A DNA stretch of 64,000 nucleotides from Microbulbifer sp. SAOS-129_SWC (GTDB taxonomy: Bacteria > Pseudomonadota > Gammaproteobacteria > Pseudomonadales > Cellvibrionaceae), in NCBI RefSeq assembly GCF_039696035.1, contig NZ_CP155567.1:1253501-1317500 (forward strand), given 5' to 3'. Position 1 is the first letter of the stretch; every line of letters begins with the position of its first letter. Below the pieces are notes generated by a model. That model did no database searches, was not told the origin of the DNA, and worked only from the letters and a program-made list of their open reading frames with translations. The position numbers and the translations under genes were made by a program. Below, piece by piece: positions 1 to 64,000 of the stretch.

Positions 1-1128
1 GGTCTGCATGGGGTTGGTGTGCGCGAGGCGCACCAGTGGCGGCAGGGCGAAGCCAAATGCGCACACGAAGCCGGTGGTGGCGCCCACCAGCAGCGGCGTC
101 CAGTGGCTGGGGGGCGGCGCCACCGGGAAGAAGTCGGCCATCAGCGCCACCGCCTGGGCCTGTACCAGGCTGCCGATGGCGAGGCCGGCAGCGGTGGCGC
201 ACAGGGCCAGCGCGGCCAGCTGTCCGAGATAGATGCGCAGCACCTGGCTGCGCCCGGCGCCGAGACTCTTCATTACCGCGACGTAGCGGCCGTGGCGCAG
301 GCTGTAGCGGCGCGCGGCGAGGCTGACGGCAACCCCGGCGAGCAGTACCGCGAGGCTGGCGGCGAGGAACAGGAAGCGCTCGGCGCGCTGCAGGGCGGCG
401 GCCACGCGCGGCTGGCCGTCGCGCAGGTCGAGCACCCGCTGGTGCTCGCCGAGCTGTGGCTGCAGCCATTTGAAATAGCGCTTCAGCGCAGCGTCGTCAC
501 CGGCGAACAGGTAGCGGTAGCGCACGCGGCTGCCGGGCTGGATCAGGTTGGCGGCGTCCAGGTCGGCGGTGTTGATCAATGCGCGCGCGCCCATGGAGAA
601 CAGGCTGGCGCCGGCGTCCGGCTCGCTTTCCAGCAGGCCGCCGACGCGCAGGCGGATATCGCCCAGCTGCACGCGGTCGCCGGGCTGCAGCTGCAGTAGC
701 GGCAGCAGCCGCGGCTGCAGCCAGATCTCGCCGGGCGGCGGCCCATGGCGCAGGGTGCGAATGTTTTGTTGCGCGGCCGCGCGCATGGTCAGCTGGCCCA
801 CCAGCGGGTAGCCTTCGCTGGCGGCCTTGATCCAGGCGAACTGGAACTGGTCACCGGCGGACAGCATCGACGCGAACTGTACCGTGCGCGCTTGCTCGAG
901 GCCGCGGCGGCGCGCTTCGTCGAGCCAGCGCTGCGGCACTGGCCGACTGCTGGCGACGACCCGCTCGGCGGCGAGAAAGGTCTGCGATTGCAGGTGCATG
1001 GCGCGGTTGAGGCGATCGCTGAAGTGGGCGATGGCAGTGACGCTGCTGACCGCCAGCACCAGCGCGGCGGCCACCAGCGCCAGTTCGCCGCCGCGCCAGT
1101 CGCGCCACAGCAGTTTGAGCGGCAGCAT
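1..1128 (-). CDS. ABC transporter permease, FtsX/YbbP type (3' part missing)
   Basis: The first 376 codons of a large permease; the rest lies beyond the window edge. The start ATG shares one base with the TGA of the upstream ATPase (TGATG), so the two are translationally coupled. The N-terminus (MLPLKLLWRDWRGGELALV) leads into a first membrane helix, then a large extracytoplasmic region, then helices around residues 270-300 and 315-340. This is the arrangement of the FtsX-like/MacB-type permeases beside tesA in many gammaproteobacteria (YbbP). The family works with an ATPase of the LolD/YbbA class; its substrate is not established. The role is inferred from fold and neighbours. Confidence 0.85.
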   Translation of the reverse strand, partial: MLPLKLLWRDWRGGELALVAAALVLAVSSVTAIAHFSDRLNRAMHLQSQTFLAAERVVASSRPVPQRWLDEARRRGLEQARTVQFASMLSAGDQFQFAWIKAASEGYPLVGQLTMRAAAQQNIRTLRHGPPPGEIWLQPRLLPLLQLQPGDRVQLGDIRLRVGGLLESEPDAGASLFSMGARALINTADLDAANLIQPGSRVRYRYLFAGDDAALKRYFKWLQPQLGEHQRVLDLRDGQPRVAAALQRAERFLFLAASLAVLLAGVAVSLAARRYSLRHGRYVAVMKSLGAGRSQVLRIYLGQLAALALCATAAGLAIGSLVQAQAVALMADFFPVAPPPSHWTPLLVGATTGFVCAFGFALPPLVRLAHTNPMQT

Positions 1129-1868
1129 CAGCTTGCGGCCTCGGCGAGGGTGTCGCCGCCGTTGTCGGCGGCGATTTCGCCGGCGACGAGTTGCAGGTGG
1201 GCGCCGCAGCGCTGGGCGAGGCGCTGTTCGTGGGTGACCAGCACCAGGGTGGTGGCGGATTCGGCGTTGAGGCTGAACAGCAGGTCGATGACTTTTTCGC
1301 CGTTGCCGGCGTCGAGACTGCCGGTGGGCTCGTCGGCGAACAGGATGCCACTCGACTCGTCGTCTGCGCTGGAACCGGCGCCGCCAGCGATACTGCAAAA
1401 AGCGCGGGCGAGGGCGACGCGCTGTTGTTCGCCGCCGGACAGCTGGCGCGGATAGTGGTGCAGCCGGTGCTGGAGACCAACGCGGGCGAGGTAGTCTTCG
1501 GCGCGTTTGGCGGCGTTGCGCTCGCCGCGCAGTTCGCTGGGCAGCATGACGTTTTCCAGCGCGGTGAGACCGGGCAGCAGCTGGAAGGTCTGGAATACGA
1601 AGCCGACGCTGCGGGCGCGCACTGCGGCGCGCTGTTCTTCGTCCATGGCGGTGATTTCCTCGCCGGCGAGCCAGATGCGGCCTTCGCTGGGGCGGTCGAG
1701 GCCGGCGAGCAGCCCGAGCAGGGTGGATTTGCCGGATCCGGAGGCGCCGGTGATGGCGAGACTCTGGCCGCGGGCGAGTTGCAGAGAAATATTATTTAAT
1801 AGCGTCAGCGGACCTTCGCTGGTGGCGACGCGGTGGCTTAAGTTTTCGGCCTTGAGCACGGCGGGCAT
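1128..1868 (-). CDS. ABC transporter ATP-binding protein, YbbA/LolD-like
   Basis: A 246-residue ABC ATPase with Walker A (GASGSGKST), signature (LSGGEQQRVALARAF) and Walker B (ILFADEP) followed by TGSLD. I chose the ATG at 1868 because AAGGA lies 7 bases upstream; the ATG at 1874 is too close to it. The gene overlaps the permease start by one base. It is divergent from tesA, an arrangement known from ybbA-tesA of enterobacteria and pseudomonads. One oddity: between the signature helix and Walker B there are about 12 more residues than usual, rich in Gly, Ser and Asp (after ARAF, running CSIAGGAGSS and on). The core motifs are intact, so I take it to be active. Confidence 0.9.
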   Translation of the reverse strand: MPAVLKAENLSHRVATSEGPLTLLNNISLQLARGQSLAITGASGSGKSTLLGLLAGLDRPSEGRIWLAGEEITAMDEEQRAAVRARSVGFVFQTFQLLPGLTALENVMLPSELRGERNAAKRAEDYLARVGLQHRLHHYPRQLSGGEQQRVALARAFCSIAGGAGSSADDESSGILFADEPTGSLDAGNGEKVIDLLFSLNAESATTLVLVTHEQRLAQRCGAHLQLVAGEIAADNGGDTLAEAAS

Positions 1869-1943
1869 CGGCATTTCCTTACTTATGTCTGGGGTCCGGG
1901 TTGTGGGCCAGAGGGCGCGGGCATCTATTGCGGAGAGTATGAC

Positions 1944-2609
1944 ATGACGACAGAGTTTTTCCGGCGCTGCGGGGGGCGTTTTGCCTTGTGTGTGCTGCTG
2001 TTGGTCCCGCTGGCGGGCCGTGCGGACGATGGCGGGACGCTGCTGGTGCTGGGGGACAGTATCAGTGCCGGTTACGGGATCGATGAGGCGCAGGGCTGGG
2101 TGCAGCTGCTGCGCGAGCGGCTGGGCGGCGGTGAGGCGCCGGTGGCGGTGGTGAATGCGAGTGTCAGCGGTGAGACGTCGGCGGGCGGCCTGGCGCGGCT
2201 GCCGCGGCTGTTGCAGGAGCACCGGCCGCGCTGGCTGATTGTGGAGCTGGGCGGTAACGATGGCCTGCGCGGCTATCCGCCGCAGGCGCTGGCGCGCAAT
2301 CTGGAGCAGATGGTACAGCTGGCGCAGAAGGCGGATGTGCGGGTGCTGTTGCTGGGCATGCGCATTCCGCCGAATTACGGCCGCGCCTATACCGACGCCT
2401 TTGCGGCGGTGTATCCGAAAGTGGCGAAGGCGGAGCAGGTGCCGCTGGTGCCCTTCTTCCTGGCGCCGGTGGCGCTGCAGGACGGCGCCATGCAGGAGGA
2501 CGGCATTCACCCCACGGCGGCGGCCCAGCCGGCGCTGCTCGAGCATATCTGGCCCTGTGTGCAGGGCTTGCTGGGGAAAGCCGTGGACCGGCAGTCGTGT
2601 ACTCCGTGA
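1944..2609 (+). CDS. tesA: Acyl-CoA thioesterase I / lysophospholipase L1
   Basis: A 221-residue SGNH hydrolase. An N-terminal hydrophobic segment (about residues 12-26, ending AGRADD) looks like a signal peptide, so the enzyme should be periplasmic. Block I is LGDSISAGYG with nucleophile Ser39, block III GGND is at 103-106, and block V DGIHP gives Asp186 and His189. The family hydrolyses acyl-CoA, lysophospholipids and aryl esters. It is divergent from the ABC pair, the conserved tesA/ybbA arrangement; the spacing of 75 bp must hold both promoters. Confidence 0.95.
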   Translation: MTTEFFRRCGGRFALCVLLLVPLAGRADDGGTLLVLGDSISAGYGIDEAQGWVQLLRERLGGGEAPVAVVNASVSGETSAGGLARLPRLLQEHRPRWLIVELGGNDGLRGYPPQALARNLEQMVQLAQKADVRVLLLGMRIPPNYGRAYTDAFAAVYPKVAKAEQVPLVPFFLAPVALQDGAMQEDGIHPTAAAQPALLEHIWPCVQGLLGKAVDRQSCTP

Positions 2610-2666
2610 TCGAAATGCGTACAATCGCGGCCTGAATTTTAGGGCTGGATTCTAATTCTGTGGCGT

Positions 2667-2774
2667 CCCTGCTGCCGGTAGCGGGTTGCGGGACACGCCG
2701 TGAATCCATCCCTGGAGGCTTGGCGGCCGGGTCCCTCCGGCCGACAGTCCCGCAACCCGCTACCGGCATCAGGG
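2667..2774 (+). repeat. Long covarying hairpin element, copy A
   Basis: Outer arms at 2673-2694 and 2747-2768 are perfectly complementary over 22 bp (left arm begins TGCCGGTAGCGG). Outside them a C(2672)/T(2769) mismatch is followed by CCCTG/CAGGG. Inside are the core GTGAATCCATCCCTG (2700-2714) and an inner hairpin CGGCCGG-6 nt-CCGGCCG (2724-2743). The element lies between tesA and ttcA. Copies at 47368 and 57299 have the same order of parts with different, but again self-complementary, arms. Confidence 0.85.
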
Positions 2775-2833
2775 CCTTCGCATTACAGTTCGAAGCGCCT
2801 TTTCGACCCGGAACCCGTAGTCAGAGAAACACC

Positions 2834-3760
2834 ATGTCCGAACTGGAAAACCGCCGCGAGCGGCTGGAATTCAACAAGCTGCAGAAGCGCCTGCGCCGCA
2901 ACGTGGGCCGCGCCATCGCCGACTTCAATATGATTGAGGAGGGCGACAAGATCATGGTGTGCCTGTCCGGCGGCAAGGATTCCTATGCGATGCTGGATAT
3001 CCTGCTCAATCTGCAGCGCACGGCACCGGTGCGGTTCGAGCTGGTGGCGGTCAACATGGACCAGAAGCAGCCGGGGTTCCCCGAGCATGTGCTGCCGGAG
3101 TACCTGCAGTCCCTGGGGGTGCCCTATCACATTGTGGAGAAGGACACTTACTCGGTGGTGAAGGAGGTGGTGCCGGAGGGCAAGACTACTTGCGGCCTCT
3201 GCTCGCGCCTGCGCCGCGGCACCCTGTACGGCTTTGCCGAGGAAATCGGGGCGACCAAGGTGGCGCTGGGACACCACAAGGACGATATCGTCGAGACGTT
3301 GTTCCTGAACATGTTCTACGGCGGCCGCCTGAAGGCGATGCCGCCGAAGCTGCGCGCGGACGACGGCCGCAATATCGTGATCCGCCCGCTGGCTTACTGC
3401 CGCGAGCAGGACATCGAGCAGTTTGCGGCGATCAAGCAGTTCCCGATCATTCCGTGCAACCTGTGCGGCAGCCAGGAAAACCTGCAGCGCCAGGCGATCA
3501 AGCAGATGTTGCGGGACTGGGACCAGAAATTCCCCGGGCGCAGCGAGAATATTTTCGCTGCGCTGACCCGGGTGTCGCCGTCACAACTGGCGGATCGCGA
3601 CCTGTACGATTTCGAGAGCCTGGAGCTGGACCGCACTACACCAGCGGCTGGCGCGCGGGGCGAGCATGCAATTCAGCGGCAGGTGCACTCCTGGATTCCC
3701 GATGGGGAAGAGGAGTCGGTTGCAGAGCCGCCCCGCTATATCGAGGCGCTGAATCTGTAG
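2834..3760 (+). CDS. ttcA: tRNA 2-thiocytidine(32) synthetase TtcA
   Basis: A 308-residue PP-loop ATPase that thiolates C32 of some tRNAs. It has the PP-loop SGGKDS at residues 45-50 and two CxxC motifs, CGLC (Cys120, Cys123) and CNLC (Cys208, Cys211), which hold the iron-sulphur cluster in this family. The start at 2834 gives the usual N-terminus ([20 protein letters not shown]). An open frame continues back to 2660, but it would run through hairpin element A and has no family similarity. The last 125 bp are overlapped on the other strand by the gene at 3636-4238. Confidence 0.97.
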
Positions 3761-4238
3761 GATCGGCGGCGCTGACCAGGCGTGCGTAGCTGCACTCGAA
3801 GTCGTGCGCGCGGGCGCTGGGGCCGTGGTGGAAGTGCTGGTGCCACAGACGCGCCATGTTGTCCACCTCGGCGCCGACGCGGCTGACCCCGGCGGCGCGG
3901 TAGATCAGCCAGGCGATGGCGGTGGCATAGCGCAGGTTGGTGGTCAGTTCACTGTGGGGGTGGTCGAGGAAGTCGCGCTGGCTGGCGAGGCCGCGAACCT
4001 TGGAGGCGAGCGCCGGGTGGTCGATCAGGTAGTTGTCCCAGATTTCCCGGTGGGTGTGTGGCTGTATCTGGTAGATGCCCAGCCCGTGGCGGCGGCCCTG
4101 CTTGAGGTGAAACCCGAGCTGGGATTCCTGCGCGGCGGTGCCGAGCAACAGGTTTTCCATTTCCGGTGTCCAGGCCCGCAAGTGTTTGAGGGTGGGACGA
4201 ATCACCAGTTGTCTCAGTTCGTCCAGACAAATGCCCAT
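3636..4238 (-). CDS. Lysozyme-like / SLT-type domain protein
   Basis: A 200-residue protein of no named family that I can fix. Residues 28-60 read [16 protein letters not shown], then [16 protein letters not shown]. The pattern of AxxES followed by G-L-G-x-x-Q-I is that of lysozyme-like transglycosylase folds, with the Glu in the catalytic place. There is no signal peptide, so it may be phage-derived or a cytoplasmic or structural protein. The recognisable domain ends near residue 158. The last 40 or so residues are Pro/Ala/Arg-rich and are simply the antisense of the ttcA 3' end. They may be a run-on after loss of an earlier stop. Confidence 0.65.
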
Positions 4239-4433
4239 AGTGTTGTCAGTTTTTCCGTAACTTTTCCCAATATGTAGTTTGTGGATTGAGCTGCTGCCAG
4301 TGAATAGGTAGATTTACGCGCAATAAACACGAAAATTGGCTGTCGCGCCTATTCCCCGGGGCTTTCTTGCACTAAAAAAGCCTATGACGCCGGGCGCTGC
4401 GGCGGTCGCAATGTTCTCTGTTGGGGATTTTCC

Positions 4434-5900
4434 ATGTCTGGACAATGGCTCGTCGCGCTGACGTTTGTCGGCTACCTGGCTTTTATTCTGGTGATCGGTG
4501 TCTACGCTTACCAGCGCACCAAGGATGCCAGTGATTATTTTCTCGGTGGCCGTTCGCTGCCGCCGGCGGTGGCGGCGCTGTCGGCCGGCGCCTCGGATAT
4601 GAGCGGCTGGCTGCTGCTGGGCCTGCCCGGTGCGGCCTACGCGGTGGGGCTTTCCTCCGGCTGGATCGCGATCGGGCTGTTCTCCGGCATTGTGCTCAGC
4701 TGGACCACCATGGCGCGGCGCTTGCGCGTGTACTCCTATGAACTGGATGACGCGCTGACGCTGCCGGCCTATCTGCACCGGCGCTTCAACCTGGGGCATC
4801 CCTACCTGCGCACCCTGTGCGGTATCTTTATCCTGCTGTTTTTCCTGTTCTATGTGGCCTCGGGCCTGATTGCCGGGGGCAAGCTGTTCGAGTCGGTGTT
4901 CGGCTGGGATTACCGCATTGCGGTGGTGGTCGGTGCGCTGGCGGTGATTTCCTACACGCTGTTTGGCGGTTTCCTGGCGGTGTCCTGGACCGATGTGTTC
5001 CAGGGCCTGTTGATGAGCCTGGCGCTGGTGATTGTGCCGGCGGTGGTCATCAGCGACGAGGGTGGCCTGGCGGCCAGCTGGCACCAGCTGCAGCAGCGCG
5101 CGCCGGAGCTGACCCACTGGATGAGCGACAATACCGGGCAGGCGCTGGGCGTGGCGGCGATCCTGAGTTCGCTGGCCTGGGGGCTGGGGTATTTTGGCCA
5201 GCCGCACATTCTGGCCCGCTTCAAGGCGGTGCGCCGCCCGGAGGATGTGCCGACGGCGGCGCTGGTGGCGGCGGTGTGGTCGCTGGCCGGTTTTCTCGGT
5301 GCGATGGCGGTGGGCCTGTTCGGGCGCCTGGAGCTGAATCAGGTGCTGCCGGATGGCGAGCGTATCTTTATCGAGCTGGTGGGGGCGCTGTTCCACCCGC
5401 TGGTGGCAGGGGTGCTGCTGGCGGCGATCCTGTCGGCGATCATGAGCACCGCGGACTCCCAGCTGCTGGTTAGCTCGGCGGCGCTGGCGGAAGATATCTA
5501 CCACGTCTGGGTGGGCCGCGAGACCAGCCCCGAGGCGATGGTCAAGGTGGGGCGCTGGGCGGTGGTGGGCCTGTCGCTGATCGCCGTGTGGGTGGCACTG
5601 GATCCGGACTCCAAGGTGCTCGACGTGGTGGCCTATGCGTGGGCAGGGCTTGGCGCGGCATTCGGGCCAGCGATCCTGATCAGCCTGTACTGGTCGCGCA
5701 TGACCGGTGCCGGCGCCATCGCCGGGGTGCTGGTGGGCGGTGTTACGGTACTGATCTGGAGGGAGCTATCCGGGGGCATCTTCGATATCTACGAGTTGCT
5801 ACCGGGCTTCGTACTCTCCGCAGCTGCTATCGTGATAGTAAGCGCAGTGACGAATTGCCCCGTGGCCGTCTCATCGCGCCATCGCGAGTTGATGGGGTGA
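4434..5900 (+). CDS. putP: Sodium/proline symporter PutP
   Basis: A 488-residue sodium:solute symporter (SSS family) with about 13 membrane helices. The start MSGQWLVALTFVGYLAFILV, the YFLGGRSLPP segment after helix 1 and the ASDMSGWLLLGLPG segment are hallmarks of PutP. It imports proline with Na+ across the inner membrane, as a nutrient or osmoprotectant. It stands alone, with no putA or proline regulator nearby. The 195-bp upstream gap is A/T-richer than its surroundings and presumably holds the promoter. Confidence 0.93.
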   Translation: MSGQWLVALTFVGYLAFILVIGVYAYQRTKDASDYFLGGRSLPPAVAALSAGASDMSGWLLLGLPGAAYAVGLSSGWIAIGLFSGIVLSWTTMARRLRVYSYELDDALTLPAYLHRRFNLGHPYLRTLCGIFILLFFLFYVASGLIAGGKLFESVFGWDYRIAVVVGALAVISYTLFGGFLAVSWTDVFQGLLMSLALVIVPAVVISDEGGLAASWHQLQQRAPELTHWMSDNTGQALGVAAILSSLAWGLGYFGQPHILARFKAVRRPEDVPTAALVAAVWSLAGFLGAMAVGLFGRLELNQVLPDGERIFIELVGALFHPLVAGVLLAAILSAIMSTADSQLLVSSAALAEDIYHVWVGRETSPEAMVKVGRWAVVGLSLIAVWVALDPDSKVLDVVAYAWAGLGAAFGPAILISLYWSRMTGAGAIAGVLVGGVTVLIWRELSGGIFDIYELLPGFVLSAAAIVIVSAVTNCPVAVSSRHRELMG

Positions 5901-6096
5901 GGCCGGTGCCGCGCGGCGCGCGGGCGCTCTCGAGCATGGGTTGTGCAGGACGTTGCAGTTCCTGCGCGTGAGTGCCGCCGCATGAATCTCTTCCGCACAG
6001 GCTCCGGCCGGCAGACCGGGGGGCGGCGTTACTGACGCGAGGCGAAACGGATTTCCATCCGCATCCATGCATGCCCAAAGCGGTTGGAGAAACTGA

Positions 6097-6612
6097 GTGA
6101 TCGAAGTCCATGTCGGAGATATCACTCGATTAAAAGTCGATGTTATCGTCAATGCCGCCAACAGCCACCTGCAGGGCGGTGGTGGTGTAGACGGGACCAT
6201 TCACCGCGCGGCGGGGCCCCGCCTGTTGGAGGCTTGCCGCCAGATTGGCGGCTGCCCCGCCGGGGAAGTGCGCGCGACCCCGGCTTTTGATATTCCCGTC
6301 AAGCGTATCTACCACACCGTCGGCCCGGTCTGGCGCGGCGGCAATCTCGGCGAACCGGAACTGCTGGCGAGTTGTTACCGCCAGTGCCTGACGTTGGCGC
6401 GGCGGGAGAACATGCAGTCCATCGCCTTCCCGGCAATCAGTTGTGGTGTCTACGACTATCCGCCGGAGCAGGCGGTGGAAATCGCCGTGGACCAGGTGCA
6501 GGCGCACCTGGAGCGCGATGCGGTACCGCGGCTGGTGATTTTCTGCTGTTTCGACGAGGCGATGGCGGAGCTATACCGGTTGCAGCTGGATACCGCCTAT
6601 GTGCGCCGCTGA
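6097..6612 (+). CDS. Macrodomain protein, O-acetyl-ADP-ribose deacetylase type
   Basis: A 171-residue single macrodomain. It starts with GTG (TTGGAGA is 7 bases upstream). Motifs: [27 protein letters not shown] (residues about 14-40) and [12 protein letters not shown], the two ADP-ribose-binding loops of the MacroD/YmdB class. Such enzymes remove O-acetyl-ADP-ribose or ADP-ribose from proteins. E. coli YmdB also restrains RNase III, which cannot be assumed here. The next gene begins about 110 bp downstream on the same strand. Confidence 0.92.
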
Positions 6613-6723
6613 GCGGCGCCGCCCGTGAGCGGCTTGTCCCCGTCGCAGTGACCGGATCGGTCATTGCGGCGTTTGCGCTGCTCGCCGATGATTGGCGCAG
6701 ATAATAAAAACGAGGGTGAGAAA

Positions 6724-7188
6724 ATGCGCAGTGCCGAACAGTGGTTTGCCGAGTATGGCGAGAGCCACCAGAACCCAGTCAACAAGGCCATTCACTGGAT
6801 TGCGGTGCCGGTCATTTACGCCACCGTGGTGGGGCTGTTGTGGTCGATTCCACAGCCGGCGTTTATGGCGTCGATCCCGTGGCTGAACTGGGCGGTGGTG
6901 GCGCTGGTGCCGACGCTGCTGTTCTATCTGGTGATGTCGTTCCCGCTGGCGCTGGGCATGGCTGCGGCCAGCGTCGTATGCCTGTGGGGCTGGAGCGGCT
7001 TTGCGCGGCTGGGGTACTCGGTGTGGATGGCCTCGCTGGTGCTGTTCGTGATCATGTGGATCTTCCAGTTCATCGGCCACCGGATCGAGGGTAAGAAACC
7101 CTCTTTCTTCAAGGACCTGCAATTCCTGTTGATCGGCCCGGCGTGGGTGATCGGGTTTGTCTATCGCAAGTTTGATATCAAATACTGA
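6724..7188 (+). CDS. Mpo1-like (DUF962/YGL010w) membrane protein
   Basis: A 154-residue protein with four hydrophobic segments. The N-terminal ESHQNPVNKAIHWIAVPV carries the H-x2-N-x3-H pattern typical of the Mpo1/DUF962 family. Its yeast member is an Fe(II)-dependent dioxygenase acting on 2-hydroxy fatty acids. I use the ATG at 6724, which has GAGGGTGAG upstream; an in-frame start at 6664 adds a segment not typical of the family. In bacteria the substrate is not settled. It may share a transcript with the macrodomain gene. Confidence 0.85.
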   Translation: MRSAEQWFAEYGESHQNPVNKAIHWIAVPVIYATVVGLLWSIPQPAFMASIPWLNWAVVALVPTLLFYLVMSFPLALGMAAASVVCLWGWSGFARLGYSVWMASLVLFVIMWIFQFIGHRIEGKKPSFFKDLQFLLIGPAWVIGFVYRKFDIKY

Positions 7189-7213
7189 CGGCGCCGGCTC
7201 AATCGCGCTGTGA

Positions 7214-7232
7214 GAGCGGCCAGCGGCCGCTC
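7214..7232. terminator. Hairpin between convergent genes
   Basis: GAGCGGCC-AGC-GGCCGCTC, an 8-bp perfect stem with a 3-nt loop, between the convergent Mpo1-like and Lrp genes. No T tract, so its action as a terminator is only inferred. Confidence 0.4.
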
Positions 7233-7253
7233 CGTCGGTCAGCCTGTATGTGA

Positions 7254-7739
7254 TCAGCGGTTGTAGTGCACCGGTACTTCCAGCGTCTCTTTCACCTGCT
7301 CCATGACCACATAACTGGTGCACTCCTGTACTTCCGGCAGTGTCAGCAGGGTCTCGCCGTAGAAGCGGCGATAGGCATTCATATCTGCCACCCGCGCCTT
7401 GATCAGGTAGTCAAAATTCCCCGATACCAGATAGCATTCCTGCACCTCCGGCAGCGCCGCCACGGCGTTGCGGAACTCCTCGAACGCGTCCTGAGCCGAG
7501 CGGTTCAGGCGGATCTGCACGAACACCACCAGCGCCGCGTCGAGAAACTCCGGGTTGATCAGCGCCGTATAGCCCTGGATTACGCCATCTCCCTCCAGGC
7601 GCCGCACCCGCTCGATACAGGGGGTGGCGGTCAGCCCCACCTCGCGCGCGAGCTCGGCATAGCTGGTGCGGCCATTCTTTTGCAGTACCCGCAGGATGTT
7701 GCGGTCAATGGTGCTCAGTTCATTGGCGCGTCTGCGCAT
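7254..7739 (-). CDS. Lrp/AsnC family transcriptional regulator
   Basis: A 161-residue regulator with an N-terminal winged HTH (STIDRNILRVLQKNGRTSYAEL, then the recognition region TPCIERVRRLE) and a C-terminal RAM effector-binding domain. I start it at 7739, where GGGAACACC precedes the ATG; the longer frame from 7826 runs into the ald promoter. It is divergent from alanine dehydrogenase with 194 bp between the starts. That layout suggests it senses alanine or another amino acid and controls ald and itself. Confidence 0.93.
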   Translation of the reverse strand: MRRRANELSTIDRNILRVLQKNGRTSYAELAREVGLTATPCIERVRRLEGDGVIQGYTALINPEFLDAALVVFVQIRLNRSAQDAFEEFRNAVAALPEVQECYLVSGNFDYLIKARVADMNAYRRFYGETLLTLPEVQECTSYVVMEQVKETLEVPVHYNR

Positions 7740-7933
7740 GGTGTTCCCTCGGTTGAATCGATCAATTAACGGGCATTCTGGTGCCTCATCCAGTGGATTC
7801 CACTGGTTGGGGGTGAAAAATAACATAAATTCCCTCGGTGGGCGGCTCTATACTGGGTGAAATCGCAGAAGCAGGGTAACTGCACCCATCACCGGATAAG
7901 TGGCCTGAGTGCCAACAACGAGGAGTACAAGAA
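7740..7933. promoter_or_regulatory. Shared lrp-type/ald control region
   Basis: A 194-bp divergent intergenic region. It contains an A/T-rich tract (7814-7832) of the kind Lrp proteins prefer, and a -10-like TATACT at 7849-7854 on the ald side. No convincing -35 is visible, as would fit an activator-dependent promoter. ald has AACGAGGAGTACAAGA in front of its ATG. Confidence 0.45.
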
Positions 7934-9079
7934 ATGTTGATAGGTGTCCCGAAAGAGATCAAAAACCACGAGTACCGTATCGGCCTGACGCCGGCCAGTG
8001 TTCGTGAGCTGATCGGTCACGGTCACGAGGTGATCGTGCAGAAAGACGGTGGTTCCGCCATCGGCTTTACCGACGAAATGTACGAGCAGGCAGGTGCCAA
8101 GATCATCGATTCTCCGGAAGAGATCTTCGCTACCGCCGACATGATCGTCAAGGTCAAGGAGCCGCAGCCGCACGAGTGCGAGATGCTGCGCCCGGGCCAA
8201 CTGCTGTACACCTACCTGCACCTGGCGCCCGATCCCAAGCAGACCGAGCTGCTGGTCAAGTCCGGCGCTACCTGTATCGCCTATGAAACCGTAACCGATC
8301 GCTCCGGCGCGTTGCCGCTGCTGGCACCGATGTCTGAAGTGGCCGGCCGTATGTCCGTACAGTGCGGCGCCCACCACCTGGAGAAAGCCCAGGGTGGTCT
8401 CGGCGTACTGCTGGGCGGCGTGCCCGGTGTGGCCCCGGCCAAGGTACTGGTGATCGGTGGCGGTGTCGTGGGTACCAACGCGGCCAAAATGGCCCTGGGT
8501 ATGGGCGCCGACGTCACTATTCTGGATCGCTCCCTGCCGCGTCTGCGTCAGCTGGACGATATCTTCGGCGGCGCTGTGCGCACCGAATACTCCACCAACG
8601 ACGCTATTGAGAAACACGCGCTGGAAGCGGACCTGGTAATCGGTGCGGTACTGATTCCGGGTGCGGCGGCGCCGAAGCTGCTGACCCGCGACCATATCAG
8701 TCGCATGAAGAAGGGCGCTGTGGTTGTGGACGTGGCCATCGACCAGGGCGGTTGCTTCGAAACCTCCAAGGCTACCACCCACCAGGAGCCGACTTACGTC
8801 GTCGACGGCGTGGTGCACTACTGCGTGGCCAACATGCCCGGCGGTGTTGCACGCACCTCCACCATGGCCCTGAACAACGCCACCCTGCCGTTTGCTGTGT
8901 CCCTGGCCAACAAGGGCGCCAAGCAAGCGCTGCTGGACGACGCCAACCTGCTGGAAGGCCTGAACGTTCACGCCGGTATGGTGACCTACAAGGCCGTTGC
9001 CGATGTACTGGGCTACGAATACGTGGATCCGAAACTGGCGCTGCAGAAGTCTGCCGTAGAGGAAGGCGCTGCCGCGTAA
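7934..9079 (+). CDS. ald: Alanine dehydrogenase
   Basis: A 381-residue NAD-dependent L-alanine dehydrogenase that interconverts alanine with pyruvate and ammonia. Arg15, Lys75 and His96 are at the exact substrate-binding places of the family, and the Rossmann motif is VLVIGGGVVGTNAAKMA. The family is about 371 residues long; the extra ten are an Ala/Glu-rich C-terminal tail (VEEGAAA). Codon use is noticeably more biased than in the neighbours, as in a highly expressed gene. It is divergent from an Lrp-family gene, its likely regulator. Confidence 0.97.
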   Translation: MLIGVPKEIKNHEYRIGLTPASVRELIGHGHEVIVQKDGGSAIGFTDEMYEQAGAKIIDSPEEIFATADMIVKVKEPQPHECEMLRPGQLLYTYLHLAPDPKQTELLVKSGATCIAYETVTDRSGALPLLAPMSEVAGRMSVQCGAHHLEKAQGGLGVLLGGVPGVAPAKVLVIGGGVVGTNAAKMALGMGADVTILDRSLPRLRQLDDIFGGAVRTEYSTNDAIEKHALEADLVIGAVLIPGAAAPKLLTRDHISRMKKGAVVVDVAIDQGGCFETSKATTHQEPTYVVDGVVHYCVANMPGGVARTSTMALNNATLPFAVSLANKGAKQALLDDANLLEGLNVHAGMVTYKAVADVLGYEYVDPKLALQKSAVEEGAAA

Positions 9080-9091
9080 CGAGATGGAAAC

Positions 9092-9113
9092 TGCGGCCGC
9101 TGGCGCGGCCGCA
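9092..9113 (+). terminator. Hairpin just after ald
   Basis: TGCGGCCGC-TGGC-GCGGCCGCA, a 9-bp perfect stem 12 bp after the ald stop. There is no T tract; it may stabilise the mRNA end, with the real terminator at 9241. Confidence 0.45.
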
Positions 9114-9240
9114 TTGAGAAATTTACTGCGACAGAACACGGGAAGTAACGCGCTTGTCGAATGTTTCAGTCTTTCTCCCCAGGGGCGCGCCCCCGCGCCC
9201 CGCTCTGTGAGACCCGGTGACCTCTCTGTCACCGTTCCGA

Positions 9241-9268
9241 CCGCGCAATTGCGCGGTTTTTTTATTTT
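9241..9268 (+). terminator. Rho-independent terminator of ald
   Basis: A self-complementary CCGCGCAATTGCGCGG followed by TTTTTTTATTTT. It lies about 160 bp after the ald stop and is the only strong terminator there. Confidence 0.85.
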
Positions 9269-9335
9269 CGGGGATTGGTTTCTGTTGCCGAGGGCTCCGA
9301 ACTGAATATTTCTCCGCCGTCTTCCCTGTATAAAG

Positions 9336-9421
9336 GGCTTTATCGCTTTGAAAGTTTTCTGTGCCTTAAGCGCGCTGTCGTGAATCTGTGGAAAAGAAAA
9401 CCGCGCGCGATCTGTAGGGGC
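9336..9421 (+). repeat. 85-bp repeat unit, copy 1
   Basis: Begins GGCTTTATCGCTTTGAAAG, contains GTGCCTTAAGCGCGC and CTGTGGAAAAGAAA, and ends CGATCTGTAGGGGCG, running straight into palindrome P1. It aligns along its length with the units at 9448 and 13775. It lies in the 486-bp gap between ald and rsmE, which otherwise holds only the ald terminators. Confidence 0.7.
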
Positions 9422-9442
9422 GGACACAGGGTCCGCCCCTAC
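9414..9442 (+). repeat. Palindromic repeat P1
   Basis: GTAGGGGCGGAC-ACAGG-GTCCGCCCCTAC, a perfect 12-bp stem with a 5-nt loop. One of six related palindromes in the window (also 13745, 13858, 37822, 57243, 57754). Confidence 0.8.
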
Positions 9443-9447
9443 GGAAC

Positions 9448-9530
9448 CGGGCTTTATCGATTTGACAGAGTCCTGTGCCTCAAGCGCTCGGTAGTGAACC
9501 TGTGCAAAAGAAATCTACGCGTGCCCGGTA
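9448..9530 (+). repeat. 85-bp repeat unit, copy 2
   Basis: Follows P1 through CTACGGAACC. It reads GGCTTTATCGATTTGACAG, then GTGCCTCAAGCGCTCG, then CTGTGCAAAAGAAA. It matches copy 1 over most of its length, so the two form an imperfect tandem repeat with a palindrome between them. The far end has drifted. Confidence 0.7.
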
Positions 9531-9565
9531 ACGGGAGTTGTGGATTGTTTCGGGTGACAGGGGCG

Positions 9566-10282
9566 TTAGCGCCCGGGAAACAGCCGTCCAAGTAGCACTG
9601 GTAGTGCCGTTTCCACCCGCAGGATTCGCGGACCCAGATGTACTGCGTCGAAGCCCGTCTCCTGCAGCTTTTCCACTTCGTAGGGAATAAAACCGCCCTC
9701 GGGGCCAATCGCCAGCGTGGTGGGGGAGGTGATATCCACAGGGCAGGGGGTGTCGGTGACCGGGTGGGCGACAAGTTTCCGTGATTCGGCGGCGATTGCC
9801 GGTAATTCGTCTTCGACAAACGGTTTGAAGCGCTTGCGTAGTTCTATCTGCGGCATGCGCGTATCCACGGCCTGTTCCAGGCCCAGCAGGCATTGCTCGC
9901 GCAGTTTGTCCCCATCCAGCCACGGGGTCTGCCAGTAAGACTTCTCCACCCGGTAGGCGTTGATCAGGTACAGCTTTTTGACCCCCAATGCGGTGGCGTG
10001 CTGGATGGTGCGCTTGAGCATTTTCGGCCGCGGCAGCGCCAGGATCAGGGCCAGCGGCAGGCCGGGCGGCGGGTCGCGGTGGAACTCGACCTGCAGTTCT
10101 GCAAAGTCGTCGTTCAGTTCACAGATGCGGCCGCTGCCGATCTGCCCGTCGAGCAGGCCGATGCGCAGGCTGTCGCCGGCGCCGGCGCGGTGGACCTGCT
10201 GGATATGCTGCAGGCGGCGCCCATCCAGGCGCGCGCGGTCCGGCGCGATGAAGTCAGCGGTTTCGAGGAGAACGAGATTCAA
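9566..10282 (-). CDS. rsmE: 16S rRNA (uracil-1498-N3) methyltransferase RsmE
   Basis: A 238-residue SPOUT methyltransferase that modifies U1498 of 16S rRNA. The N-terminal PUA-like part has GRRLQHIQQVHRAGAGDSLRIG. The C-terminal knot has LAIGPEGGFIPYEVEKLQ and HLGPRILRVETALPVLLG, the SAM-binding motifs of the family. The only start that gives the usual N-terminus (MNLVLLETADFIAP) is a TTG at 10282; no good ribosome site precedes it, so expression may be low. It stands alone, with the repeat cluster downstream of it. Confidence 0.95.
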   Translation of the reverse strand: MNLVLLETADFIAPDRARLDGRRLQHIQQVHRAGAGDSLRIGLLDGQIGSGRICELNDDFAELQVEFHRDPPPGLPLALILALPRPKMLKRTIQHATALGVKKLYLINAYRVEKSYWQTPWLDGDKLREQCLLGLEQAVDTRMPQIELRKRFKPFVEDELPAIAAESRKLVAHPVTDTPCPVDITSPTTLAIGPEGGFIPYEVEKLQETGFDAVHLGPRILRVETALPVLLGRLFPGR

Positions 10283-10315
10283 GCGGAGGCGCTCATATGG
10301 TCGTGAGTGGCGGGT

Positions 10316-11161
10316 TCAGGTGGCGGCGCTGGCAATGGCGCCTTTGCCGATGCCCTCGTAGGCGCGCACAGTGACCTGGCGGCCGGGTTCCTCAGCCGCA
10401 ATCTGCACGGCGATATACTGGGCCAGTTGCTCGACAGTGGTATCGCAGTCCACCAGCTCGCAGCGCGCGGCGGGAATGGTCAGCGCGAAATCCCCCTGGC
10501 GGGCGCGGTAGGCGAAATCCAGGGCATCGTTGCCGGCGGGGGCGGACAGGTCCTCGCGGGTACCCAGGTAGATATCCCGCCAGCGCTCGGCCCACTTGGC
10601 CTCCCACGGCTGGCTGCGCGCGCCGTCGAGCAAGATCTGGATGCGCGAACGATGGCCGTGGGCGATGCGCTGGCAGTTGCCGTCGTGCTTTTTGAGGCCG
10701 TGGCTGTAGTGGTAGAAGGCATCGTCGATGGCTTCACAGTCAAACGTCAGGTGCAGCTTTTCGACACTGGTGGGAAAGGCGCTGGCCAGTTGCTGCACGC
10801 TCCAGCGCGCGACACTGTCGCCATCGATGGCTTCCGCCTCTACCAGCGCAAACGCCTGCGCCGGCCCGCTGACAGCGATCTCGCCGCCATCGGCCAGCTG
10901 CCAGCGCAGCGCCACCCGGTCCCCGTCGCGCTGCAGCCGCAGGTGCGGTGAGGCGGTGGGTACCAGCAGGCGGTGATCCAGTTCATCGTCCAGCCAGTTG
11001 CGCAGGGTTTTCTTGACGATACCGAAGTCGCACACCATGCCCTGATCGTCGAGGGCGCCGTCGAGGACCGCGTTGGCCAGCCAGGTTTCGCCCACCAGGC
11101 CGCGCTGGTGATCGAGGTAGCTGAAATCCACATTGGTGAGGTTGTCGACAAACAGATGCAT
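10316..11161 (-). CDS. Tandem QueD/PTPS-like protein (6-carboxytetrahydropterin synthase family)
   Basis: A 281-residue protein made of two QueD/PTPS-like halves; ordinary QueD is about 120-140 residues. The N-terminal half keeps LDDQGMVCDFGIVKKTL and the LDHR catalytic Asp-His, but where the zinc site HGHxY should be it has LVGETW. The C-terminal half keeps CQRIAHGHRSRIQI, the catalytic Cys and zinc His pair, but has no GMVxDF or LDH motif; it ends in a TVEQLAQYIA segment like the family's Glu helix. So the parts of one active site are split across two domains. No queC, queE or queF is near. The substrate is uncertain. Confidence 0.75.
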   Translation of the reverse strand: MHLFVDNLTNVDFSYLDHQRGLVGETWLANAVLDGALDDQGMVCDFGIVKKTLRNWLDDELDHRLLVPTASPHLRLQRDGDRVALRWQLADGGEIAVSGPAQAFALVEAEAIDGDSVARWSVQQLASAFPTSVEKLHLTFDCEAIDDAFYHYSHGLKKHDGNCQRIAHGHRSRIQILLDGARSQPWEAKWAERWRDIYLGTREDLSAPAGNDALDFAYRARQGDFALTIPAARCELVDCDTTVEQLAQYIAVQIAAEEPGRQVTVRAYEGIGKGAIASAAT

Positions 11162-11279
11162 AAAGTTCTTCGATCTCTGGGGTTGCGATATGGCCGGGTT
11201 GCGGGCCCGACTGGGGGCCGGATCCGTTCGCGGTCATTATAACCTGTATACAGGGCTGGAACTCGCGCCGATGAGTCTC

Positions 11280-11285
11280 TATAAT
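11280..11285 (+). promoter_or_regulatory. -10 box of the SRP RNA promoter
   Basis: A perfect TATAAT about 45 bp before the start of the paired SRP RNA sequence, with a weak -35 (TGGAAC near 11257). A stable RNA gene would be expected to have such a promoter. Confidence 0.6.
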
Positions 11286-11329
11286 CGCGCCCTCTTCGCT
11301 GCTAAGGGTATTCCCGCAGTGGAGATGTT

Positions 11330-11447
<118 letters not shown>

Positions 11448-11663
11448 TTTCCCCCCTTCCCGCTGATCGTTTTCCCTGCGCCCCGTATTCCCACACCGGA
11501 AAATCTCACTGCTTTGCTACCCGATTGGGGAATTCTGTGCCTATGTGGAGGCACAGCCCGCGCCGCTATCCCAGCGCAGCGCGCCTGTATGCTATAAACG
11601 ACGACACCAATCCGGAATCGATAACACCGTTCCGGTAAGTCCAATACTGTTCAGAGGGAACTG

Positions 11664-13553
11664 ATGAAGACCATTGCCCTGGCGATGATTGCCGCCACCC
11701 TGGTACTTGCCGGCTGCGACGGCGATCGCGCCGCAGAGCCGCCAACCCTGACCTCCAAAGTCGCCGCGCAGGAAGAGGCCACCGCGCAGGGCGAGGTCGC
11801 CGGCACGCGTGCGGCGCTGACCGCCGACGACGCCAAGGCATTCCTCACCGACGCGCAGGCACAGCTGGCCAAGCTGTCGGAGGAATCCAGCCATGCGAGC
11901 TGGCTGGCGGCCACCTATATCAATGTGGATTCCGAGTTCGTCGAGTCCCTCGCGTCCGAGCGCTACACCGCCCTGGCGGTCAAGCTGGCCTCGGAGGCGG
12001 CTAAATTCGATCCGGTGACGCTGGACCCCGAAACCCGCCGCCAACTGACCATGCTCAAGCAGAGCCTGGTACTGCCGGCACCGAAAGATCCGAAGTTGAC
12101 CGCGGAGCTGGCGCAGATCGGCTCCAAGCTGCAGGGCATGTACGGCGCCGGCAAATATTGCCGCGACCAGAAGGGCGAGGAGAAGTGCTACTCGCTGACC
12201 GAAATGGGCCAGCTGATGGCCACCAGCCGCGACCCCAAGCTGCTCAAGGAGTTGTGGGTCGGCTGGCGCAAAGTGGCGCCGCCGATGAAGCCGCTGTACG
12301 AGCGTGAGGTGGAAATCGCCAACGCCGGCGCCAGGGACCTGGGTTACGACAACCTGAGTGTGATGTGGCGCTCCAAGTACGATATGGATGCGGACGCCTT
12401 TTCCGCGGACATGGATGCGCAGTGGAACAAGGTTAAGCCGCTCTACAACGCACTTTACTGCCATGTGCGCGCCAAGCTGAACGATTACTACGGCGACGAC
12501 GTGGTGCCGCCCCACGGCAAGATTCCCGCGCACCTGCTCGGTAATATGTGGGCGCAGGAGTGGGGCAATATTTACGATATCGTCAAAGACGACAATATGC
12601 AGGCGCCCTACGACCTGACCAAGCTGGTGCAGGACTCCGGCATGGGCGAGCGGGACATGGTCAAGGTGGGTGAGCGCTTCTTTACCTCGCTGGGCTTCAA
12701 GCCGCTGCCGCAGACCTTCTGGGAGCGCTCGCAGTTCACCAAGCCGCGCGACCGCGACGTGGTGTGCCATGCGAGTGCCTGGGACCTGGATGCCAAGAAC
12801 GATGTGCGCATCAAGATGTGCATCCACAAGACCGGCGAAGACCTGGTGACCATTCACCACGAGCTGGGGCACAACTTCTACCAGCGCATCTACCAGGACC
12901 AGCCGTTCCTGTACCAGGACGGTGCCAACGACGGTTTCCACGAGGCGGTGGGCGACACCATCGCGCTGTCGATTACCCCCAAATACCTGAAACAGATCGG
13001 CCTGCTGGACAAGGTGCCGGACCAGAGCAAGGATCTCGGCTTCCTGATGCAGCAGGCGCTGGACAAGATTGCCTTCCTGCCGTTCGGCCTGCTGGTAGAC
13101 AAGTGGCGCTGGGAAGTCTTTAACGGCGACGTGAAGCCCGGTGATTACAACAAGGCCTGGTGGAAGCTGCGCGAGGAATACCAGGGCATAGCACCGCCGG
13201 TGGCGCGTTCGGAGGCCAACTTCGATCCGGGCGCCAAATACCATATTCCCGCCAATACACCCTATGCGCGCTACTTCCTCGCGCGTATCCAGCAGTTCCA
13301 GTTCCACCGCGCCCTGTGCGAGGCCGCCGGCGAAACCGGCCCGCTGCACCGCTGCTCCATCTACAAGAACACCGCCGCCGGCAAGAAACTGCGCAAGATG
13401 CTCGCCATGGGCGCCAGCAAGCCGTGGCCCGACGCCATGGAAGTGCTCACCGGCCAGCGCGAACTGGATGCTTCGGCGATCATCGACTATTTCCAGCCGT
13501 TAATGGACTACCTCAACGAACAAAACAAAAACCGCGACTGCAGCTGGGATTAG
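11664..13553 (+). CDS. Peptidase M2 (angiotensin-converting-enzyme-like) lipoprotein
   Basis: A 629-residue zinc dipeptidyl carboxypeptidase of family M2. The N-terminus ends in LVLAGC, a lipobox with Cys18, so it is probably anchored to a membrane facing the periplasm. The zinc site HELGH is at residues 399-403, and FHEAVGD, with the third ligand Glu, follows about 25 residues later. Length and motifs fit bacterial ACE homologues, which cut dipeptides from peptide C-termini. Its function in bacteria is probably peptide nutrition. The stop codon lies inside a large hairpin at 13549-13591. Confidence 0.93.
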   Translation: MKTIALAMIAATLVLAGCDGDRAAEPPTLTSKVAAQEEATAQGEVAGTRAALTADDAKAFLTDAQAQLAKLSEESSHASWLAATYINVDSEFVESLASERYTALAVKLASEAAKFDPVTLDPETRRQLTMLKQSLVLPAPKDPKLTAELAQIGSKLQGMYGAGKYCRDQKGEEKCYSLTEMGQLMATSRDPKLLKELWVGWRKVAPPMKPLYEREVEIANAGARDLGYDNLSVMWRSKYDMDADAFSADMDAQWNKVKPLYNALYCHVRAKLNDYYGDDVVPPHGKIPAHLLGNMWAQEWGNIYDIVKDDNMQAPYDLTKLVQDSGMGERDMVKVGERFFTSLGFKPLPQTFWERSQFTKPRDRDVVCHASAWDLDAKNDVRIKMCIHKTGEDLVTIHHELGHNFYQRIYQDQPFLYQDGANDGFHEAVGDTIALSITPKYLKQIGLLDKVPDQSKDLGFLMQQALDKIAFLPFGLLVDKWRWEVFNGDVKPGDYNKAWWKLREEYQGIAPPVARSEANFDPGAKYHIPANTPYARYFLARIQQFQFHRALCEAAGETGPLHRCSIYKNTAAGKKLRKMLAMGASKPWPDAMEVLTGQRELDASAIIDYFQPLMDYLNEQNKNRDCSWD

Positions 13554-13591
13554 CTGCGCGCTTAGCGAGCACGGCTCGCTGCGCAGCTAAT
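13549..13591 (+). terminator. Hairpin over the stop codon of the M2 peptidase
   Basis: ATTAGCTGCGC, a 4-nt bulge, AGCGAGC-ACG-GCTCGCT, GCGCAGCTAAT: 18 paired bases in two stems. It contains the TAG stop (13551-13553). No T tract follows. It could act as a terminator or as a 3'-end block to exonucleases. Confidence 0.5.
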
Positions 13592-13701
13592 CGACCGGCC
13601 ATGGATGGCCGGGCCGGTGCTAGAGCGAACACTCATATGTAACGCCAGGGATGGCGATATTGCGGTCGGCTGTTTCCGCGAAGCTAATCGACCGGCCATG
13701 G
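13585..13701 (+). repeat. Direct repeat of 20 bp, 97 bp apart
   Basis: AGCTAATCGACCGGCCATGG occurs at 13585-13604 and again at 13682-13701. The first copy also starts a hairpin with GGCCGGGCCGGT. It looks like a local duplication inside the 395-bp gap (13554-13948), which holds no gene that I can support. Confidence 0.7.
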
Positions 13702-13744
13702 GCCGCAGGCGCCGTGAATGCCCGCAGCGGCCGGGCAGCCCTTC

Positions 13745-13765
13745 GGGCGAACACAAGGTTCGCCC
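13745..13765 (+). repeat. Palindromic repeat P2
   Basis: GGGCGAAC-ACAAG-GTTCGCCC, followed by CTACGGAACAGG as after P1. Its loop ACAAG is the complement of the P3 loop, so P2 and P3 are in opposite orientation around repeat unit 3. Confidence 0.8.
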
Positions 13766-13774
13766 CTACGGAAC

Positions 13775-13861
13775 AGGCTTTGTTGTGCCGAAAAAGCTCA
13801 GTGCCTCAACTGGCCCGTAGCGCAACGGTGGAAATGCACACCGGACTCGATCTGCAGGGGC
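13775..13861 (+). repeat. 85-bp repeat unit, copy 3
   Basis: Begins GGCTTTGTTGTGCCG, contains CAGTGCCTCAACTGGC and GGTGGAAATGCACACCGG, and ends CGATCTGCAGGGGCG in palindrome P3. It is the most diverged copy but keeps both ends and the GTGCCT and GTGGAAA blocks of copies 1 and 2. Confidence 0.65.
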
Positions 13862-13878
13862 GAACCTTGTGTTCGCCC
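13858..13878 (-). repeat. Palindromic repeat P3
   Basis: GGGCGAAC-CTTGT-GTTCGCCC; the loop marks it as the reverse orientation. It closes the P2-unit-P3 block. Confidence 0.8.
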
Positions 13879-13948
13879 GGCTCGCCGGCCCACCCCAATC
13901 CTCTCTTCCCGGGAACGCGGCACGCCAGCTCCGCATTTTCACATCGTT

Positions 13949-15151
13949 TCAAAACTGCGCCTGCGCGGTGAGCCACAGCTTGTCCGTATCCACGCTGAAG
14001 TCGTCGGCGCTGTAACTGCTGTACTTCAGGCTCAGCGCGACCGCATCCAGTTTTCCCCCCACGACAAAGCCGTATTCACTGCCCAACTGATTCATCCCGG
14101 AAACTTCGGTGTCATCGGAATTGAGCTGGTGGTAGTTGAGCGCGAGGTTGATACCCGCCAGCTCGGTACCGAGCGAGGCGTACACGTCCTCGATACCGCC
14201 GGCGATATTGCCACTGCCGCCGCCGAGAAACTTGTCGTTCCAGCCCTGGAATTTGTGCAGGGTCGCCAGCGGGGTAATGAACTGCCCGTCGGCGCCGTCC
14301 GCTCCCAGTAGTTCATAGCCCGCCTTGAGCGTGACGGCACCGAATCGGTAACCCCCCTCGGCGAACAGGTAAGCGGCGCGGTAGCTGGCTGGATTGTCAG
14401 CGGCCGCAGATTGGGTAGCGTATTCCAGCGCATACAGTGCCGGACCGGTTTTGCCGGCGAAACGCAGGCCGTAGGTGTCGGTGGAAAAGCCCGGCGCATC
14501 CAGGTTGTCGATCAGGTAGGCGTAGGCGGATAGCGCCCCCGCACTCACTCCGGTGTATTTTGTATTGAACAGGTAGGTATCATTCTTGTGGTCGCCCAGC
14601 GGGCTGTCTTCACCAAAGATGCGGTTGACGTTATCGACATGGGCGAGAAACAACGTGGTGTCGGTGAGGCTGCGGTTGGTGATACTGAAACCGTCGTAGG
14701 TCTGCTCGTTCTGCCGGAAACCGACACCACCGACAAAACGCTGGTTGTCCAGCAGAATGCGCTGGCGGCCGTACTTCAATGTGGTATCGCCAGCCCCGTA
14801 GGCGAGCACCGCCTGATTCACTTCGGTGCCCTCCGGGTCGGCGATACCACCTTCGTACTTTGTCATATGCGTGACGTCGTCCATCTCGATCAATGCGCTG
14901 AAACCGCGGAAGGTGGCCGACTGGAAACCGAGACGGGTCTTCAGGCTGGTCAGGTCCACCGTGTCGGTGCCCTCGGTGTTCACCTGCTCGCTGCGCGCGC
15001 GCAGGGACAGCGATGCCTTCCCCTGGCTCAGCGCCTCGCCAACGGTGCTGGCAGTGCTTGTGGATTCGACTTCGTCGGCAGCCTGGGCTGGCACGGTGGT
15101 TGCGCACAGCGCGAGTGTCAGCAGTGACAGAGGTTGGTGCATTGTTTTCAT
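13949..15151 (-). CDS. Outer membrane porin, alginate-export-like family
   Basis: A 400-residue beta-barrel protein. The signal peptide ends AQAAD at about residue 26. It has YGRQRILLDNQRFVGGVGFRQNEQ, the strand-turn signature of alginate-export (AlgE-like) porins, and ends in Phe (LTAQAQF) as outer membrane barrels do. It is last in the nitrate ABC transporter operon, 70 bp after the ATPase gene, so a role in taking the same substrate across the outer membrane is likely. The family name does not show that it carries alginate. Confidence 0.85.
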   Translation of the reverse strand: MKTMHQPLSLLTLALCATTVPAQAADEVESTSTASTVGEALSQGKASLSLRARSEQVNTEGTDTVDLTSLKTRLGFQSATFRGFSALIEMDDVTHMTKYEGGIADPEGTEVNQAVLAYGAGDTTLKYGRQRILLDNQRFVGGVGFRQNEQTYDGFSITNRSLTDTTLFLAHVDNVNRIFGEDSPLGDHKNDTYLFNTKYTGVSAGALSAYAYLIDNLDAPGFSTDTYGLRFAGKTGPALYALEYATQSAAADNPASYRAAYLFAEGGYRFGAVTLKAGYELLGADGADGQFITPLATLHKFQGWNDKFLGGGSGNIAGGIEDVYASLGTELAGINLALNYHQLNSDDTEVSGMNQLGSEYGFVVGGKLDAVALSLKYSSYSADDFSVDTDKLWLTAQAQF

Positions 15152-15221
15152 TTGGCGTTTTCCGGTAAGTGAGGTAATCGTTAAGGGTTGTAGCGCTTGT
15201 GTGTGCCCCTGGCAGTAACGT

Positions 15222-16079
15222 TTACGCCGCGTGTTCCACGGACTTGTTATCGGATGTAGATGTCTCTGCTGTGGCAGCGGCGGTTTGCGCTGTGTGAAGG
15301 CGTCCGTGTCGTTCGTGCAGGAATTTCAGTACGCGCGCGCGGTAGTGGTTGTAGCCGGGATCGTCGGCCAGGGTCAGGCGGCGCCGTGGCCGCTCCAGCT
15401 CCACCGTGAGAATTTCGCCGATGGTGGCGGCGGGGCCGTTGCTCATCATCACGATGCGGTCGGACAGCAGCACTGCCTCGTCGACGTCGTGGGTGATCAT
15501 GACGACGGTATTGTTCAGCGTCGCCTGGATCTCCATCAGGGAATCCTGCATATGGGCACGGGTCAGCGCGTCCAGCGCGCCGAAAGGTTCATCCATCAGC
15601 AGCACCTTGGGCTGCATGGCCAGGGCGCGGGCAATACCGACCCGCTGCTTCATGCCGCCGGATATTTCCCCGGGCCGCTTGTGCATCGCGTGCTCCATCT
15701 GCACCAGGCGCAGGTTGTGCTCGATCCACTCACGCAGTTCGGCGCGACTTTTGCGCTTGGCGTAAACCTGGCGCACGGCCAGCTCGACATTTTGATAGGC
15801 GCTGAGCCACGGCAGCAGGGAGTGATTCTGGAACACCACCGCGCGCTCCGGCCCGGGTTCGGTCACTTCGCGGCCATCCAGGATGACGCCGCCGCGGGTG
15901 GCGCGGTAGAGACCGGCCACCACATTGAGCACGGTCGATTTACCGCAACCGGAGTGGCCGATCAGCGACACAAATTCGCCATGGCGGATTTGCAGGTTGA
16001 TGTCGCGCAGCGCGCAGAAGGAGCCACCGGGGGCGGGGAATTCCATATCGATATGGCTGATATCCAGTAAATAACTCAT
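15222..16079 (-). CDS. Nitrate/sulfonate-type ABC transporter ATPase (NrtD/TauB-like)
   Basis: A 285-residue ABC ATPase with Walker A GHSGCGKST, signature ISGGMKQRVGIARAL, Walker B VLLMDEPFGALD and switch His in MITHDVDEA. This pattern is that of the NrtD/SsuB/TauB group. I start at 16079 (MSYLLDISHIDMEF); the open frame continues upstream into the permease without similarity. A Ser/Thr/Ala-rich tail of about 25 residues follows the ATPase core. It drives the permease at 16124 and the binding protein at 17182. Confidence 0.93.
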   Translation of the reverse strand: MSYLLDISHIDMEFPAPGGSFCALRDINLQIRHGEFVSLIGHSGCGKSTVLNVVAGLYRATRGGVILDGREVTEPGPERAVVFQNHSLLPWLSAYQNVELAVRQVYAKRKSRAELREWIEHNLRLVQMEHAMHKRPGEISGGMKQRVGIARALAMQPKVLLMDEPFGALDALTRAHMQDSLMEIQATLNNTVVMITHDVDEAVLLSDRIVMMSNGPAATIGEILTVELERPRRRLTLADDPGYNHYRARVLKFLHERHGRLHTAQTAAATAETSTSDNKSVEHAA

Positions 16080-16123
16080 GACGCCCTCCCAAAAATTGAT
16101 TGGCAGTCTTTTTCGGCAAACGG

Positions 16124-17137
16124 TTAGTGGGTGACGCTGTCCCTGTCCCAGGAAATCAGCTTCTGCAGTGCCAGCATGGCGCGGTCGAGCGCAAAGCCGA
16201 TCGTGCCGATGACAATAACGGCGGCCATGATGCGGGCCAGGGAGTCGGAGCTGCCGTTCTGGAATTCGTCCCAGACAAATTTGCCCAGCCCCGGGCTCTG
16301 CGCCAGCATCTCCGCTGCGATCAGCACCATCCAGGCGACCCCGAGTGACAGGCGCATGCCGGTAAAAATTGCCGGAATCGATGCGGGCAACACGATCTTG
16401 CGCACGTGCCGCAGTGGCGACAGGCGCAGCACCCGGCTGACATTGACCAGGTCGCTGTCGATGGATGCTACGCCGACGGCAGTGTTGATCAGCATTGGCC
16501 ACAGGCAGCACAGGGTCACCGTGATCATCGAGTTGAGAAACGATTTGGCCAGCAGCGGATCACTGCTGGTGTAGAGTGCGCTGACCACCATGGTGACCAG
16601 CGGCAGCCAGGCCAGCGGCGATACCGGTTTGAACAATTGCACGATCGGGTTGATGGCACTGTGCAGCGCGCGGCTCAGGCCGCTGGCGATGCCCAGGGGA
16701 ATCGCCGCTGCAGCGGCGAGCAGGAAGCCGCTCAGCACTGTTACCAGGCTGGTGAGTATCTGGTCGATAAACGTTTCCCTGCCGGTAAAGGCGCGGATTT
16801 TTGGCTGGTAGTCGGAGTCGGCCGCCACCCGCTCGGCATTGCGGATTTTCTGTCGCTGGTAAAATGCGACGGCCTTTGCCCGGGTCTGCCGATGCTCCTG
16901 ATAGAGTGCGCCGAACTGCTCCCACACCGCCGCCGGGCCGGGAAACTGACCCAGCGAAGTGTTGATATTGCTCGCCGCCGCCGACCACAGCAGCAGAAAG
17001 GCGAGGATGCCGACCAGCGGCAGCACCGCCCGCTGCATTGCGCGATCCAGCCAATTGCGACCGGCAAACGGCACTCTGGCGGCGAGATTCCAGGCGGGCA
17101 GCTTTCTGCCCTCGATGGCACTCGAATTCATTCCCAT
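16124..17137 (-). CDS. Nitrate-type ABC transporter permease (NrtB-like)
   Basis: A 337-residue inner membrane permease of the BPD_transp_1 family with about six helices. It has a long segment of about 75 residues between helix 1 and the core (FPGPAAVWEQFGALYQEHRQ, then onward), which is typical of NrtB-type proteins linked to NrtA-like receptors. The coupling loop with the EAA motif is near residue 255 (VLRLSPLRHVRKIVLPASIP). It sits between the receptor and ATPase genes in one operon. Confidence 0.92.
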   Translation of the reverse strand: MGMNSSAIEGRKLPAWNLAARVPFAGRNWLDRAMQRAVLPLVGILAFLLLWSAAASNINTSLGQFPGPAAVWEQFGALYQEHRQTRAKAVAFYQRQKIRNAERVAADSDYQPKIRAFTGRETFIDQILTSLVTVLSGFLLAAAAAIPLGIASGLSRALHSAINPIVQLFKPVSPLAWLPLVTMVVSALYTSSDPLLAKSFLNSMITVTLCCLWPMLINTAVGVASIDSDLVNVSRVLRLSPLRHVRKIVLPASIPAIFTGMRLSLGVAWMVLIAAEMLAQSPGLGKFVWDEFQNGSSDSLARIMAAVIVIGTIGFALDRAMLALQKLISWDRDSVTH

Positions 17138-17181
17138 TTACCTCGTGGCGGTGGATTCCGGTGAAGGTTTGCTTTGGTGGA

Positions 17182-18552
17182 TCAGAGGGTCTGCGTCGAT
17201 TTCAGCCCGATGGCAAACTTGTCGATATAAGCGTTGGGGCGATGGCCGTCGTAGACGATGCCGTCGATAAAATGCTTTTGCGGCGCGCGGAAGCCGTCTT
17301 CGTGCTTGAAGTCCGGGAACTGGTCCGCACTCACCAGTTTGTCGGCGATCAGCGATTTGGCCGCCGCGCGGTAGATATCGGGGCGGTAGACCTTTTTCGC
17401 CAGTGCCAGGTACCAGGCGTCGCTCTTGCCCTCGGCAATCTGGCCCCAGCGGCGCATCTGGGTCAGATACCAGATGGCGTCGGAGTAGTAGGGGTAGGTG
17501 GCGTTGTGACGGAAGAAAACGTTGAAATCCGGCACCTCGCGCTTGTCCCCTTTTTCGTACTCGAAGGTGCCTGTCATGCTGTTGGCAATCACTTCGTAGT
17601 CGGCGCCGACATAGTTGGACTGGGACAGGATTTTCACCGCTTCCGGGCGATTGGCATTGTGGTTTTCGTCAAGCCAGATGGCCGCGCGGATCAGCGCGCG
17701 GGTAATGCGGATGGTGGTGTTGGGGTATTTCTCCGCAAACTCGCGGGTGATGCCGAATACCTTTTCCGGGTTGTTTTTCCAGATTTCGTAGTCGGTGACC
17801 ACCGGCACTCCGATCCCTTTGAATACCGCCTGCTGGTTCCAGGGCTCGCCCACGCAATAGCCGTAAATGGTGCCGGCCTCCAGCGTTGCGGGCATCTGTG
17901 GCGGCGGCGTGACCGACAGCAAGGCGTCGGCCTGTATCTGCCCGGAGGTGTCGCCTTTCGCCGGCGCGTAGTAACCGGGATTGATGCCGCCGGCGGCGAG
18001 CCAGTAACGCAGTTCATAGTTGTGGGTGGAGACTGGGAACACCATGCCCATATTGAACGGCTTGCCCGCGGCCCGGTACTTGTCCACCACCGGTTTCAGC
18101 GCATCCGCCTTGATCGGGTGTCGGGGCTTACCGTTGGCCGCGGTGGGGATGTTCTTTTTCATCTGTTGCCAGATTTCGTTGGAAACGGTAATGCCATTGC
18201 CGTTCAGGTCCATCGAGAAGGGGGTGATGATGTCTGCGTGGGTGCCGTAACCCATGGTGGCGGCGAGTGGCTGGCCGGCCAGCATATGGGCGCCGTCGAG
18301 GCGGCCGTCGATAACGCCATCGAGCAACACTTTCCAGTTGGCCTGGGCCTGAATGGTGACGTAGAGGCCCTCGTCTTCGAAAAATCCCTTTTCATAGGCG
18401 ATGGCGATCGGTGCCATGTCCGTGAGTTTGATAAAACCGAAGGTCAGCTCTTCTTTTTCCGGGTAGCCCAGATCGGCGGCGATTGAGGGCACCGGGCCGC
18501 AGGCGAGTGCCATTAGCAGGGATACGCCCCTGAAAAATTTCTTCCATTGCAT
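17182..18552 (-). CDS. Nitrate-type ABC transporter substrate-binding protein (NrtA/CmpA-like)
   Basis: A 456-residue exported receptor. The signal peptide ends [10 protein letters not shown]. The domain begins [22 protein letters not shown], followed by [18 protein letters not shown], the hallmarks of the NrtA/CmpA family. These bind nitrate/nitrite or bicarbonate, and the length matches. It is the first gene of the operon, and the promoter is sigma-54-like with a leader terminator. That regulation favours nitrate over bicarbonate, but no nitrate or nitrite reductase gene lies in the window. Confidence 0.92.
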
Positions 18553-18597
18553 CTGCTTAACTCCCCTTTTGATGGTCGTCTGCGCTGGCTGCAGCGC

Positions 18598-18647
18598 AAA
18601 AAAAAACGCTCATCGACAGGCTGCACGGGGCAGCGAATCGATGAGCG
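18598..18647 (-). terminator. Leader terminator (attenuator) of the nitrate transport operon
   Basis: Read on the minus strand: CGCTCATCGA, internal loop, GCTGC-5 nt-GCAGC, internal loop, TCGATGAGCG, then nine T. A full intrinsic terminator lies inside the leader, 45 bp before the start of the receptor gene and downstream of the promoter. This is the layout of operons controlled by antitermination, as for nitrate genes under NasR/NasT-type ANTAR proteins. Confidence 0.85.
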
Positions 18648-18706
18648 CCTCTGCTCACGGCCGGCCGAGAATTCCGGTCGGCGACAAATTTTCTGTAGGT
18701 GACGGT

Positions 18707-18724
18707 GGCTGCCGCGGGGCAGCC
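18707..18724 (-). promoter_or_regulatory. Leader hairpin upstream of the attenuator
   Basis: GGCTGCC-CCGC-GGCAGCC on the RNA strand, a 7-bp stem about 15 nt from the predicted transcript start. Another, weaker hairpin (about 18662-18684) lies between it and the terminator. They may be part of an antiterminator or protein-binding fold. Confidence 0.4.
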
Positions 18725-18748
18725 GGGTGTTTTCCTTCACTGGATGGG

Positions 18749-18766
18749 TTGCACAGATTGTGCCAA
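18749..18766 (-). promoter_or_regulatory. Sigma-54 promoter of the nitrate transport operon
   Basis: On the minus strand TTGGCACAATCTGTGCAA, with GG and GC exactly 10 bases apart and the conserved TTGGCAC block. Transcription should start near 18739, giving a leader of about 187 nt. An imperfect inverted repeat CACGC-GAT-GCGTG at 18785-18797 might bind an NtrC-like activator; this is weak. The rest of the 500-bp gap up to 19052 holds only the fadL terminator. Confidence 0.75.
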
Positions 18767-19002
18767 ACATATATTGGCGGCGACCACGCGATGCGTGCCG
18801 CCTGCTGATCGTGAAATTTAAGGTTTTGTATTTACTGGGTTTTTTATCGCGTGAAAATCGGGTAGCAGGGTGTTCCGGGAGGGCCGACGCAGGCGCGGCA
18901 CGCGGTGCGCCCGGAGTTCGAGTGAGAATCCGGATTGTGGCGGTGGTGTGAAATGGTGCGCGCTAGCGGCAATTTTTGGTGCGGTTGGCCGCGAGCGGGC
19001 AC

Positions 19003-19032
19003 AAAAAAGGCCGGGCAGCGAACTGCCCGGCC
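19003..19032 (-). terminator. Rho-independent terminator of fadL
   Basis: On the minus strand GGCCGGGCAG-TTCG-CTGCCCGGCC followed by TTTTTT; it begins 20 bp after the fadL stop. Confidence 0.95.
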
Positions 19033-19052
19033 CGATTCCGAAACCGTGGGGA

Positions 19053-20465
19053 TCAGAACTGGTAGTTGACGGATACGCCGGCGATCCAAGCTTCGATATT
19101 GGTGGTCTTGCCATCGAAGTAGGTCGGCACTGGGGCGGTGGTGAATTCCTGGATGGTTTCATCGTCGCCCCACAGGTAGGCGAAGCCGCCGTCGATGCTC
19201 AGGTGCTGATCGAACTTGTAGCTACCGCCGAAGGTTACCCACTGGCGATCGGTGTCCGGGATCGATAGTGTGCGCCAGGTGATCGGCAGGCCGAATGCGT
19301 TGGCGGATGCGTCAGTCGGATTGAGGCCGTCGCGCGCGGCACCCTGGTCGTAGGCGTAACCGATGCGCCAGGTGACTTCCTCGCAGGGGTAGTATTCAGC
19401 GCCGATGCTGTAGCGCCAGCCGCTCTCGAAGTTTTCTTCCTTGATATGCAGCGGGTTGAAGTCGGGCACTGGTGTACCGTTTACCTTCTGCTCGGGCAGG
19501 AAGGCTTCAAGGCGCTCGAAGTCGTTCCAGTCGGTCCATAGGGCGCTCAGGGCCAGTCCCCAGTTTTGACCAAACTTGTGGTAGAAGCCCAGCTCCCAGG
19601 TGTCCGGCAGGTCCAGGGTCAGCTTGCCCTTTGTGTTGTGCAGTGGCTGGCCGTTGACGCCGGTGATCAGGTCGGAGCTGACATCGCCTTCCAGTTCCGG
19701 GTTCAGCTCGGCGTGGTAGGAAATACCCACGCGGGTGTGGTCGTCGATATTCCACAGGGCGCCGATACTCCAGCTGACATCCCAGTCGTCGCCATCGAGC
19801 TTCAGCACGCTGGCGCCGGACAGGTTGCGACCCACCACCGGCGCCAGTACGGGGTCGAGCGGGAAGTTGTTCGGGATCGAGCTTTTAAGGGTGGCATCGG
19901 CGTACAGGAAGTTGGCCGCCAGGCCGATGCTGAAGATGTCCCGGTAGTTGTAGGCCACGGATGGGGCAATGTTGACGGTGGTCAGCTGGGTCTTGTTGGC
20001 GATGCTGGTTACCAGCCAGTCGTTGTCAAAATCGGTTTCCAGGCCGTAGTTGGAGTACGCGGACACGCCGAATGACCAGCAGGGGTCAATCGGCACCGCG
20101 AGGGAGAAGTTGGGAACCCAGGCGCTGGTGGCGTAGTCGTTCGCAGTATCATGCAGCGGTTCCAGGGGGGTGTAACCGCCAGTTGTGGTGTTCGGCAAGA
20201 AGTAGGTGACGTCGCCGGCCGCGTCGATTTCCGGATTTACGTACAGCGCGCCGCCGGACAGGCTGATCGTTTTAAACAGGGCGGAACCCGCGGGGTTGCG
20301 CGTGAGGATCGAGGTGTTGTCGCCAATGGTGTTTTCCCCGGCGAAGGCGCGGCCGAGACCGGAGCTGCTGGTTTCATTCAGGAAAAAACCAGCTGCCATG
20401 GTGCCGCTGGACACTGTGCTGATCGCTGCTGCGAGCAGCGCGCGTCGCAGAATAGTGCTTTTCAT
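19053..20465 (-). CDS. FadL-family long-chain fatty acid outer membrane channel
   Basis: A 470-residue outer membrane barrel of the FadL/OmpP1/TodX family. The signal peptide ends SGTMAAGF, followed by the N-terminal hatch (NETSSSGLGRAFAGENT) and the NPA motif (LTRNPAGSALF) that defines the family. The last residue is Phe. I prefer the ATG at 20465 (MKSTILRRALLAAAIS) over 20498, because it puts a normal signal peptide at the very start. FadL proteins bring long-chain fatty acids or other hydrophobic compounds into the cell. It has its own terminator, so it is a single-gene unit. Confidence 0.92.
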   Translation of the reverse strand: MKSTILRRALLAAAISTVSSGTMAAGFFLNETSSSGLGRAFAGENTIGDNTSILTRNPAGSALFKTISLSGGALYVNPEIDAAGDVTYFLPNTTTGGYTPLEPLHDTANDYATSAWVPNFSLAVPIDPCWSFGVSAYSNYGLETDFDNDWLVTSIANKTQLTTVNIAPSVAYNYRDIFSIGLAANFLYADATLKSSIPNNFPLDPVLAPVVGRNLSGASVLKLDGDDWDVSWSIGALWNIDDHTRVGISYHAELNPELEGDVSSDLITGVNGQPLHNTKGKLTLDLPDTWELGFYHKFGQNWGLALSALWTDWNDFERLEAFLPEQKVNGTPVPDFNPLHIKEENFESGWRYSIGAEYYPCEEVTWRIGYAYDQGAARDGLNPTDASANAFGLPITWRTLSIPDTDRQWVTFGGSYKFDQHLSIDGGFAYLWGDDETIQEFTTAPVPTYFDGKTTNIEAWIAGVSVNYQF

Positions 20466-20695
20466 TGAGATTCCACTCTTTTTTATTGCCGTTAACAAGA
20501 AGCCACTGCTCTAACAGCGCTGAGCCGCCAGTGGCGGGAAAGCCGGTCGCTTTCGTGACAAATTCCCTGGTGCCGGAAGTTTAGCAGCGCCAAACTGGCG
20601 GACCAGTGGAATTTTGCGACTTTATAAAGACAAAAGAGCGAAAAATCTATTGAGTGACGTGCTTTTTTTTCACGTTTTAGATGAAGCGAGAAAAT

Positions 20696-21412
20696 TTATT
20701 GACGAGCACCGACGCTTTTTCCATCTATGGATAATTCGGTCAATTCAATCTGGTAGGTTTTGCCATCTTCGCTCTGCATCAGTTTAACCAGCGCATAGTT
20801 CCACTGCGGTGCAAACCAGATACTGGTCTCGCGATCGGAATCGCCGTCGGGCACCCGCTTTACGCGCACCGTTTCCACTTCCCCCAGCGGCGTGCGCAGC
20901 ATTTCCCGGCCGTCGACGGCAAAATTGTATTCATTGAGTCTTTTGCCGTCGGCAATCTGATAATTCAGGTTTTTTTTGCCGGCAGCCACATCGAGTGCCA
21001 GCTGTAACTGGTAGGTTAATTTGTCGTGTACGTCGCGCGGCACATTATCGAGTGTGCGCTTGGGCCTGTTCAGGTTGACCACGCGATGCTCGGCCTGCTC
21101 GAAGTTCAGCCGCGTGTGGCGGTCCCGGCCGAGGCCGGTTTTGTGGTATTCGTAATGCTGTGGGTGCAGCTGTCCATTAACGTCGCGAAAGCGGGAAAAT
21201 TCGCGGATGCCGGCGAACAGGGAGTCGACATCAAAGTCCAGGCGCCAGCTGCCGTCGCTGCCACTCAGGCGGCGCTTGGCAGTGACGCCGATGGCGCCAT
21301 AGTGCGCGGTATAGGTGGCGACGAAGGGTTTGAGTTGCGGCTGATCTGCTGCCTGCGCCGGCAGCACGGCGATCAGGCAGAGGAATAAAAACGTAAGAAT
21401 GCGAACCGGCAC
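20696..21412 (-). CDS. DUF3108 domain protein, exported
   Basis: A 238-residue protein with a signal peptide (about residues 1-21, ending AQAADQ). The body fits DUF3108: YTAHYGAIGVTAKRRL near the start, then the beta-rich FSRFRDVNGQLHPQHYEY and LDNVPRDVHDKLTYQLQLAL, and WFAPQWNYALVKL near the end. The function of this periplasmic family is unknown. It follows purN by about 100 bp on the same strand; this purM-purN-DUF3108 order occurs in related bacteria and suggests one transcript. Confidence 0.85.
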   Translation of the reverse strand: MPVRILTFLFLCLIAVLPAQAADQPQLKPFVATYTAHYGAIGVTAKRRLSGSDGSWRLDFDVDSLFAGIREFSRFRDVNGQLHPQHYEYHKTGLGRDRHTRLNFEQAEHRVVNLNRPKRTLDNVPRDVHDKLTYQLQLALDVAAGKKNLNYQIADGKRLNEYNFAVDGREMLRTPLGEVETVRVKRVPDGDSDRETSIWFAPQWNYALVKLMQSEDGKTYQIELTELSIDGKSVGARQ

Positions 21413-21515
21413 TGGGACCTCCTGTTGTCGAAGTCCCGCACCGCGATGACGCCGGTGCGGGAAATGTGTTCACACACATTACTGACCGCAAGTCGGCGAC
21501 AAAAGTGCCGCCGGA

Positions 21516-22169
21516 TCAACCGGTCACTGTGTACCCGCTGCGCGGCAGCGGTTCGCCGTCGAGTTCGACACGGTCGTCCAGCATACGCAGACGACCCCGG
21601 GCGAACCAGGATACTGCCATAGGGTAGATGAAGTGTTCCTGAATCTGCACCCGCGCGGCGAGTGTGTCGGCACTGTCGCCGGGCTCGACCGGTATCCGCG
21701 CCTGGATGATGGCGGGGCCGCCGTCCAGCTCCTCGGTGACGAAGTGTACCGTAGCGCCGTGTTCGCGGTCGCCGGCGTCCAGGGCGCGCTGGTGGGTATG
21801 CAGCCCCTGGTATTTGGGCAGCAGCGACGGATGGATATTGAGCAGGCGACCGCTGTAGTGGCGCACGAACTCCGGCGTGAGGATACGCATGAAGCCGGCC
21901 AGCACCACCAGTCCGGGCTGGTGCCGGTCGATCTCTTCGATCAGGGCGCGATCGAACGACTCGCGGTCGGCAAAATCCCGGTGGCTGACGGCAACGGTGT
22001 TGATACCGGCGTCGCGCGCGCGGGTGAGGCCGTAGGCCTCCGCCTTGTTGCTGATCACCGCGCACACGTTGAAATCGGCATCCGCTGCGGCGGCGCCGTC
22101 GATCAGCGCCTGCAGATTGGTGCCGCTGCCGGAGATCAGCACTACGACATTACATTTATCCCGCGACAT
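21516..22169 (-). CDS. purN: Phosphoribosylglycinamide formyltransferase
   Basis: A 217-residue GAR transformylase that adds the formyl group from 10-formyl-THF in purine synthesis. Motifs: ISGSGTNLQALI (phosphate-binding loop), AGFMRILTPEFV, and NIHPSLLPKYQG with the catalytic Asn and His, then VHFVTEELDGGPAI with the catalytic Asp. The start ATG overlaps the purM stop by one base (TGATG), so it is coupled to purM. Confidence 0.97.
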   Translation of the reverse strand: MSRDKCNVVVLISGSGTNLQALIDGAAAADADFNVCAVISNKAEAYGLTRARDAGINTVAVSHRDFADRESFDRALIEEIDRHQPGLVVLAGFMRILTPEFVRHYSGRLLNIHPSLLPKYQGLHTHQRALDAGDREHGATVHFVTEELDGGPAIIQARIPVEPGDSADTLAARVQIQEHFIYPMAVSWFARGRLRMLDDRVELDGEPLPRSGYTVTG

Positions 22170-23221
22170 CAGAGTCCCGCCAGCTCTACCGCTTCACCGC
22201 CGTCGCTGGCCGCTTCGATGCTGCCGATGACAAAGGCGTCCTCGCCCAGCTGGCGCAGGGTGGCCAGCGCGGCGTCCGCCTGGTCCGCGGGTACGCAGAT
22301 CACCATGCCCACACCGCAGTTGAAGGTGCGGTACATTTCGCGGCGCTCGATATTGCCGGCCTCGCGCAGCCAGTCGAACACCGGCGGCAGTTCCCAGCTG
22401 GTGACGTCGATGCGCGCACAGGTGCCCTCGGGCAGGACTCGGGGCAGGTTTTCCAGCAGGCCGCCGCCGGTGATGTGGCTGAGCGCATTGACCTGGTGGG
22501 ATTTCATCAGCTCCAGCAGGTTCTTCACATAGATGCGGGTCGGCGCCATCAGCGCCCTGGCCAGGGTGGTATCGCCCATCGGTTGTTGCAGGTCGGCACC
22601 GCTGATCTCCAGCACCTTGCGGATCAGCGAGTAGCCGTTGGAATGCGGGCCGCTGGCGCCGAGGCCGATCAGCTTGTCGCCGGCCCGGACTTTGCTGCCG
22701 TCGATGATTTCGGATTTCTCCACCACGCCCACGCAGAAGCCGGCCAGGTCGTAATCGTCACCCTCGTACATACCGGGCATTTCCGCGGTCTCGCCGCCCA
22801 CCAGGGCACAGCCGGACAGTTCACAACCCTGGCCGATACCGGTAACCACCTCCGCGGCGATATCCACGTTGAGCTTGCCGGTGGCGTAGTAGTCGAGGAA
22901 GAACAGCGGCTCGGCGCCGGCCACGACCAGATCGTTGACACACATGGCCACCAGGTCGATGCCGATGCTGTCGTGGATACCCAGATCCATGGCCAGGCGC
23001 AACTTGGTGCCCACACCGTCGGTGCCGGAAACCAGCACCGGCTCCCGGTAGCCGCTGGGCAGCTCGCACAGCGCGCCGAAGCCGCCCAAGCCTCCCATCA
23101 CCTCGGGGCGCGCGGTGCGCTTGGCGACGTGCTTGATGCGCTCGACCAGGGCGTTGCCCGCGTCGATATCGACACCGGCGTCTTTGTAGGACAGTGACTG
23201 TTGCGGCTTGGAATCGCTCAT
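22169..23221 (-). CDS. purM: Phosphoribosylformylglycinamidine cyclo-ligase (AIR synthetase)
   Basis: A 350-residue PurM that closes the imidazole ring of AIR using ATP. It has [20 protein letters not shown] at the start, then [17 protein letters not shown] and the [11 protein letters not shown] motif of the ATP site. Its length is normal. It is first in the purM-purN pair and divergent from the DUF2066 gene; 250 bp separate the starts. No PurR box was recognised in that gap. Confidence 0.97.
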
Positions 23222-23471
23222 GATTCATCCTGCTGTGGGGGCTCGAAGGGCGCGTATTCTAGTGGAAAATATCCCCATTGTGCGAATAGACGGGCATTTC
23301 CCGCAAATCTCCCGCTGTGACGGCCGCAGCGGGCGTAACTTTGCGAGAAATGCGGGCCAGGTACTGGGAGAAATAACCGACACTGATACAATAGCCGCAA
23401 TTCGAGCCCTGTCCGCCGTGTTTGGCGGCCGGGGCCGCTTCCGCAGATAAGAAGTTTTGGGGAGAGAACCA

Positions 23472-24569
23472 ATGTTTCAGCTGCTCCGGCGCGGTTGGGC
23501 GTCCAGCCTGGTGGCACTGCTGTTATGTGCCGTGGTATTGCCGGCCCAGGCGCGGGTGATTCCGGACCTGTATGAGGTGGTCGAGGCGGTGCCCAGTCGC
23601 GGCGCCACCGATCGCGCGGACGCCAGTAGTCGCGGCCTGGAACAGGTATTCGTGCGCGTCACCGGCGATGCCGATATCGGTAGCAACCCGCAACTGAAGC
23701 CGCTGCTGGCGGCTGCCCGGCAGTATGTGCAGAGCTATCGCTACGAGTCGGAAGACAACCAGCTGTACCTGCACCTGTCCTACGATCCCCAGGCCGTGGC
23801 GGAACAGGTGCACAAGCTGCAGTTGCCGATGTGGCCCAACAACCGTCCCGCGACCCTGGTGTGGCTGGCGGTGGACAGCCTGCGCGACGGCCGCAGCGCG
23901 CTCAGCGAGAACGACAGCCCCGAGCTGTACGCGGCGCTCGACGGTATCGCCATGCAGCGCGGGTTACCGGTGGATTTCCCGGTCATGGACGCCAATGATC
24001 GCGGGAAAATGCCGCTGGGTAACCTGTGGGCGCAGGACGAACAGGCCGCCGAGCGCGCCGCCGTGCGCTATCGCCCCGACGCCACACTGATGGGCCGGTT
24101 GCTGGAGATTTCCGACAATCGCTGGCAGGCCAACTGGCTGCTGATCCAGGGCGGGCGCAGCTACGCCTTCGATGCCAGTGGTGACTCCATGGAGCAGGTG
24201 GCCATGCGCGGTATCGACGAGGCGGCCAATGTACTGGCGCAGCGCTACGCGGTACGCCCCGACAACGGTGGCGGCCAGCAGAGCGCGGTGGTGGTGGAAA
24301 TCTCCGGTGTCGACAGCTTTGCCGCCTACACCGCCGCTTCCAGTTACCTGCAGGGGCTGGCACAGGTCAGTGCCGCAGAGCTGTTGTCTGTCGATCGCGA
24401 CCGTCTGCGTTTTGCCCTGACTACCGCGGCGCCGCTGCCGCGGTTGCGCGACGCGCTGGCGCTGAACCGCAAACTGCATCAGCGCGCTGACGAAGGCCCC
24501 ATTGACCTCAGTGGTTACCGCGCCCCCGCGGGCAGTGCGCAGAACCCCCTGAGCTACGACTGGCACTGA
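23472..24569 (+). CDS. DUF2066 domain protein, exported
   Basis: A 365-residue protein with a signal peptide (ending LPAQARVIPD). DUF2066 features follow: RGLEQVFVRVTGD and YVQSYRYESEDNQLYLHLSYDPQAV in the first 120 residues. The function of the family is unknown. I start at 23472, where GGGGAGAGAACC precedes the ATG. Only one base separates it from hda, so they are surely cotranscribed; DUF2066-hda is a conserved pair beside purMN in many gammaproteobacteria. Confidence 0.88.
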   Translation: MFQLLRRGWASSLVALLLCAVVLPAQARVIPDLYEVVEAVPSRGATDRADASSRGLEQVFVRVTGDADIGSNPQLKPLLAAARQYVQSYRYESEDNQLYLHLSYDPQAVAEQVHKLQLPMWPNNRPATLVWLAVDSLRDGRSALSENDSPELYAALDGIAMQRGLPVDFPVMDANDRGKMPLGNLWAQDEQAAERAAVRYRPDATLMGRLLEISDNRWQANWLLIQGGRSYAFDASGDSMEQVAMRGIDEAANVLAQRYAVRPDNGGGQQSAVVVEISGVDSFAAYTAASSYLQGLAQVSAAELLSVDRDRLRFALTTAAPLPRLRDALALNRKLHQRADEGPIDLSGYRAPAGSAQNPLSYDWH

Positions 24570-24570
24570 G

Positions 24571-25296
24571 ATGACCAGAGACAAGGGCGTTCCGCAGCAG
24601 CTGTCGCTGGGGGTTTCCCTGCGGGACGACGCCACCTTCGATAATTTCTATCTGGCGCCGTCGGACACCAATCAACAGGTAGTGGTCGCGCTGGAGCAGT
24701 TTGCCGGCGGCCAGTCGATCGAGCCGGTGATCTATGTCTGGGGCGAGGCCGGTAGCGGCGTCAGCCACCTGCTGCAGTCGGTGTGCCAGCGCGCCGACGC
24801 CGGCGGCCGCAGTTTCCAGTACCTGCCGCTGGCAGAGCTGCTGGACATAGATCCGTCGGTAGCCCTCGACCGCCTGGAGCAGCTGGACCTGGTCTGTATC
24901 GATGACCTGCACCTGATCGAGGGGCAGTCGGAGTGGCAGACGGCGCTGTTCCACCTGTACAACCGCGTACGTGACAGCGGCCGCCAGCTGTTGCTGGGGG
25001 CGCGCAAGTCGCCGCGCAATCTGTCGCTGGAGCTCGCCGACCTGACGTCGCGGCTGCAGTGGGGCCTGACTTTCCAGCTGCGCCCGCTCAACGACGGCGA
25101 CAAGCTCACGGCCCTGCGCCAGCGCAGCCGCCTGCGCGGTTTCGACCTGCCGGAAGACGTCGCCCAGTACATACTGCACCGCGCGCCGCGGGATACCCGC
25201 GCGCTGTTCGATTGCCTCGAACAGCTCGACCGGGCGTCGCTGGTGGCGCAGCGCAAAATCACCATTCCGTTCGTCAAGCAGGTGCTCAATATCTGA
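24571..25296 (+). CDS. hda: DnaA regulatory inactivator Hda
   Basis: A 241-residue DnaA paralogue. With the DNA-loaded beta clamp it stimulates ATP hydrolysis by DnaA to prevent re-initiation. The N-terminal QLSLGVSL is a clamp-binding motif. The P-loop is the degenerate WGEAGSGVSHLLQS seen in Hda proteins, Walker B is LVCIDDLHLIEG, and it has no DnaA DNA-binding domain. It follows the DUF2066 gene by one base. Confidence 0.95.
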   Translation: MTRDKGVPQQLSLGVSLRDDATFDNFYLAPSDTNQQVVVALEQFAGGQSIEPVIYVWGEAGSGVSHLLQSVCQRADAGGRSFQYLPLAELLDIDPSVALDRLEQLDLVCIDDLHLIEGQSEWQTALFHLYNRVRDSGRQLLLGARKSPRNLSLELADLTSRLQWGLTFQLRPLNDGDKLTALRQRSRLRGFDLPEDVAQYILHRAPRDTRALFDCLEQLDRASLVAQRKITIPFVKQVLNI

Positions 25297-25304
25297 TTGA
25301 CTGT

Positions 25305-25338
25305 GGCTGCGCGCGACCCGCCGTTGGCGCGCGCAGCC
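25305..25338. terminator. Hairpin between hda and the beta-CASP gene
   Basis: GGCTGCGCGC, 14-nt gap, GCGCGCAGCC (extends by one more G-C pair), between convergent genes. There is no T tract, so termination is only inferred. Confidence 0.45.
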
Positions 25339-25383
25339 CCTCGTAGCTCCAAATCCTCCCGATACCCTCTGCTCCACAGCCAT

Positions 25384-26739
25384 TCAGAGATGCAGCACCT
25401 GCCGGTATTCCGGCACTATGGGGTGGAAGTTGGTGTGTTCCTTCAGGTAGAAGCGCAACGCATCGGCGGCATCCGGCTCGCCGTGCACCAGCTGGACCGG
25501 CGTATCCGCCTGCATTTGCGACTGCTGCAGCCAGGCACCGAGTTCACGGTAATCGGCGTGCGCGGACATCCCCTCGATCATCTCTACCTGCGCCCTGCAG
25601 GGTACCTGCTCGCCGTGAATTTTCACCGTGGTACCGCCGCCAGTGAGCCTCGCGCCGCGGGTGCCGCCGGCCTGGTAGCCGCAGAAGAGCAGGGTGGTGT
25701 GGTGGTCGGGCAGCAGCCGTTTCATGTGGTGCAGGATGCGCCCGCCGGTGGCCATGCCGCTGCCGGCGATGATGATGTGCGGGTACTGGATGTTCTCCAG
25801 CGCCTTGGATTCGTCGACGCTGTGGGTGTAGATGATGCCGCGGTGCATATGCTGGCACTCGGCGGGGCTCAGGCGATGCTGGTCCGCATACTGGCAGTAA
25901 AGGTCGGTGACATCGATGGCCATGGGGCTGTCGAGATAGATCGGCAGCTCTGGAATGTCGCCACTGTCCATCAGGGTCACCAGCAGATACTGCAGTGCCT
26001 GGGCGCGGCCCACGGCAAAGCTCGGGATCAGCAGCACGCCACCGTGGCTGGCGGTTTCATTGACTACCCGCGCCAGTTCGTGGTGCACATCGACCTGCGG
26101 GTGGCGGCGGTTGCCGTAGGTGGACTCCATCAGCAACAGGTCCAGTTCCGGCAGTGGCTGTGGCGGGCGCATGATCAGGTCGTTGGGTCGGCCAACGTCG
26201 CCGGAAAAGCCGACCCGGGTACCGTTGTTGTCGACGATCGCACTGCCGGCGCCGAGGATATGTCCGGCCGGCTGCAGGTGCACCCGGCTGTTGCCGATGG
26301 AAAATTCCTGGCCGAAATCCAGCGGCTGGAACAGCTCCATACTGCGCTCGGCGGTCTCACCGTCGTACAGCGGTTCCGGGTGCGTGTGTTTACTCAGCTT
26401 GTGGCGGGCGTAGAAGCGCGCATCCTCTTCCTGGATACGGCCGCTGTCCGGCAGCAGGATGCCGCACAGGTCGCGGGTGGCACGGTGGCAATAGACCGGG
26501 CCACGATACCCCTGCTGATATAGCCGCGGAATATAACCGGAGTGATCGATATGGGCGTGGGTCAGGACCACCGCATCCAGGCGCCCGATATCGAACGCCT
26601 GTGGCTGCCAGTTGCGCTCGCGCAGCCATTTGTAGCCCTGGTAGAGGCCGCAGTCGACGAGGAAGTTGCAGTCGCCGTCTTCGATCAGGAACTTGGAACC
26701 GGTAACCGTCTGGGTGGCGCCGAGAAAAATCAGTTTCAT
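25384..26739 (-). CDS. MBL-fold beta-CASP ribonuclease (YsgC/Ysh1-like)
   Basis: A 451-residue metallo-beta-lactamase/beta-CASP protein with a C-terminal RMMBL part. Zinc motif THAHIDHSGYIPRL (His61, His63, Asp65, His66), later GFSGDVGRP, the beta-CASP segment with IAGSGMATGGRILHHMKRLL, and the final HGEPDAADAL. This group processes or degrades RNA. I start at 26739 (MKLIFLGATQTVTGS), with GGAGG 9 bp upstream. The phosphorylase gene ends about 100 bp upstream on the same strand, which suggests joint RNA and nucleotide salvage. Confidence 0.92.
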   Translation of the reverse strand: MKLIFLGATQTVTGSKFLIEDGDCNFLVDCGLYQGYKWLRERNWQPQAFDIGRLDAVVLTHAHIDHSGYIPRLYQQGYRGPVYCHRATRDLCGILLPDSGRIQEEDARFYARHKLSKHTHPEPLYDGETAERSMELFQPLDFGQEFSIGNSRVHLQPAGHILGAGSAIVDNNGTRVGFSGDVGRPNDLIMRPPQPLPELDLLLMESTYGNRRHPQVDVHHELARVVNETASHGGVLLIPSFAVGRAQALQYLLVTLMDSGDIPELPIYLDSPMAIDVTDLYCQYADQHRLSPAECQHMHRGIIYTHSVDESKALENIQYPHIIIAGSGMATGGRILHHMKRLLPDHHTTLLFCGYQAGGTRGARLTGGGTTVKIHGEQVPCRAQVEMIEGMSAHADYRELGAWLQQSQMQADTPVQLVHGEPDAADALRFYLKEHTNFHPIVPEYRQVLHL

Positions 26740-26839
26740 GAGATCAGCCTCCACGAATACCTTGGAGCTTGGTTTGAATCGAGCCGAGCCGGCCGGGGCG
26801 TGGCGAATTGCCGCGCGATGGCGGTAAGCAGCGGCAATG

Positions 26840-28351
26840 TCACGGTTTCCCACCGATCTTGAACAGGTCGCGGTTATCGCGGAAGTAGTCCCGTGCGTAG
26901 ATCAGCTCGCCGGCAGTGTCCGCATACAGGGTGGCCAGGGGCTGGCCGGCGATCACCGGATCCCCGACCTTGACGTGCAGGCGCAGCCCCGCTGCGGCGG
27001 AAGAGGGCGCGCCGGCGAGCTTGGCCAGCTGGGCCAGGCGCCGGTTGTCCATGTCGAGCAGGTGACCGTTGCGGTCGGCGCGCAGCGCCGTGCGGTGGGG
27101 CGCTTCGACAATCTCCTTCAGACCGCCCTGGGCGGCGCAGATACGCTGGAACTGTGTCCAGGCGCGCCCCGAGTGCAGGATTTCCCGCGCCCTGGCCAGT
27201 GCACTGGATTCGTCGCTGCCCGACTGCATGACCAGCAGTTGTGCGGCCAGATAGAGGGCGCGCTCGGTCAGGTCTGCGGGGGCCTCGGCGTGGTTTTGCA
27301 ATACCGCGATGACATCGCGGGCTTCCTCGGTGGGGCCGATGCCGTTGCCGATCGCCTGGCTGCCGTCGGTGATGACACAGCGCAGCCGCAGTTGCAGCGC
27401 CGCTGCAGCAGCGTGAAACAGTTCGATCAGCCGCTCGGCCTGGACGCGGTCGCGCAGCTTGGCGGTGGGGCCGACCGGCATGTCGATGAGGATATCGGTG
27501 GAGCCGGCGGCGACTTTCTTCGACAGCACCGAGGCCACCAGCTGCCCCTCGCTGTCGAGATCCAGCGCGCGCTCGATGCGGATCAGCTGGTCATCGGTGG
27601 GGCTCAGCCCCACGCGCCCGCCGGCGGCCAGGCAGGCGCCGGTCTCGTTGACCACCCGCTGCAGTTGCTCGAGGCTCAGGTCCACTTCGGTGAGCACTTC
27701 CATGGTGTCGGCGGTGCCGGCGGGCGAGGTGATGGCGCGCGACGAGGTTTTGGGAATCACCAGTCCGGCGGCGCTGCAGATGGCGATGACGATGGGGGTG
27801 GTGCGATTGCCGGGCAGGCCGCCGATGCAGTGCTTGTCGAACACGTGGGTGTAATTGGGCCAGCGGATGGTATTGCCCGCGCCGACCATCGCCCGCGTCA
27901 ACGCGATCACTTCCGCCGTCGTCAGGCGCTCGCCGGCACAGGCGGTCAGGAAGCTGGCAATCTCGATATCGGAATAGAGCCGGCGGTTGATGTCGCGCAC
28001 GATCGCCTGCAGTTCGATCGCCTGCAGTTCATGGCCGTAGATCTTTTTGCGCAGCGCGCTCAGCGAGTGCACCTGCGGCGTGTGCCGCACCCGCACCAGC
28101 TGCTCCGGTTCCAGCCGCAGGTACTGCCAGCTGCTCTCGGAGAAACCGATGGTACCTTCCGGCAGCAGTGCCGCACTGACCATGTTGAGCGTGGCAATCA
28201 GGTGGCGCTCGCCGGTGTGAATCTGCAGGCGCGTGTTGGCGGTGAAGCCTTCGGCGTGGCAGATGGCGCAATCGCTGCGCATGAACACGATGGGCTCTTC
28301 GTGGGTATCGATACCCATACGCACGGCGCGCAATTGACCGGTGGCGACCAT
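26840..28351 (-). CDS. Thymidine/AMP phosphorylase family protein (archaeal-type, long form)
   Basis: A 503-residue nucleoside/nucleotide phosphorylase. After an N-terminal beta domain of about 90 residues come ITRAMVGAGNTIRW, then HCIGGLPGNRTTPIVIAICSAAGLVIPKTSSRAITSPAGTADTMEVLTEV, which are the glycosyl transferase and phosphate-binding motifs. Its length and the extra N-domain match the archaeal AMP phosphorylase / putative thymidine phosphorylase type, not DeoA (about 440). Archaeal members release a base and ribose-1,5-bisphosphate from NMPs. No ribose-1,5-bisphosphate isomerase is in the window, so the fate of the sugar is open. Confidence 0.88.
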   Translation of the reverse strand: MVATGQLRAVRMGIDTHEEPIVFMRSDCAICHAEGFTANTRLQIHTGERHLIATLNMVSAALLPEGTIGFSESSWQYLRLEPEQLVRVRHTPQVHSLSALRKKIYGHELQAIELQAIVRDINRRLYSDIEIASFLTACAGERLTTAEVIALTRAMVGAGNTIRWPNYTHVFDKHCIGGLPGNRTTPIVIAICSAAGLVIPKTSSRAITSPAGTADTMEVLTEVDLSLEQLQRVVNETGACLAAGGRVGLSPTDDQLIRIERALDLDSEGQLVASVLSKKVAAGSTDILIDMPVGPTAKLRDRVQAERLIELFHAAAAALQLRLRCVITDGSQAIGNGIGPTEEARDVIAVLQNHAEAPADLTERALYLAAQLLVMQSGSDESSALARAREILHSGRAWTQFQRICAAQGGLKEIVEAPHRTALRADRNGHLLDMDNRRLAQLAKLAGAPSSAAAGLRLHVKVGDPVIAGQPLATLYADTAGELIYARDYFRDNRDLFKIGGKP

Positions 28352-28485
28352 AGACTTCCCGTTAACCTCAGGCGCTGATTCCGCACTTCGCCGGCGGGAT
28401 CACTGTAATAATTGTGGCAGCTAAAGTTACAGGCGGTGGTCAGGGCTGTTTTTATGCCCGCCGTAGCAGACACCGGATTGCCGAT

Positions 28486-29421
28486 ATGCAGAATTTTCAT
28501 AAAATCCTGTTCGTCAGTCATGGCGCTGGCGACGAGAGCGACGGCCTGATGCAGGCCGTCAGTACTGCCCGCAACAGCGGCGCCGAGTTACAGGTGCAGA
28601 TAGCCTGCCCGCCGCTGCCGGACGAGTTCGAAGGTTACCGTGAGGCCTATGTCGACGGCCTGCGCGGTCATGTCGAGGCGACCCTGACGATCGTGCGTGA
28701 CAACCTGCGCCTGGCGCAGGATGAGTTACCGGTGGCGATGGCGGTGGACTGTGGGAAAAATCCTGCCGAGCGCATCACCCGCCGTGTGTTGGACGAGGAC
28801 TTCGATCTGGTCATCAAGAATGTAGAGGGGGCGGACCAGGGGCGTGGATTCCGCGCACTGGATATGGAGCTGTTGCGCAAGTGCCCCTGCCCGGTGTGGC
28901 TGTGCCGCCCGATCCGCCATTCGCGGCCGGATATCAATGTCGTGGTGGCTGTCGATCCGGAGTGCGAGGGCGGCGCCGCCTACGACCTGGCGATTCGCCT
29001 GTTGCGCCTGTCGAGGGCACTGGCGGACACCTGCAGCGGCACGCTGCACGTGGTGTCCTGTTGGGAGTACGACGTGGACAGCTACCTGCGCCAGCATGTC
29101 TCCATCGAGGCCTCCGACGAAGAGATAGACCGCATTATCGAACGTGCCGGTTCCCGGCATCGCGGCCAGCTGGATGCGCTGATCCATGCGGCGGGTATCG
29201 GCGGGCCGGTGGAGATTCACCACGCGGTGGCACGCGCCGAGCGCTTTATCCCCCTGCTGATCGAGGAGCGTGGCTTCGACATCCTGGTGATGGGCACGGT
29301 TGCGCGCAGCGGTATTCCCGGTTTTATCATGGGCAATACGGCGGAAAATATTCTGCGCAAGGTGAGCTGTTCACTGCTGGCGTTGAAGCCGAGTGATTTT
29401 GTGTCGCCGGTTAAACCGTAG
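28486..29421 (+). CDS. Tandem universal stress protein (UspE-like)
   Basis: A 312-residue protein of two Usp domains (about 1-150 and 155-312). The second ends with [21 protein letters not shown], the ATP-binding G-x2-G-x9-G-N/S pattern of Usp domains; the first ([13 protein letters not shown], then [22 protein letters not shown]) lacks a clean copy. I start at 28486 ([11 protein letters not shown]). It is divergent from the phosphorylase gene, with 134 bp between them. Usp proteins are cytoplasmic stress factors; the trigger is not visible here. Confidence 0.9.
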
Positions 29422-29474
29422 GAGCCTGCTTGAAATCTTGCTCCGTACCGGCCGCGCACGGAATTAAGGACTCC

Positions 29475-29535
29475 CCGCCAGAACAAGCTGGCTCTGGCGG
29501 TCTGAGGTGCGCGGACTGCCGGGCGGCAGTCCGCG
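29475..29535. terminator. Two hairpins between convergent genes
   Basis: CCGCCAGA/TCTGGCGG (29475-29500) and CGCGGACTGCC-GGGC-GGCAGTCCGCG (29510-29535, 11-bp perfect stem) lie between the Usp gene and the DUF885 gene. No T tract on either side. Confidence 0.45.
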
Positions 29536-29541
29536 ATAGGA

Positions 29542-31431
29542 TTACTTGCCGGCTTTAACCTTGGCAATCCACTGATCCACCAGCTCTTCCAATACGTCCA
29601 GCGGCACGGCGCCGTTGGCCAGTATCGTGTCGTGGAAGGCGCGGATATCGAACTGGTCACCCAGTTCTTTTTTCGCCTTGGCACGCAGTTCGAGAATCTT
29701 CAGCATGCCGATCTTGTAGGCGGTCGCCTGTGACGGCATGACGATATAACGCTCGATCGCCTTGACCACATCCCCGTGCGGATTGGGGGTGTTTTCCTGC
29801 AGCCAGTCGATTGCCTGTTCGCGGGTCCACTTCTTGCGGTGAATGCCGGTGTCCACCACCAGGCGGCAGGCGCGCCACAGCTCCATGGCCAGACGGCCGA
29901 AATCGGAGTAGGGATCCTTGTAGAAGCCCATCTCTTTCGGCACAAACTCGGAGTAGAGACCCCAGCCTTCCACGTAGGCGGTGTAGCCGCCGAATTTGCG
30001 GAACTTGGGAATACCTTTCAGTTCCTGGGCGATGGAAATCTGCATATGGTGGCCGGGAATGCCCTCGTGGTAGGCCAGCGCCGCCATCTGGTAAGTGGGC
30101 ATGTCCGCCATGTTGTACAGGTTGGCGTAGTAGATGCCGGGACGCGAGCCGTCCGGGGCCGGTCGTTCGTAGAACGCCTTGCCGGCGGATTTTTCCCGAT
30201 AGGGCTCCACCGCCTTGACCACCAGGTCCGCCTTCGGCAGCGTCAGGAACAGCTCGGGCAGGTGCTCCTTCATGTTGTCGATCAGCGCCGTGGCTTCTTT
30301 CAGGTAGCGCTGGCGGCCGGCATCGGTGTTGGGGTAGTAGAACTGCTTGTCGGTGCGCATGAACTTGAAGAAGTCCTGCAGGGTGCCCTTGAAGCCGACC
30401 TCCTTCATGATACCGCGCATCTCGCCGTGAATGCGTTTGACTTCCTTGAGGCCGATCGTGTGGATCTGGTCCGCGGTGAGATCTGTGGTGGTGGTGCGCT
30501 TCAGGGCAAAATCGTAGAAGTCGTTGCCATCGGGGAATTTCCACGCGCCGTCGTCGGTGGTGGCTTTTTTCTCCAGTTCACCCAGATAGCTGATCAGGTG
30601 CTGGTAGGCGGGTTCGGTGCTCTCCAGCAAGGCCTGTTTGGCGTCGGCAATCAGCTGGTCCTTCTGCGCCTGGTCGATTTCCAGCTTGGCCACCTTGCCC
30701 TTGAAATCGGCAAACAGGGTGTTGTCCTTGCCGTCGTCATAGGGCGCGCCACTGATCAGGTTTTTGCTGTCGCTGATCACATAGGGGAAGACGAACTTGG
30801 GCGCGATGATGCCTTTGTCAGCGCGCTCCTTGAGACCGGCGATCAGCTGGTCGAAGAGTGTGGGCAGCGCATTCAGGCGTGCGATATACGCCCTGGCATC
30901 GCTGACATCATCGATGCGATGCTGGTTGATCAGCAGCGACGGCACGCTCGAGTGGGTGCCGAACATCTGGTTGACCGGGTAGTTGTACAGGCGCCACTTG
31001 TAACCTTTGATATCCATCTGCAGGTTGCGCTTGTACAGCTCGAGGCTCAGGCGAGTGGCGTCGTCCAGTTTGGCCGGATCGAGCTTCTGCAGTTGTGCCA
31101 GCTGGCGTTGGTTAAGGGCGTGGGTCTCGGCGGCGAATGCGTCGGACAGGTCATCCCACTTGTCGTAGTCCTTCTTGATGCCGAGCGCGGTTTCAAACTC
31201 GGGGCTGCGCGCCAGTTGCTGCTGGAAAAGATCCTCGAACAGCTGGTTGGCATCGGCGATGGCCTGGGGGTCGCCGGCGGTGCTTTTGGCAGTGCTGTCG
31301 GCGGCGGTTTGCTGGGCAGCGGGTTTGTCGGCGGCGGCTTTGACGGCCGTGTCGGCGTCGTGTTTCTGGCCGCAGCCGGCCAGCAGCAGGGTGCCGATCG
31401 CGGCAGCCAGCAGGGAAATGGGTAATTTCAT
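29542..31431 (-). CDS. DUF885 lipoprotein, putative metallopeptidase
   Basis: A 629-residue lipoprotein (signal peptide ending LLLAGC, Cys20) of the DUF885 family. The conserved [18 protein letters not shown] (an HExxxH-type zinc motif), the upstream YYANLYN and MADMPTYQM, and VEGWGLYSE further on mark it as a likely peptidase; [10 protein letters not shown] lies in the C-terminal third. A low-complexity linker of Ala, Lys, Thr and Gln (residues 25-50) joins the lipid anchor to the body. Together with the M2 peptidase and GGT it suggests strong extracytoplasmic peptide use. Confidence 0.88.
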
Positions 31432-31484
31432 GATCCTGTCCCGTGTGCGATTGATAGTCGTTGTTGTTTTTATACGGCTGATAC

Positions 31485-31506
31485 AAAAAAGCGGGCCTTA
31501 GCCCGC
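31485..31506 (-). terminator. Rho-independent terminator of sodB
   Basis: On the minus strand GCGGGC-TAAG-GCCCGC followed by TTTTTT, 20 bp after the sodB stop. Confidence 0.93.
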
Positions 31507-31526
31507 TCTTTTGATCAACGCTGGAA

Positions 31527-32108
31527 TCAGGCGAAGTTCTGGTTGACGAAGTCCCAGTTCACCAGAGCCCAGAAGGCTTCCATGTACTTCGGCCGCGCAT
31601 TGCGGTAATCGATGTAGTAGGCGTGTTCCCACACGTCGCAGGTCAGCAGCGGAGTCTGGTCGGCTTCGGTAACCGGAGTTGCGGCGTTGGAGGTGTTGAC
31701 GATGGCTACGGAGCCGTCGCCTTTCTTGACCAGCCAGGTCCAGCCGGAACCGAAGTTGTTGACGGCGCTGTTGGTGAATTCTTCCTTGAACTTGTCGAAG
31801 GATCCGAAGGCAGCGTTAATGGCCTCGGCCACGGCGCCGGTGGCTTCACCGCCGCCGTTCGGGCTCAGGCAGTTCCAGTAGAAGGTGTGGTTCCACACTT
31901 GAGCGGCGTTGTTGAAGACACCGCCGGAAGCGCCTTTGATGACCTCTTCCAGGGATTTATCGGCTTCCGGAGTACCTTCCAGCAGGCCGTTCAGTTTGTC
32001 GACGTAAGTCTTGTGGTGTTTGCCGTAATGGTACTCGAGGGTTTCCTCGGAGATGTGCGGTTCCAGGGCATTCTTTGCGTAAGGGAGTTCGGGCAGTTCG
32101 AAAGCCAT
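31527..32108 (-). CDS. sodB: Superoxide dismutase [Fe]
   Basis: A 193-residue iron superoxide dismutase. Metal ligands are His27, His74, Asp158 and His162, and Gln70 in NNAAQVWNHTF marks the iron type; there is no signal peptide, so it is cytoplasmic. Length is normal. AAGGAAGAA precedes the ATG. The codons are strongly biased, as expected for an abundant protein. It has its own terminator and is a single-gene unit. Confidence 0.97.
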   Translation of the reverse strand: MAFELPELPYAKNALEPHISEETLEYHYGKHHKTYVDKLNGLLEGTPEADKSLEEVIKGASGGVFNNAAQVWNHTFYWNCLSPNGGGEATGAVAEAINAAFGSFDKFKEEFTNSAVNNFGSGWTWLVKKGDGSVAIVNTSNAATPVTEADQTPLLTCDVWEHAYYIDYRNARPKYMEAFWALVNWDFVNQNFA

Positions 32109-32461
32109 TTCTTCCTTCCTTATGTTTCCGGGTTATTGGTGGGGGGCATTCTACACCCGCGGGTCACCTTAATTAACCCGCAGCTGAATCAGAATACCGT
32201 CTGATGGGGACGAATTTTCCAAACCCAAGGGGCTGAGCGCGCGCGGGGCGGCGATTTTGCGCTATTGCTGCCGTTTGTGGCACTTTTGGCGGCAACAGAG
32301 TTCCAACTAACTGTAATTTGGCGCGGTCGGGCAGATGCTAATCTTCGATAGTGACTGCTTACTTTTTCGTCAATTTTTGGTATAACTGCCGCTGAATTCC
32401 ACAAATCTGAAGCCGGACCGCTGAGTCCCGGCCTGTGACAAAGTATCGGGTAATTTCAACC
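32109..32461. other. Intergenic region between sodB and the coiled-coil gene
   Basis: A 353-bp divergent gap. On the plus side a -10-like TATAAC (32381-32386) has a weak -35 (TTACTT). No Fur box or other operator was recognised for sodB, and I see no further gene or repeat. Confidence 0.4.
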
Positions 32462-33220
32462 ATGCAACGCAGAGAGCCCACACTGGACGGCAGCAGCCCT
32501 CCAATCGAGCCGCAACTGGACAACAAGCCGATCGGCCGCGGTGCCCGCAGCGCGGGGCCCCTACCGACACCGGCGGCCACCGCCGCGCCGGAGGAGCGCA
32601 GCGGTGGCGGCGTGTCGGTGGTGGGTGTCGTGGCACTGATCCTGGCCCTGGCCGGTCTCGGTGCCGCCGCCTTCCTGTACACCCAGTGGCAGGAGAGCCG
32701 CGCGCAGCTGGTCGACGCCGACAAGCGCATCGCCGAGCTGGAGAAGCGTTTCGAGATGTCGGACGAGGAGACATCGGCGTCGGCGGAGGTGCTGACAGCC
32801 AAGGTCAAGGACAACGCCTCCGAGATCCGCAAGCTGTGGGGTGTGTCCTACGACACCAACCGCAAGGACATTGCGTCCAACAAAAATGTCACTGCAGCCA
32901 ACAAGAAGGCGCTGGCGTCCCTGTCCAGCCAGGTCGGCGGCCTCAAAGACAGTCTGAAGAAGGTGGCTGCGGTCGAATCGGCGTTGGCCGAACTGCGCAA
33001 GTCCGCGACCGCCAGCGATCGTCAGACCAAGGACACTCTGAACAAGATGGAGCGCCAGCTGGCCTCGGTGCGCACCGAGCTGACCGCCCGTGTCGGCGCC
33101 AACGAGGAGGCCGTGGAGTCCATGGACGCCTACCGCCGCTCGGTCAACAAGGACCTGGTGCAGCTGCGCGATGCCGTCCGCAGCCTGCAGAACGGCGGCA
33201 GCACGGCTTCGTCGATGTAA
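32462..33220 (+). CDS. Membrane-anchored coiled-coil protein, unknown
   Basis: A 252-residue protein that I do not recognise. A Pro/Arg-rich cytoplasmic head of about 50 residues precedes one membrane helix (GVSVVGVVALILALAGLGAAAFLYTQW). The rest is almost wholly alpha-helical coiled coil (ESRAQLVDADKRIAELEKRF and on), so it probably reaches into the periplasm as a rod. I chose the ATG at 32462; a GTG at 32435 in frame is possible. A bidirectional terminator follows at once. It may be a scaffold or envelope organiser; this is a guess. Confidence 0.75.
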   Translation: MQRREPTLDGSSPPIEPQLDNKPIGRGARSAGPLPTPAATAAPEERSGGGVSVVGVVALILALAGLGAAAFLYTQWQESRAQLVDADKRIAELEKRFEMSDEETSASAEVLTAKVKDNASEIRKLWGVSYDTNRKDIASNKNVTAANKKALASLSSQVGGLKDSLKKVAAVESALAELRKSATASDRQTKDTLNKMERQLASVRTELTARVGANEEAVESMDAYRRSVNKDLVQLRDAVRSLQNGGSTASSM

Positions 33221-33233
33221 GCCGGTACGCGAC

Positions 33234-33270
33234 AAAAAAAGGGTGAGCCCTGTGGCTCACCCTTTTTTTT
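33234..33270. terminator. Bidirectional rho-independent terminator
   Basis: AAAAAAA, GGGTGAGCC-CTGT-GGCTCACCC, TTTTTTTT. It serves both the coiled-coil gene and ggt, which converge here. Confidence 0.96.
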
Positions 33271-33321
33271 GCCTTGCAGACGTCCAGGCCCGGCTGGAGA
33301 AGTCGTGCTTCAACAGCCTGA

Positions 33322-35097
33322 TCAGTAGCCGGCGGCTTGTCCCGCCGGACGCCGGCGGTCGTTGGCGCCCTCAAGCAGCTTGCTCTTGGGGTTGACCAGG
33401 ATGGCCTCGTCGGCGCCCCAGGACTTCACTTCCCTGAACTTGTGCCCCATCTTCTCCAGCGCAGTTTCGGTTTCCGGGGTCAGCAGGCCGGGTTCGATCA
33501 GCACTGTGTCCGGATACCACTGGTGGTGCAGCCGCGGCGCATCGACCGCTTGCTGCATATTCAGGCCGAAATCGACCACGTTGAGGATACTTTCCAGGGT
33601 GGTGGAAATGATCGTCGAGCCGCCGGGACTACCGGTGACCATAAACAGCTTGCCCTTGTTCAGCACGATAGTCGGTGACATCGAGCTCAGCGGGCGCTTG
33701 CCGGGCTCTACCTGGTTGATCTCACCCTGGACCAGGCCGAACGAATTGGGGACGCCGGGTTTGGAGGTGAAGTCATCCATCTCGTTGTTGAGGAAGAAAC
33801 CGGTATCGGCGGCAATCTGGCCGACGCCAAACAGGTAGTTGATGGTGTAGGTCACTCCGACCGCGTTGCCCTCGGCATCGACCACCGAATAGTGGGTGGT
33901 GTGCTGGCCCTCGGCAGCGCCGAGGCTGCCGTGGATCTCGCTCGAAGGGGTGGCTTTATCCGGCTGAATGGTCGAGCGCATCTGGTCCACATGCTCGGGC
34001 GAGAGCAGCCTGGCGATCGGATTCTGTACGAACGCCGGGTCGCCCAGATAGGTGTTGCGGTCGGCGAAGGCGCGGCGCTCGGCCTCTACCAGGTGGTGGG
34101 TCGCTTCGACAGAGCCGTAGCCCCACTTGGCCATCGGGTAGGGCTTGATCAGCTGCAGTATCTGGCAGATGGTGGTGCCGCCGGAGCTGGGCGGTGGTGA
34201 GGACATCACCGTGTAGTCGCGGTACTGGCACTCGATTGGCTGGTCCCATTTAACCGTGTATTCGGCAAAGTCCTTCATGCTCAGCAGGCCGCCGTTGGCC
34301 TCGCTGGCCTTGACCACCGCTTCGGCGATGGGGCCGTGATAAAAGGCGCGGGTGCCGCCCTTTTCGATCTGCTCGAGGGTACGTGCCAGTTGCGGTTGCA
34401 CCAGGCGGTCGCCCACCTCATAGGGTTTGCCCTGGTTGAGGAAGGTTTTGGCCACATTGGGATGATTGGCGAATTCCGCGCTGCGCGTATGCAGGATGTT
34501 GACGTCGCCCTGCTGCAGGATGAAGCCGTCGCGGGCCAGCTTGATGGCCGGCGCGATCACCTGCTTCAGGCTCATGCTGCCGTACTTCTTCAGCGCGGCG
34601 TCCAGCCCCATGACTGTGCCCGGCACACCCACGCCCAGGTAGGTGTGGGTACTGCGCCCTTTGACCACATTGCCGTCGGCATCCTGGAACATGGTCGGGG
34701 TCGCCTTCAGCGGTGCCTTTTCTCGGAAGTCGAGGAATACGGTCTTGCCGTCCGCCGGGTGCAGCATCATGAAGCCGCCGCCACCGATGTTGCCACAACA
34801 GGGGTGTACCACCGCCAGCGTGTAGCCCACTGCCACGGCGGCGTCTACGGCGTTGCCGCCCTGTTTGAGGATATCCACACCCACTTTGGTGGCCAGGTGC
34901 TGTGCGGTGACCACCATGGCGTGCTCGGCCTGCACAGGCTTGGCGGCCGCCAGCCGCGCCATGGTGGTGGGCGGCGCGGTGGCATCCAGGGCCTGTTGGG
35001 AGATTGTCGATTTGTCCTGCGGCGCCGGCGTGGCGCAGGCGGCGTGCATCGTCGCGGCGGAAGCAATGGCGGTGAGAGCGAAAAGGAGTTTACGCAT
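33322..35097 (-). CDS. ggt: Gamma-glutamyltransferase
   Basis: A 591-residue Ntn hydrolase made as a precursor that cuts itself before Thr400 (in QHTTHYSVVDAEGNAV). It has a signal peptide with a Cys near residue 20 (MHAACATP), so it is periplasmic and possibly lipidated. The N-terminal part has GGNAVDAAVAVGYTLAVV and CCGNIGGGGFMML; the C-terminal part has RPLSSMSPTIVLN and GSPGGSTIISTTLESILNVVDF, all typical. It breaks down glutathione and gamma-glutamyl peptides. It is divergent from the fumarase gene. Confidence 0.96.
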   Translation of the reverse strand: MRKLLFALTAIASAATMHAACATPAPQDKSTISQQALDATAPPTTMARLAAAKPVQAEHAMVVTAQHLATKVGVDILKQGGNAVDAAVAVGYTLAVVHPCCGNIGGGGFMMLHPADGKTVFLDFREKAPLKATPTMFQDADGNVVKGRSTHTYLGVGVPGTVMGLDAALKKYGSMSLKQVIAPAIKLARDGFILQQGDVNILHTRSAEFANHPNVAKTFLNQGKPYEVGDRLVQPQLARTLEQIEKGGTRAFYHGPIAEAVVKASEANGGLLSMKDFAEYTVKWDQPIECQYRDYTVMSSPPPSSGGTTICQILQLIKPYPMAKWGYGSVEATHHLVEAERRAFADRNTYLGDPAFVQNPIARLLSPEHVDQMRSTIQPDKATPSSEIHGSLGAAEGQHTTHYSVVDAEGNAVGVTYTINYLFGVGQIAADTGFFLNNEMDDFTSKPGVPNSFGLVQGEINQVEPGKRPLSSMSPTIVLNKGKLFMVTGSPGGSTIISTTLESILNVVDFGLNMQQAVDAPRLHHQWYPDTVLIEPGLLTPETETALEKMGHKFREVKSWGADEAILVNPKSKLLEGANDRRRPAGQAAGY

Positions 35098-35285
35098 AAT
35101 TATTGATTCGACGGCGTTTGAAAAAGGGATGAATGAGCGACAACGATAACATCGTTCTACGCGGCGCTGACAGCCGCATCAGCCCGGACCCCCGGTTGGT
35201 GGAAAAGCCGCCAATACACCCGGCATTTCGTGTAAAATCCCCCGCCTTGAGACGTAAACCCCCAGAGACCTTATTGGGAGCGGCC

Positions 35286-36794
35286 ATGACCACTATCCGC
35301 CAGGACGACCTGATCCACAGCGTTGCCGACGCGCTGCAATTCATTTCCTACTACCATCCGCAGGACTTCATCCAGGCCCTGAACAAGGCCTACGAGAAAG
35401 AGGCCAACCCGGCGGCCAAGGACGCCATGGCCCAGATCCTGATCAACTCGCGCATGTGCGCCCAGGGCCACCGCCCAATCTGCCAGGACACCGGTATCGT
35501 AACGGTGAAGCTGAAAGTGGGCATGAACGTGCAGTGGCAAGCGGACATGAGCGTGACCGATATGGTCAACGAGGGCGTGCGCCGCGCCTACAAGAACCCG
35601 GACAACGTGCTGCGCGCGTCGATCCTCGCGGACCCGGACGGTGCGCGCAAGAACACCGGCGACAACACCCCGGCGGTGATCCACTACGAGATCGTGCCCG
35701 GTGACACCGTCGAGGTCTATGTGGCGGCCAAGGGCGGCGGTTCCGAGGCGAAGAGCAAGTTCGCAATGTTGAACCCTTCTGACTCGGTGGTCGACTGGGT
35801 GCTGAACATGGTGCCGCAGATGGGTGCGGGCTGGTGTCCACCGGGCATGCTGGGCATTGGTGTGGGCGGCACGGCCGAAAAGGCGATGCTGCTGGCGAAG
35901 GAATCCCTGCTCGACCCGATCGATATCCAGGACCTGCAGGAGCGCGGCGCGTCCAACCGCGCCGAGGAACTGCGCCTGGAGCTGTACGACAAGGTCAACA
36001 AACTGGGCATCGGCGCCCAGGGCCTGGGCGGCCTGACTACCGTGCTGGATGTGAAGGTCAAGGACTACCCGACCCACGCCGCCAACAAGGCGGTGGCGAT
36101 CATCCCCAACTGCGCCGCCACCCGTCACACCCACTTCACCCTCGACGGTTCCGGTCCGGCAGCCCAGAAGGCGCCGAAGCTGGAAGACTGGCCGGAAGTC
36201 ACCCGTGAGGCCGGCGGCAACACCCGCCGCGTGAACCTGGACGAAGTGACCCGCGAAGACGTACTGAGCTGGCAGCCGGGTGAAACGCTGCTGCTGAACG
36301 GCAAGATGCTGACCGGCCGCGACGCGGCACACAAGAAAATGGTCGACATCCTGGCCAAGGGCGAGTCGCTGCCGGTGGACCTGACTGGTCGTTTTATCTA
36401 CTACGTGGGCCCGGTGGATCCGGTGCGCGAGGAAGTGGTCGGCCCGGCCGGTCCCACCACCGCCACCCGTATGGACAAGTTCACCCGCACCATGCTGGAA
36501 GAGACCGGCCTGCTGGGCATGATCGGCAAGGCCGAGCGCGGCCCGGTCGCGATCGAAGCCATCCGCGATAACAAGGCCGTGTACCTGATGGCCGTCGGCG
36601 GCGCCGCCTACCTGGTGGCCCAGGCCATCAAGGGCTCCAAAGTCATGGCCTTCCCGGAACTGGGAATGGAAGCCATCTACGAGTTCGAAGTCGAGGACAT
36701 GCCGGTGACCGTGGCTGTGGACAGCCAGGGTGAATCGGTGCACCAGACCGGGCCGCTGATCTGGAAAGCCAAGATTGAGGAAGGGGCGGTTTAA
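35286..36794 (+). CDS. Fumarate hydratase class I
   Basis: A 502-residue iron-sulphur fumarase of the FumA/FumB type, converting fumarate and malate. It begins MTTIRQDDLIHSVADALQFISYYHP, which is typical, and has the N-terminal CQDTGIVTVKLKVG and later GQGLGGLTTVLDVKVKDYPTH segments. The frame is open back to 35133, but that part has no family similarity. Class I fumarases are oxygen-sensitive; sodB nearby is probably coincidence. It is divergent from ggt. Confidence 0.95.
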   Translation: MTTIRQDDLIHSVADALQFISYYHPQDFIQALNKAYEKEANPAAKDAMAQILINSRMCAQGHRPICQDTGIVTVKLKVGMNVQWQADMSVTDMVNEGVRRAYKNPDNVLRASILADPDGARKNTGDNTPAVIHYEIVPGDTVEVYVAAKGGGSEAKSKFAMLNPSDSVVDWVLNMVPQMGAGWCPPGMLGIGVGGTAEKAMLLAKESLLDPIDIQDLQERGASNRAEELRLELYDKVNKLGIGAQGLGGLTTVLDVKVKDYPTHAANKAVAIIPNCAATRHTHFTLDGSGPAAQKAPKLEDWPEVTREAGGNTRRVNLDEVTREDVLSWQPGETLLLNGKMLTGRDAAHKKMVDILAKGESLPVDLTGRFIYYVGPVDPVREEVVGPAGPTTATRMDKFTRTMLEETGLLGMIGKAERGPVAIEAIRDNKAVYLMAVGGAAYLVAQAIKGSKVMAFPELGMEAIYEFEVEDMPVTVAVDSQGESVHQTGPLIWKAKIEEGAV

Positions 36795-36832
36795 CGCGCT
36801 TCCCATTTGGTGACAAACCGGTGTGCGAATTT

Positions 36833-36862
36833 GGGGGAAGGTAGTCGAAGACGCCTTCCCCC
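36833..36862 (+). terminator. Hairpin after the fumarase gene
   Basis: GGGGGAAGG-12 nt-CCTTCCCCC, 38 bp after the fumarase stop; without a T tract. Confidence 0.45.
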
Positions 36863-37005
36863 ATTGCGTTCTGTGCGGGTATTTTTGTGGGTGACCGCTA
36901 CCTCTAGACTATGAAGGGCGCGCGTTTTATATTTGCCAGTGGTTTCGTTTCAATAAATACATATAAATGAGATCAAAATTCTAAAAAGTATATTTGGGGA
37001 TCTAT

Positions 37006-37686
37006 ATGTTTAAAACGCTCACTAAATTGATCGCACTGGGGCTGGTAGTTGTTTTTACAGGGTGTGCGAATGTGGCAAAAATGCCGCTCGGGGCTGGCAA
37101 TGCCGATGTTTCCGCAAAGAGTATCCTGCTGGCCAAAGTCCATGTGGTAAACCTGAATAAGCCGGGGCATCAGCCAGATTTGTTTTCGGTTGTTCTGGAG
37201 CAAAATGGCGAGCAACGCGTTTTCAAAGCGCCTACGCTGGTGGTCGATAATGGAGCCGGGGGCAAAGAGTATTTTGTCAGCGTCCAGGCAAATCCGGGTA
37301 AGGCGGTCCTCAAAGTCGTGACCTTTACGCGCTCTGTGCCCTTGCTGCTGAATGCTATTGCTGCACTTCCGCTGGAGTATGCGATCGATGTACCGGCAAA
37401 CCAGGTAGTTTACGTGGGCAATATCGATGCGAAAATCAAGCCCCGTGCGGATGGACAGCCGCGTGCCGGTTCTGTAATTCCGTTGATCGACCAGGCGGTA
37501 GCCGGTTTCTCCACTGGCACCTTCGACGTACAGATTACCGACAACTACGACCAAGACACGGCGGAGCTGCGGTCCAAGTATCCCTATCTGGCCAAGCAGG
37601 ACATCAGTAAGTTGGTTCTGCCGCAATGGACGCATCCGGATCTGCGCGATAAGAAAAACACCGTGATTGCGGTCAATACCAAGTAA
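37006..37686 (+). CDS. Lipoprotein of unknown function
   Basis: A 226-residue protein that I do not recognise. The N-terminus ends VVFTGCANV, a lipobox, so it is a lipoprotein. The body is beta-rich (LLAKVHVVNLNKPGH, FSVVLEQNGEQRVFKAPTL) with YAIDVPANQVVYVGNID later. Its base composition is clearly more A/T-rich than its neighbours, and the 140 bp upstream are still more so, which hints at acquisition from outside. The ATG at 37006 puts the signal peptide at the start. It has its own terminator. Confidence 0.8.
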   Translation: MFKTLTKLIALGLVVVFTGCANVAKMPLGAGNADVSAKSILLAKVHVVNLNKPGHQPDLFSVVLEQNGEQRVFKAPTLVVDNGAGGKEYFVSVQANPGKAVLKVVTFTRSVPLLLNAIAALPLEYAIDVPANQVVYVGNIDAKIKPRADGQPRAGSVIPLIDQAVAGFSTGTFDVQITDNYDQDTAELRSKYPYLAKQDISKLVLPQWTHPDLRDKKNTVIAVNTK

Positions 37687-37703
37687 AGTACATTTATAAA
37701 TGT

Positions 37704-37732
37704 AAAAAAAGCGGGCATCGCCCGCTTTTTTT
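37704..37732. terminator. Bidirectional rho-independent terminator
   Basis: AAAAAAA, GCGGGC-ATC-GCCCGC, TTTTTTT, 17 bp after the lipoprotein gene. Confidence 0.88.
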
Positions 37733-37821
37733 ATGTTTTAGAGCCCGCTGAAAAGCGCTCCAGGTGCACCCTCGTTGTTTTAGGTCACCACTAAACTATC
37801 CACAGCGCCGAGAACGAATGA

Positions 37822-37842
37822 GGGCGAACACAAGGCTCGCCC
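37822..37842 (+). repeat. Palindromic repeat P4
   Basis: GGGCGAAC-ACAAG-GCTCGCCC, imperfect by one pair. DnaA-box-like sequences lie on both sides: CTATCCACA at 37796 and a perfect TGTGGATAA at 37857. Confidence 0.7.
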
Positions 37843-37856
37843 AGAAAATTCCCTGC

Positions 37857-37865
37857 TGTGGATAA
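37857..37865 (-). other. DnaA-box-like sequence near P4
   Basis: TGTGGATAA is the exact complement of the consensus TTATCCACA. It lies 15 bp after palindrome P4. A single box is not evidence for an origin; see the same pairing at 57281. Confidence 0.3.
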
Positions 37866-37877
37866 CTACGTACCGCA

Positions 37878-38720
37878 CTATTTCCGCTGCAACTCCCGCG
37901 AGTGCGAGTCGGTTCCCGGATCCCCCTCCTGCCGCAACCGCTCAATCCACAGCGCAGTACCGCCGGCCACCGCTGCCGGCATCACGAAGATATTCAGGAT
38001 CGGCACCATCTTCGCCAGCATCACAGCACCGCCGAAACTGAGTGTGGTCAGCTTGCGCCGGCGCAGTACGCGTTTCAGTTCGTCGAAAGGGCGCTGGTGG
38101 TTGTCGAGCGGATAGTCCACATACTGGATAGCCATGCACCAGGCGCCCCACAACACGCCGAGCGCTGCGGGAATGAAAACGGTCACACTGGTGATAAAGC
38201 TGATCAGCAAAATCACCAGTCCCCAGCCGAGGAAATACCACAGCTTGCGCATTTCCCGCCCCAGCGTGCGCCATACCATGCTCGGCAGTGACTCCGCTGG
38301 CGGTGCCTTGCCGGTCAGCATCTCCTCGACCTTTTCCGCCAGGAAGCCATTGAATGGCGCGGCGATGATATTGGTGATGACACTGAACAGGTAGCCGTAA
38401 ACGAACAGGAACAGCAGCGCCACCACGATGGCGATCAGCCACGCCAGCCAGTGAAAAACGCTGGCCAGCCAGGCCGCGGCCTTGGCCATGGCCGCGCTGA
38501 ACCAGGACATATGCTCGGTATTGACCGGTGTGTTGGACAGCAGGCTGTTGAGGTAGTCCACCAGGCCGCTCAGCTGTGACAGCATGATTGCTGTCAGCGC
38601 GATAAACAGCACCAGGTTGATGATCAATGGCACGATGATAAAGCGACGCAGCTCGCGCCGGGTCAGCAGGCGGGCGCCATAAAGCAGGGCATCGACGCCG
38701 TGTATCGGGTTGGAAGTCAT
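37878..38720 (-). CDS. cysZ: CysZ/EI24-family membrane protein
   Basis: A 280-residue inner membrane protein of the EI24 domain family with four to six hydrophobic segments. It begins MTSNPIHGVDALLYGARLL, typical of CysZ. CysZ takes up sulfate for cysteine synthesis. The start at 38720 is chosen by this N-terminus; an open frame reaches back to 38870 without meaning. The PA4642-type gene ends 10 bp upstream on the same strand, so they are cotranscribed. No other cys gene lies nearby, so the sulfate role is by family only. Confidence 0.85.
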   Translation of the reverse strand: MTSNPIHGVDALLYGARLLTRRELRRFIIVPLIINLVLFIALTAIMLSQLSGLVDYLNSLLSNTPVNTEHMSWFSAAMAKAAAWLASVFHWLAWLIAIVVALLFLFVYGYLFSVITNIIAAPFNGFLAEKVEEMLTGKAPPAESLPSMVWRTLGREMRKLWYFLGWGLVILLISFITSVTVFIPAALGVLWGAWCMAIQYVDYPLDNHQRPFDELKRVLRRRKLTTLSFGGAVMLAKMVPILNIFVMPAAVAGGTALWIERLRQEGDPGTDSHSRELQRK

Positions 38721-38730
38721 ACTGTGCCCC

Positions 38731-39030
38731 TCAGGATCGGGCGCCGGCGTTCTTAAGGACTTCCGCGTAGTCGCTGCCCTGGCGGTGTTCCTCGATTCGT
38801 GCCAGCAGTGTTTTGCCATCCGGGCCGGGGCTGTCGAGGTCGAGATTCTGTTCCAGGAAAAGACGCACAAAGGTGGTGAAGCTTTCCGCGGTCATGCTGC
38901 GATAGGCGCGCTCCAGCAGGAAATAGTCCCGCGCCATGCCATCCGGCGCCTCGCCGACCAGAAAACCGGCGATGCGCTCATCGTCGAACACTTCGCCGAG
39001 GACTTTCTGTTTGTCTTTTTTCAGGCTCAC
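38731..39030 (-). CDS. PA4642-family small protein
   Basis: A 99-residue protein that starts with GTG at 39030 (GGAAGAG is 4 bp upstream). The sequence MSLKKDKQKVLGEVFDDERI and on through FLVGEAPDGMARDYFLLERAYR fits the PA4642 family of pseudomonads, function unknown. It is acidic and predicted all alpha-helical with no membrane segment. It is just upstream of cysZ. Confidence 0.82.
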   Translation of the reverse strand: MSLKKDKQKVLGEVFDDERIAGFLVGEAPDGMARDYFLLERAYRSMTAESFTTFVRLFLEQNLDLDSPGPDGKTLLARIEEHRQGSDYAEVLKNAGARS

Positions 39031-39057
39031 AATCTCTTCCTTAAACTGTCGGTGGTT

Positions 39058-39081
39058 GCAGTGGCGGCCCGCCGCCACTGC
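39058..39081 (-). terminator. Hairpin between the amidase and PA4642-type genes
   Basis: GCAGTGGCGGC-CC-GCCGCCACTGC, an 11-bp inverted repeat (the innermost pairs must stay open). There is no T tract. It may separate the two transcripts. Confidence 0.4.
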
Positions 39082-39098
39082 CGTGACGGCGGCCGATT

Positions 39099-40643
39099 TT
39101 AGTTCGGATCGCCGGCCAGGAACTCGGGCGCGCGGCGCTCGTGGCTGGCCTGTTCGTAATTGTACGCAGTGCGAATGAGTCTGTCCTCCTGCCGGGCGCT
39201 GGCAAAAAATGAAATACCTACCGGCAGGTGGTCGACAAAGCCCATAGGAACGGTAATGTGCGGATACCCGGCTACGGCGGCGGGGGTGGTGGCGGAGCCC
39301 AGATAGTGGTCGCCGCTGATGTGATCGATTTTCCACGCCGGGGCGGTCGTCGGCGCTACCAGTATGTCCACGTGATATTTCTTCATGGTGGCATCGATAC
39401 CGTCAGCGCCGGCGAGCTTTTTCAGGCGCGCCACCTGGGCGGCATACTCCGGCTCATCGCGACCGCGGGAAGCCTGCGCCTGCACAAAGATCTCCTGATC
39501 GAAGTAGGGCATTTCCGCCCCGGCCTGTTCGCGGTTGCCGCGTATCAGCGATTGCAGTGACTTGTAGTCGCCGGTGGTTCCGGCCAGGTATTCATTCAGT
39601 GCATCCTTGAAGTCCCAGGCCAGCAGTTCGAATTCCTTTTCTTCAATGGCGTCCAGCGTTTCGATATTGGCGTTGTCGACAATGGTGGCACCTTTCGAGC
39701 GCAGAGTCTGCACGGCCTGCTCGAAGACGGCATCGGTCTGCGGGTGATAGCCCATCAGGTAGCGCACCACGCCGATACGCACGCCTTTCAGGCCGCCGTT
39801 CACCAGCTGCCCGGCGTAGCGGCCGGTCGGGGCAAAGCCGTCGGGGTCCTTGTCGTCGCGGCCGGTCATCGCATCCAGCAGCAGTACCGCGCCGGTTACC
39901 GTCGTCGCCATCGGGCCGGCAGTGTCCTGGTGAATGGAAATGGGAATAATGCCGGAGCGGCTGATAAGGCCGAGCGTCGGCTTGATGCCGACGATCCCAT
40001 TGATGGCCGCGGGGCAGGTTACCGAGCCGTCGGTTTCGGTGCCCACTGCGAGCGGCACCAGGCCGGCGGCTACGGCGATGGCGGAACCGGAGCTGGAACC
40101 GCACGGCGAGCGGCTCAGGTCATAAGGGTTGTGCGCCTGGCCGCCGGTGCCGCTCCAGCCACTGGACGAGTGGGTGGAACGGAAATTGGCCCACTCGCTC
40201 AGGTTGGCCTTGCCGAGAATGATGGCGCCGGCTGCGCGCAGCTGGGCCACCAGGAAGGCATCGTGCTGCGGGAAATTGTCCTTCAGCAGTACTGAGCCGG
40301 CGGTGTTGGCCATACCGTCACCGGTGTCGATGTTGTCCTTGAGCAATACCGGAATACCGTGCAGTGGCCCGAGTACCTTGCCCTCGGCGCGCAGCCGGTC
40401 GAGGCGCCGGGCGTCCTCGAGCGCGTGCGGATTGATCTGGGTGACTGCGTGCAGCGATTTGTTACGTGCTTTGATGCGCTGCAGGTAAGTGGTCACCAGC
40501 TGGGCCGAGGTCGTGCGGCCGGCGCTCAGGGCCGCGCGCAGTTCGCCGGCAGTGGCGTAGTCTTTATTGTCATTGGCGGCGAGCGCCGTGGTGGCGAACA
40601 GCAGCGCCACGGCGCCGCAGGCGAGCATTTTTATTGTTTTCAT
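39099..40643 (-). CDS. Exported amidase, amidase-signature family
   Basis: A 514-residue Ser-Ser-Lys hydrolase. The signal peptide ends TTALAAND. Lys102 (GIPVLLKDNIDT) and the SPCGSSSGSA and GTETDGSVTCPA segments give the catalytic triad. It is a relative of GatA, but the signal peptide and the lack of partners show a different, extracytoplasmic job: hydrolysis of an unknown amide, perhaps a peptide or amide nutrient. Confidence 0.9.
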   Translation of the reverse strand: MKTIKMLACGAVALLFATTALAANDNKDYATAGELRAALSAGRTTSAQLVTTYLQRIKARNKSLHAVTQINPHALEDARRLDRLRAEGKVLGPLHGIPVLLKDNIDTGDGMANTAGSVLLKDNFPQHDAFLVAQLRAAGAIILGKANLSEWANFRSTHSSSGWSGTGGQAHNPYDLSRSPCGSSSGSAIAVAAGLVPLAVGTETDGSVTCPAAINGIVGIKPTLGLISRSGIIPISIHQDTAGPMATTVTGAVLLLDAMTGRDDKDPDGFAPTGRYAGQLVNGGLKGVRIGVVRYLMGYHPQTDAVFEQAVQTLRSKGATIVDNANIETLDAIEEKEFELLAWDFKDALNEYLAGTTGDYKSLQSLIRGNREQAGAEMPYFDQEIFVQAQASRGRDEPEYAAQVARLKKLAGADGIDATMKKYHVDILVAPTTAPAWKIDHISGDHYLGSATTPAAVAGYPHITVPMGFVDHLPVGISFFASARQEDRLIRTAYNYEQASHERRAPEFLAGDPN

Positions 40644-40768
40644 GGATAGTCCTTGTTCAGTTCAGGGACATGGGATGTCTCTTGCACTGCCCATACTACC
40701 GAATTCTGCAATGAAATCTCGCCTGCCGGCTGACTGGCGGGCACCCATTGGTGCCGCGCCCCGGTGCA

Positions 40769-42457
40769 TCACTCTTCCAGGCCGAGCTCGGCGATGGAGA
40801 TTTCGCGCATGCGGAATTTCTGGATCTTGCCGGTCACGGTCATCGGGAATTCATCCACAAACTTGAAATAGCGGGGGATTTTAAAGTGGGTGATTTTTCC
40901 CCGGCAGAAATCCCGTAGCGCCTCTTCTGTCACGGTGCCCGCGTCTGCGCGCAACCTGATCCAGGCGACCAGTTCCTCACCGTATTTCCTGTCGGGCACG
41001 CCGGTGATCTGCACATCCGAAATGGCGGGGTGGGTGTAGAGAAACTCCTCGATCTCCTTCGGGTAGATGTTCTCGCCGCCGCGGATCACCATATCCTTGA
41101 TGCGGCCGACGATCTGGATGTAGCCCTCGTCGTCCATACAGGCCAGATCACCGGTGTGCATCCAGCCGTCGCTGTCGATGGCGTCGCGGGTGGCGGCTTC
41201 GTTGTCCCAGTAGCCGAGCATGACACTGTAGCCGCGCGTGCACAGCTCGCCGATTGCGCCGCGTGCCAGCGTTTCGCCGCCGGCCGGGTCGACGATCTTC
41301 GATTCCAGGTGTGGCTGGGTGCGGCCGACCGTGGTCACGCGCTTGTCAAAGGCGTCATCGGCAGCGGTCTGGGTGGAAACCGGGCTGGTTTCGGTCATGC
41401 CGTAGGCTATCTGCACTTCCTGCATATGCAGGCGGCTGTTGACCGCCTTCATCACTTCGGCGGGGCAGATGGAGCCCGCCATGATGCCGGTGCGCAGGCT
41501 GCTGAGGTCGTACCGGTCAAATTCCGGGTAATCCAGCTCGGCGATAAACATGGTCGGCACCCCATAGAGTGCCGTGGCCCGCTCCGCTGCCACGGTTTCC
41601 AGTACCGCGCCGGGATCGAAACCCTCGCCCGGGTAGATCATGGTGGCGCCGTGGGTCACGCAGCCCAGGTTGGCCATCACCATGCCGAAGCAGTGGTACA
41701 GCGGTACAGGAATTACCAGCCGGTCTTTTTCCGTGAGGCCGATGCTCTCGGCGACAAAAAAGCCGTTGTTGAGAATATTGCGGTGGGACAGGGTGGCGCC
41801 CTTGGGGGCACCGGTGGTGCCGGACGTGTACTGGATATTGATCGCGTCGCCGCAGTGCAGGCGCCCCTGCGCTGCCGCCAGTTGTGCGGGATCGATCTGG
41901 TTGGCCCTGGTGAGCAGGTCAGTCCAGCGCCACAGCCCTTGGTATTCCCGCTCGCCCAGTGTTACCACCGCCTGCAGGTGCGGCAGCCTGGCTGCGCTCA
42001 GCTCGCCGCGGGCGGCGTCGCGCAGCTCCGGCGCCAGTTCGTAGAGCATGCCGGTGTAGTCGGACTGCTTGAAGCGCTCGGCCGTCACCAGCAAGCGCGC
42101 GCCTGAATGGTTGAGCGCATACTCGAGTTCGTGCAGCCGGTATGCCGGGTTGATATTGACCAGGATGGCGCCGATCTTGGCGGTGGCGAACTGCAGTGTG
42201 GTCCACTGGGCGCAGTTGGGCGACCAGATGGCGACGCGATCCCCCTGGCGGATACCGCTGGCCAGCAGGGCCCGTGCACAGGAATCAACCTGCTGGCGGA
42301 ATTCCCGGTAGGTCCAGCGGATGCCCTGATGGCGGCTGACCAGCGCCTCGTTGTCGGGAAAACGGTTGACGACCTGATCGAGCTTGTCGCCGATGGTCAT
42401 TTCGATCAGCGGTTGCGTGGCTTCACCGCGGGTATAGCTGGGGACGGGCTGGGTCAT
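40769..42457 (-). CDS. AMP-binding acyl-CoA ligase
   Basis: A 562-residue ANL-superfamily enzyme. The P-loop is [20 protein letters not shown], then [53 protein letters not shown] and, near the end, [11 protein letters not shown] with the catalytic Lys. This is the AMP-binding/acyl-CoA synthetase set of medium or long acyl chains. The substrate cannot be read from the sequence. It stands alone. Confidence 0.92.
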
Positions 42458-42643
42458 CGCCGTTACCTCTTGTTGTTCTCTGTCTGTTATTGATTATTGG
42501 TCCTTACTTTCCTGACCTTTGTTCCTGTTGTCCAGTGGGTTTTGCAACAGAACAGGGGATTCCGGTCGCGAATGAGGGGGATAAATGGGGCAGAGGGCGG
42601 GATATGGATTGAGCGGGTGGCAAGCGAGTGGCCGCTAGCGGGC

Positions 42644-42669
42644 AAAAAAAAGGGGCGCCGGAGCGCCCC
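42644..42669 (-). terminator. Rho-independent terminator of gatB
   Basis: On the minus strand GGGGCGC-TCCG-GCGCCCC followed by eight T, 25 bp after the gatB stop. It closes the gatCAB operon. Confidence 0.93.
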
Positions 42670-42694
42670 TTTCGGTGCCGGCGGATTTACAGGA

Positions 42695-44146
42695 TTACAG
42701 CAGCGCGTCCAGCTTCTTCTTCAGAATCTGGTTGATCATCTGCGGGTTGGCCTGGCCTTTGGAGGCCTTCATGATCTGGCCGACAAAATAGCCCATCATC
42801 TTCGGTCGCTTGGCCTCGTCCGCGTTGCGGTAGTTTTCCACCTGGGACGCGCTCGCGGCGATGACGTCGTCGACCATCTTCTCGATCGCGCCGGTGTCGG
42901 ATACCTGTTTCAGGCCGCGCTTGTCGATCACCGTATCCGCATCGCCCTCGCCGCCGGCGATGGCCTCGAACACCTGCTTGGCAATCTTGCTGGAAATGGT
43001 GTTGTCTTTGATACGCGCGATCAGCCCGGCCAGGTGTTGCGCCGATACCGGCGACTGGGCAATCGACAGCTCCTCGCGGTTCAGCAGTGCGGCCAGTTCG
43101 CCGGTCATCCAGTTGGCGGCCAGCTTGGGTTCATTGCAGGCCTTTACCACGGTCTCGAAATAGTCGGCACTGGCGCGTTCCTGGGTCAGTTGCTCGGCGT
43201 CGTAGGCAGACAGGCCGTAGTCGCCCTGGAAGCGCGCACTCTTGGCGTCCGGCAGCTCCGGCAAATCGCCGCGCAGTTTTTCTACATAGTCGTCGGTCAG
43301 TACGACCGGCAGCAGGTCGGGACAGGGGAAGTAGCGGTAATCATTGGCCACTTCCTTGCTGCGCATGGAGCGCGTTTCGTTCTTGTCGGCATCGTACAGG
43401 CGGGTTTCCTGGGGGATGCTGCCGCCGTCCTCGAGAATATCGATCTGGCGCTCGGCCTCCACCTTGATGGCGCGCTCGACGAAACGGAAGGAGTTGATGT
43501 TCTTCAACTCGGTGCGCGTGCCGAGTTTCTCGTCGCCTTTCAAACGCACCGACACGTTGGCATCGCAGCGCAGCGAACCCTGGGACATGTCGCCGTCGGA
43601 GATGCCCAGGTAGGTGACGATGCTGTGGATTTTCTTCAGGTAGGCCACCGCCTCGGCGGCACTGCGCATATCCGGCTCGGATACGATTTCGATCAGCGGT
43701 GTACCGGCGCGGTTCAGGTCGATGCCGGACATGCCGTGAAAGTCTTCGTGTAACGATTTACCCGCGTCTTCTTCCAGGTGCGCGTGGTGCAGCCGCACCT
43801 TTTTGCTGCTGCCGTCTTCCAGATGAATCTCCACTTCGCCGGCACCGACGATCGGCTCCGCCAGCTGGGTGGTCTGGTAGCCCTTGGGCAGGTCCGGGTA
43901 AAAATAGTTTTTGCGCTCGAATACCGAGCGCTTGCCGATTTCCGCATTCATCGCCAGGCCGAACAGCACGGCGAAGCGGAACGCCTCTTCATTCGGCACC
44001 GGCAATGTGCCCGGCATGGCCAGGTCGATGGCACAGGCCTGGGTGTTCGGCGCCGCGCCGAAGCGGGTGCTGGCGCCGGAAAAGAGCTTTGATTGGGTGG
44101 CGAGCTGGACGTGAATTTCCAGCCCGATAACGATTTCCCATTCCAC
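42695..44146 (-). CDS. gatB: Aspartyl/glutamyl-tRNA amidotransferase subunit B
   Basis: A 483-residue GatB that activates Glu-tRNA(Gln) or Asp-tRNA(Asn) for amidation. It begins [24 protein letters not shown], has the [13 protein letters not shown] motif and the conserved C-terminal GatB/Yqey domain ending [15 protein letters not shown]. It is last in the gatC-gatA-gatB operon, and the terminator follows. Confidence 0.97.
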
Positions 44147-44173
44147 GTTGGTTCTCTCCTAATTCGGCACTGG

Positions 44174-45619
44174 TTAAACGGCGCTGGCCCGATGCCAGTC
44201 GGTCACCTGCTGGTACTGGTGGGCGGCGTTCAGCATGCGCGCCTCGTCCAGGTAGTTGCCGATAATCTGCAGACCCACTGGCAGACCGTCCACCAGGCCG
44301 CAGGGCAGGGACATGCCGGGCAGGCCCGCCAGGTTGGTGGCGATGGTGTAGATGTCCTCCAGGTACATGGACACCGGATCGGCGACCTTGGCGCCGAGGC
44401 CGAACGCCGGCGACGGTGTGGTCGGGCCCATGATCACGTCCACCTGCTCGAACGCCTGCACGAAGTCCTGCTTGATCAGGCGGCGTACCTGCTGCGCCTT
44501 GTTGTAGTAGGCGTCGTAGTAGCCGGCAGACAGGGCATAGGTGCCGACGAGAATGCGGCGCTTGACCTCCTCGCCGAAACCCTCGCCGCGGGAACGCATA
44601 TACAGATCGCGCAGGTCGGCCGGGTTTTCGCAGCGGTGGCCGTAGCGCACGCCGTCGAAGCGCGACAGGTTGGCCGAGGCCTCTGCCGGTGCGATCACAT
44701 AGTAAGCGGGGACCGCCAGATCCGTATGCGGCAGGCTGATGTCCACCAGCTGCGCACCGAGTTTTTCGAACTCTTGCAGCGCTGCCTGTACCCGCGCGGC
44801 TGTGTCCGCGTTCAGCCCTTCACCAAAATATTCTTTCGGTACGCCGATCTTCAGGCCTTCGATGGAATTGTTCAGCTCTGCGGCATAGTTCTGTGGCCCG
44901 CGCTGCAGGTTGGTAGAGTCGCGCGCGTCGCTGCCGGCCATCACCGACAGCATCAGTGCCGCATCCTCGGCCGTGCGGGCAATGGGGCCGCCCTGGTCGA
45001 GGCTGGAGGCAAAGGCCACCATGCCCCAGCGGGACACGCGGCCGTAAGTGGGCTTGATACCGGTGGTGCCGGTCAGCGCCGCTGGCTGGCGAATGGAGCC
45101 GCCGGTATCGGTAGCGGTGGCTCCTGGCACCAGCTGTGCGGCCACGGCGGCAGCGGAGCCGCCGGAGGAGCCACCGGCAACGCAGGCGCTGTTCCACGGA
45201 TTCTTCACCGCGCCGTAGTAGCTGCTCTCATTGGAGGAGCCCATCGCGAACTCGTCCATATTGGTCTTGCCCAGCGACACGGCCCCGGCCTGTTTGAAGT
45301 TCTCCACTACCGCGGCGTCGTAGGGCGGCACAAAGTTGTCGAGCATCTTCGAGCCACAGCTGGTGCGTACACCGCTGGTGCAGAACAGGTCCTTGTGGGC
45401 GATGGGCACGCCGCACAGGGCCGGCGCATCGCCGCCGGCGAGGCGCTGGTCGGCGCTCGCGGCCCCGGCCAGGGCCTGTTCGGCGGTAACGCTGATAAAG
45501 CTGTTGTAGTTGCCGTCCTGCTGCGCGATGCGATCGAGCAGGTCCTGGGTGATTTCCACACTGGAAAACTGCTTGTCGCGCAGTCCTCGAATAATTTCGG
45601 CGATGGTTAACTGGTGCAT
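44174..45619 (-). CDS. gatA: Aspartyl/glutamyl-tRNA amidotransferase subunit A
   Basis: A 481-residue amidase that frees ammonia from glutamine for tRNA amidation with GatB and GatC. Catalytic Lys76 in [10 protein letters not shown] and the [14 protein letters not shown] and [10 protein letters not shown] segments are present. I start at 45619 ([20 protein letters not shown]), with the typical N-terminus; GGAAGCACC lies upstream. gatC ends 52 bp before it and gatB begins 27 bp after it. Confidence 0.97.
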
Positions 45620-45671
45620 GGTGCTTCCGGATGATTCTTCAGCTCGGGGCGCCGGGATGCGGCGGTCGGAT

Positions 45672-45959
45672 TCAGTCGATGACTTTGGGGACCAGATACA
45701 GGCCCGCTTCGGTCTGCGGGGCGATCGCCTGGAAGGCTTCGCGCTGGTCGCCCTCGGTGACCGCGTCGGCGCGCAGCACCTGCTCTGCGTCCAGCGGGTG
45801 AGCCATGGGCTCGACACCATCGGTATTGACGGCCTGCAGCTGATCGACCAGCTTCAGTACGTCCCCCAGCCGGTTGCTGACCTCTTCTACGGTTTCCTCG
45901 GAGATGGCGATGCGGGCCAGCTCCGCCAGTTTCTCTACGGTTTGCGCATCTACGGCCAT
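45672..45959 (-). CDS. gatC: Aspartyl/glutamyl-tRNA amidotransferase subunit C
   Basis: A 95-residue GatC that tethers GatA to GatB. It runs from [20 protein letters not shown] to the C-terminal [20 protein letters not shown], the usual conserved end. The start is the ATG at 45959; the frame stays open further back without similarity. It is first of the operon and divergent from mreB. Confidence 0.95.
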
Positions 45960-47364
<1,405 letters not shown>

Positions 47365-47367
47365 CCG

Positions 47368-47534
47368 GCAGGCCCAAAGAGCCTTCCGGGAATTCATTAC
47401 TGTGCAGGGGCGGCCGGTGGCCGCCACCGCGGCTCCGGACGGGCCCTGCCGCCAGTGAGTATTCGATCGGCAACCGCTGCGGTAATGGTTGCCCGAATGT
47501 TCACCAGCGGCAGGGCCTTGCTCTTTGTGCCTGC
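47368..47534 (+). repeat. Long covarying hairpin element, copy C
   Basis: Outer arms: GCAGGC (47368-47373), C/T mismatch (47374/47528), CAAAGAGC (47375-47382) pairing with GCTCTTTG (47520-47527) and GCCTGC (47529-47534). The core-like GGGAATTCATTACTG is at 47388-47402. The inner hairpin (47442-47517) is large and regular: GGCCCTGCCGC, CA, GTGA, GT, ATTCG, bulge, GGCAACC, loop, GGTTGCC, CGAAT, GT, TCAC, CA, GCGGCAGGGCC. It lies between mreB and mreC. Confidence 0.75.
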
Positions 47535-47630
47535 GGGGATGCGGCCATGGGCGGAAGGCCGCCCCGCCGTTCCTGCATTGATGTATGATGCGACAATAAC
47601 CCACTGACTGATTGACCTGTAGACGGGGGT

Positions 47631-48503
47631 CTGCCCATCAAACCGCTATTTACTCGCGGTCCCTCGCCCGAATCCCGCATCCTTGTGCTGGGCCTGGCGG
47701 CGGCCGCACTGATCGTTATCAATATCTACACCGACTGGTTGCAACCGTTGCGCGACAAGGCGGCCAGCCTGGCCGAGCCCTTCTACTGGCTGACCGGTGC
47801 ACCCGCGCGGATGGGCGGCTGGGCCGAAGAGCAGTTCCGCAGCCGCGACGAACTGCTGGAAGAGAACAGCCGCCTGAAGCGCCAGCTGTTGCTGCTGGAG
47901 CAGCGCAGCCAGTTACTGGCCGCGGTCAAGGCAGAGAACACCCAGCTCAAGGAATTGATGAACTCCGCCGAGACCTTGGACGAACAAGTGCTGGTGGCGC
48001 AGGTGATCGGCGTGTCTCCGGATCCGCTCGAGCAGGTATTGATCATCGACAAGGGCCGCGACGACGGCCTGCACCTGGGGACGCCGATTATGGATGCCAG
48101 CGGCCTGCTCGGTCAGGTGATCGAGGCCGGCGCCTCCTCCAGCCGCGTGTTGCTGATTACCGACGCCAGCCACGCCATTCCGGTGCAGGTGCTGCGCAAC
48201 AGCGTGCGCGCGGTGGCCGAGGGCACTGGCGACCTGTACCGCCTGAAACTCCGCCATCTGGCCAATACCAGCGATATCCGTGAGGGTGATCTGTTGCTCA
48301 GCTCCGGTCTTGGCGGGCGTTTCCCCGCCGGTTACCCGGTGGGTGAGGTGATCTCGGTACATCGCGACCCGGGCCACGCCTTTGTCGAGGCGGACGTGCA
48401 GCCGCGCGGGCGTATGAACCGCAGTCGCTTTGTGCTGGCGGTACTGGACGGTGACGATAACAGCGATAACAGCGCCGGAGAGCAGAGCGTTGGAAGCGAA
48501 TAA
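47631..48503 (+). CDS. mreC: Rod shape-determining protein MreC
   Basis: About 290 residues. A membrane helix lies near the N-terminus (LVLGLAAAALIVINIYTDWL), then a coiled coil (RDELLEENSRLKRQLLLLEQ), then the beta-barrel domain. Homologues begin MKPLFxRGPS. Here the conserved IKPLFTRGPSPESRILV is present, but no ATG, GTG or TTG precedes it in frame before a stop at 47613-47615. I place the start at CTG 47631; ATC at 47637, seven bases after GGGGG, is the other choice. A GTG at 47685 would cut off the conserved end. Confidence 0.9.
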   Translation: MPIKPLFTRGPSPESRILVLGLAAAALIVINIYTDWLQPLRDKAASLAEPFYWLTGAPARMGGWAEEQFRSRDELLEENSRLKRQLLLLEQRSQLLAAVKAENTQLKELMNSAETLDEQVLVAQVIGVSPDPLEQVLIIDKGRDDGLHLGTPIMDASGLLGQVIEAGASSSRVLLITDASHAIPVQVLRNSVRAVAEGTGDLYRLKLRHLANTSDIREGDLLLSSGLGGRFPAGYPVGEVISVHRDPGHAFVEADVQPRGRMNRSRFVLAVLDGDDNSDNSAGEQSVGSE

Positions 48504-48969
48504 CCGCTGGTTTATCGCCGTCACTGTCGTCATGGCGCTACTGCTGGCGGTGATGCCGCTGCCCTACAACTGGCTGTGGTTTCGCCCTGCCTTTACCGCC
48601 TTGGTGGTGATTTTCTGGATCACGCGGATGCCGGAGAATTTGGGCGTCGGCTTCGCCTGGCTGGTGGGGTTGCTGGAAGACCTGGTCACCGGCGCCACAC
48701 TCGGCACCCACGCGCTGGCGCTGGCGGTACTGGCCTACTTCAGTCTGCTGACCTACCGGCGCACCCGCGCCTTCAACCCGGCGCAGCAGTTGATGTGGGT
48801 GTTTGTGCTGGTGGGTATCGAACAGGTGGTGGGCAACTGGGTGCACAGCCTGTCCGGTAAGCCGGTGCCGGGGCTGACATTTCTGTGGCCGGCGCTCACC
48901 AGTGCGTTGCTGTGGCCGTGGCTGATTCCGTGGCTCAACGGTTTTGCCGGGCGCCTGCAGGTGCGCTGA
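48490..48969 (+). CDS. mreD: Rod shape-determining protein MreD
   Basis: A 159-residue inner membrane protein with five or so helices (FIAVTVVMALLLAVMPLPYN, then GFAWLVGLLEDLVTGATLGTHALALAV, typical of MreD). It starts with TTG at 48490, with GGAGAG 6 bp upstream, and overlaps the mreC end by 14 bp. The longer frame from 48430 lies inside mreC. It works with MreB, MreC, RodA and PBP2. Confidence 0.93.
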   Translation: MEANNRWFIAVTVVMALLLAVMPLPYNWLWFRPAFTALVVIFWITRMPENLGVGFAWLVGLLEDLVTGATLGTHALALAVLAYFSLLTYRRTRAFNPAQQLMWVFVLVGIEQVVGNWVHSLSGKPVPGLTFLWPALTSALLWPWLIPWLNGFAGRLQVR

Positions 48970-49042
48970 ATTCTTTTCTGCGTATATCTGAGAAATCTGT
49001 GCTAAAAAAATCCCGCCAAAGACGCTAAAGTCACCCCCTGTT

Positions 49043-49072
49043 GTCGCCATCGGGCACGGCTGCCCCGGCGAC
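49043..49072 (+). terminator. Hairpin after mreD
   Basis: GTCGCC, AT C, GGGCA-CGGC-TGCCC, C, GGCGAC: two stacked stems between mreD and maf, without a T tract. Confidence 0.35.
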
Positions 49073-49115
49073 GGTAAAGCCGCGTAAAGGGCGATCATTT
49101 TTCGAACGATGCGGC

Positions 49116-49121
49116 TATAAT
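49116..49121 (+). promoter_or_regulatory. -10 box in front of maf
   Basis: A perfect TATAAT 33 bp before the maf start, with no good -35 (GATCAT at the right distance). It probably drives maf, rng and yhdP. Confidence 0.5.
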
Positions 49122-49153
49122 CGGTCGCTGATCCATCAACAATAAGCAGTACA

Positions 49154-49777
49154 GTGCCAAATACCCCTGCCCACAGCCGCCTCCTGCTTGCCTCCGGCTC
49201 GCCGCGCCGCGCGGAATTGCTGGCGCAGATTGGCGTGCCTTTCGCGCGGGTCACGCCGGACGTGGCCGAACAGCGCCGCAGCGGTGAATCCGCCCGGGAC
49301 TATATTGGGCGCCTGGCGCGCGACAAAGCCGCGGCGGGCCGCGCCATCAGCGCCGCCGGCGACGATACCGGGCTATGGGTGCTGGGTGCCGACACCCTGG
49401 TGCTGGCCGGCGACGAAGTGCTGGAAAAACCGGGCGATTTCGCCGCATTTGCGGCGATGATGCAGCTTTTATCCGGTCGCGAGCACCGGGTGCTGACCGC
49501 TGTGTGTCTGAATGGTGCCGAGCGCCAGTTCCTTGAACTGGTGGAAACCCGCGTGCGCTTTCGCCCTCTCAATGAACAGCTGATCGAGACGTACTGGCAT
49601 ACCGGTGAGCCCGCCGACAAGGCCGGTGGCTACGGCATTCAGGGGCTGGGCGCGGCGCTGGTGGAATCCATCCGTGGCAGCTATAGCAATGTGGTGGGGC
49701 TGCCGCTGGAAACGCTGGTGCCGATGTTGGAACAGGCCGGCATCCCCTACTGGGCCGGCGCAGGGAGTGTCGCGTGA
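49154..49777 (+). CDS. Maf/YhdE nucleoside triphosphate pyrophosphatase
   Basis: A 207-residue Maf protein. It begins with [20 protein letters not shown], and has [15 protein letters not shown], then [18 protein letters not shown] and [31 protein letters not shown], the full set of Maf motifs. YhdE types hydrolyse dTTP and UTP. It starts with GTG at 49154, and its TGA overlaps the GTG of rng by four bases. Its place between mreD and rng is conserved in gammaproteobacteria. Confidence 0.95.
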
Positions 49778-51264
49778 GCGAAGAATTACTGATCAATGTG
49801 GCTCCGATGGAGACCCGTGTGGCGCTGGTGGAAAACGGCGTTTTGCAGGAAGTCTATCTGGAGCGCAGCGCGCGCCGCGGCATTGTCGGCAATATCTACA
49901 AGGGTAAGGTGGTACGTGTGCTGCCGGGGATGCAGGCGGCGTTTGTGGATATCGGCCTGGAGCGGGCCGGGTTCATCCACGCCTCTGACATAGCGCCGCT
50001 CGACGATGAGGGTATGGAGTCGCGCGAACCGGTGGAAGTGGCGGATATCCGCGCGCTGGTGCGCGAGGGCCAGTCGCTGGTGGTGCAGGTGGTCAAGGAC
50101 CCGATCAGCAGCAAGGGCGCGCGCCTGACCACACACCTGTCGGTCTCCGCGCGTTATCTGGTGTACATGCCGCAGACCCGTCATATCGGTATCTCCAACC
50201 GCATCGAGGACGAGGGCGAGCGCGAGCGCCTGCGCGAGCTGGTCGAGGGCGCTTCGGCCAAACTGGCACAGGAGGGTCACAGCGGCGATGGCGGCTTTAT
50301 CCTGCGCACCGTCGCCGAGGGGGTCAGCGAGGAGGAGCTGTTGCGGGATATTCCGTTCCTCTACAAGTTGTGGGGCGAACTGGAAGAGCGCATCAAGTCG
50401 CGCCCGCTGCCGTCGGTGATCTATGAGGATCTGCCGCTGTTTATGCGCGCGCTGCGCGACCTGGCGCGGCCGCACATGGAAAAAATCCGTATCGATTCCC
50501 GCGAGGCCCACGGTCGCGCGGCGGAGTTTGCCGGCAAATATGCGCCGGAAATTGCCGGCCGCCTGGAGCATTATCCCGGCGAGCGGCCGCTGTTCGATAT
50601 CTACGGTGTCGAAGAGGAAATCCACAAGGCGCTGCACAACAAGGTTACGCTCAAGTCCGGCGGCTACCTGATCGTCGAGCAAACCGAGGCGATGAGTACC
50701 ATCGACGTCAACACCGGGGCGTTCGTCGGCCACCGCAACCTCGAAGAGACCATTTTCAAGACCAATCTCGAAGCGGCCACCGCCATTGCGCGCCAGCTGC
50801 GCCTGCGCAACCTGGGTGGCATCATCATTATCGATTTCATCGATATGAAAGACCCCGAGCACCAGCGCCAGGTCCTGCGTACGCTGGAGAAGACGCTGGA
50901 ACGGGACCACGCGAAGACCAGTATTACCGGTGTGTCCGAGCTGGGCCTGGTGGAGATGACACGCAAACGCACACGCGAATCCCTCGGCCAGTTCCTGTGT
51001 GAATCCTGCCCGGTGTGCGGCGGGCGCGGCTCGCTGAAGAGCGCCGAGACGGTCTGTTACGAGATCTTCCGCGAGATCATCCGCGAGGCGCGGGCCTACG
51101 ACAGTGACAAGATCATGGTGTTGGCCAGCCAGATGGTGATCGATCTGCTACTCGACGAAGAGTCGGCCAATGTGGCGGATCTGGAGGAGTTTATCGACCG
51201 GCCTATCCAGTTCCAGGTAGAGCCGATTTACAACCAGGAGCAATACGACATTGTTCTGGTGTGA
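49774..51264 (+). CDS. rng: Ribonuclease G
   Basis: A 496-residue endoribonuclease of the RNase E/G family that matures 16S rRNA 5' ends and decays some mRNAs. The S1 domain is [23 protein letters not shown], near residues 38-60. The catalytic [11 protein letters not shown] is near residue 350, and the zinc-link CPVCGGRG follows. It lacks the long C-terminal region of RNase E. It starts with GTG overlapping the maf stop. Confidence 0.97.
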
Positions 51265-51336
51265 GATTTTCCGTCCATCGGTGTCGCGCCGCCGCGCACC
51301 GCGACCGCTCGCGCATCGCGTGCCGGGAGGTGAGCG

Positions 51337-54300
51337 GTGATCGGCACACTGCGCTGGCTGGCGCGCAAGTTCTGGCTGCTGGTGATATCGCTGGTTATCG
51401 GTCTGGCAATCCTGGTGCAGACCGGCCGCATTCTGTCACCGCAGGTGGAGAACTATCGCCCGCAGATCAGCCACTGGCTGTCGGCGCGCCTCGGCGTGCC
51501 GGTGCAGATGGACGGCCTGTCGCTGCGCTGGCAGGCGCTGGAAGTGGCGCTGCAGCTGGATGGCCTGCGCCTGGGGGCACAGGGCCAGGTCAAGATGGGC
51601 TACGGCCTGTTTCACCTCGACTTGCTGGCGAGCCTGTGGAACCGCGAGCTGGTGTGGAAAAACCTGCAGGTGCGGGACTTTTCCGCCGAGCTCAGCCGTA
51701 CCGCCGACGGTGGTTGGCATATCGAGGGTTTCCCCGCCGGCGATTTGCCGGCGCCGACGCACAAGCCCGGCGGCGCCCGGCGCCTGGGTGATCCCGCGCG
51801 TATCTTCCAGCTGGGGCCCAAGGTGCAAGTGCGCAATGCCAGTATCACCCTGCGCCTGCCGGACGGGCCTGCCGCCCAGGTCCAGCTGCCGCAGATACTG
51901 CTGGAGAACAGCGGCGGATTTCACCGCCTCACCGGCCGCGCCTTCCTGACCCGCGCGGACCAGGATGCTGAGCTGGACGGCGGGGCCGAGACACTGCGGC
52001 TGGTGCTCGAAGGCCGCGGCAATCCCCGCGACAAGCGGCATTTCTCCGTCGACGGTTATGTCCAGTTGAACGAGCTGCTGCTCGATGCCGATATTGTCTC
52101 GCTGTTGCAGCAGATGCTGCCGCTGCCACAGCGCTATCACTGGAGCGGCCCCAAACTGGCACGCGGTAAGTTGTGGCTGCAGAGCGACAGCCAGCAGGGC
52201 TACCGCCTGCGCGGACGCCTCAATCTGGCCCGCGCCGACAGTGCCGCCGCGGTTCCGGGTGCCGGAGCTAACAAAAGCGCCGCCACCAAACAGGGCACCG
52301 CCGCGAAGCAAAATGCCGCGCCCCAGCAGGCCGCCGTGGCGAAACAGCCCGATGCTGCATCGAAGCAGGCGCAGATCATGGCGCCGCTGCAGTCTCTGTC
52401 CGGCGAAGTCTCCGGCCACTGGCAACCGGGCAGCCAGTGGCAACTCGCGCTGCAGAATATCCAGCTGGGCTGGCGCGATCTGCCGATGCCGCCGCTCAAC
52501 CTGCAGGCCAGCAGCAGTGCGGCCGATGGATTGCAGCTGACGGTGGACCGGGTCGATGTGGGTGCCTGGGGCAGGATCCTGCAACGGATGGCGCTGCTCA
52601 AGGGGCCGGCCGCGGAGTGGTTGCAGGCGTTGCAGCCCAGCGGCGCCCTGCAACGGGTGCAGTTTTCCCGCGATCCGGGTGGCCAGATCGTATTGCGCGC
52701 CAACCTGCGTGACTTCAGCGCCGCCGCCTACCGCGGCGCCCCCGCCGTACATGCGCTGGATGGCTATCTGGAAGTGCGCGGCGCCAACGGCCGCGTAGAG
52801 CTGGACGGCGGCCCCGGCTTCAGCATGCAGTTCCCGAAACTCTACCCGCACGCCTTCACCTTCGAGCGCGCCAACGGCACGGTGGCCTGGTCGGTCGACA
52901 AGGCGAACAACTCGGTACAGATCTACTCGGGGCCGCTGCAACTGGACGGCAAGCTGGGCGATATCAACGGCCAGTTCCTGCTGCAGTTGCCGTTCCACCC
53001 GCACACCCGCGCCGCGGACTTTACCCTGTCGCTGGGGCTGCGCGATGCGCCGCTGACAGCGCAGCAGCAGCTGGTGCCGGAAACGGTCAGTGACAATCTG
53101 CGCGACTGGCTCAACCGTGCGGTGGGGGCACACAACCCGGGACGGGTACAGCGCGCGGCGTTTATCTACCGCGGTTCCAATTATCACGAAGGCGACAATC
53201 CGCACTTGCAGGCCCTGGGCGAGCATCCGGACCGCCAGACCGTGCAGGTAGCCGCGGACATCGACAACGGCAGCCTGGACTATGCGCCCGGCTGGCCGGC
53301 GGCGCGTGCCGTGGCCGCACGCCTGCGTGTCGACGACCGCGACGTGCAGGTGGATGCCCACAGCGCGCGCCTGTGGCAGATTGACGCGCGCAATATTGAG
53401 GTGGCAGTGACTCCCAGCCCGGTGGGGCAGGGCTCGCTACTGGGCGTACGCGCGCAGTTGAGCGGGCCGGCGGCGGACGGGCTCCGGCTGCTGCGGGATT
53501 CACCGCTGCGCAAGCAGTTGGGCAGCGCATTCGACGACTGGAAGCTGGACGGTCGCATGGCGGGCAGCCTGACCCTGTCGCAACCGCTCGGCGGTGCCGA
53601 GGTGGCGCCGCGGCAGAGCGTGCAAGTGCAGCTGCAGGGTGGAAAACTGCAGCTGCAGAACCTGCGCCTGGCGGTGGACCATCTCGACGGTGCGGTGCAC
53701 TTCGACAGCGACAGCGGCCTCGCCGGCACCAGTCTTACCGGCGACCTCTGGGGTCGCCGCCTGAGAGCGCATATCCAGCATCTGGGCGAGGGCGAGCTAC
53801 GCGACACCCAGGTGGTGATCGACGGCAGCAGCAGTATTGCCGCGGTAAAGGCCTGGAGCGCCCGCCCGGAGCTGGCCTGGCTCGATGGGGATTTCGATTA
53901 CCGCGCCCTGGTGACCATCCCGGCACGGGCCAAGCACAAGCCCTACGCGGCGGTATTTGAACTCAGCTCGGACCTCGCCGGTGTCGCCGTTGACCTGCCG
54001 GCGCCGTTCGGCAAGGCGCGGGACGCGCGCACCGCGTATGTGCTGCGCGCCCCGATTGGCGAGCAGGGTACGCTTTTCCATATGAATTACGGCGAACACC
54101 TGCAGGGGCAGTTCTGGCAAGTGAACGGCCGGGTGGAGCGCGCCGCTATCGGCCTCAACGCCGAGGCGGTGCTGCCGGATCGGCGCGGACTGGCGGTAAC
54201 CGGTGATCTGTCCCAGGTAGACCTGCACCGCTGGCTGGAGCGGTTACAGGTATTCAGTGACGATACCGCAACCGACACGACCTCAACTGCCGCCACTTCA

Positions 54301-55686
54301 GGCGGAACCGCCAGCGATGCGACCTCTGGATCCTCCGGCGGCGATGCGCACGCAGCCGACACCGCTGCGGCCGAGCCGCTGCCGATCACCCTCGATCTGA
54401 GCACCGACCGGCTACAGCTGGGCGCGGCGGACATAGACCATATTCACGTCAACGGCCGCGGCCTCGGCGCGGACTGGCAGTTGCAGTTCGACAGCGCCAT
54501 GGCCTCCGGTGAGCTGAGTGGCGTGGTCAATGCGGAGACGCCGCTGCAGTTGAACCTGAGCCATCTGCAGCTACCGGCACCGAAGGCGGGCGAAACCGAG
54601 CCGGACGACGACAAGACGGAGCAGGGCGACGACAAGGCGAAAGCCGACCCCTGGGCCGGATTCGATTTCACCGGCCTGCCGCGGGTGGATTTCAGTACGG
54701 ACAGCCTGCGCATCGGCGAGGAGGATTTTGGCCGCTGGTCTTTCCGGATGCGTCCGTCCGCCAAGCGCCTGGTGATCAGCGATATCCGCGGCGCCGCTCG
54801 CGGTGTTCGCGTCGAAGGGCGCGGTGAGGGCGAGCACAAGCTGGGGGCGCAACTGATGTGGCTGCGCAATCCCGACGGCAGCGAATCGACCCAGTTCATC
54901 GGCCGCTTGACCGCGGCCAACCTGGCGGATGTGCAGCGCGCCTGGGGTCAGGAGCCGGCTATCGAGAGCGAGCGCGCCGGTTTTGATACGGCGCTGCGCT
55001 GGGATGGCTCACCGGCCCGGGTCAGCGCCGATGGCCTGTCTGGCGAGTTGAAGATTGACATTCGCAAGGGGCGTTTCCTGCGCGCCAAAGACACCGCCGG
55101 CTCGGCGTTGCTGCGGTTGCTGTCGCTGTTCAATTTCGATACCTGGGCGCGGCGCCTGCGTCTGGATTTCTCCGACTTGTACCAGAGCGGCATGGCCTTC
55201 GACCGGGTGCGCGGCGAGGTGTACTTCGAGGGCGATGGCAAGCTGCTGATCGCGGTGCCGATCCAGGTGGAGGGACCAACCAGCGAGTTGCAGATGGCGG
55301 GGCGGGTCAACCTCAAGCGCGAGGATCTGAACCTGACCCTGGTGGCGACGCTGCCGGTGGGCAACAACCTGGCGCTGATCGCGGCGCTGGCCGGCGGTCT
55401 GCCCGCCGCGGCCGGGGTCTACCTGATCAGCAAGGCGTTCAAGAAGCAGGTCAACAAGATGGCCAGCGTCAGTTACCGCATCAGCGGCGATTGGGCAGAA
55501 CCTCAAGTGCGCTTCGACAAGCTGTTCGATGACGAGGGCGCCAGTCGCGAGGGTAACGCCGCCGAGGCGGAGAGCCGCGCGCCGCCGGCCGGCAGTGACC
55601 CGCCGGGCACCGTGTCCGGGCGCCAGCCTGAACCCCGGCAGCTGCGCGAGTCGGATAGCGGCGGGGCGCAAGCGCCGGCAATCTGA
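51337..55686 (+). CDS. yhdP: YhdP-family AsmA-like protein
   Basis: A 1449-residue envelope protein. A single N-terminal membrane helix (residues about 8-30) leads into a very long beta-rich body (DUF3971 near the start, AsmA-like C-terminus). YhdP, TamB and YdbH are thought to carry phospholipids between the membranes. GTG start with GGGAGG 7 bp upstream. Low-complexity linkers are visible: Lys/Gln/Ala-rich near 305-345, Thr/Ser/Ala-rich near 975-1015, and Asp/Lys-rich near 1085-1105. A Ser/Pro/Gly tail follows the body. Fits its usual place after rng. Confidence 0.92.
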   Translation: MIGTLRWLARKFWLLVISLVIGLAILVQTGRILSPQVENYRPQISHWLSARLGVPVQMDGLSLRWQALEVALQLDGLRLGAQGQVKMGYGLFHLDLLASLWNRELVWKNLQVRDFSAELSRTADGGWHIEGFPAGDLPAPTHKPGGARRLGDPARIFQLGPKVQVRNASITLRLPDGPAAQVQLPQILLENSGGFHRLTGRAFLTRADQDAELDGGAETLRLVLEGRGNPRDKRHFSVDGYVQLNELLLDADIVSLLQQMLPLPQRYHWSGPKLARGKLWLQSDSQQGYRLRGRLNLARADSAAAVPGAGANKSAATKQGTAAKQNAAPQQAAVAKQPDAASKQAQIMAPLQSLSGEVSGHWQPGSQWQLALQNIQLGWRDLPMPPLNLQASSSAADGLQLTVDRVDVGAWGRILQRMALLKGPAAEWLQALQPSGALQRVQFSRDPGGQIVLRANLRDFSAAAYRGAPAVHALDGYLEVRGANGRVELDGGPGFSMQFPKLYPHAFTFERANGTVAWSVDKANNSVQIYSGPLQLDGKLGDINGQFLLQLPFHPHTRAADFTLSLGLRDAPLTAQQQLVPETVSDNLRDWLNRAVGAHNPGRVQRAAFIYRGSNYHEGDNPHLQALGEHPDRQTVQVAADIDNGSLDYAPGWPAARAVAARLRVDDRDVQVDAHSARLWQIDARNIEVAVTPSPVGQGSLLGVRAQLSGPAADGLRLLRDSPLRKQLGSAFDDWKLDGRMAGSLTLSQPLGGAEVAPRQSVQVQLQGGKLQLQNLRLAVDHLDGAVHFDSDSGLAGTSLTGDLWGRRLRAHIQHLGEGELRDTQVVIDGSSSIAAVKAWSARPELAWLDGDFDYRALVTIPARAKHKPYAAVFELSSDLAGVAVDLPAPFGKARDARTAYVLRAPIGEQGTLFHMNYGEHLQGQFWQVNGRVERAAIGLNAEAVLPDRRGLAVTGDLSQVDLHRWLERLQVFSDDTATDTTSTAATSGGTASDATSGSSGGDAHAADTAAAEPLPITLDLSTDRLQLGAADIDHIHVNGRGLGADWQLQFDSAMASGELSGVVNAETPLQLNLSHLQLPAPKAGETEPDDDKTEQGDDKAKADPWAGFDFTGLPRVDFSTDSLRIGEEDFGRWSFRMRPSAKRLVISDIRGAARGVRVEGRGEGEHKLGAQLMWLRNPDGSESTQFIGRLTAANLADVQRAWGQEPAIESERAGFDTALRWDGSPARVSADGLSGELKIDIRKGRFLRAKDTAGSALLRLLSLFNFDTWARRLRLDFSDLYQSGMAFDRVRGEVYFEGDGKLLIAVPIQVEGPTSELQMAGRVNLKREDLNLTLVATLPVGNNLALIAALAGGLPAAAGVYLISKAFKKQVNKMASVSYRISGDWAEPQVRFDKLFDDEGASREGNAAEAESRAPPAGSDPPGTVSGRQPEPRQLRESDSGGAQAPAI

Positions 55687-55754
55687 GCCATGCCCCTCGC
55701 GGTTGCGGCGTTGCCAACCCTATAACGGGAGGGAAGCTGCGGCGGGAGAGGAAG

Positions 55755-56297
55755 ATGAACAGGACAATGAACAATACCGTGAAATTGGTCGCCTTGGCGT
55801 TGGCGCTGCTGCTGGCACCTGCCGGTCAGGCCCAGGACAGCGCCGACAGTACCATGACAGTGGCGCAGGCGAAGGCCAATATCGCCGCCGGAACCAACCT
55901 GGCTGCGATCCCCCGCTCGGTGTGGCGCCAGCTGCTGAGCCCGGCGCAATACCGCATCCTGTGGGAAAAGGGCACCGAGCGGGCCTACAGCGGCAAGCTG
56001 CTGCACAACAAGGCGGAAGGCACCTATGTGACGGCGGGTTGCCGCCTGCCGGTGTTCAGCTCGGCCCAGAAATACGATTCCCACACCGGCTGGCCCAGTT
56101 TCTGGGACGTGGCCTACCGACAGAATATCGTGCTGAAACCGGACAACAGCCTCGGGATGCACCGCACCGAGGTACTGTCGGCCTGTGGTGAGCACCTGGG
56201 CCACGTGTTCAAAGATGGACCTGCCCCGACCGGTTTGCGCTACTGCCTGAACTCGCTGGCGCTGGATTTTGTTCCGGCGGTTGCAAAAACCGAATAA
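55755..56297 (+). CDS. msrB: Exported peptide-methionine (R)-S-oxide reductase MsrB
   Basis: A 180-residue MsrB with an N-terminal signal peptide (ending APAGQAQD), so it would repair oxidised methionines outside the cytoplasm. GWPSFWDV and the catalytic RYCLNSLALDF are intact. E. coli-type MsrB binds zinc with two CxxC pairs. Here the first pair is TAGC (the first Cys is Thr) and the second is LSAC (the first Cys is Leu), so two of four ligands are gone. It may be a zinc-free form. Confidence 0.92.
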   Translation: MNRTMNNTVKLVALALALLLAPAGQAQDSADSTMTVAQAKANIAAGTNLAAIPRSVWRQLLSPAQYRILWEKGTERAYSGKLLHNKAEGTYVTAGCRLPVFSSAQKYDSHTGWPSFWDVAYRQNIVLKPDNSLGMHRTEVLSACGEHLGHVFKDGPAPTGLRYCLNSLALDFVPAVAKTE

Positions 56298-56377
56298 TTA
56301 TTCGATATTGTTGCCTGCGGCCTGTGCGAAGGGCCGCAGAGCAGAGGTACAACAATAATCAACAGAGGTCCGTGCCG

Positions 56378-57217
56378 ATGTCCGAGGTGGCCACAGTGAC
56401 GGGAGCCCCCGTCAAGCGATATACCCTGTTCCGGGTCTTCAAATACGCTGTCTACCTGTTACTTACTTGCAACGTATACGCCTTTTTCACTGAGAATCAT
56501 GCCGCTGCTGGCGCGGTCTTTGCCCACGGCCTGCAGTTCGGCAAGCTGATCGAAGCCTACAACGACAGCATCGATACCCTCTCCTGGGTACTGTTGCTGC
56601 TGGTATTCGAGCTCGAGACCTTCGTGCTGTCGGACGATAAGATTCGTGGCTGGGTCAAATGGAGCCTGAATGCGGTCTCCGCGTTCTGTTACCTGTTTAT
56701 CCTTTATTCCTTCTACGGCTACGTGGCCGAAATGGCCTCGCTGACGCATCTGCTGCCGCTGCAGCAGTCGGCCTGTGACTTGGCCAGTCAGGGCGGTTGG
56801 CTGCTGGCGGTGGGTCAGGATGACTATGTGCCGCTGACGGCCAATAATTGCGCGGCGCTGGCGGATGCACACGTGCTGCGCCAGGGCGGTATTCAGGTGC
56901 TGGCAACGGTGGATACCTGGAATGAGATCAAGTGGCTGGCGGCCACGGATGTGGTCAATGCTGCGGCCTGGGTGCTGGTGGTGGTGATTCTGGCCTTCGA
57001 TGTGTGGCTGCAACTGCGCAACGAGCTGTCGGACTCGATGATGCGCTACTCGCAGGTGATCAAGGTGCTGCTGTACTCCACCCTGATGCTGTGTGCCATC
57101 TACTGGGGCATTAACGGCAGCTTCCTGGATTTCTGGGATGCCTTCCTGTGGCTGGTGGCCTTCTTCTTTATCGAGATGAACCTGTTTGAATGGCAGGCGG
57201 AGACCAGCGCTGAGTAG
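56378..57217 (+). CDS. Membrane protein of unknown function
   Basis: A 279-residue protein that I do not recognise. Six or so hydrophobic segments: YAVYLLLTCNVYAFF, DTLSWVLLLLVFELETFVL, SLNAVSAFCYLFILYSFYGY, then AAWVLVVVILAFDVWLQL, VIKVLLYSTLMLCAIYWGI and DAFLWLVAFFFIEMNLFEW. Between helices 3 and 4 is a segment of about 70 residues with two Cys (SACDLASQGGW and ANNCAAL), likely a disulphide-bonded periplasmic loop. The ATG at 56378 has AGAGG 9 bp upstream. The acidic LLVFELETF helix is unusual. Confidence 0.78.
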   Translation: MSEVATVTGAPVKRYTLFRVFKYAVYLLLTCNVYAFFTENHAAAGAVFAHGLQFGKLIEAYNDSIDTLSWVLLLLVFELETFVLSDDKIRGWVKWSLNAVSAFCYLFILYSFYGYVAEMASLTHLLPLQQSACDLASQGGWLLAVGQDDYVPLTANNCAALADAHVLRQGGIQVLATVDTWNEIKWLAATDVVNAAAWVLVVVILAFDVWLQLRNELSDSMMRYSQVIKVLLYSTLMLCAIYWGINGSFLDFWDAFLWLVAFFFIEMNLFEWQAETSAE

Positions 57218-57242
57218 TCATCTCGGGTAATTTCTCCATGTG

Positions 57243-57263
57243 GGGCGGACCTTGTGTTCGCCC
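57243..57263 (-). repeat. Palindromic repeat P5
   Basis: GGGCGGAC-CTTGT-GTTCGCCC, one mismatch. It opens the 581-bp gap (57218-57798), which is filled by repeats and holds no gene. P6 closes it in the opposite orientation. Confidence 0.75.
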
Positions 57264-57280
57264 TTTTGCTTTCTGGGCAT

Positions 57281-57289
57281 TGTGGATAA
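57281..57289 (-). other. DnaA-box-like sequence near P5
   Basis: TGTGGATAA, the exact complement of TTATCCACA, 17 bp after palindrome P5. The same word lies 15 bp after P4. Confidence 0.3.
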
Positions 57290-57298
57290 CCCGGTGGC

Positions 57299-57423
57299 GG
57301 CGCTGCTACCGATAGCTGTTTGCCAGACACGCGCTAGGCGCCCCCCAGTGAATACATTCCTGTACGCTCTAATTGGCATCCATGCCTCATAAGGTCTGGC
57401 AAACAGCTATCGGTATCAGCGCC
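57299..57423 (+). repeat. Long covarying hairpin element, copy B
   Basis: Outer arms at 57307-57328 and 57394-57415 are perfectly complementary over 22 bp (left arm begins TACCGATAGCTG). Outside them C(57306)/T(57416) is again mismatched, followed by GGCGCTG/CAGCGCC. Inside are the core GTGAATACATTCCTG (57348-57362) and the inner hairpin GGCAT-CC-ATGCC (57375-57386). Compared with copy A the arm differs at six places, all compensated. Confidence 0.85.
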
Positions 57424-57528
57424 TCCGCATATCGTTCATCACCTCCTGAAAGTCTCATTGGACCACCTCACGAAGTCAGGTACTGCAAACCGAAGGGAAA
57501 ACGCTAGGTGTACCGTTTCGAAACCGTC

Positions 57529-57674
57529 GGCGACAGGACCGAAGGTGCTGTGAACGTATGGAGCGGCCGGACTGTCGCTGCCGGAGCGTAGGGCCGGCCC
57601 CGCGAGCGTAGCGAGTGCTTTGGGTCCAGGGATGTATTAGCAGAGGGCGCCTTACCCGATTTCGGACTGTTACC
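57529..57674 (-). repeat. Long hairpin element, decayed copy D
   Basis: On the minus strand: an imperfect outer arm (GGTAACAG, then TCCGAA), a core-like CTAATACATCCCTGG (57626-57640), an inner G/C-rich hairpin region with GGGCCGGCCC, and a return arm TTCGGTCCTGTCGCC. The arms no longer match fully. It lies in the opposite orientation to copy B, about 105 bp away. Confidence 0.45.
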
Positions 57675-57753
57675 TCCAATACTTTGCCACCACCTGGCCC
57701 GGAACAGAGCACATTAGCGCTAAACCCCAACCCCCAACCCCAGAAACGAAAAA

Positions 57754-57774
57754 GGGCGAACACAAGGTCCGCCC
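57754..57774 (+). repeat. Palindromic repeat P6
   Basis: GGGCGAAC-ACAAG-GTCCGCCC, one mismatch, followed by CTAC as in P1 and P2. It ends the repeat-filled gap just before darP. Confidence 0.78.
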
Positions 57775-57798
57775 CTACAATGGCCTGGTGCTGATGCC

Positions 57799-58344
57799 TT
57801 ATCCCGCTTCCTGGATAAAGAAATCCCGCAGAAAGCGGAACAGCTTGCGCTGATTGGTGGGCGGTTTGTTGTTTTTGATCTCTTTCTGCGAGTCGCGGAT
57901 CAGCTGGCGCAGTTGCTGGTGGTCGGCGCTGGGGTAGTTGTCGAAGAAGTCGCTCTGCGCGGCTTTGCCCTCTTTGAGCAGGCGTGCGCGCCAGTCTTCG
58001 GCCATCTTGTCGAAGCGCAGGTGCAGCTGGTCGCGCTCCTTGAAGCGGTTTAGAACGGCCTCGATGGCCTCGCCGTCCTCGCTGCGCATCAGCTTGCCGA
58101 TATACTGATTCTGGCGGCGGCGCGCCTCGTTGGACTTGATCCGGTGCAGGGTGGCGATGGCTTCGCGCAGGTCGTCGCTGATCGGCACTTCAGCCAGTTG
58201 CGCGCCATTAAGCTCGGTCAGCTGGGTACCCAGTGCCTGCAGCTCGTGCATTTCCTGTTTAACCTGGGTCTTGCTCTTCGGCAGCTCGCCGTCGAAATCT
58301 TCAAATTCTTCCACAGTGACTTCCTGTTGATTACTGGCCGCCAT
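57799..58344 (-). CDS. darP: Ribosome biogenesis protein DarP (YjgA, DUF615)
   Basis: A 181-residue acidic-then-basic helical protein of the DUF615 family that promotes late 50S assembly. Typical parts: PKSKTQVKQEMHELQALGTQL, then IKSNEARRRQNQYIGKLMR, and PPTNQRKLFRFLRDFF at the end. Its start overlaps the mgtE end by 14 bp, so it is coupled to mgtE. Confidence 0.93.
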   Translation of the reverse strand: MAASNQQEVTVEEFEDFDGELPKSKTQVKQEMHELQALGTQLTELNGAQLAEVPISDDLREAIATLHRIKSNEARRRQNQYIGKLMRSEDGEAIEAVLNRFKERDQLHLRFDKMAEDWRARLLKEGKAAQSDFFDNYPSADHQQLRQLIRDSQKEIKNNKPPTNQRKLFRFLRDFFIQEAG

Positions 58345-59704
58345 AATAGCAGGTGGCCAGTCCGAGAAATGACATAAAGCCCACCACGTCGGTGACGGTG
58401 GTCAGGGCCACGCCACCGGCCAGGGCCGGGTCGATACGCATCGCGCGCAGCAGCACCGGTAATACCGCGCCAGCGAGGGCGGCGGTGACCAGATTGATGA
58501 TCATGGCGGCGACGATGATGATCGCGAGTCGCTGGTCGTCGAACCAGAGTCCGGCGATGGCCCCCATGACCAGGGACCAGAGCAGGGCGTTGAGTACCCC
58601 GGCGCCGAGCTCGCGGGTCATCAGCCAGCTCAGATTGCTGCGACCGATCTGGCCCAGTGCCATACCGCGAATCACCACGGTCAGCGTCTGGCTGCCGGCG
58701 ACGCCGCCCATACTGGCGACGATCGGCATCAGCACCGCCAGTGCCACCACCTTGTCCAGGGTGCCCTCGAACAGGCTGATTACCCACGAGGCGAGCAGCG
58801 CGGTGAGCAGGTTGACCCCCAGCCACAGGGCGCGGCGGCGGGCGGTGCGGCGCACCGGGGCGAAGGTGTCCTCTTCCTCATCGAGGCCGGCCAGACTCAT
58901 CAGCGAGTGGTCGGCGTCCTCGCGAATCACATCCACCACGTCGTCGATGGTGATGCGACCGAGCAGGCGGTTGTCGTCGTCCACTACCGGCGCGGTGATC
59001 CAGTCGTACTTGGCGAACAGGCGGGCGACTTCGGTGTCGGGCAGGTCCGCCGGGATCGGCTCCACATCAGTGTTGACCACCTCGCGCACGGTCACCGACG
59101 GATCAGTGGTCAGCAACCTGGAGAGCGGCAACAGGCCGATGTACTGGCCCTTGCGGTTGACCACATACAGGCAATCGGTGGATTCCGGCAGCTGCGCATG
59201 GCGGCGCAGGTAGCGCAGCACCACGTCCAGGGACAGGTTCGGGCGCACGGAGATGGTGTCCGTGTCCATCAGGCCGCCGGCGGTCTCCTCGTCGTAGGCG
59301 AGGACGCTCTCGACGCGGCGGCGGTCGGTCTCGCTCATCGCGGCGAGGACTTCGCCCATAACGCGCTCGGGCAGGTCCTGGAGTATGTCGGCGACGTCGT
59401 CGGCGTCCAGCCCCTCCATCACCGCCACCATTTCCTCGGTGTCCATGGTGGAGAGAATCTGGCTGCGGACCTCGTCCGGGAGCTCCTGCAGTACCTCGCC
59501 CTCGATCTCGCGGTCGATCAGTTTCCACAGCACCTGGCGGATGCGCGGTGGCGAGCTCTCCAGTAGCTGCGCGATGCTCGGTGGCGACAGGGTGCCGAGC
59601 ATGCGCTGGACCTCGCGCCCGGTGCCGCTGTCGAGCGCGGTGAACAGCTGGCTCAGCCGGTTCTGGGTACGAAACTGGATCTCGGCGGAGGGCGGATTGG
59701 GCAC
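58331..59704 (-). CDS. mgtE: Magnesium transporter MgtE
   Basis: A 457-residue Mg2+ channel. The N-domain is superhelical (LLESSPPRIRQVLWKLIDRE, then GLDADDVADILQDLP), followed by two CBS domains (about 135-260) and a C-terminal part with five helices. The pore-type segment GVAGSQTLTVVIRGMALGQI is present, as is the last helix VGFMSFLGLATCYYGG. Length and motifs are normal. It lies downstream of ptsO in the rpoN operon. Confidence 0.96.
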   Translation of the reverse strand: MPNPPSAEIQFRTQNRLSQLFTALDSGTGREVQRMLGTLSPPSIAQLLESSPPRIRQVLWKLIDREIEGEVLQELPDEVRSQILSTMDTEEMVAVMEGLDADDVADILQDLPERVMGEVLAAMSETDRRRVESVLAYDEETAGGLMDTDTISVRPNLSLDVVLRYLRRHAQLPESTDCLYVVNRKGQYIGLLPLSRLLTTDPSVTVREVVNTDVEPIPADLPDTEVARLFAKYDWITAPVVDDDNRLLGRITIDDVVDVIREDADHSLMSLAGLDEEEDTFAPVRRTARRRALWLGVNLLTALLASWVISLFEGTLDKVVALAVLMPIVASMGGVAGSQTLTVVIRGMALGQIGRSNLSWLMTRELGAGVLNALLWSLVMGAIAGLWFDDQRLAIIIVAAMIINLVTAALAGAVLPVLLRAMRIDPALAGGVALTTVTDVVGFMSFLGLATCYYGGQ

Positions 59705-59757
59705 GCAAAGGCCTCGTTAATACGGAATGCGGAGTAATGCAGGGGAGGACCGGCGCA

Positions 59758-60027
59758 TTACTCGGCTTCCCCGAAGCGGTCGGCAATCAGCGCGCTGATT
59801 GCGGTCAAGGCGTCGTCTTCGTCGCGGCCCTCGACCTCAAGCTCCAGTTCACTGCCCTTGCCGGCGGCCAGCAGCATCAGTGCCATGACGCTCTTGCCGT
59901 CCACCGCCTTGCCACGGCAATACACCCGGATATCCGCCGAAAAGCGCGCGGAAGTCTGCGCGAGCTTACTGGCCGCGCGGGCGTGCAGGCCCAGTTTGTT
60001 GATGATGGTAAGGCGGGTTTTCTGCAT
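59758..60027 (-). CDS. ptsO: Phosphocarrier protein NPr
   Basis: An 89-residue HPr-like protein of the nitrogen PTS. His15 in GLHARAASKL takes the phosphate, and DGKSVMALMLLAAGKG fits the regulatory region. The start is the ATG at 60027; the frame runs back into rapZ without similarity. It passes phosphate to EIIA-Ntr (ptsN). It begins 34 bp after rapZ. Confidence 0.94.
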   Translation of the reverse strand: MQKTRLTIINKLGLHARAASKLAQTSARFSADIRVYCRGKAVDGKSVMALMLLAAGKGSELELEVEGRDEDDALTAISALIADRFGEAE

Positions 60028-60061
60028 GGCGGCGATTATCTGTGGACTGGCGGGCGGCGGC

Positions 60062-60943
60062 TCACGGCTGCTGCTCGCGGTGGCGTACCTGCACATTGCC
60101 GAATTGCCGGGCAAATATCTCGCGCAGCTGTTCGACCATGTAGACGGAGCGGTGGCGCCCGCCGGTACAACCGATGGATATGCAGGTATAGCTGCGGTTA
60201 CTGCGCTGGTAGGCGGGCAACCAGCGCTCCAGAAACTCGGTAATGTCGCGCTGCATGGCCTCGGTTTCCGGGTGGCTGCGCAGGTATTCGGCCACTTCCG
60301 GATCCAGGCCGGTTTTCTGGCGCAGCTCGGCGACCCAGTAGGGGTTGGGCAGGCAGCGCAGGTCGAACACCAGGTCGGCGTCTACCGGGACACCGTGCTT
60401 GAAGCCGAATGACTGGAACAGGATTGCCATACCCGGCGAATCGCGGCCGACCACGCGGGTTTTTACCAGGTCGCGCAACTGGTGCAGGCTGAGGCTGCTG
60501 GTATCGATCACCAGATCGGCCATGGCCGCCAATGGGGCCAGCAGTTCCTTTTCCCGGTTCAGCGCTTCCAGCAGGTGGGTGCGGTTGTCACTAAGTGGGT
60601 GCTTGCGGCGGGTCTCGCTGAAGCGCTGCACCAGCACCGGTGAGCGGGCATCAAGGTAGATGAGGTCGCACTGTACGCCACTCTCGCGCAGCGTGGAAAT
60701 GACCTGCGGGGCCTGCTGCACATCCTGCCACAGGTTGCGGGCATCGATACCCAGTGCCAGTCGCGGGCTTCCGTTCAGTGCGTTGTGGGTCAGTTGCTGA
60801 GGCTGCTCGCGCATCCGCTTGACCAGTTCGGGCAGCAGGCTGGCGGGCAGGTTGTCGATACAATTGAAACCCACATCCTCGAGCAGTTGCAGGGCGGAAC
60901 TTTTACCTGAGCCGGAGCGGCCGCTGATAATCACCAGGCGCAT
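60062..60943 (-). CDS. rapZ: RNase adapter protein RapZ
   Basis: A 293-residue protein with Walker A GRSGSGKSS at residues 8-16 and the C-terminal CISIGCTGGRHRSVYMVEQL. It is the family known to deliver small RNAs (GlmZ) to RNase E in E. coli, and binds GlcN6P there. Its length is normal. It lies between ptsN and ptsO as in most gammaproteobacteria. Confidence 0.96.
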   Translation of the reverse strand: MRLVIISGRSGSGKSSALQLLEDVGFNCIDNLPASLLPELVKRMREQPQQLTHNALNGSPRLALGIDARNLWQDVQQAPQVISTLRESGVQCDLIYLDARSPVLVQRFSETRRKHPLSDNRTHLLEALNREKELLAPLAAMADLVIDTSSLSLHQLRDLVKTRVVGRDSPGMAILFQSFGFKHGVPVDADLVFDLRCLPNPYWVAELRQKTGLDPEVAEYLRSHPETEAMQRDITEFLERWLPAYQRSNRSYTCISIGCTGGRHRSVYMVEQLREIFARQFGNVQVRHREQQP

Positions 60944-61069
60944 GGATCAATTACCGGGTCTTCTTGAGCTGGGGTTAATGATCGGGGTTTCCCGTCTACG
61001 GCTCAACACTATTTGTCCCGCGTGAACGGATTATTGTGTTTGCGTTGCCTGTTTTTGCGGCTGCGGCGC

Positions 61070-61531
61070 TCAGGCGGCAGCGGCGCTGTCGATCGCCAGC
61101 GCGTAGAGCTCGTCGCCCGTCTGTGCCTGGCGCAGTTTTTCACGCACGCGGCTGTCGGAAAACAGTGCAGCGATCTCCGCGAGTGTTTCCAGGTGCTCCT
61201 GCTCGGCGTCTTCGGGTACCAGCAGGGCGAACAGCAGGTCCACCGGCTGGCGATCGGCGGCGTCGAAATCCACTGCGGGCTCGGTGGTGCAGAGGACACC
61301 GATCGCGTGCCCACAGCCGGGCAGCCGGCAGTGGGGAATGGCGACACCTTCCCCGATGCCGGTGGAGCCGAGGCGCTCACGGGCGATCAACTGATTGAAA
61401 ATAGTGTCGGCGTCGAATTGTGGATATTGTTCGGCAATGGCCTGGGCAATATTGAGCAGCAGCTTTTTTTTGCTGCTCCCCGCCAGGTGACAGAGACTCA
61501 GGCGGGGAGAGAGTAACGCTTCCAATGTCAT
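61070..61531 (-). CDS. ptsN: Nitrogen regulatory PTS protein EIIA-Ntr
   Basis: A 153-residue EIIA domain of the fructose/mannitol type. Active His67 in GIGEGVAIPHCRL. It is phosphorylated through NPr and regulates potassium and nitrogen responses in related bacteria. It begins 3 bp after hpf. A Lys run (SSKKKLLLNI) in the leader is typical. Confidence 0.95.
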   Translation of the reverse strand: MTLEALLSPRLSLCHLAGSSKKKLLLNIAQAIAEQYPQFDADTIFNQLIARERLGSTGIGEGVAIPHCRLPGCGHAIGVLCTTEPAVDFDAADRQPVDLLFALLVPEDAEQEHLETLAEIAALFSDSRVREKLRQAQTGDELYALAIDSAAAA

Positions 61532-61534
61532 AGT

Positions 61535-61825
61535 TTATCGGTGTTTCTGCAACTTCTCTTTGTGTTTCTTCAGCTGGCGGTCCAGCTTGTCGGAAACGGC
61601 ATCGATGGCCGCGTACATATCTTCATCTTCCGAGCCCGCGCACAGGTCGTGCCCGTTGATATGCACCCGTGCCTCGGCTTTCTGCACCAGTTTCTCGACC
61701 GAGAGGATAACCTGGGCATTGGTGATGTTGTCGTAGTGACGGGAGAGTTTTTCCAGCTTGCTTTCGCAGTAGTCGCGAATGGGCGGTGTCAGGTCAACAT
61801 GGTGACCACTGATATTGATTTGCAT
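61535..61825 (-). CDS. hpf: Ribosome hibernation promoting factor (short HPF)
   Basis: A 96-residue protein of the HPF/YfiA family, short form: MQINISGHHVDLTPPIRDYC, then EKLSRHYDNITNAQVIL and the basic end KLDRQLKKHKEKLQKHR. It dimerises idle ribosomes in stationary phase. Strong ribosome site (AGAGGAGAACTCC before the ATG). The 198-bp gap after rpoN suggests a second promoter, not identified. Confidence 0.95.
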   Translation of the reverse strand: MQINISGHHVDLTPPIRDYCESKLEKLSRHYDNITNAQVILSVEKLVQKAEARVHINGHDLCAGSEDEDMYAAIDAVSDKLDRQLKKHKEKLQKHR

Positions 61826-62023
61826 GGAGTTCTCCTCTGCGAGCGCGATATGACCGCTGTGTCACCAGCGCACTCCGTCAGGGCGGCAACCCTACTAGGA
61901 AGTGCGCCAGATTGGAAGGATACACTCAAAGTTTGGCACCTGGTCGCGACCAGTGTGGCAGCCGGCGCCCGAGAAAGTGTGACCGGTATTTCTGTTGCGG
62001 TCAAAAAGCGTGCGTTGGGATCG

Positions 62024-63469
62024 TCACACCAGGCGCTTGCGCTCGCTTGAAGAGGGAATCCCCATGGATTCGCGGTACTTGGCCACGGTGCGCCGCGCCA
62101 CCTTGATCCCCTGCGTGTCCAGCTCCTGGGTAATCTTGTTGTCGGACAGGGGCTTGCGCGGCTGTTCGCTGTCGATCAGCTTGCGGATCATGGCACGGAT
62201 GGCAGTGGAGGAGGCATCCTCACCGGAGTTGGTGCTCACATGGCTGGAGAAGAAGTACTTGAGTTCGAACACGCCGCGGGGCGTGAGCATGTACTTCTGT
62301 GTAGTAACCCGGGAGATGGTGGATTCGTGCATGCCGATGGTTTCGGCGATATCCGCCAGTACCATTGGTTTCATCCCCTCCGGGCCCAGCTCGAAAAACC
62401 CCTGCTGCTTTTCGACAATACAGGTGGCCACCTTGAGCAGTGTTTCGTGGCGGCTCTGCAGGCTTTTGAGGAACCAGCGTGCCTCCTGCAGGTGATCGCG
62501 CAGGAAATTGTTATCGCTGGAATTGTCTGCGCGCTTGATCATCGCGGCGTAGTCGCCGTTGATGCGCAGGCGCGGGGTCGTCTCCGGGTTCAGCTCCACC
62601 ATCCAGCGCTGCTGGCGGCGGCTGACGACGATATCCGGAATCACGTAGTGGGGCTCGTCGCCGCCGACCGCTTCCCCGGGATGGGGGTTCAGCGTCTGGA
62701 TCAGGCGCACTACGTCACCCAGCTGCGCTTCGCTCAACCGGGTGCGGCGGCTCAGGCTGCGGAAGTCGCGCTTGCCCAGCAGATCCAGGAAGCGATCCAC
62801 GACCAGCTGCGCCTGCTCCAGCCAGGGCGTCTGTGGCGGTAACTGCTGGAGCTGCAAGAGCAGGCATTCGCGCAGATCGCGGGCGCCGCAGCCGGCGGGC
62901 TCGAACTGTTGGATAATCTTGAGCACCGCGAGCACTTCGTCCTCGCCGACGTCCAGTGCGGTCCCCAGTTCGGCGGGACAGGCCTCCAGAAAGCCGCGCG
63001 GCGAGATGGCATCGATCAGGTTTTCGCCGATCAGTTTGTCCAGGGGGGACAGGGCGGTGAGGTTGAGTTGCCACAGCAGCTGGTCGTGCAGGCTGTCCGG
63101 GACCGAATTGCGCTGGTCCAGCGCCATTTCATCCCCCTCGCCGCCGCTGTAACTGCTGGCGCCACCGTAGATATCGTCCCACTGGGTGTCGACCGGAAGG
63201 TCTTCGGGGATGTCCTGGTTCCAGTCGCTGTCGGTGGTGGTCTCGCTGGCCGCCGCTGTGGCGCCGGGGTCTTCGGATTGGGTGTTCTGCTCGGCGCTGT
63301 CGCCGTGGTGCTCTTCGCCGTCCATCTCCAGTAGCGGATTGCTGTCGAGCGCCGACTGGACTTCCTGCTGCAGGTCCAATGTCGACAGTTGCAGCAGGCG
63401 AATAGCCTGTTGCAGCTGTGGCGTCATGGTCAGCTGAGTGCCGAGCTTTAACTGGAGAGACTGCTTCAT
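62024..63469 (-). CDS. rpoN: RNA polymerase sigma-54 factor
   Basis: A 481-residue sigma-54. The Gln/Leu-rich region I ([19 protein letters not shown], then [14 protein letters not shown]), an acidic region II, the core-binding domain, and the C-terminal RpoN box [13 protein letters not shown] are all seen. I start it at 63469 ([10 protein letters not shown]), as in homologues; ATG 63478 and TTG 63487 are in frame and none has a good ribosome site. It would serve the sigma-54-like promoter at 18749. Confidence 0.96.
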
Positions 63470-63701
63470 AGAGGGCATTTGAGCCAATACGGCGGATGAA
63501 TCGTCTACATATCGAAGATGTTGCAGACTAACCCTCTGATTCGTCGATTACAAGCAATAAGTGTGCCGACTTTTGGCGCAGCTTGGGCGGCGCGGAATGA
63601 CAGATGCGCGATGAGAGGGCTTAGAGGCGGGGAGCCTTGCGGCCGCACCACTGTTTGAGTGGGGGGCGGGTTGGCGATTTCGCGGAAATTGCCAGGGCGC
63701 A

Positions 63702-63731
63702 TTGATGGAGTGCACTCCGGCGCTCCATCAA
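63702..63731 (-). terminator. Hairpin between lptB and rpoN
   Basis: TTGATGGAG-12 nt-CTCCATCAA, a 9-bp perfect stem with G/C-rich inner part, in the 266-bp gap between lptB and rpoN. There is no T tract. It may attenuate read-through into rpoN. Confidence 0.4.
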
Positions 63732-63753
63732 CAACGTCCGGATCAGGCGGCGA

Positions 63754-64000
63754 TCAGATCGTAAAGTCGTGGCCGAGGTAGACCTCGCGTACCTGTTGGT
63801 TGTTCATGACCTCGGCGGGTGCGCCGGAGGCGATGATATGGCCCTCGCTGACGATATAAGCGGTCTCGCAGATATCCAGGGTCTCGCGCACATTGTGGTC
63901 GGTGATCAGCACGCCGATGCCGCGGTCGCGCAGATGGCGGATGATCTGCTTGATATCGTTGACGGAAATCGGGTCGACGCCGGCAAAGGGCTCGTCCAGC
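63754..64000 (-). CDS. lptB: LPS export ABC transporter ATPase LptB (C-terminal part)
   Basis: The last 81 residues of an ABC ATPase; the start lies beyond the window. It opens with the Walker B end [17 protein letters not shown], then [21 protein letters not shown] and the end [13 protein letters not shown], which is the LptB C-terminus. With LptF and LptG it drives lipopolysaccharide transport. Its position before rpoN is conserved. Confidence 0.95.

Follow-up and report, generated by a model that had tools for sequence, protein, structure and literature searches.

CsrA activity is usually ascribed to one to few dedicated sponge RNAs. GGA in a hairpin loop, in the form ANGGAN, is the recognition motif of CsrA/RsmA, and RUACARGGAUGU is the SELEX consensus, according to the available part of one report (PMC4347634). 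CsrB/CsrC, RsmX/Y/Z and Aln1a-c of Alteromonas, as far as the accessible portions of PMC4347634 and PMC5864184 describe them, carry ANGGA in hairpin loops; the element described here likewise has two such hairpins, the first of which matches the SELEX consensus of the former source in part of the copies. The known CsrA/RsmA-binding RNAs come from one to few dedicated sRNA loci, whereas the element is a dispersed repeat, present in up to hundreds of copies, with a hypervariable long stem.

The element also has counterparts among dispersed DNA repeats. ERIC and BIME/REP sequences are, as it is, intergenic imperfect palindromes that occur singly or in inverted pairs and are patchy in copy number, but the two-hairpin tip with GGA loops is the element's own; its arms are far more variable than those of ERIC and it is much longer than REP. 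Its 30-nt core has no match in an E. coli genome collection, a comparison of the core with whole genomes. REP sequences with their RAYT and the ends of IS200/IS605 are also hairpins dispersed between genes, but the element needs no Y1_Tnp. Integron attC sites share with it a palindromic form, variable arms and a conserved structure, but no attC-type boxes or gene cassettes are visible by eye in the copies read. Yersinia ERIC is reported to act as folded RNA hairpins in the available part of PMC2267715.

The window, a stretch of 64,000 nt from Microbulbifer sp. SAOS-129_SWC, contains two copies, A and B (table 1). Both had been described as hairpin elements in an initial annotation, and inverted repeats and direct reading of the sequence confirm this; their arms (33 nt, 94% in B; 28 nt, 96% in A) head the list of 25 inverted repeats in the window. 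Direct reading also agrees that the 22-bp arms of A and B differ at positions 2, 6, 11, 13, 18 and 19, with all differences compensated, and that C lies opposite T at the joint of the outer stem in both copies, which corresponds to A opposite G on the RNA strand. The proposed third member, copy C at 47368, does not belong to the family: the covariance model gives no match there, either genome-wide at E ≤ 1 or within the window at E ≤ 0.01, and the sequence folds as an imperfect hairpin of another kind that lacks the two-hairpin tip. In copy B, the minimum-energy fold of the minus strand pairs the 14-nt insert to the tip, and the loop of hairpin 1 has drifted. The genes beside copy A are presumably tesA and ttcA, judging from their ORF translations.

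Table 1. Features of the two element copies in the window (positions are those of the window).
Feature	Position	Strand	Basis and remarks
Copy A, whole element	2652..2782	RNA strand minus	Covariance model match 133.7 bits, core on +; minus-strand fold -85.0 kcal/mol
Copy A, setting	tesA (1944-2609 +) one side, ttcA (2834-3760 +) other	antisense to both	
Copy A, outer arm	2667..2694		Inverted repeat I2
Copy A, returning arm	2747..2774		Inverted repeat I2
Copy A, hairpin 1	2705..2716	minus	RNA UCCAGGGAUGGA, loop AGGGAU; sequence and fold
Copy A, hairpin 2	2724..2743	minus	Stem CGGCCG, loop (G)AGGGAC(C); sequence and fold
Copy B, whole element	57286..57429	RNA strand minus	Covariance model match 114.0 bits, core on +; minus-strand fold -80.1 kcal/mol
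Copy B, outer arm	57296..57328		Inverted repeat I1
Copy B, returning arm	57394..57426		Inverted repeat I1
Copy B, 14-nt insert	57332..57345		In 2/17 rows of the alignment; in some other copies too, e.g. L020
Copy B, hairpin 1	57353..57364	minus	RNA UACAGGAAUGUA; GGA loop AGGAAU, off ANGGAN; sequence and fold
Copy B, hairpin 2	57375..57386	minus	RNA GGCAUGGAUGCC, loop AUGGAU; sequence

The element family is real and large. As the initial annotation supposed, there are more copies in the genome: when 17 copies from this genome, including A and B (which are recovered by construction), are used to build a covariance model, it gives 110 matches at E ≤ 1, a recurrence beyond chance. Part of these are reverse-strand echoes of a copy already matched, and 66 model matches were accepted as copies. 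The core is found in 28 of 276 sampled gammaproteobacterial genomes (control, 0/276), with 1 to 325 matches per carrier, and in 0/160 genomes outside the Gammaproteobacteria; plasmids, phages and E. coli genomes contain no match to the 30-nt core at E limits of 0.01, 0.01 and 0.1, respectively. Against Rfam 15, the window returns SRP RNA only, and five copy-bearing loci searched at E ≤ 1 return seven matches, every one below gathering. We found no description of the element in the open literature searched; among 5.39 million open papers, three core 12-mers occur in a single one, which is on human cancer.

The long stem has a median length of 28 bp, measured after 17 of 189 cores were dropped for want of a scoring arm alignment. 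Its sequence is hypervariable, and 34 of 44 arm pairs have changed on both sides. Arm covariation, inferred earlier from few copies, scores 0.573 against 0.167 when shuffled (0/500) and at most 0.113 when slid. Neither a lack of further copies nor uncompensated arms was found on checking, and the view that the fold is under selection is upheld. Standard pairs form 98.8% of arm pairs, with few G-U, and because the arms are more perfect than most RNAs, a DNA-level correction in addition to RNA pairing is suggested. A sister element, with 20 matches in the source genome, has the same arms and ends and a tip without GGA loops; the arms are therefore not tied to the GGA tip. In the extended same-genus alignment, 64 of 101 copies were left out and the remainder chosen by their 5′-end pattern, so that conservation of the 5′ end reflects this choice.

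The mismatches that remain are asymmetric. On the strand read in the initial annotation, the 125 external copies hold 146 A.C mismatches against 33 G.T; copy by copy, 69 are richer in A.C and 12 the opposite, with 44 ties. The same bias is seen in 36 copies from the source genome (A.C 35 against G.T 6; 22 copies against 2, with 12 ties), and the reverse strand forms the more stable fold in 104 copies against 20 of the 125 external and in 30 against 6 of these 36. The excess of A.C over G.T identifies as the structured strand the one opposite to that originally read, although strand-biased mutation could yield part of the asymmetry. This result bears on the idea of a neutral palindromic repeat, in which template switching copies arm onto arm and compensation needs no selection. 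The near-perfect arms, the sister element with its other tip and remnants in genome G017 that resemble hairpin deletions when read by eye would all fit, but strand-symmetric correction predicts equal numbers of A.C and G.T, so that the idea is already under strain; it also leaves the fixed loop of hairpin 2 on variable stems, and the fixed spacing, unexplained, and we consider it very improbable.

On the RNA strand, the long stem ends in a tight three-way junction with two short hairpins, and ANGGAN is the typical loop of both. The loop of hairpin 2 is ANGGAN in 77 of 91 scorable external copies, over 28 distinct inner stems; the other 34 of the 125 were unscorable, among them a number whose stems are short and bear loops of the CAGGGAUG type, and others in which the tip is long and nested. 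Outside the elements, ANGGAN occupies 11 of 946 hexaloop readings, a background that required stems of 6 Watson-Crick pairs where hairpin 2 required only 4, with G-T allowed. The stems of hairpin 1 covary around a constant loop, also between G015 and G018 at the ttcA site. The spacing between the two GGAs is 22-24 nt in all but four of the 97 copies (93) with a TCC-looped second hairpin (on the strand of the initial annotation), 28 of the 125 giving no value. At least two ANGGA are present in 52 of the 66 copies in the source genome but not in the other 14; in several of the 66, the minimum-energy fold fails to form both tip hairpins. The full 12-nt SELEX consensus, RUACARGGAUGU, is matched exactly at hairpin 1 in 17 of the 66, and in 36 of the 125 external copies, which were chosen by an overlapping pattern; it has no exact match in the window, and hence none in copies A and B.

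These sequence features incline us, with modest confidence, to regard the element as a structured-RNA repeat, dispersed through the genome and carrying CsrA-type sites in pairs, a candidate dock for CsrA/RsmA. Transcription from the strand opposite to that first read would produce the long stem and two GGA-loop hairpins, and the two loops, their GGAs about 23 nt apart, would let one CsrA/RsmA dimer dock on each copy. Copies that lie in the untranslated regions of mRNAs or are transcribed by read-through may then bind CsrA; all copies of a genome could jointly titrate it as a distributed sink, while individual copies could act as local CsrA-responsive tags on adjoining transcripts. A match to csrA is present in 26 of the 28 carriers (G203 lacks one, and the expected csrA region of the source genome lay outside the sequence searched) and in 241 of the 276 sampled genomes, so that presence does not discriminate. 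Absence of csrA from the source genome and G018 was dropped as a counter-argument, the expected region of the former (G000), and in G008 part of the gene, lying outside the sequence searched. An association within the genus between the number of csrA paralogues, counted by hand, and of elements (Mann-Whitney p 0.025) was also set aside, since the six multi-csrA genomes form one clade and thus represent one event.

Docking of this kind, if true, would give CsrA, beside the dedicated sponge RNAs, a second set of binding sites that is able to expand, and would be an unrecognised layer of the CsrA control system; it could account for the way Csr regulation differs between species, and would place the element among the rare dispersed repeats of bacteria whose RNA-binding partner can be identified. 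A bolder proposal, which we put forward tentatively and with more doubt than belief, is that a selfish or domesticated RNA repeat multiplies putative CsrA sites to tens to more than 300 per genome, forming a chromosome-embedded sink that would reset the Csr network and tag neighbouring mRNAs while its stem evolves almost freely. Tractable hosts, one of them a methanotroph with 325 core matches, allow direct tests.

The copies behave like BIME-type repeats, occurring singly or in inverted pairs, of which the source genome has ten with 42-65 bp between model matches. In G016, an element has been copied together with its spacer and part of the partner element, and between G016 and G017 a pair has been flipped as a unit that takes in flanking sequence, at least about 45 bp to either side; the flanks in this comparison are too diverged to define element boundaries or target sites. 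Such movements, together with model matches ranging from 0 to 114 within a single genus (at most 117 candidates scored per genome, echoes counted), would suit a non-autonomous DNA hairpin element, one strand of which extrudes as single-stranded DNA and whose tip hairpins are read in trans by a recombinase or transposase that copies it, in the manner of REP/IS200 or attC. G-T wobble is well tolerated in single-stranded DNA, which fits the strand bias. Against it, no shared gene was found, and Y1_Tnp has no match at E ≤ 1e-5 in G002, G005 and G012, genomes of the same genus that are 100% complete and hold 102, 60 and 48 element matches, although the source genome has three. RAYT/Y1_Tnp is thus ruled out as a required mobiliser; among the identities first suggested, a structured RNA agrees with the reading favoured here, and a REP/RAYT or IS200/IS605 element is not supported. 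In a search for an autonomous version, the ORFs between the two widely spaced +/- copies examined (303163/305993 and 2919596/2923421) proved to be apparent host genes, with no transposase among them. Both hairpin stems vary while ANGGAN is kept, which is unusual for transposase reading of a hairpin, and the core is absent from the plasmids and phages searched; we judge a DNA hairpin element unlikely.

The gene context bears on a last alternative to CsrA docking, namely a CsrA-independent element of mRNA ends or stability (BIME/ERIC-like or terminator-like), whose stem blocks exonucleases or polymerase and whose loops matter otherwise. Copies avoid divergent promoter regions (5/89, against 32/166 gaps of at least 150 bp in the same loci) and favour convergent ones (24/89 against 24/166), as such an element would; but it has no need of two ANGGAN loops, and no obvious T-run follows the stem in the copies read, so that we give it only a slim chance. 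Orientation to genes counts against CsrA docking, since its bias is only weak: by gene calls that are rough (tesA was missed), the RNA strand is sense to the upstream gene in 61 of 89 copies and to the downstream one in 42.

The GGA element is a dispersed palindromic repeat in which long variable arms end in a tip of two hairpins, and two copies of it, A and B, lie in the window (see table). The arms of A and B carry six compensated differences, exactly as claimed in the initial annotation. A third copy proposed there, C at 47368, was rejected as a family member, as its fold differs and a covariance model trained on 17 copies, all from this genome (G000), does not pick it up genome-wide at E ≤ 1 or within the window at E ≤ 0.01. 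Part of the former copy C is an imperfect hairpin downstream of mreB (window 47442-47517). A different repeat, of the GGGCGAACACAAGGTTCGCCC type, occurs at window positions 13744-13772 and 13851-13879 and near 57239-57268, and is found in G000 near several elements.

Positions of the GGA element copies and of the sister element
Feature	Position	Strand	Description
Copy A	window 2652-2782	core as first annotated on plus strand	strong palindromic element
Copy B	window 57286-57429	core as first annotated on plus strand	strong palindromic element
Sister element	G000:C1:1792934-1793577 (L406) and 14 other places		

The tip is best described on the strand opposite to that first annotated. In its commonest form hairpin 1 reads UACA-K-GGA-UGUA; its stem varies between UACA/UGUA, UCCA/UGGA and CCCA/UGGG, and is GUUCA/UGAAC at the ttcA site in two relatives. 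Hairpin 2 has a variable stem, mostly with a C-G closing pair, and a loop of the same kind. Among scorable copies in other genomes, which were selected without use of hairpin 2, its hexaloop is ANGGAN, the GGA loop motif of the RNA-binding regulator CsrA/RsmA, in 77 of 91, on 28 distinct four-pair inner stems. As background, the rest of the same 880 kb gave 946 hexaloop readings on 6-pair stems, of which 11 are ANGGAN; several of the six longer-stem cases listed resemble relatives. In the 97 copies whose second hairpin has a TCC loop on the strand first annotated, the spacing between the two GGAs is 23 nt in 78 and falls within 22-24 nt in 93. According to PMC4347634 and PMC3856055, CsrA selects in vitro the consensus RUACARGGAUGU, in which ACA and GGA are invariant and GGA lies preferably in a hairpin loop. 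Of the 66 copies in G000, 17 contain this 12-mer exactly and 52 hold at least two ANGGA motifs. Copy A shows two ANGGAN loops but no exact 12-mer, and copy B shows a single ANGGAN loop, its hairpin 1 loop being AGGAAU. Long copies at six loci (L052, L066, L109, L120, L148 and L395) hold a nested second module with loops GCCATGGATGGC and TTTTGCAGGAGCAAAA, which show GGA on the opposite strand and possibly represent a second CsrA-type hairpin repeat family. Further closely spaced ANGGA hairpins, not of the element family, occur at L115 (4791) and L121 (6018-6113).

The fold was scored against its stated structure in an alignment of 36 copies (A2, reverse strand). Standard pairs make up 93.1%, versus 71.3% in shuffled and at most 44.7% in slid controls; shuffling loses relatedness, while sliding preserves it yet scores far lower. 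Double-sided changes occur at 34 of 44 pairs, and the covariation score is 0.573 versus 0.167 for shuffled alignments (0 of 500 shuffles reach 0.573). In the outer helix 98.8% of cells are paired, with double changes at 22 of 27 pairs. The figure for hairpin 2 is 77.6%, with three pairs of its middle stem mostly unpaired, partly through differences in alignment register.

Complementarity of the DNA, acting alone, predicts A.C and G.T mismatches in equal numbers on one strand. On the strand first annotated, 125 external copies, drawn from the at least 120 loci found by scanning named genomes for the core (the part between outer arm and inner hairpin), other Microbulbifer among them, have 146 A.C versus 33 G.T mismatches, with about 17 of each of the eight other types. 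Counted by copy, A.C is in excess in 69 and G.T in 12, with 44 ties (p = 7 × 10^-11); 36 copies from G000 give 35 versus 6, or 22 versus 2 by copy. An A.C on this strand is a G.U on the other. The reverse strand also folds more stably than the one first annotated in most copies, namely 104 of the 125 external ones and 30 of the 36 from G000. Strand-biased mutation could mimic part of this asymmetry, though it would not account for the loops.

By rough gene calls, the genes flanking 89 Microbulbifer copies are co-directional in 60 cases, convergent in 24 and divergent in 5; the predicted RNA strand runs in the sense direction of the upstream gene in 61 copies and of the downstream gene in 42. 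In these 89 copies promoter regions are avoided and no strong orientation rule relative to genes was seen, a context that suits a putative sink or read-through tag better than a dedicated 5′-leader switch. The csrA gene does not discriminate carriers, being present in 241 of the 276 sampled genomes from the class Gammaproteobacteria and in 26 of the 28 core carriers. One of the other two carriers is G000, whose analysed sequence does not include the stretch expected to hold csrA. By hand count, one Microbulbifer clade (G003, G004, G006, G009, G010 and G014) has about 4 to 18 csrA-like matches per genome, and nine relatives outside it have one each.

In G000 (4.63 Mb, one contig), 66 of 110 model matches were accepted as copies, reverse-strand echoes and weak 95-nt matches having been removed by hand; those scoring lowest, with 45-47 bits, are doubtful. 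Model matches in other Microbulbifer genomes range from few (0-5 in G003, G004, G007, G009, G010 and G011) to more than 100 each (G001, G002, G016, G017 and G018), counts that include echoes and come from the best 117 candidates at most per genome. Loci of G012 and G013 have the identical sequence to records of M. flavimaris and M. marinus. Of the 276 class genomes sampled, 28 carry the 20-nt core (up to one mismatch) and 0 carry a reversed control pattern; counted by core pattern, 11 of the carriers show just one match, six show at least 28, and G247 shows 325. In a phylum sample the core was found in 12 of 249 genomes, all 12 inside the class, and in 0 of 160 outside it. In the scan of named genomes (at least 120 loci), the 80 matches with listed titles belong to what we take to be gammaproteobacteria, or are labelled just Proteobacteria.

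The element family is likely to be new, as judged within the open-access literature, since no Rfam family matches it and no description was found there. Words from the core turned up in a single paper, on human cancer. The available text of a paper on Alteromonas Csr-type sRNAs (PMC5864184) does not describe the family, and that of a systematic survey of stem-loop repeats contains neither CsrA nor RsmA. From its sequence the element looks like an intergenic stem-loop repeat with a tip resembling a Csr-type RNA, each of a known kind; their combination was not found in the open-access literature. We keep the element apart from the Csr sRNA class and regard its transcription and its CsrA sites as putative.

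One intergenic site, flanked by tesA and ttcA, holds the element in a single orientation, with very different arms, in G000, G002, G012, G015 and G018. There is a full element in G017 and a decayed copy in G016, and in G001 a model match adjoins ttcA; no element was visible in the stretch examined in G003, G004, G005, G006, G010, G011 and G014 (the comparison leaves out G007, G008, G009 and G013). Given the shared site and orientation and the divergent arms, this copy is probably an old one in part of Microbulbifer; mutation, or conversion from other copies, has probably rewritten its arms while leaving them complementary.

Several arrangements bear on spread. G000 has ten inverted copy pairs, with 42-65 bp separating the model matches. 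In G016, one pair member, the spacer and a fragment of the partner are duplicated to another place, and G016 and G017 share an inverted pair that is flipped whole in one relative to the other, together with at least about 45 bp of near flank on each side (L276 19313-19651 versus L284 9407-9725). Remnants in G017, judged by eye, resemble excised hairpins. Transposases of the RAYT/IS200-type family Y1_Tnp were not found in three genomes with 48-102 model matches; G000 has three Y1_Tnp matches. At L409 (G458:C1:93900-95900) five GGA elements lie head-to-tail with a period of 227-229 bp.

A sister element has the arms and ends of the GGA element and a different tip, TTGTTCAACAGCCT..TCGGCAATCGTTTCTCAA, with no GGA loops. 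It has 20 matches in G000, six of them forming a tandem array with a period of 123-124 bp. In 18 further genomes, G016 not among them, the search gave 0 matches. Because they carry two different tips, the arms and ends resemble a chassis, with the tip as a cargo that can be exchanged. One copy similar to the sister element is present at site 7 of G016.
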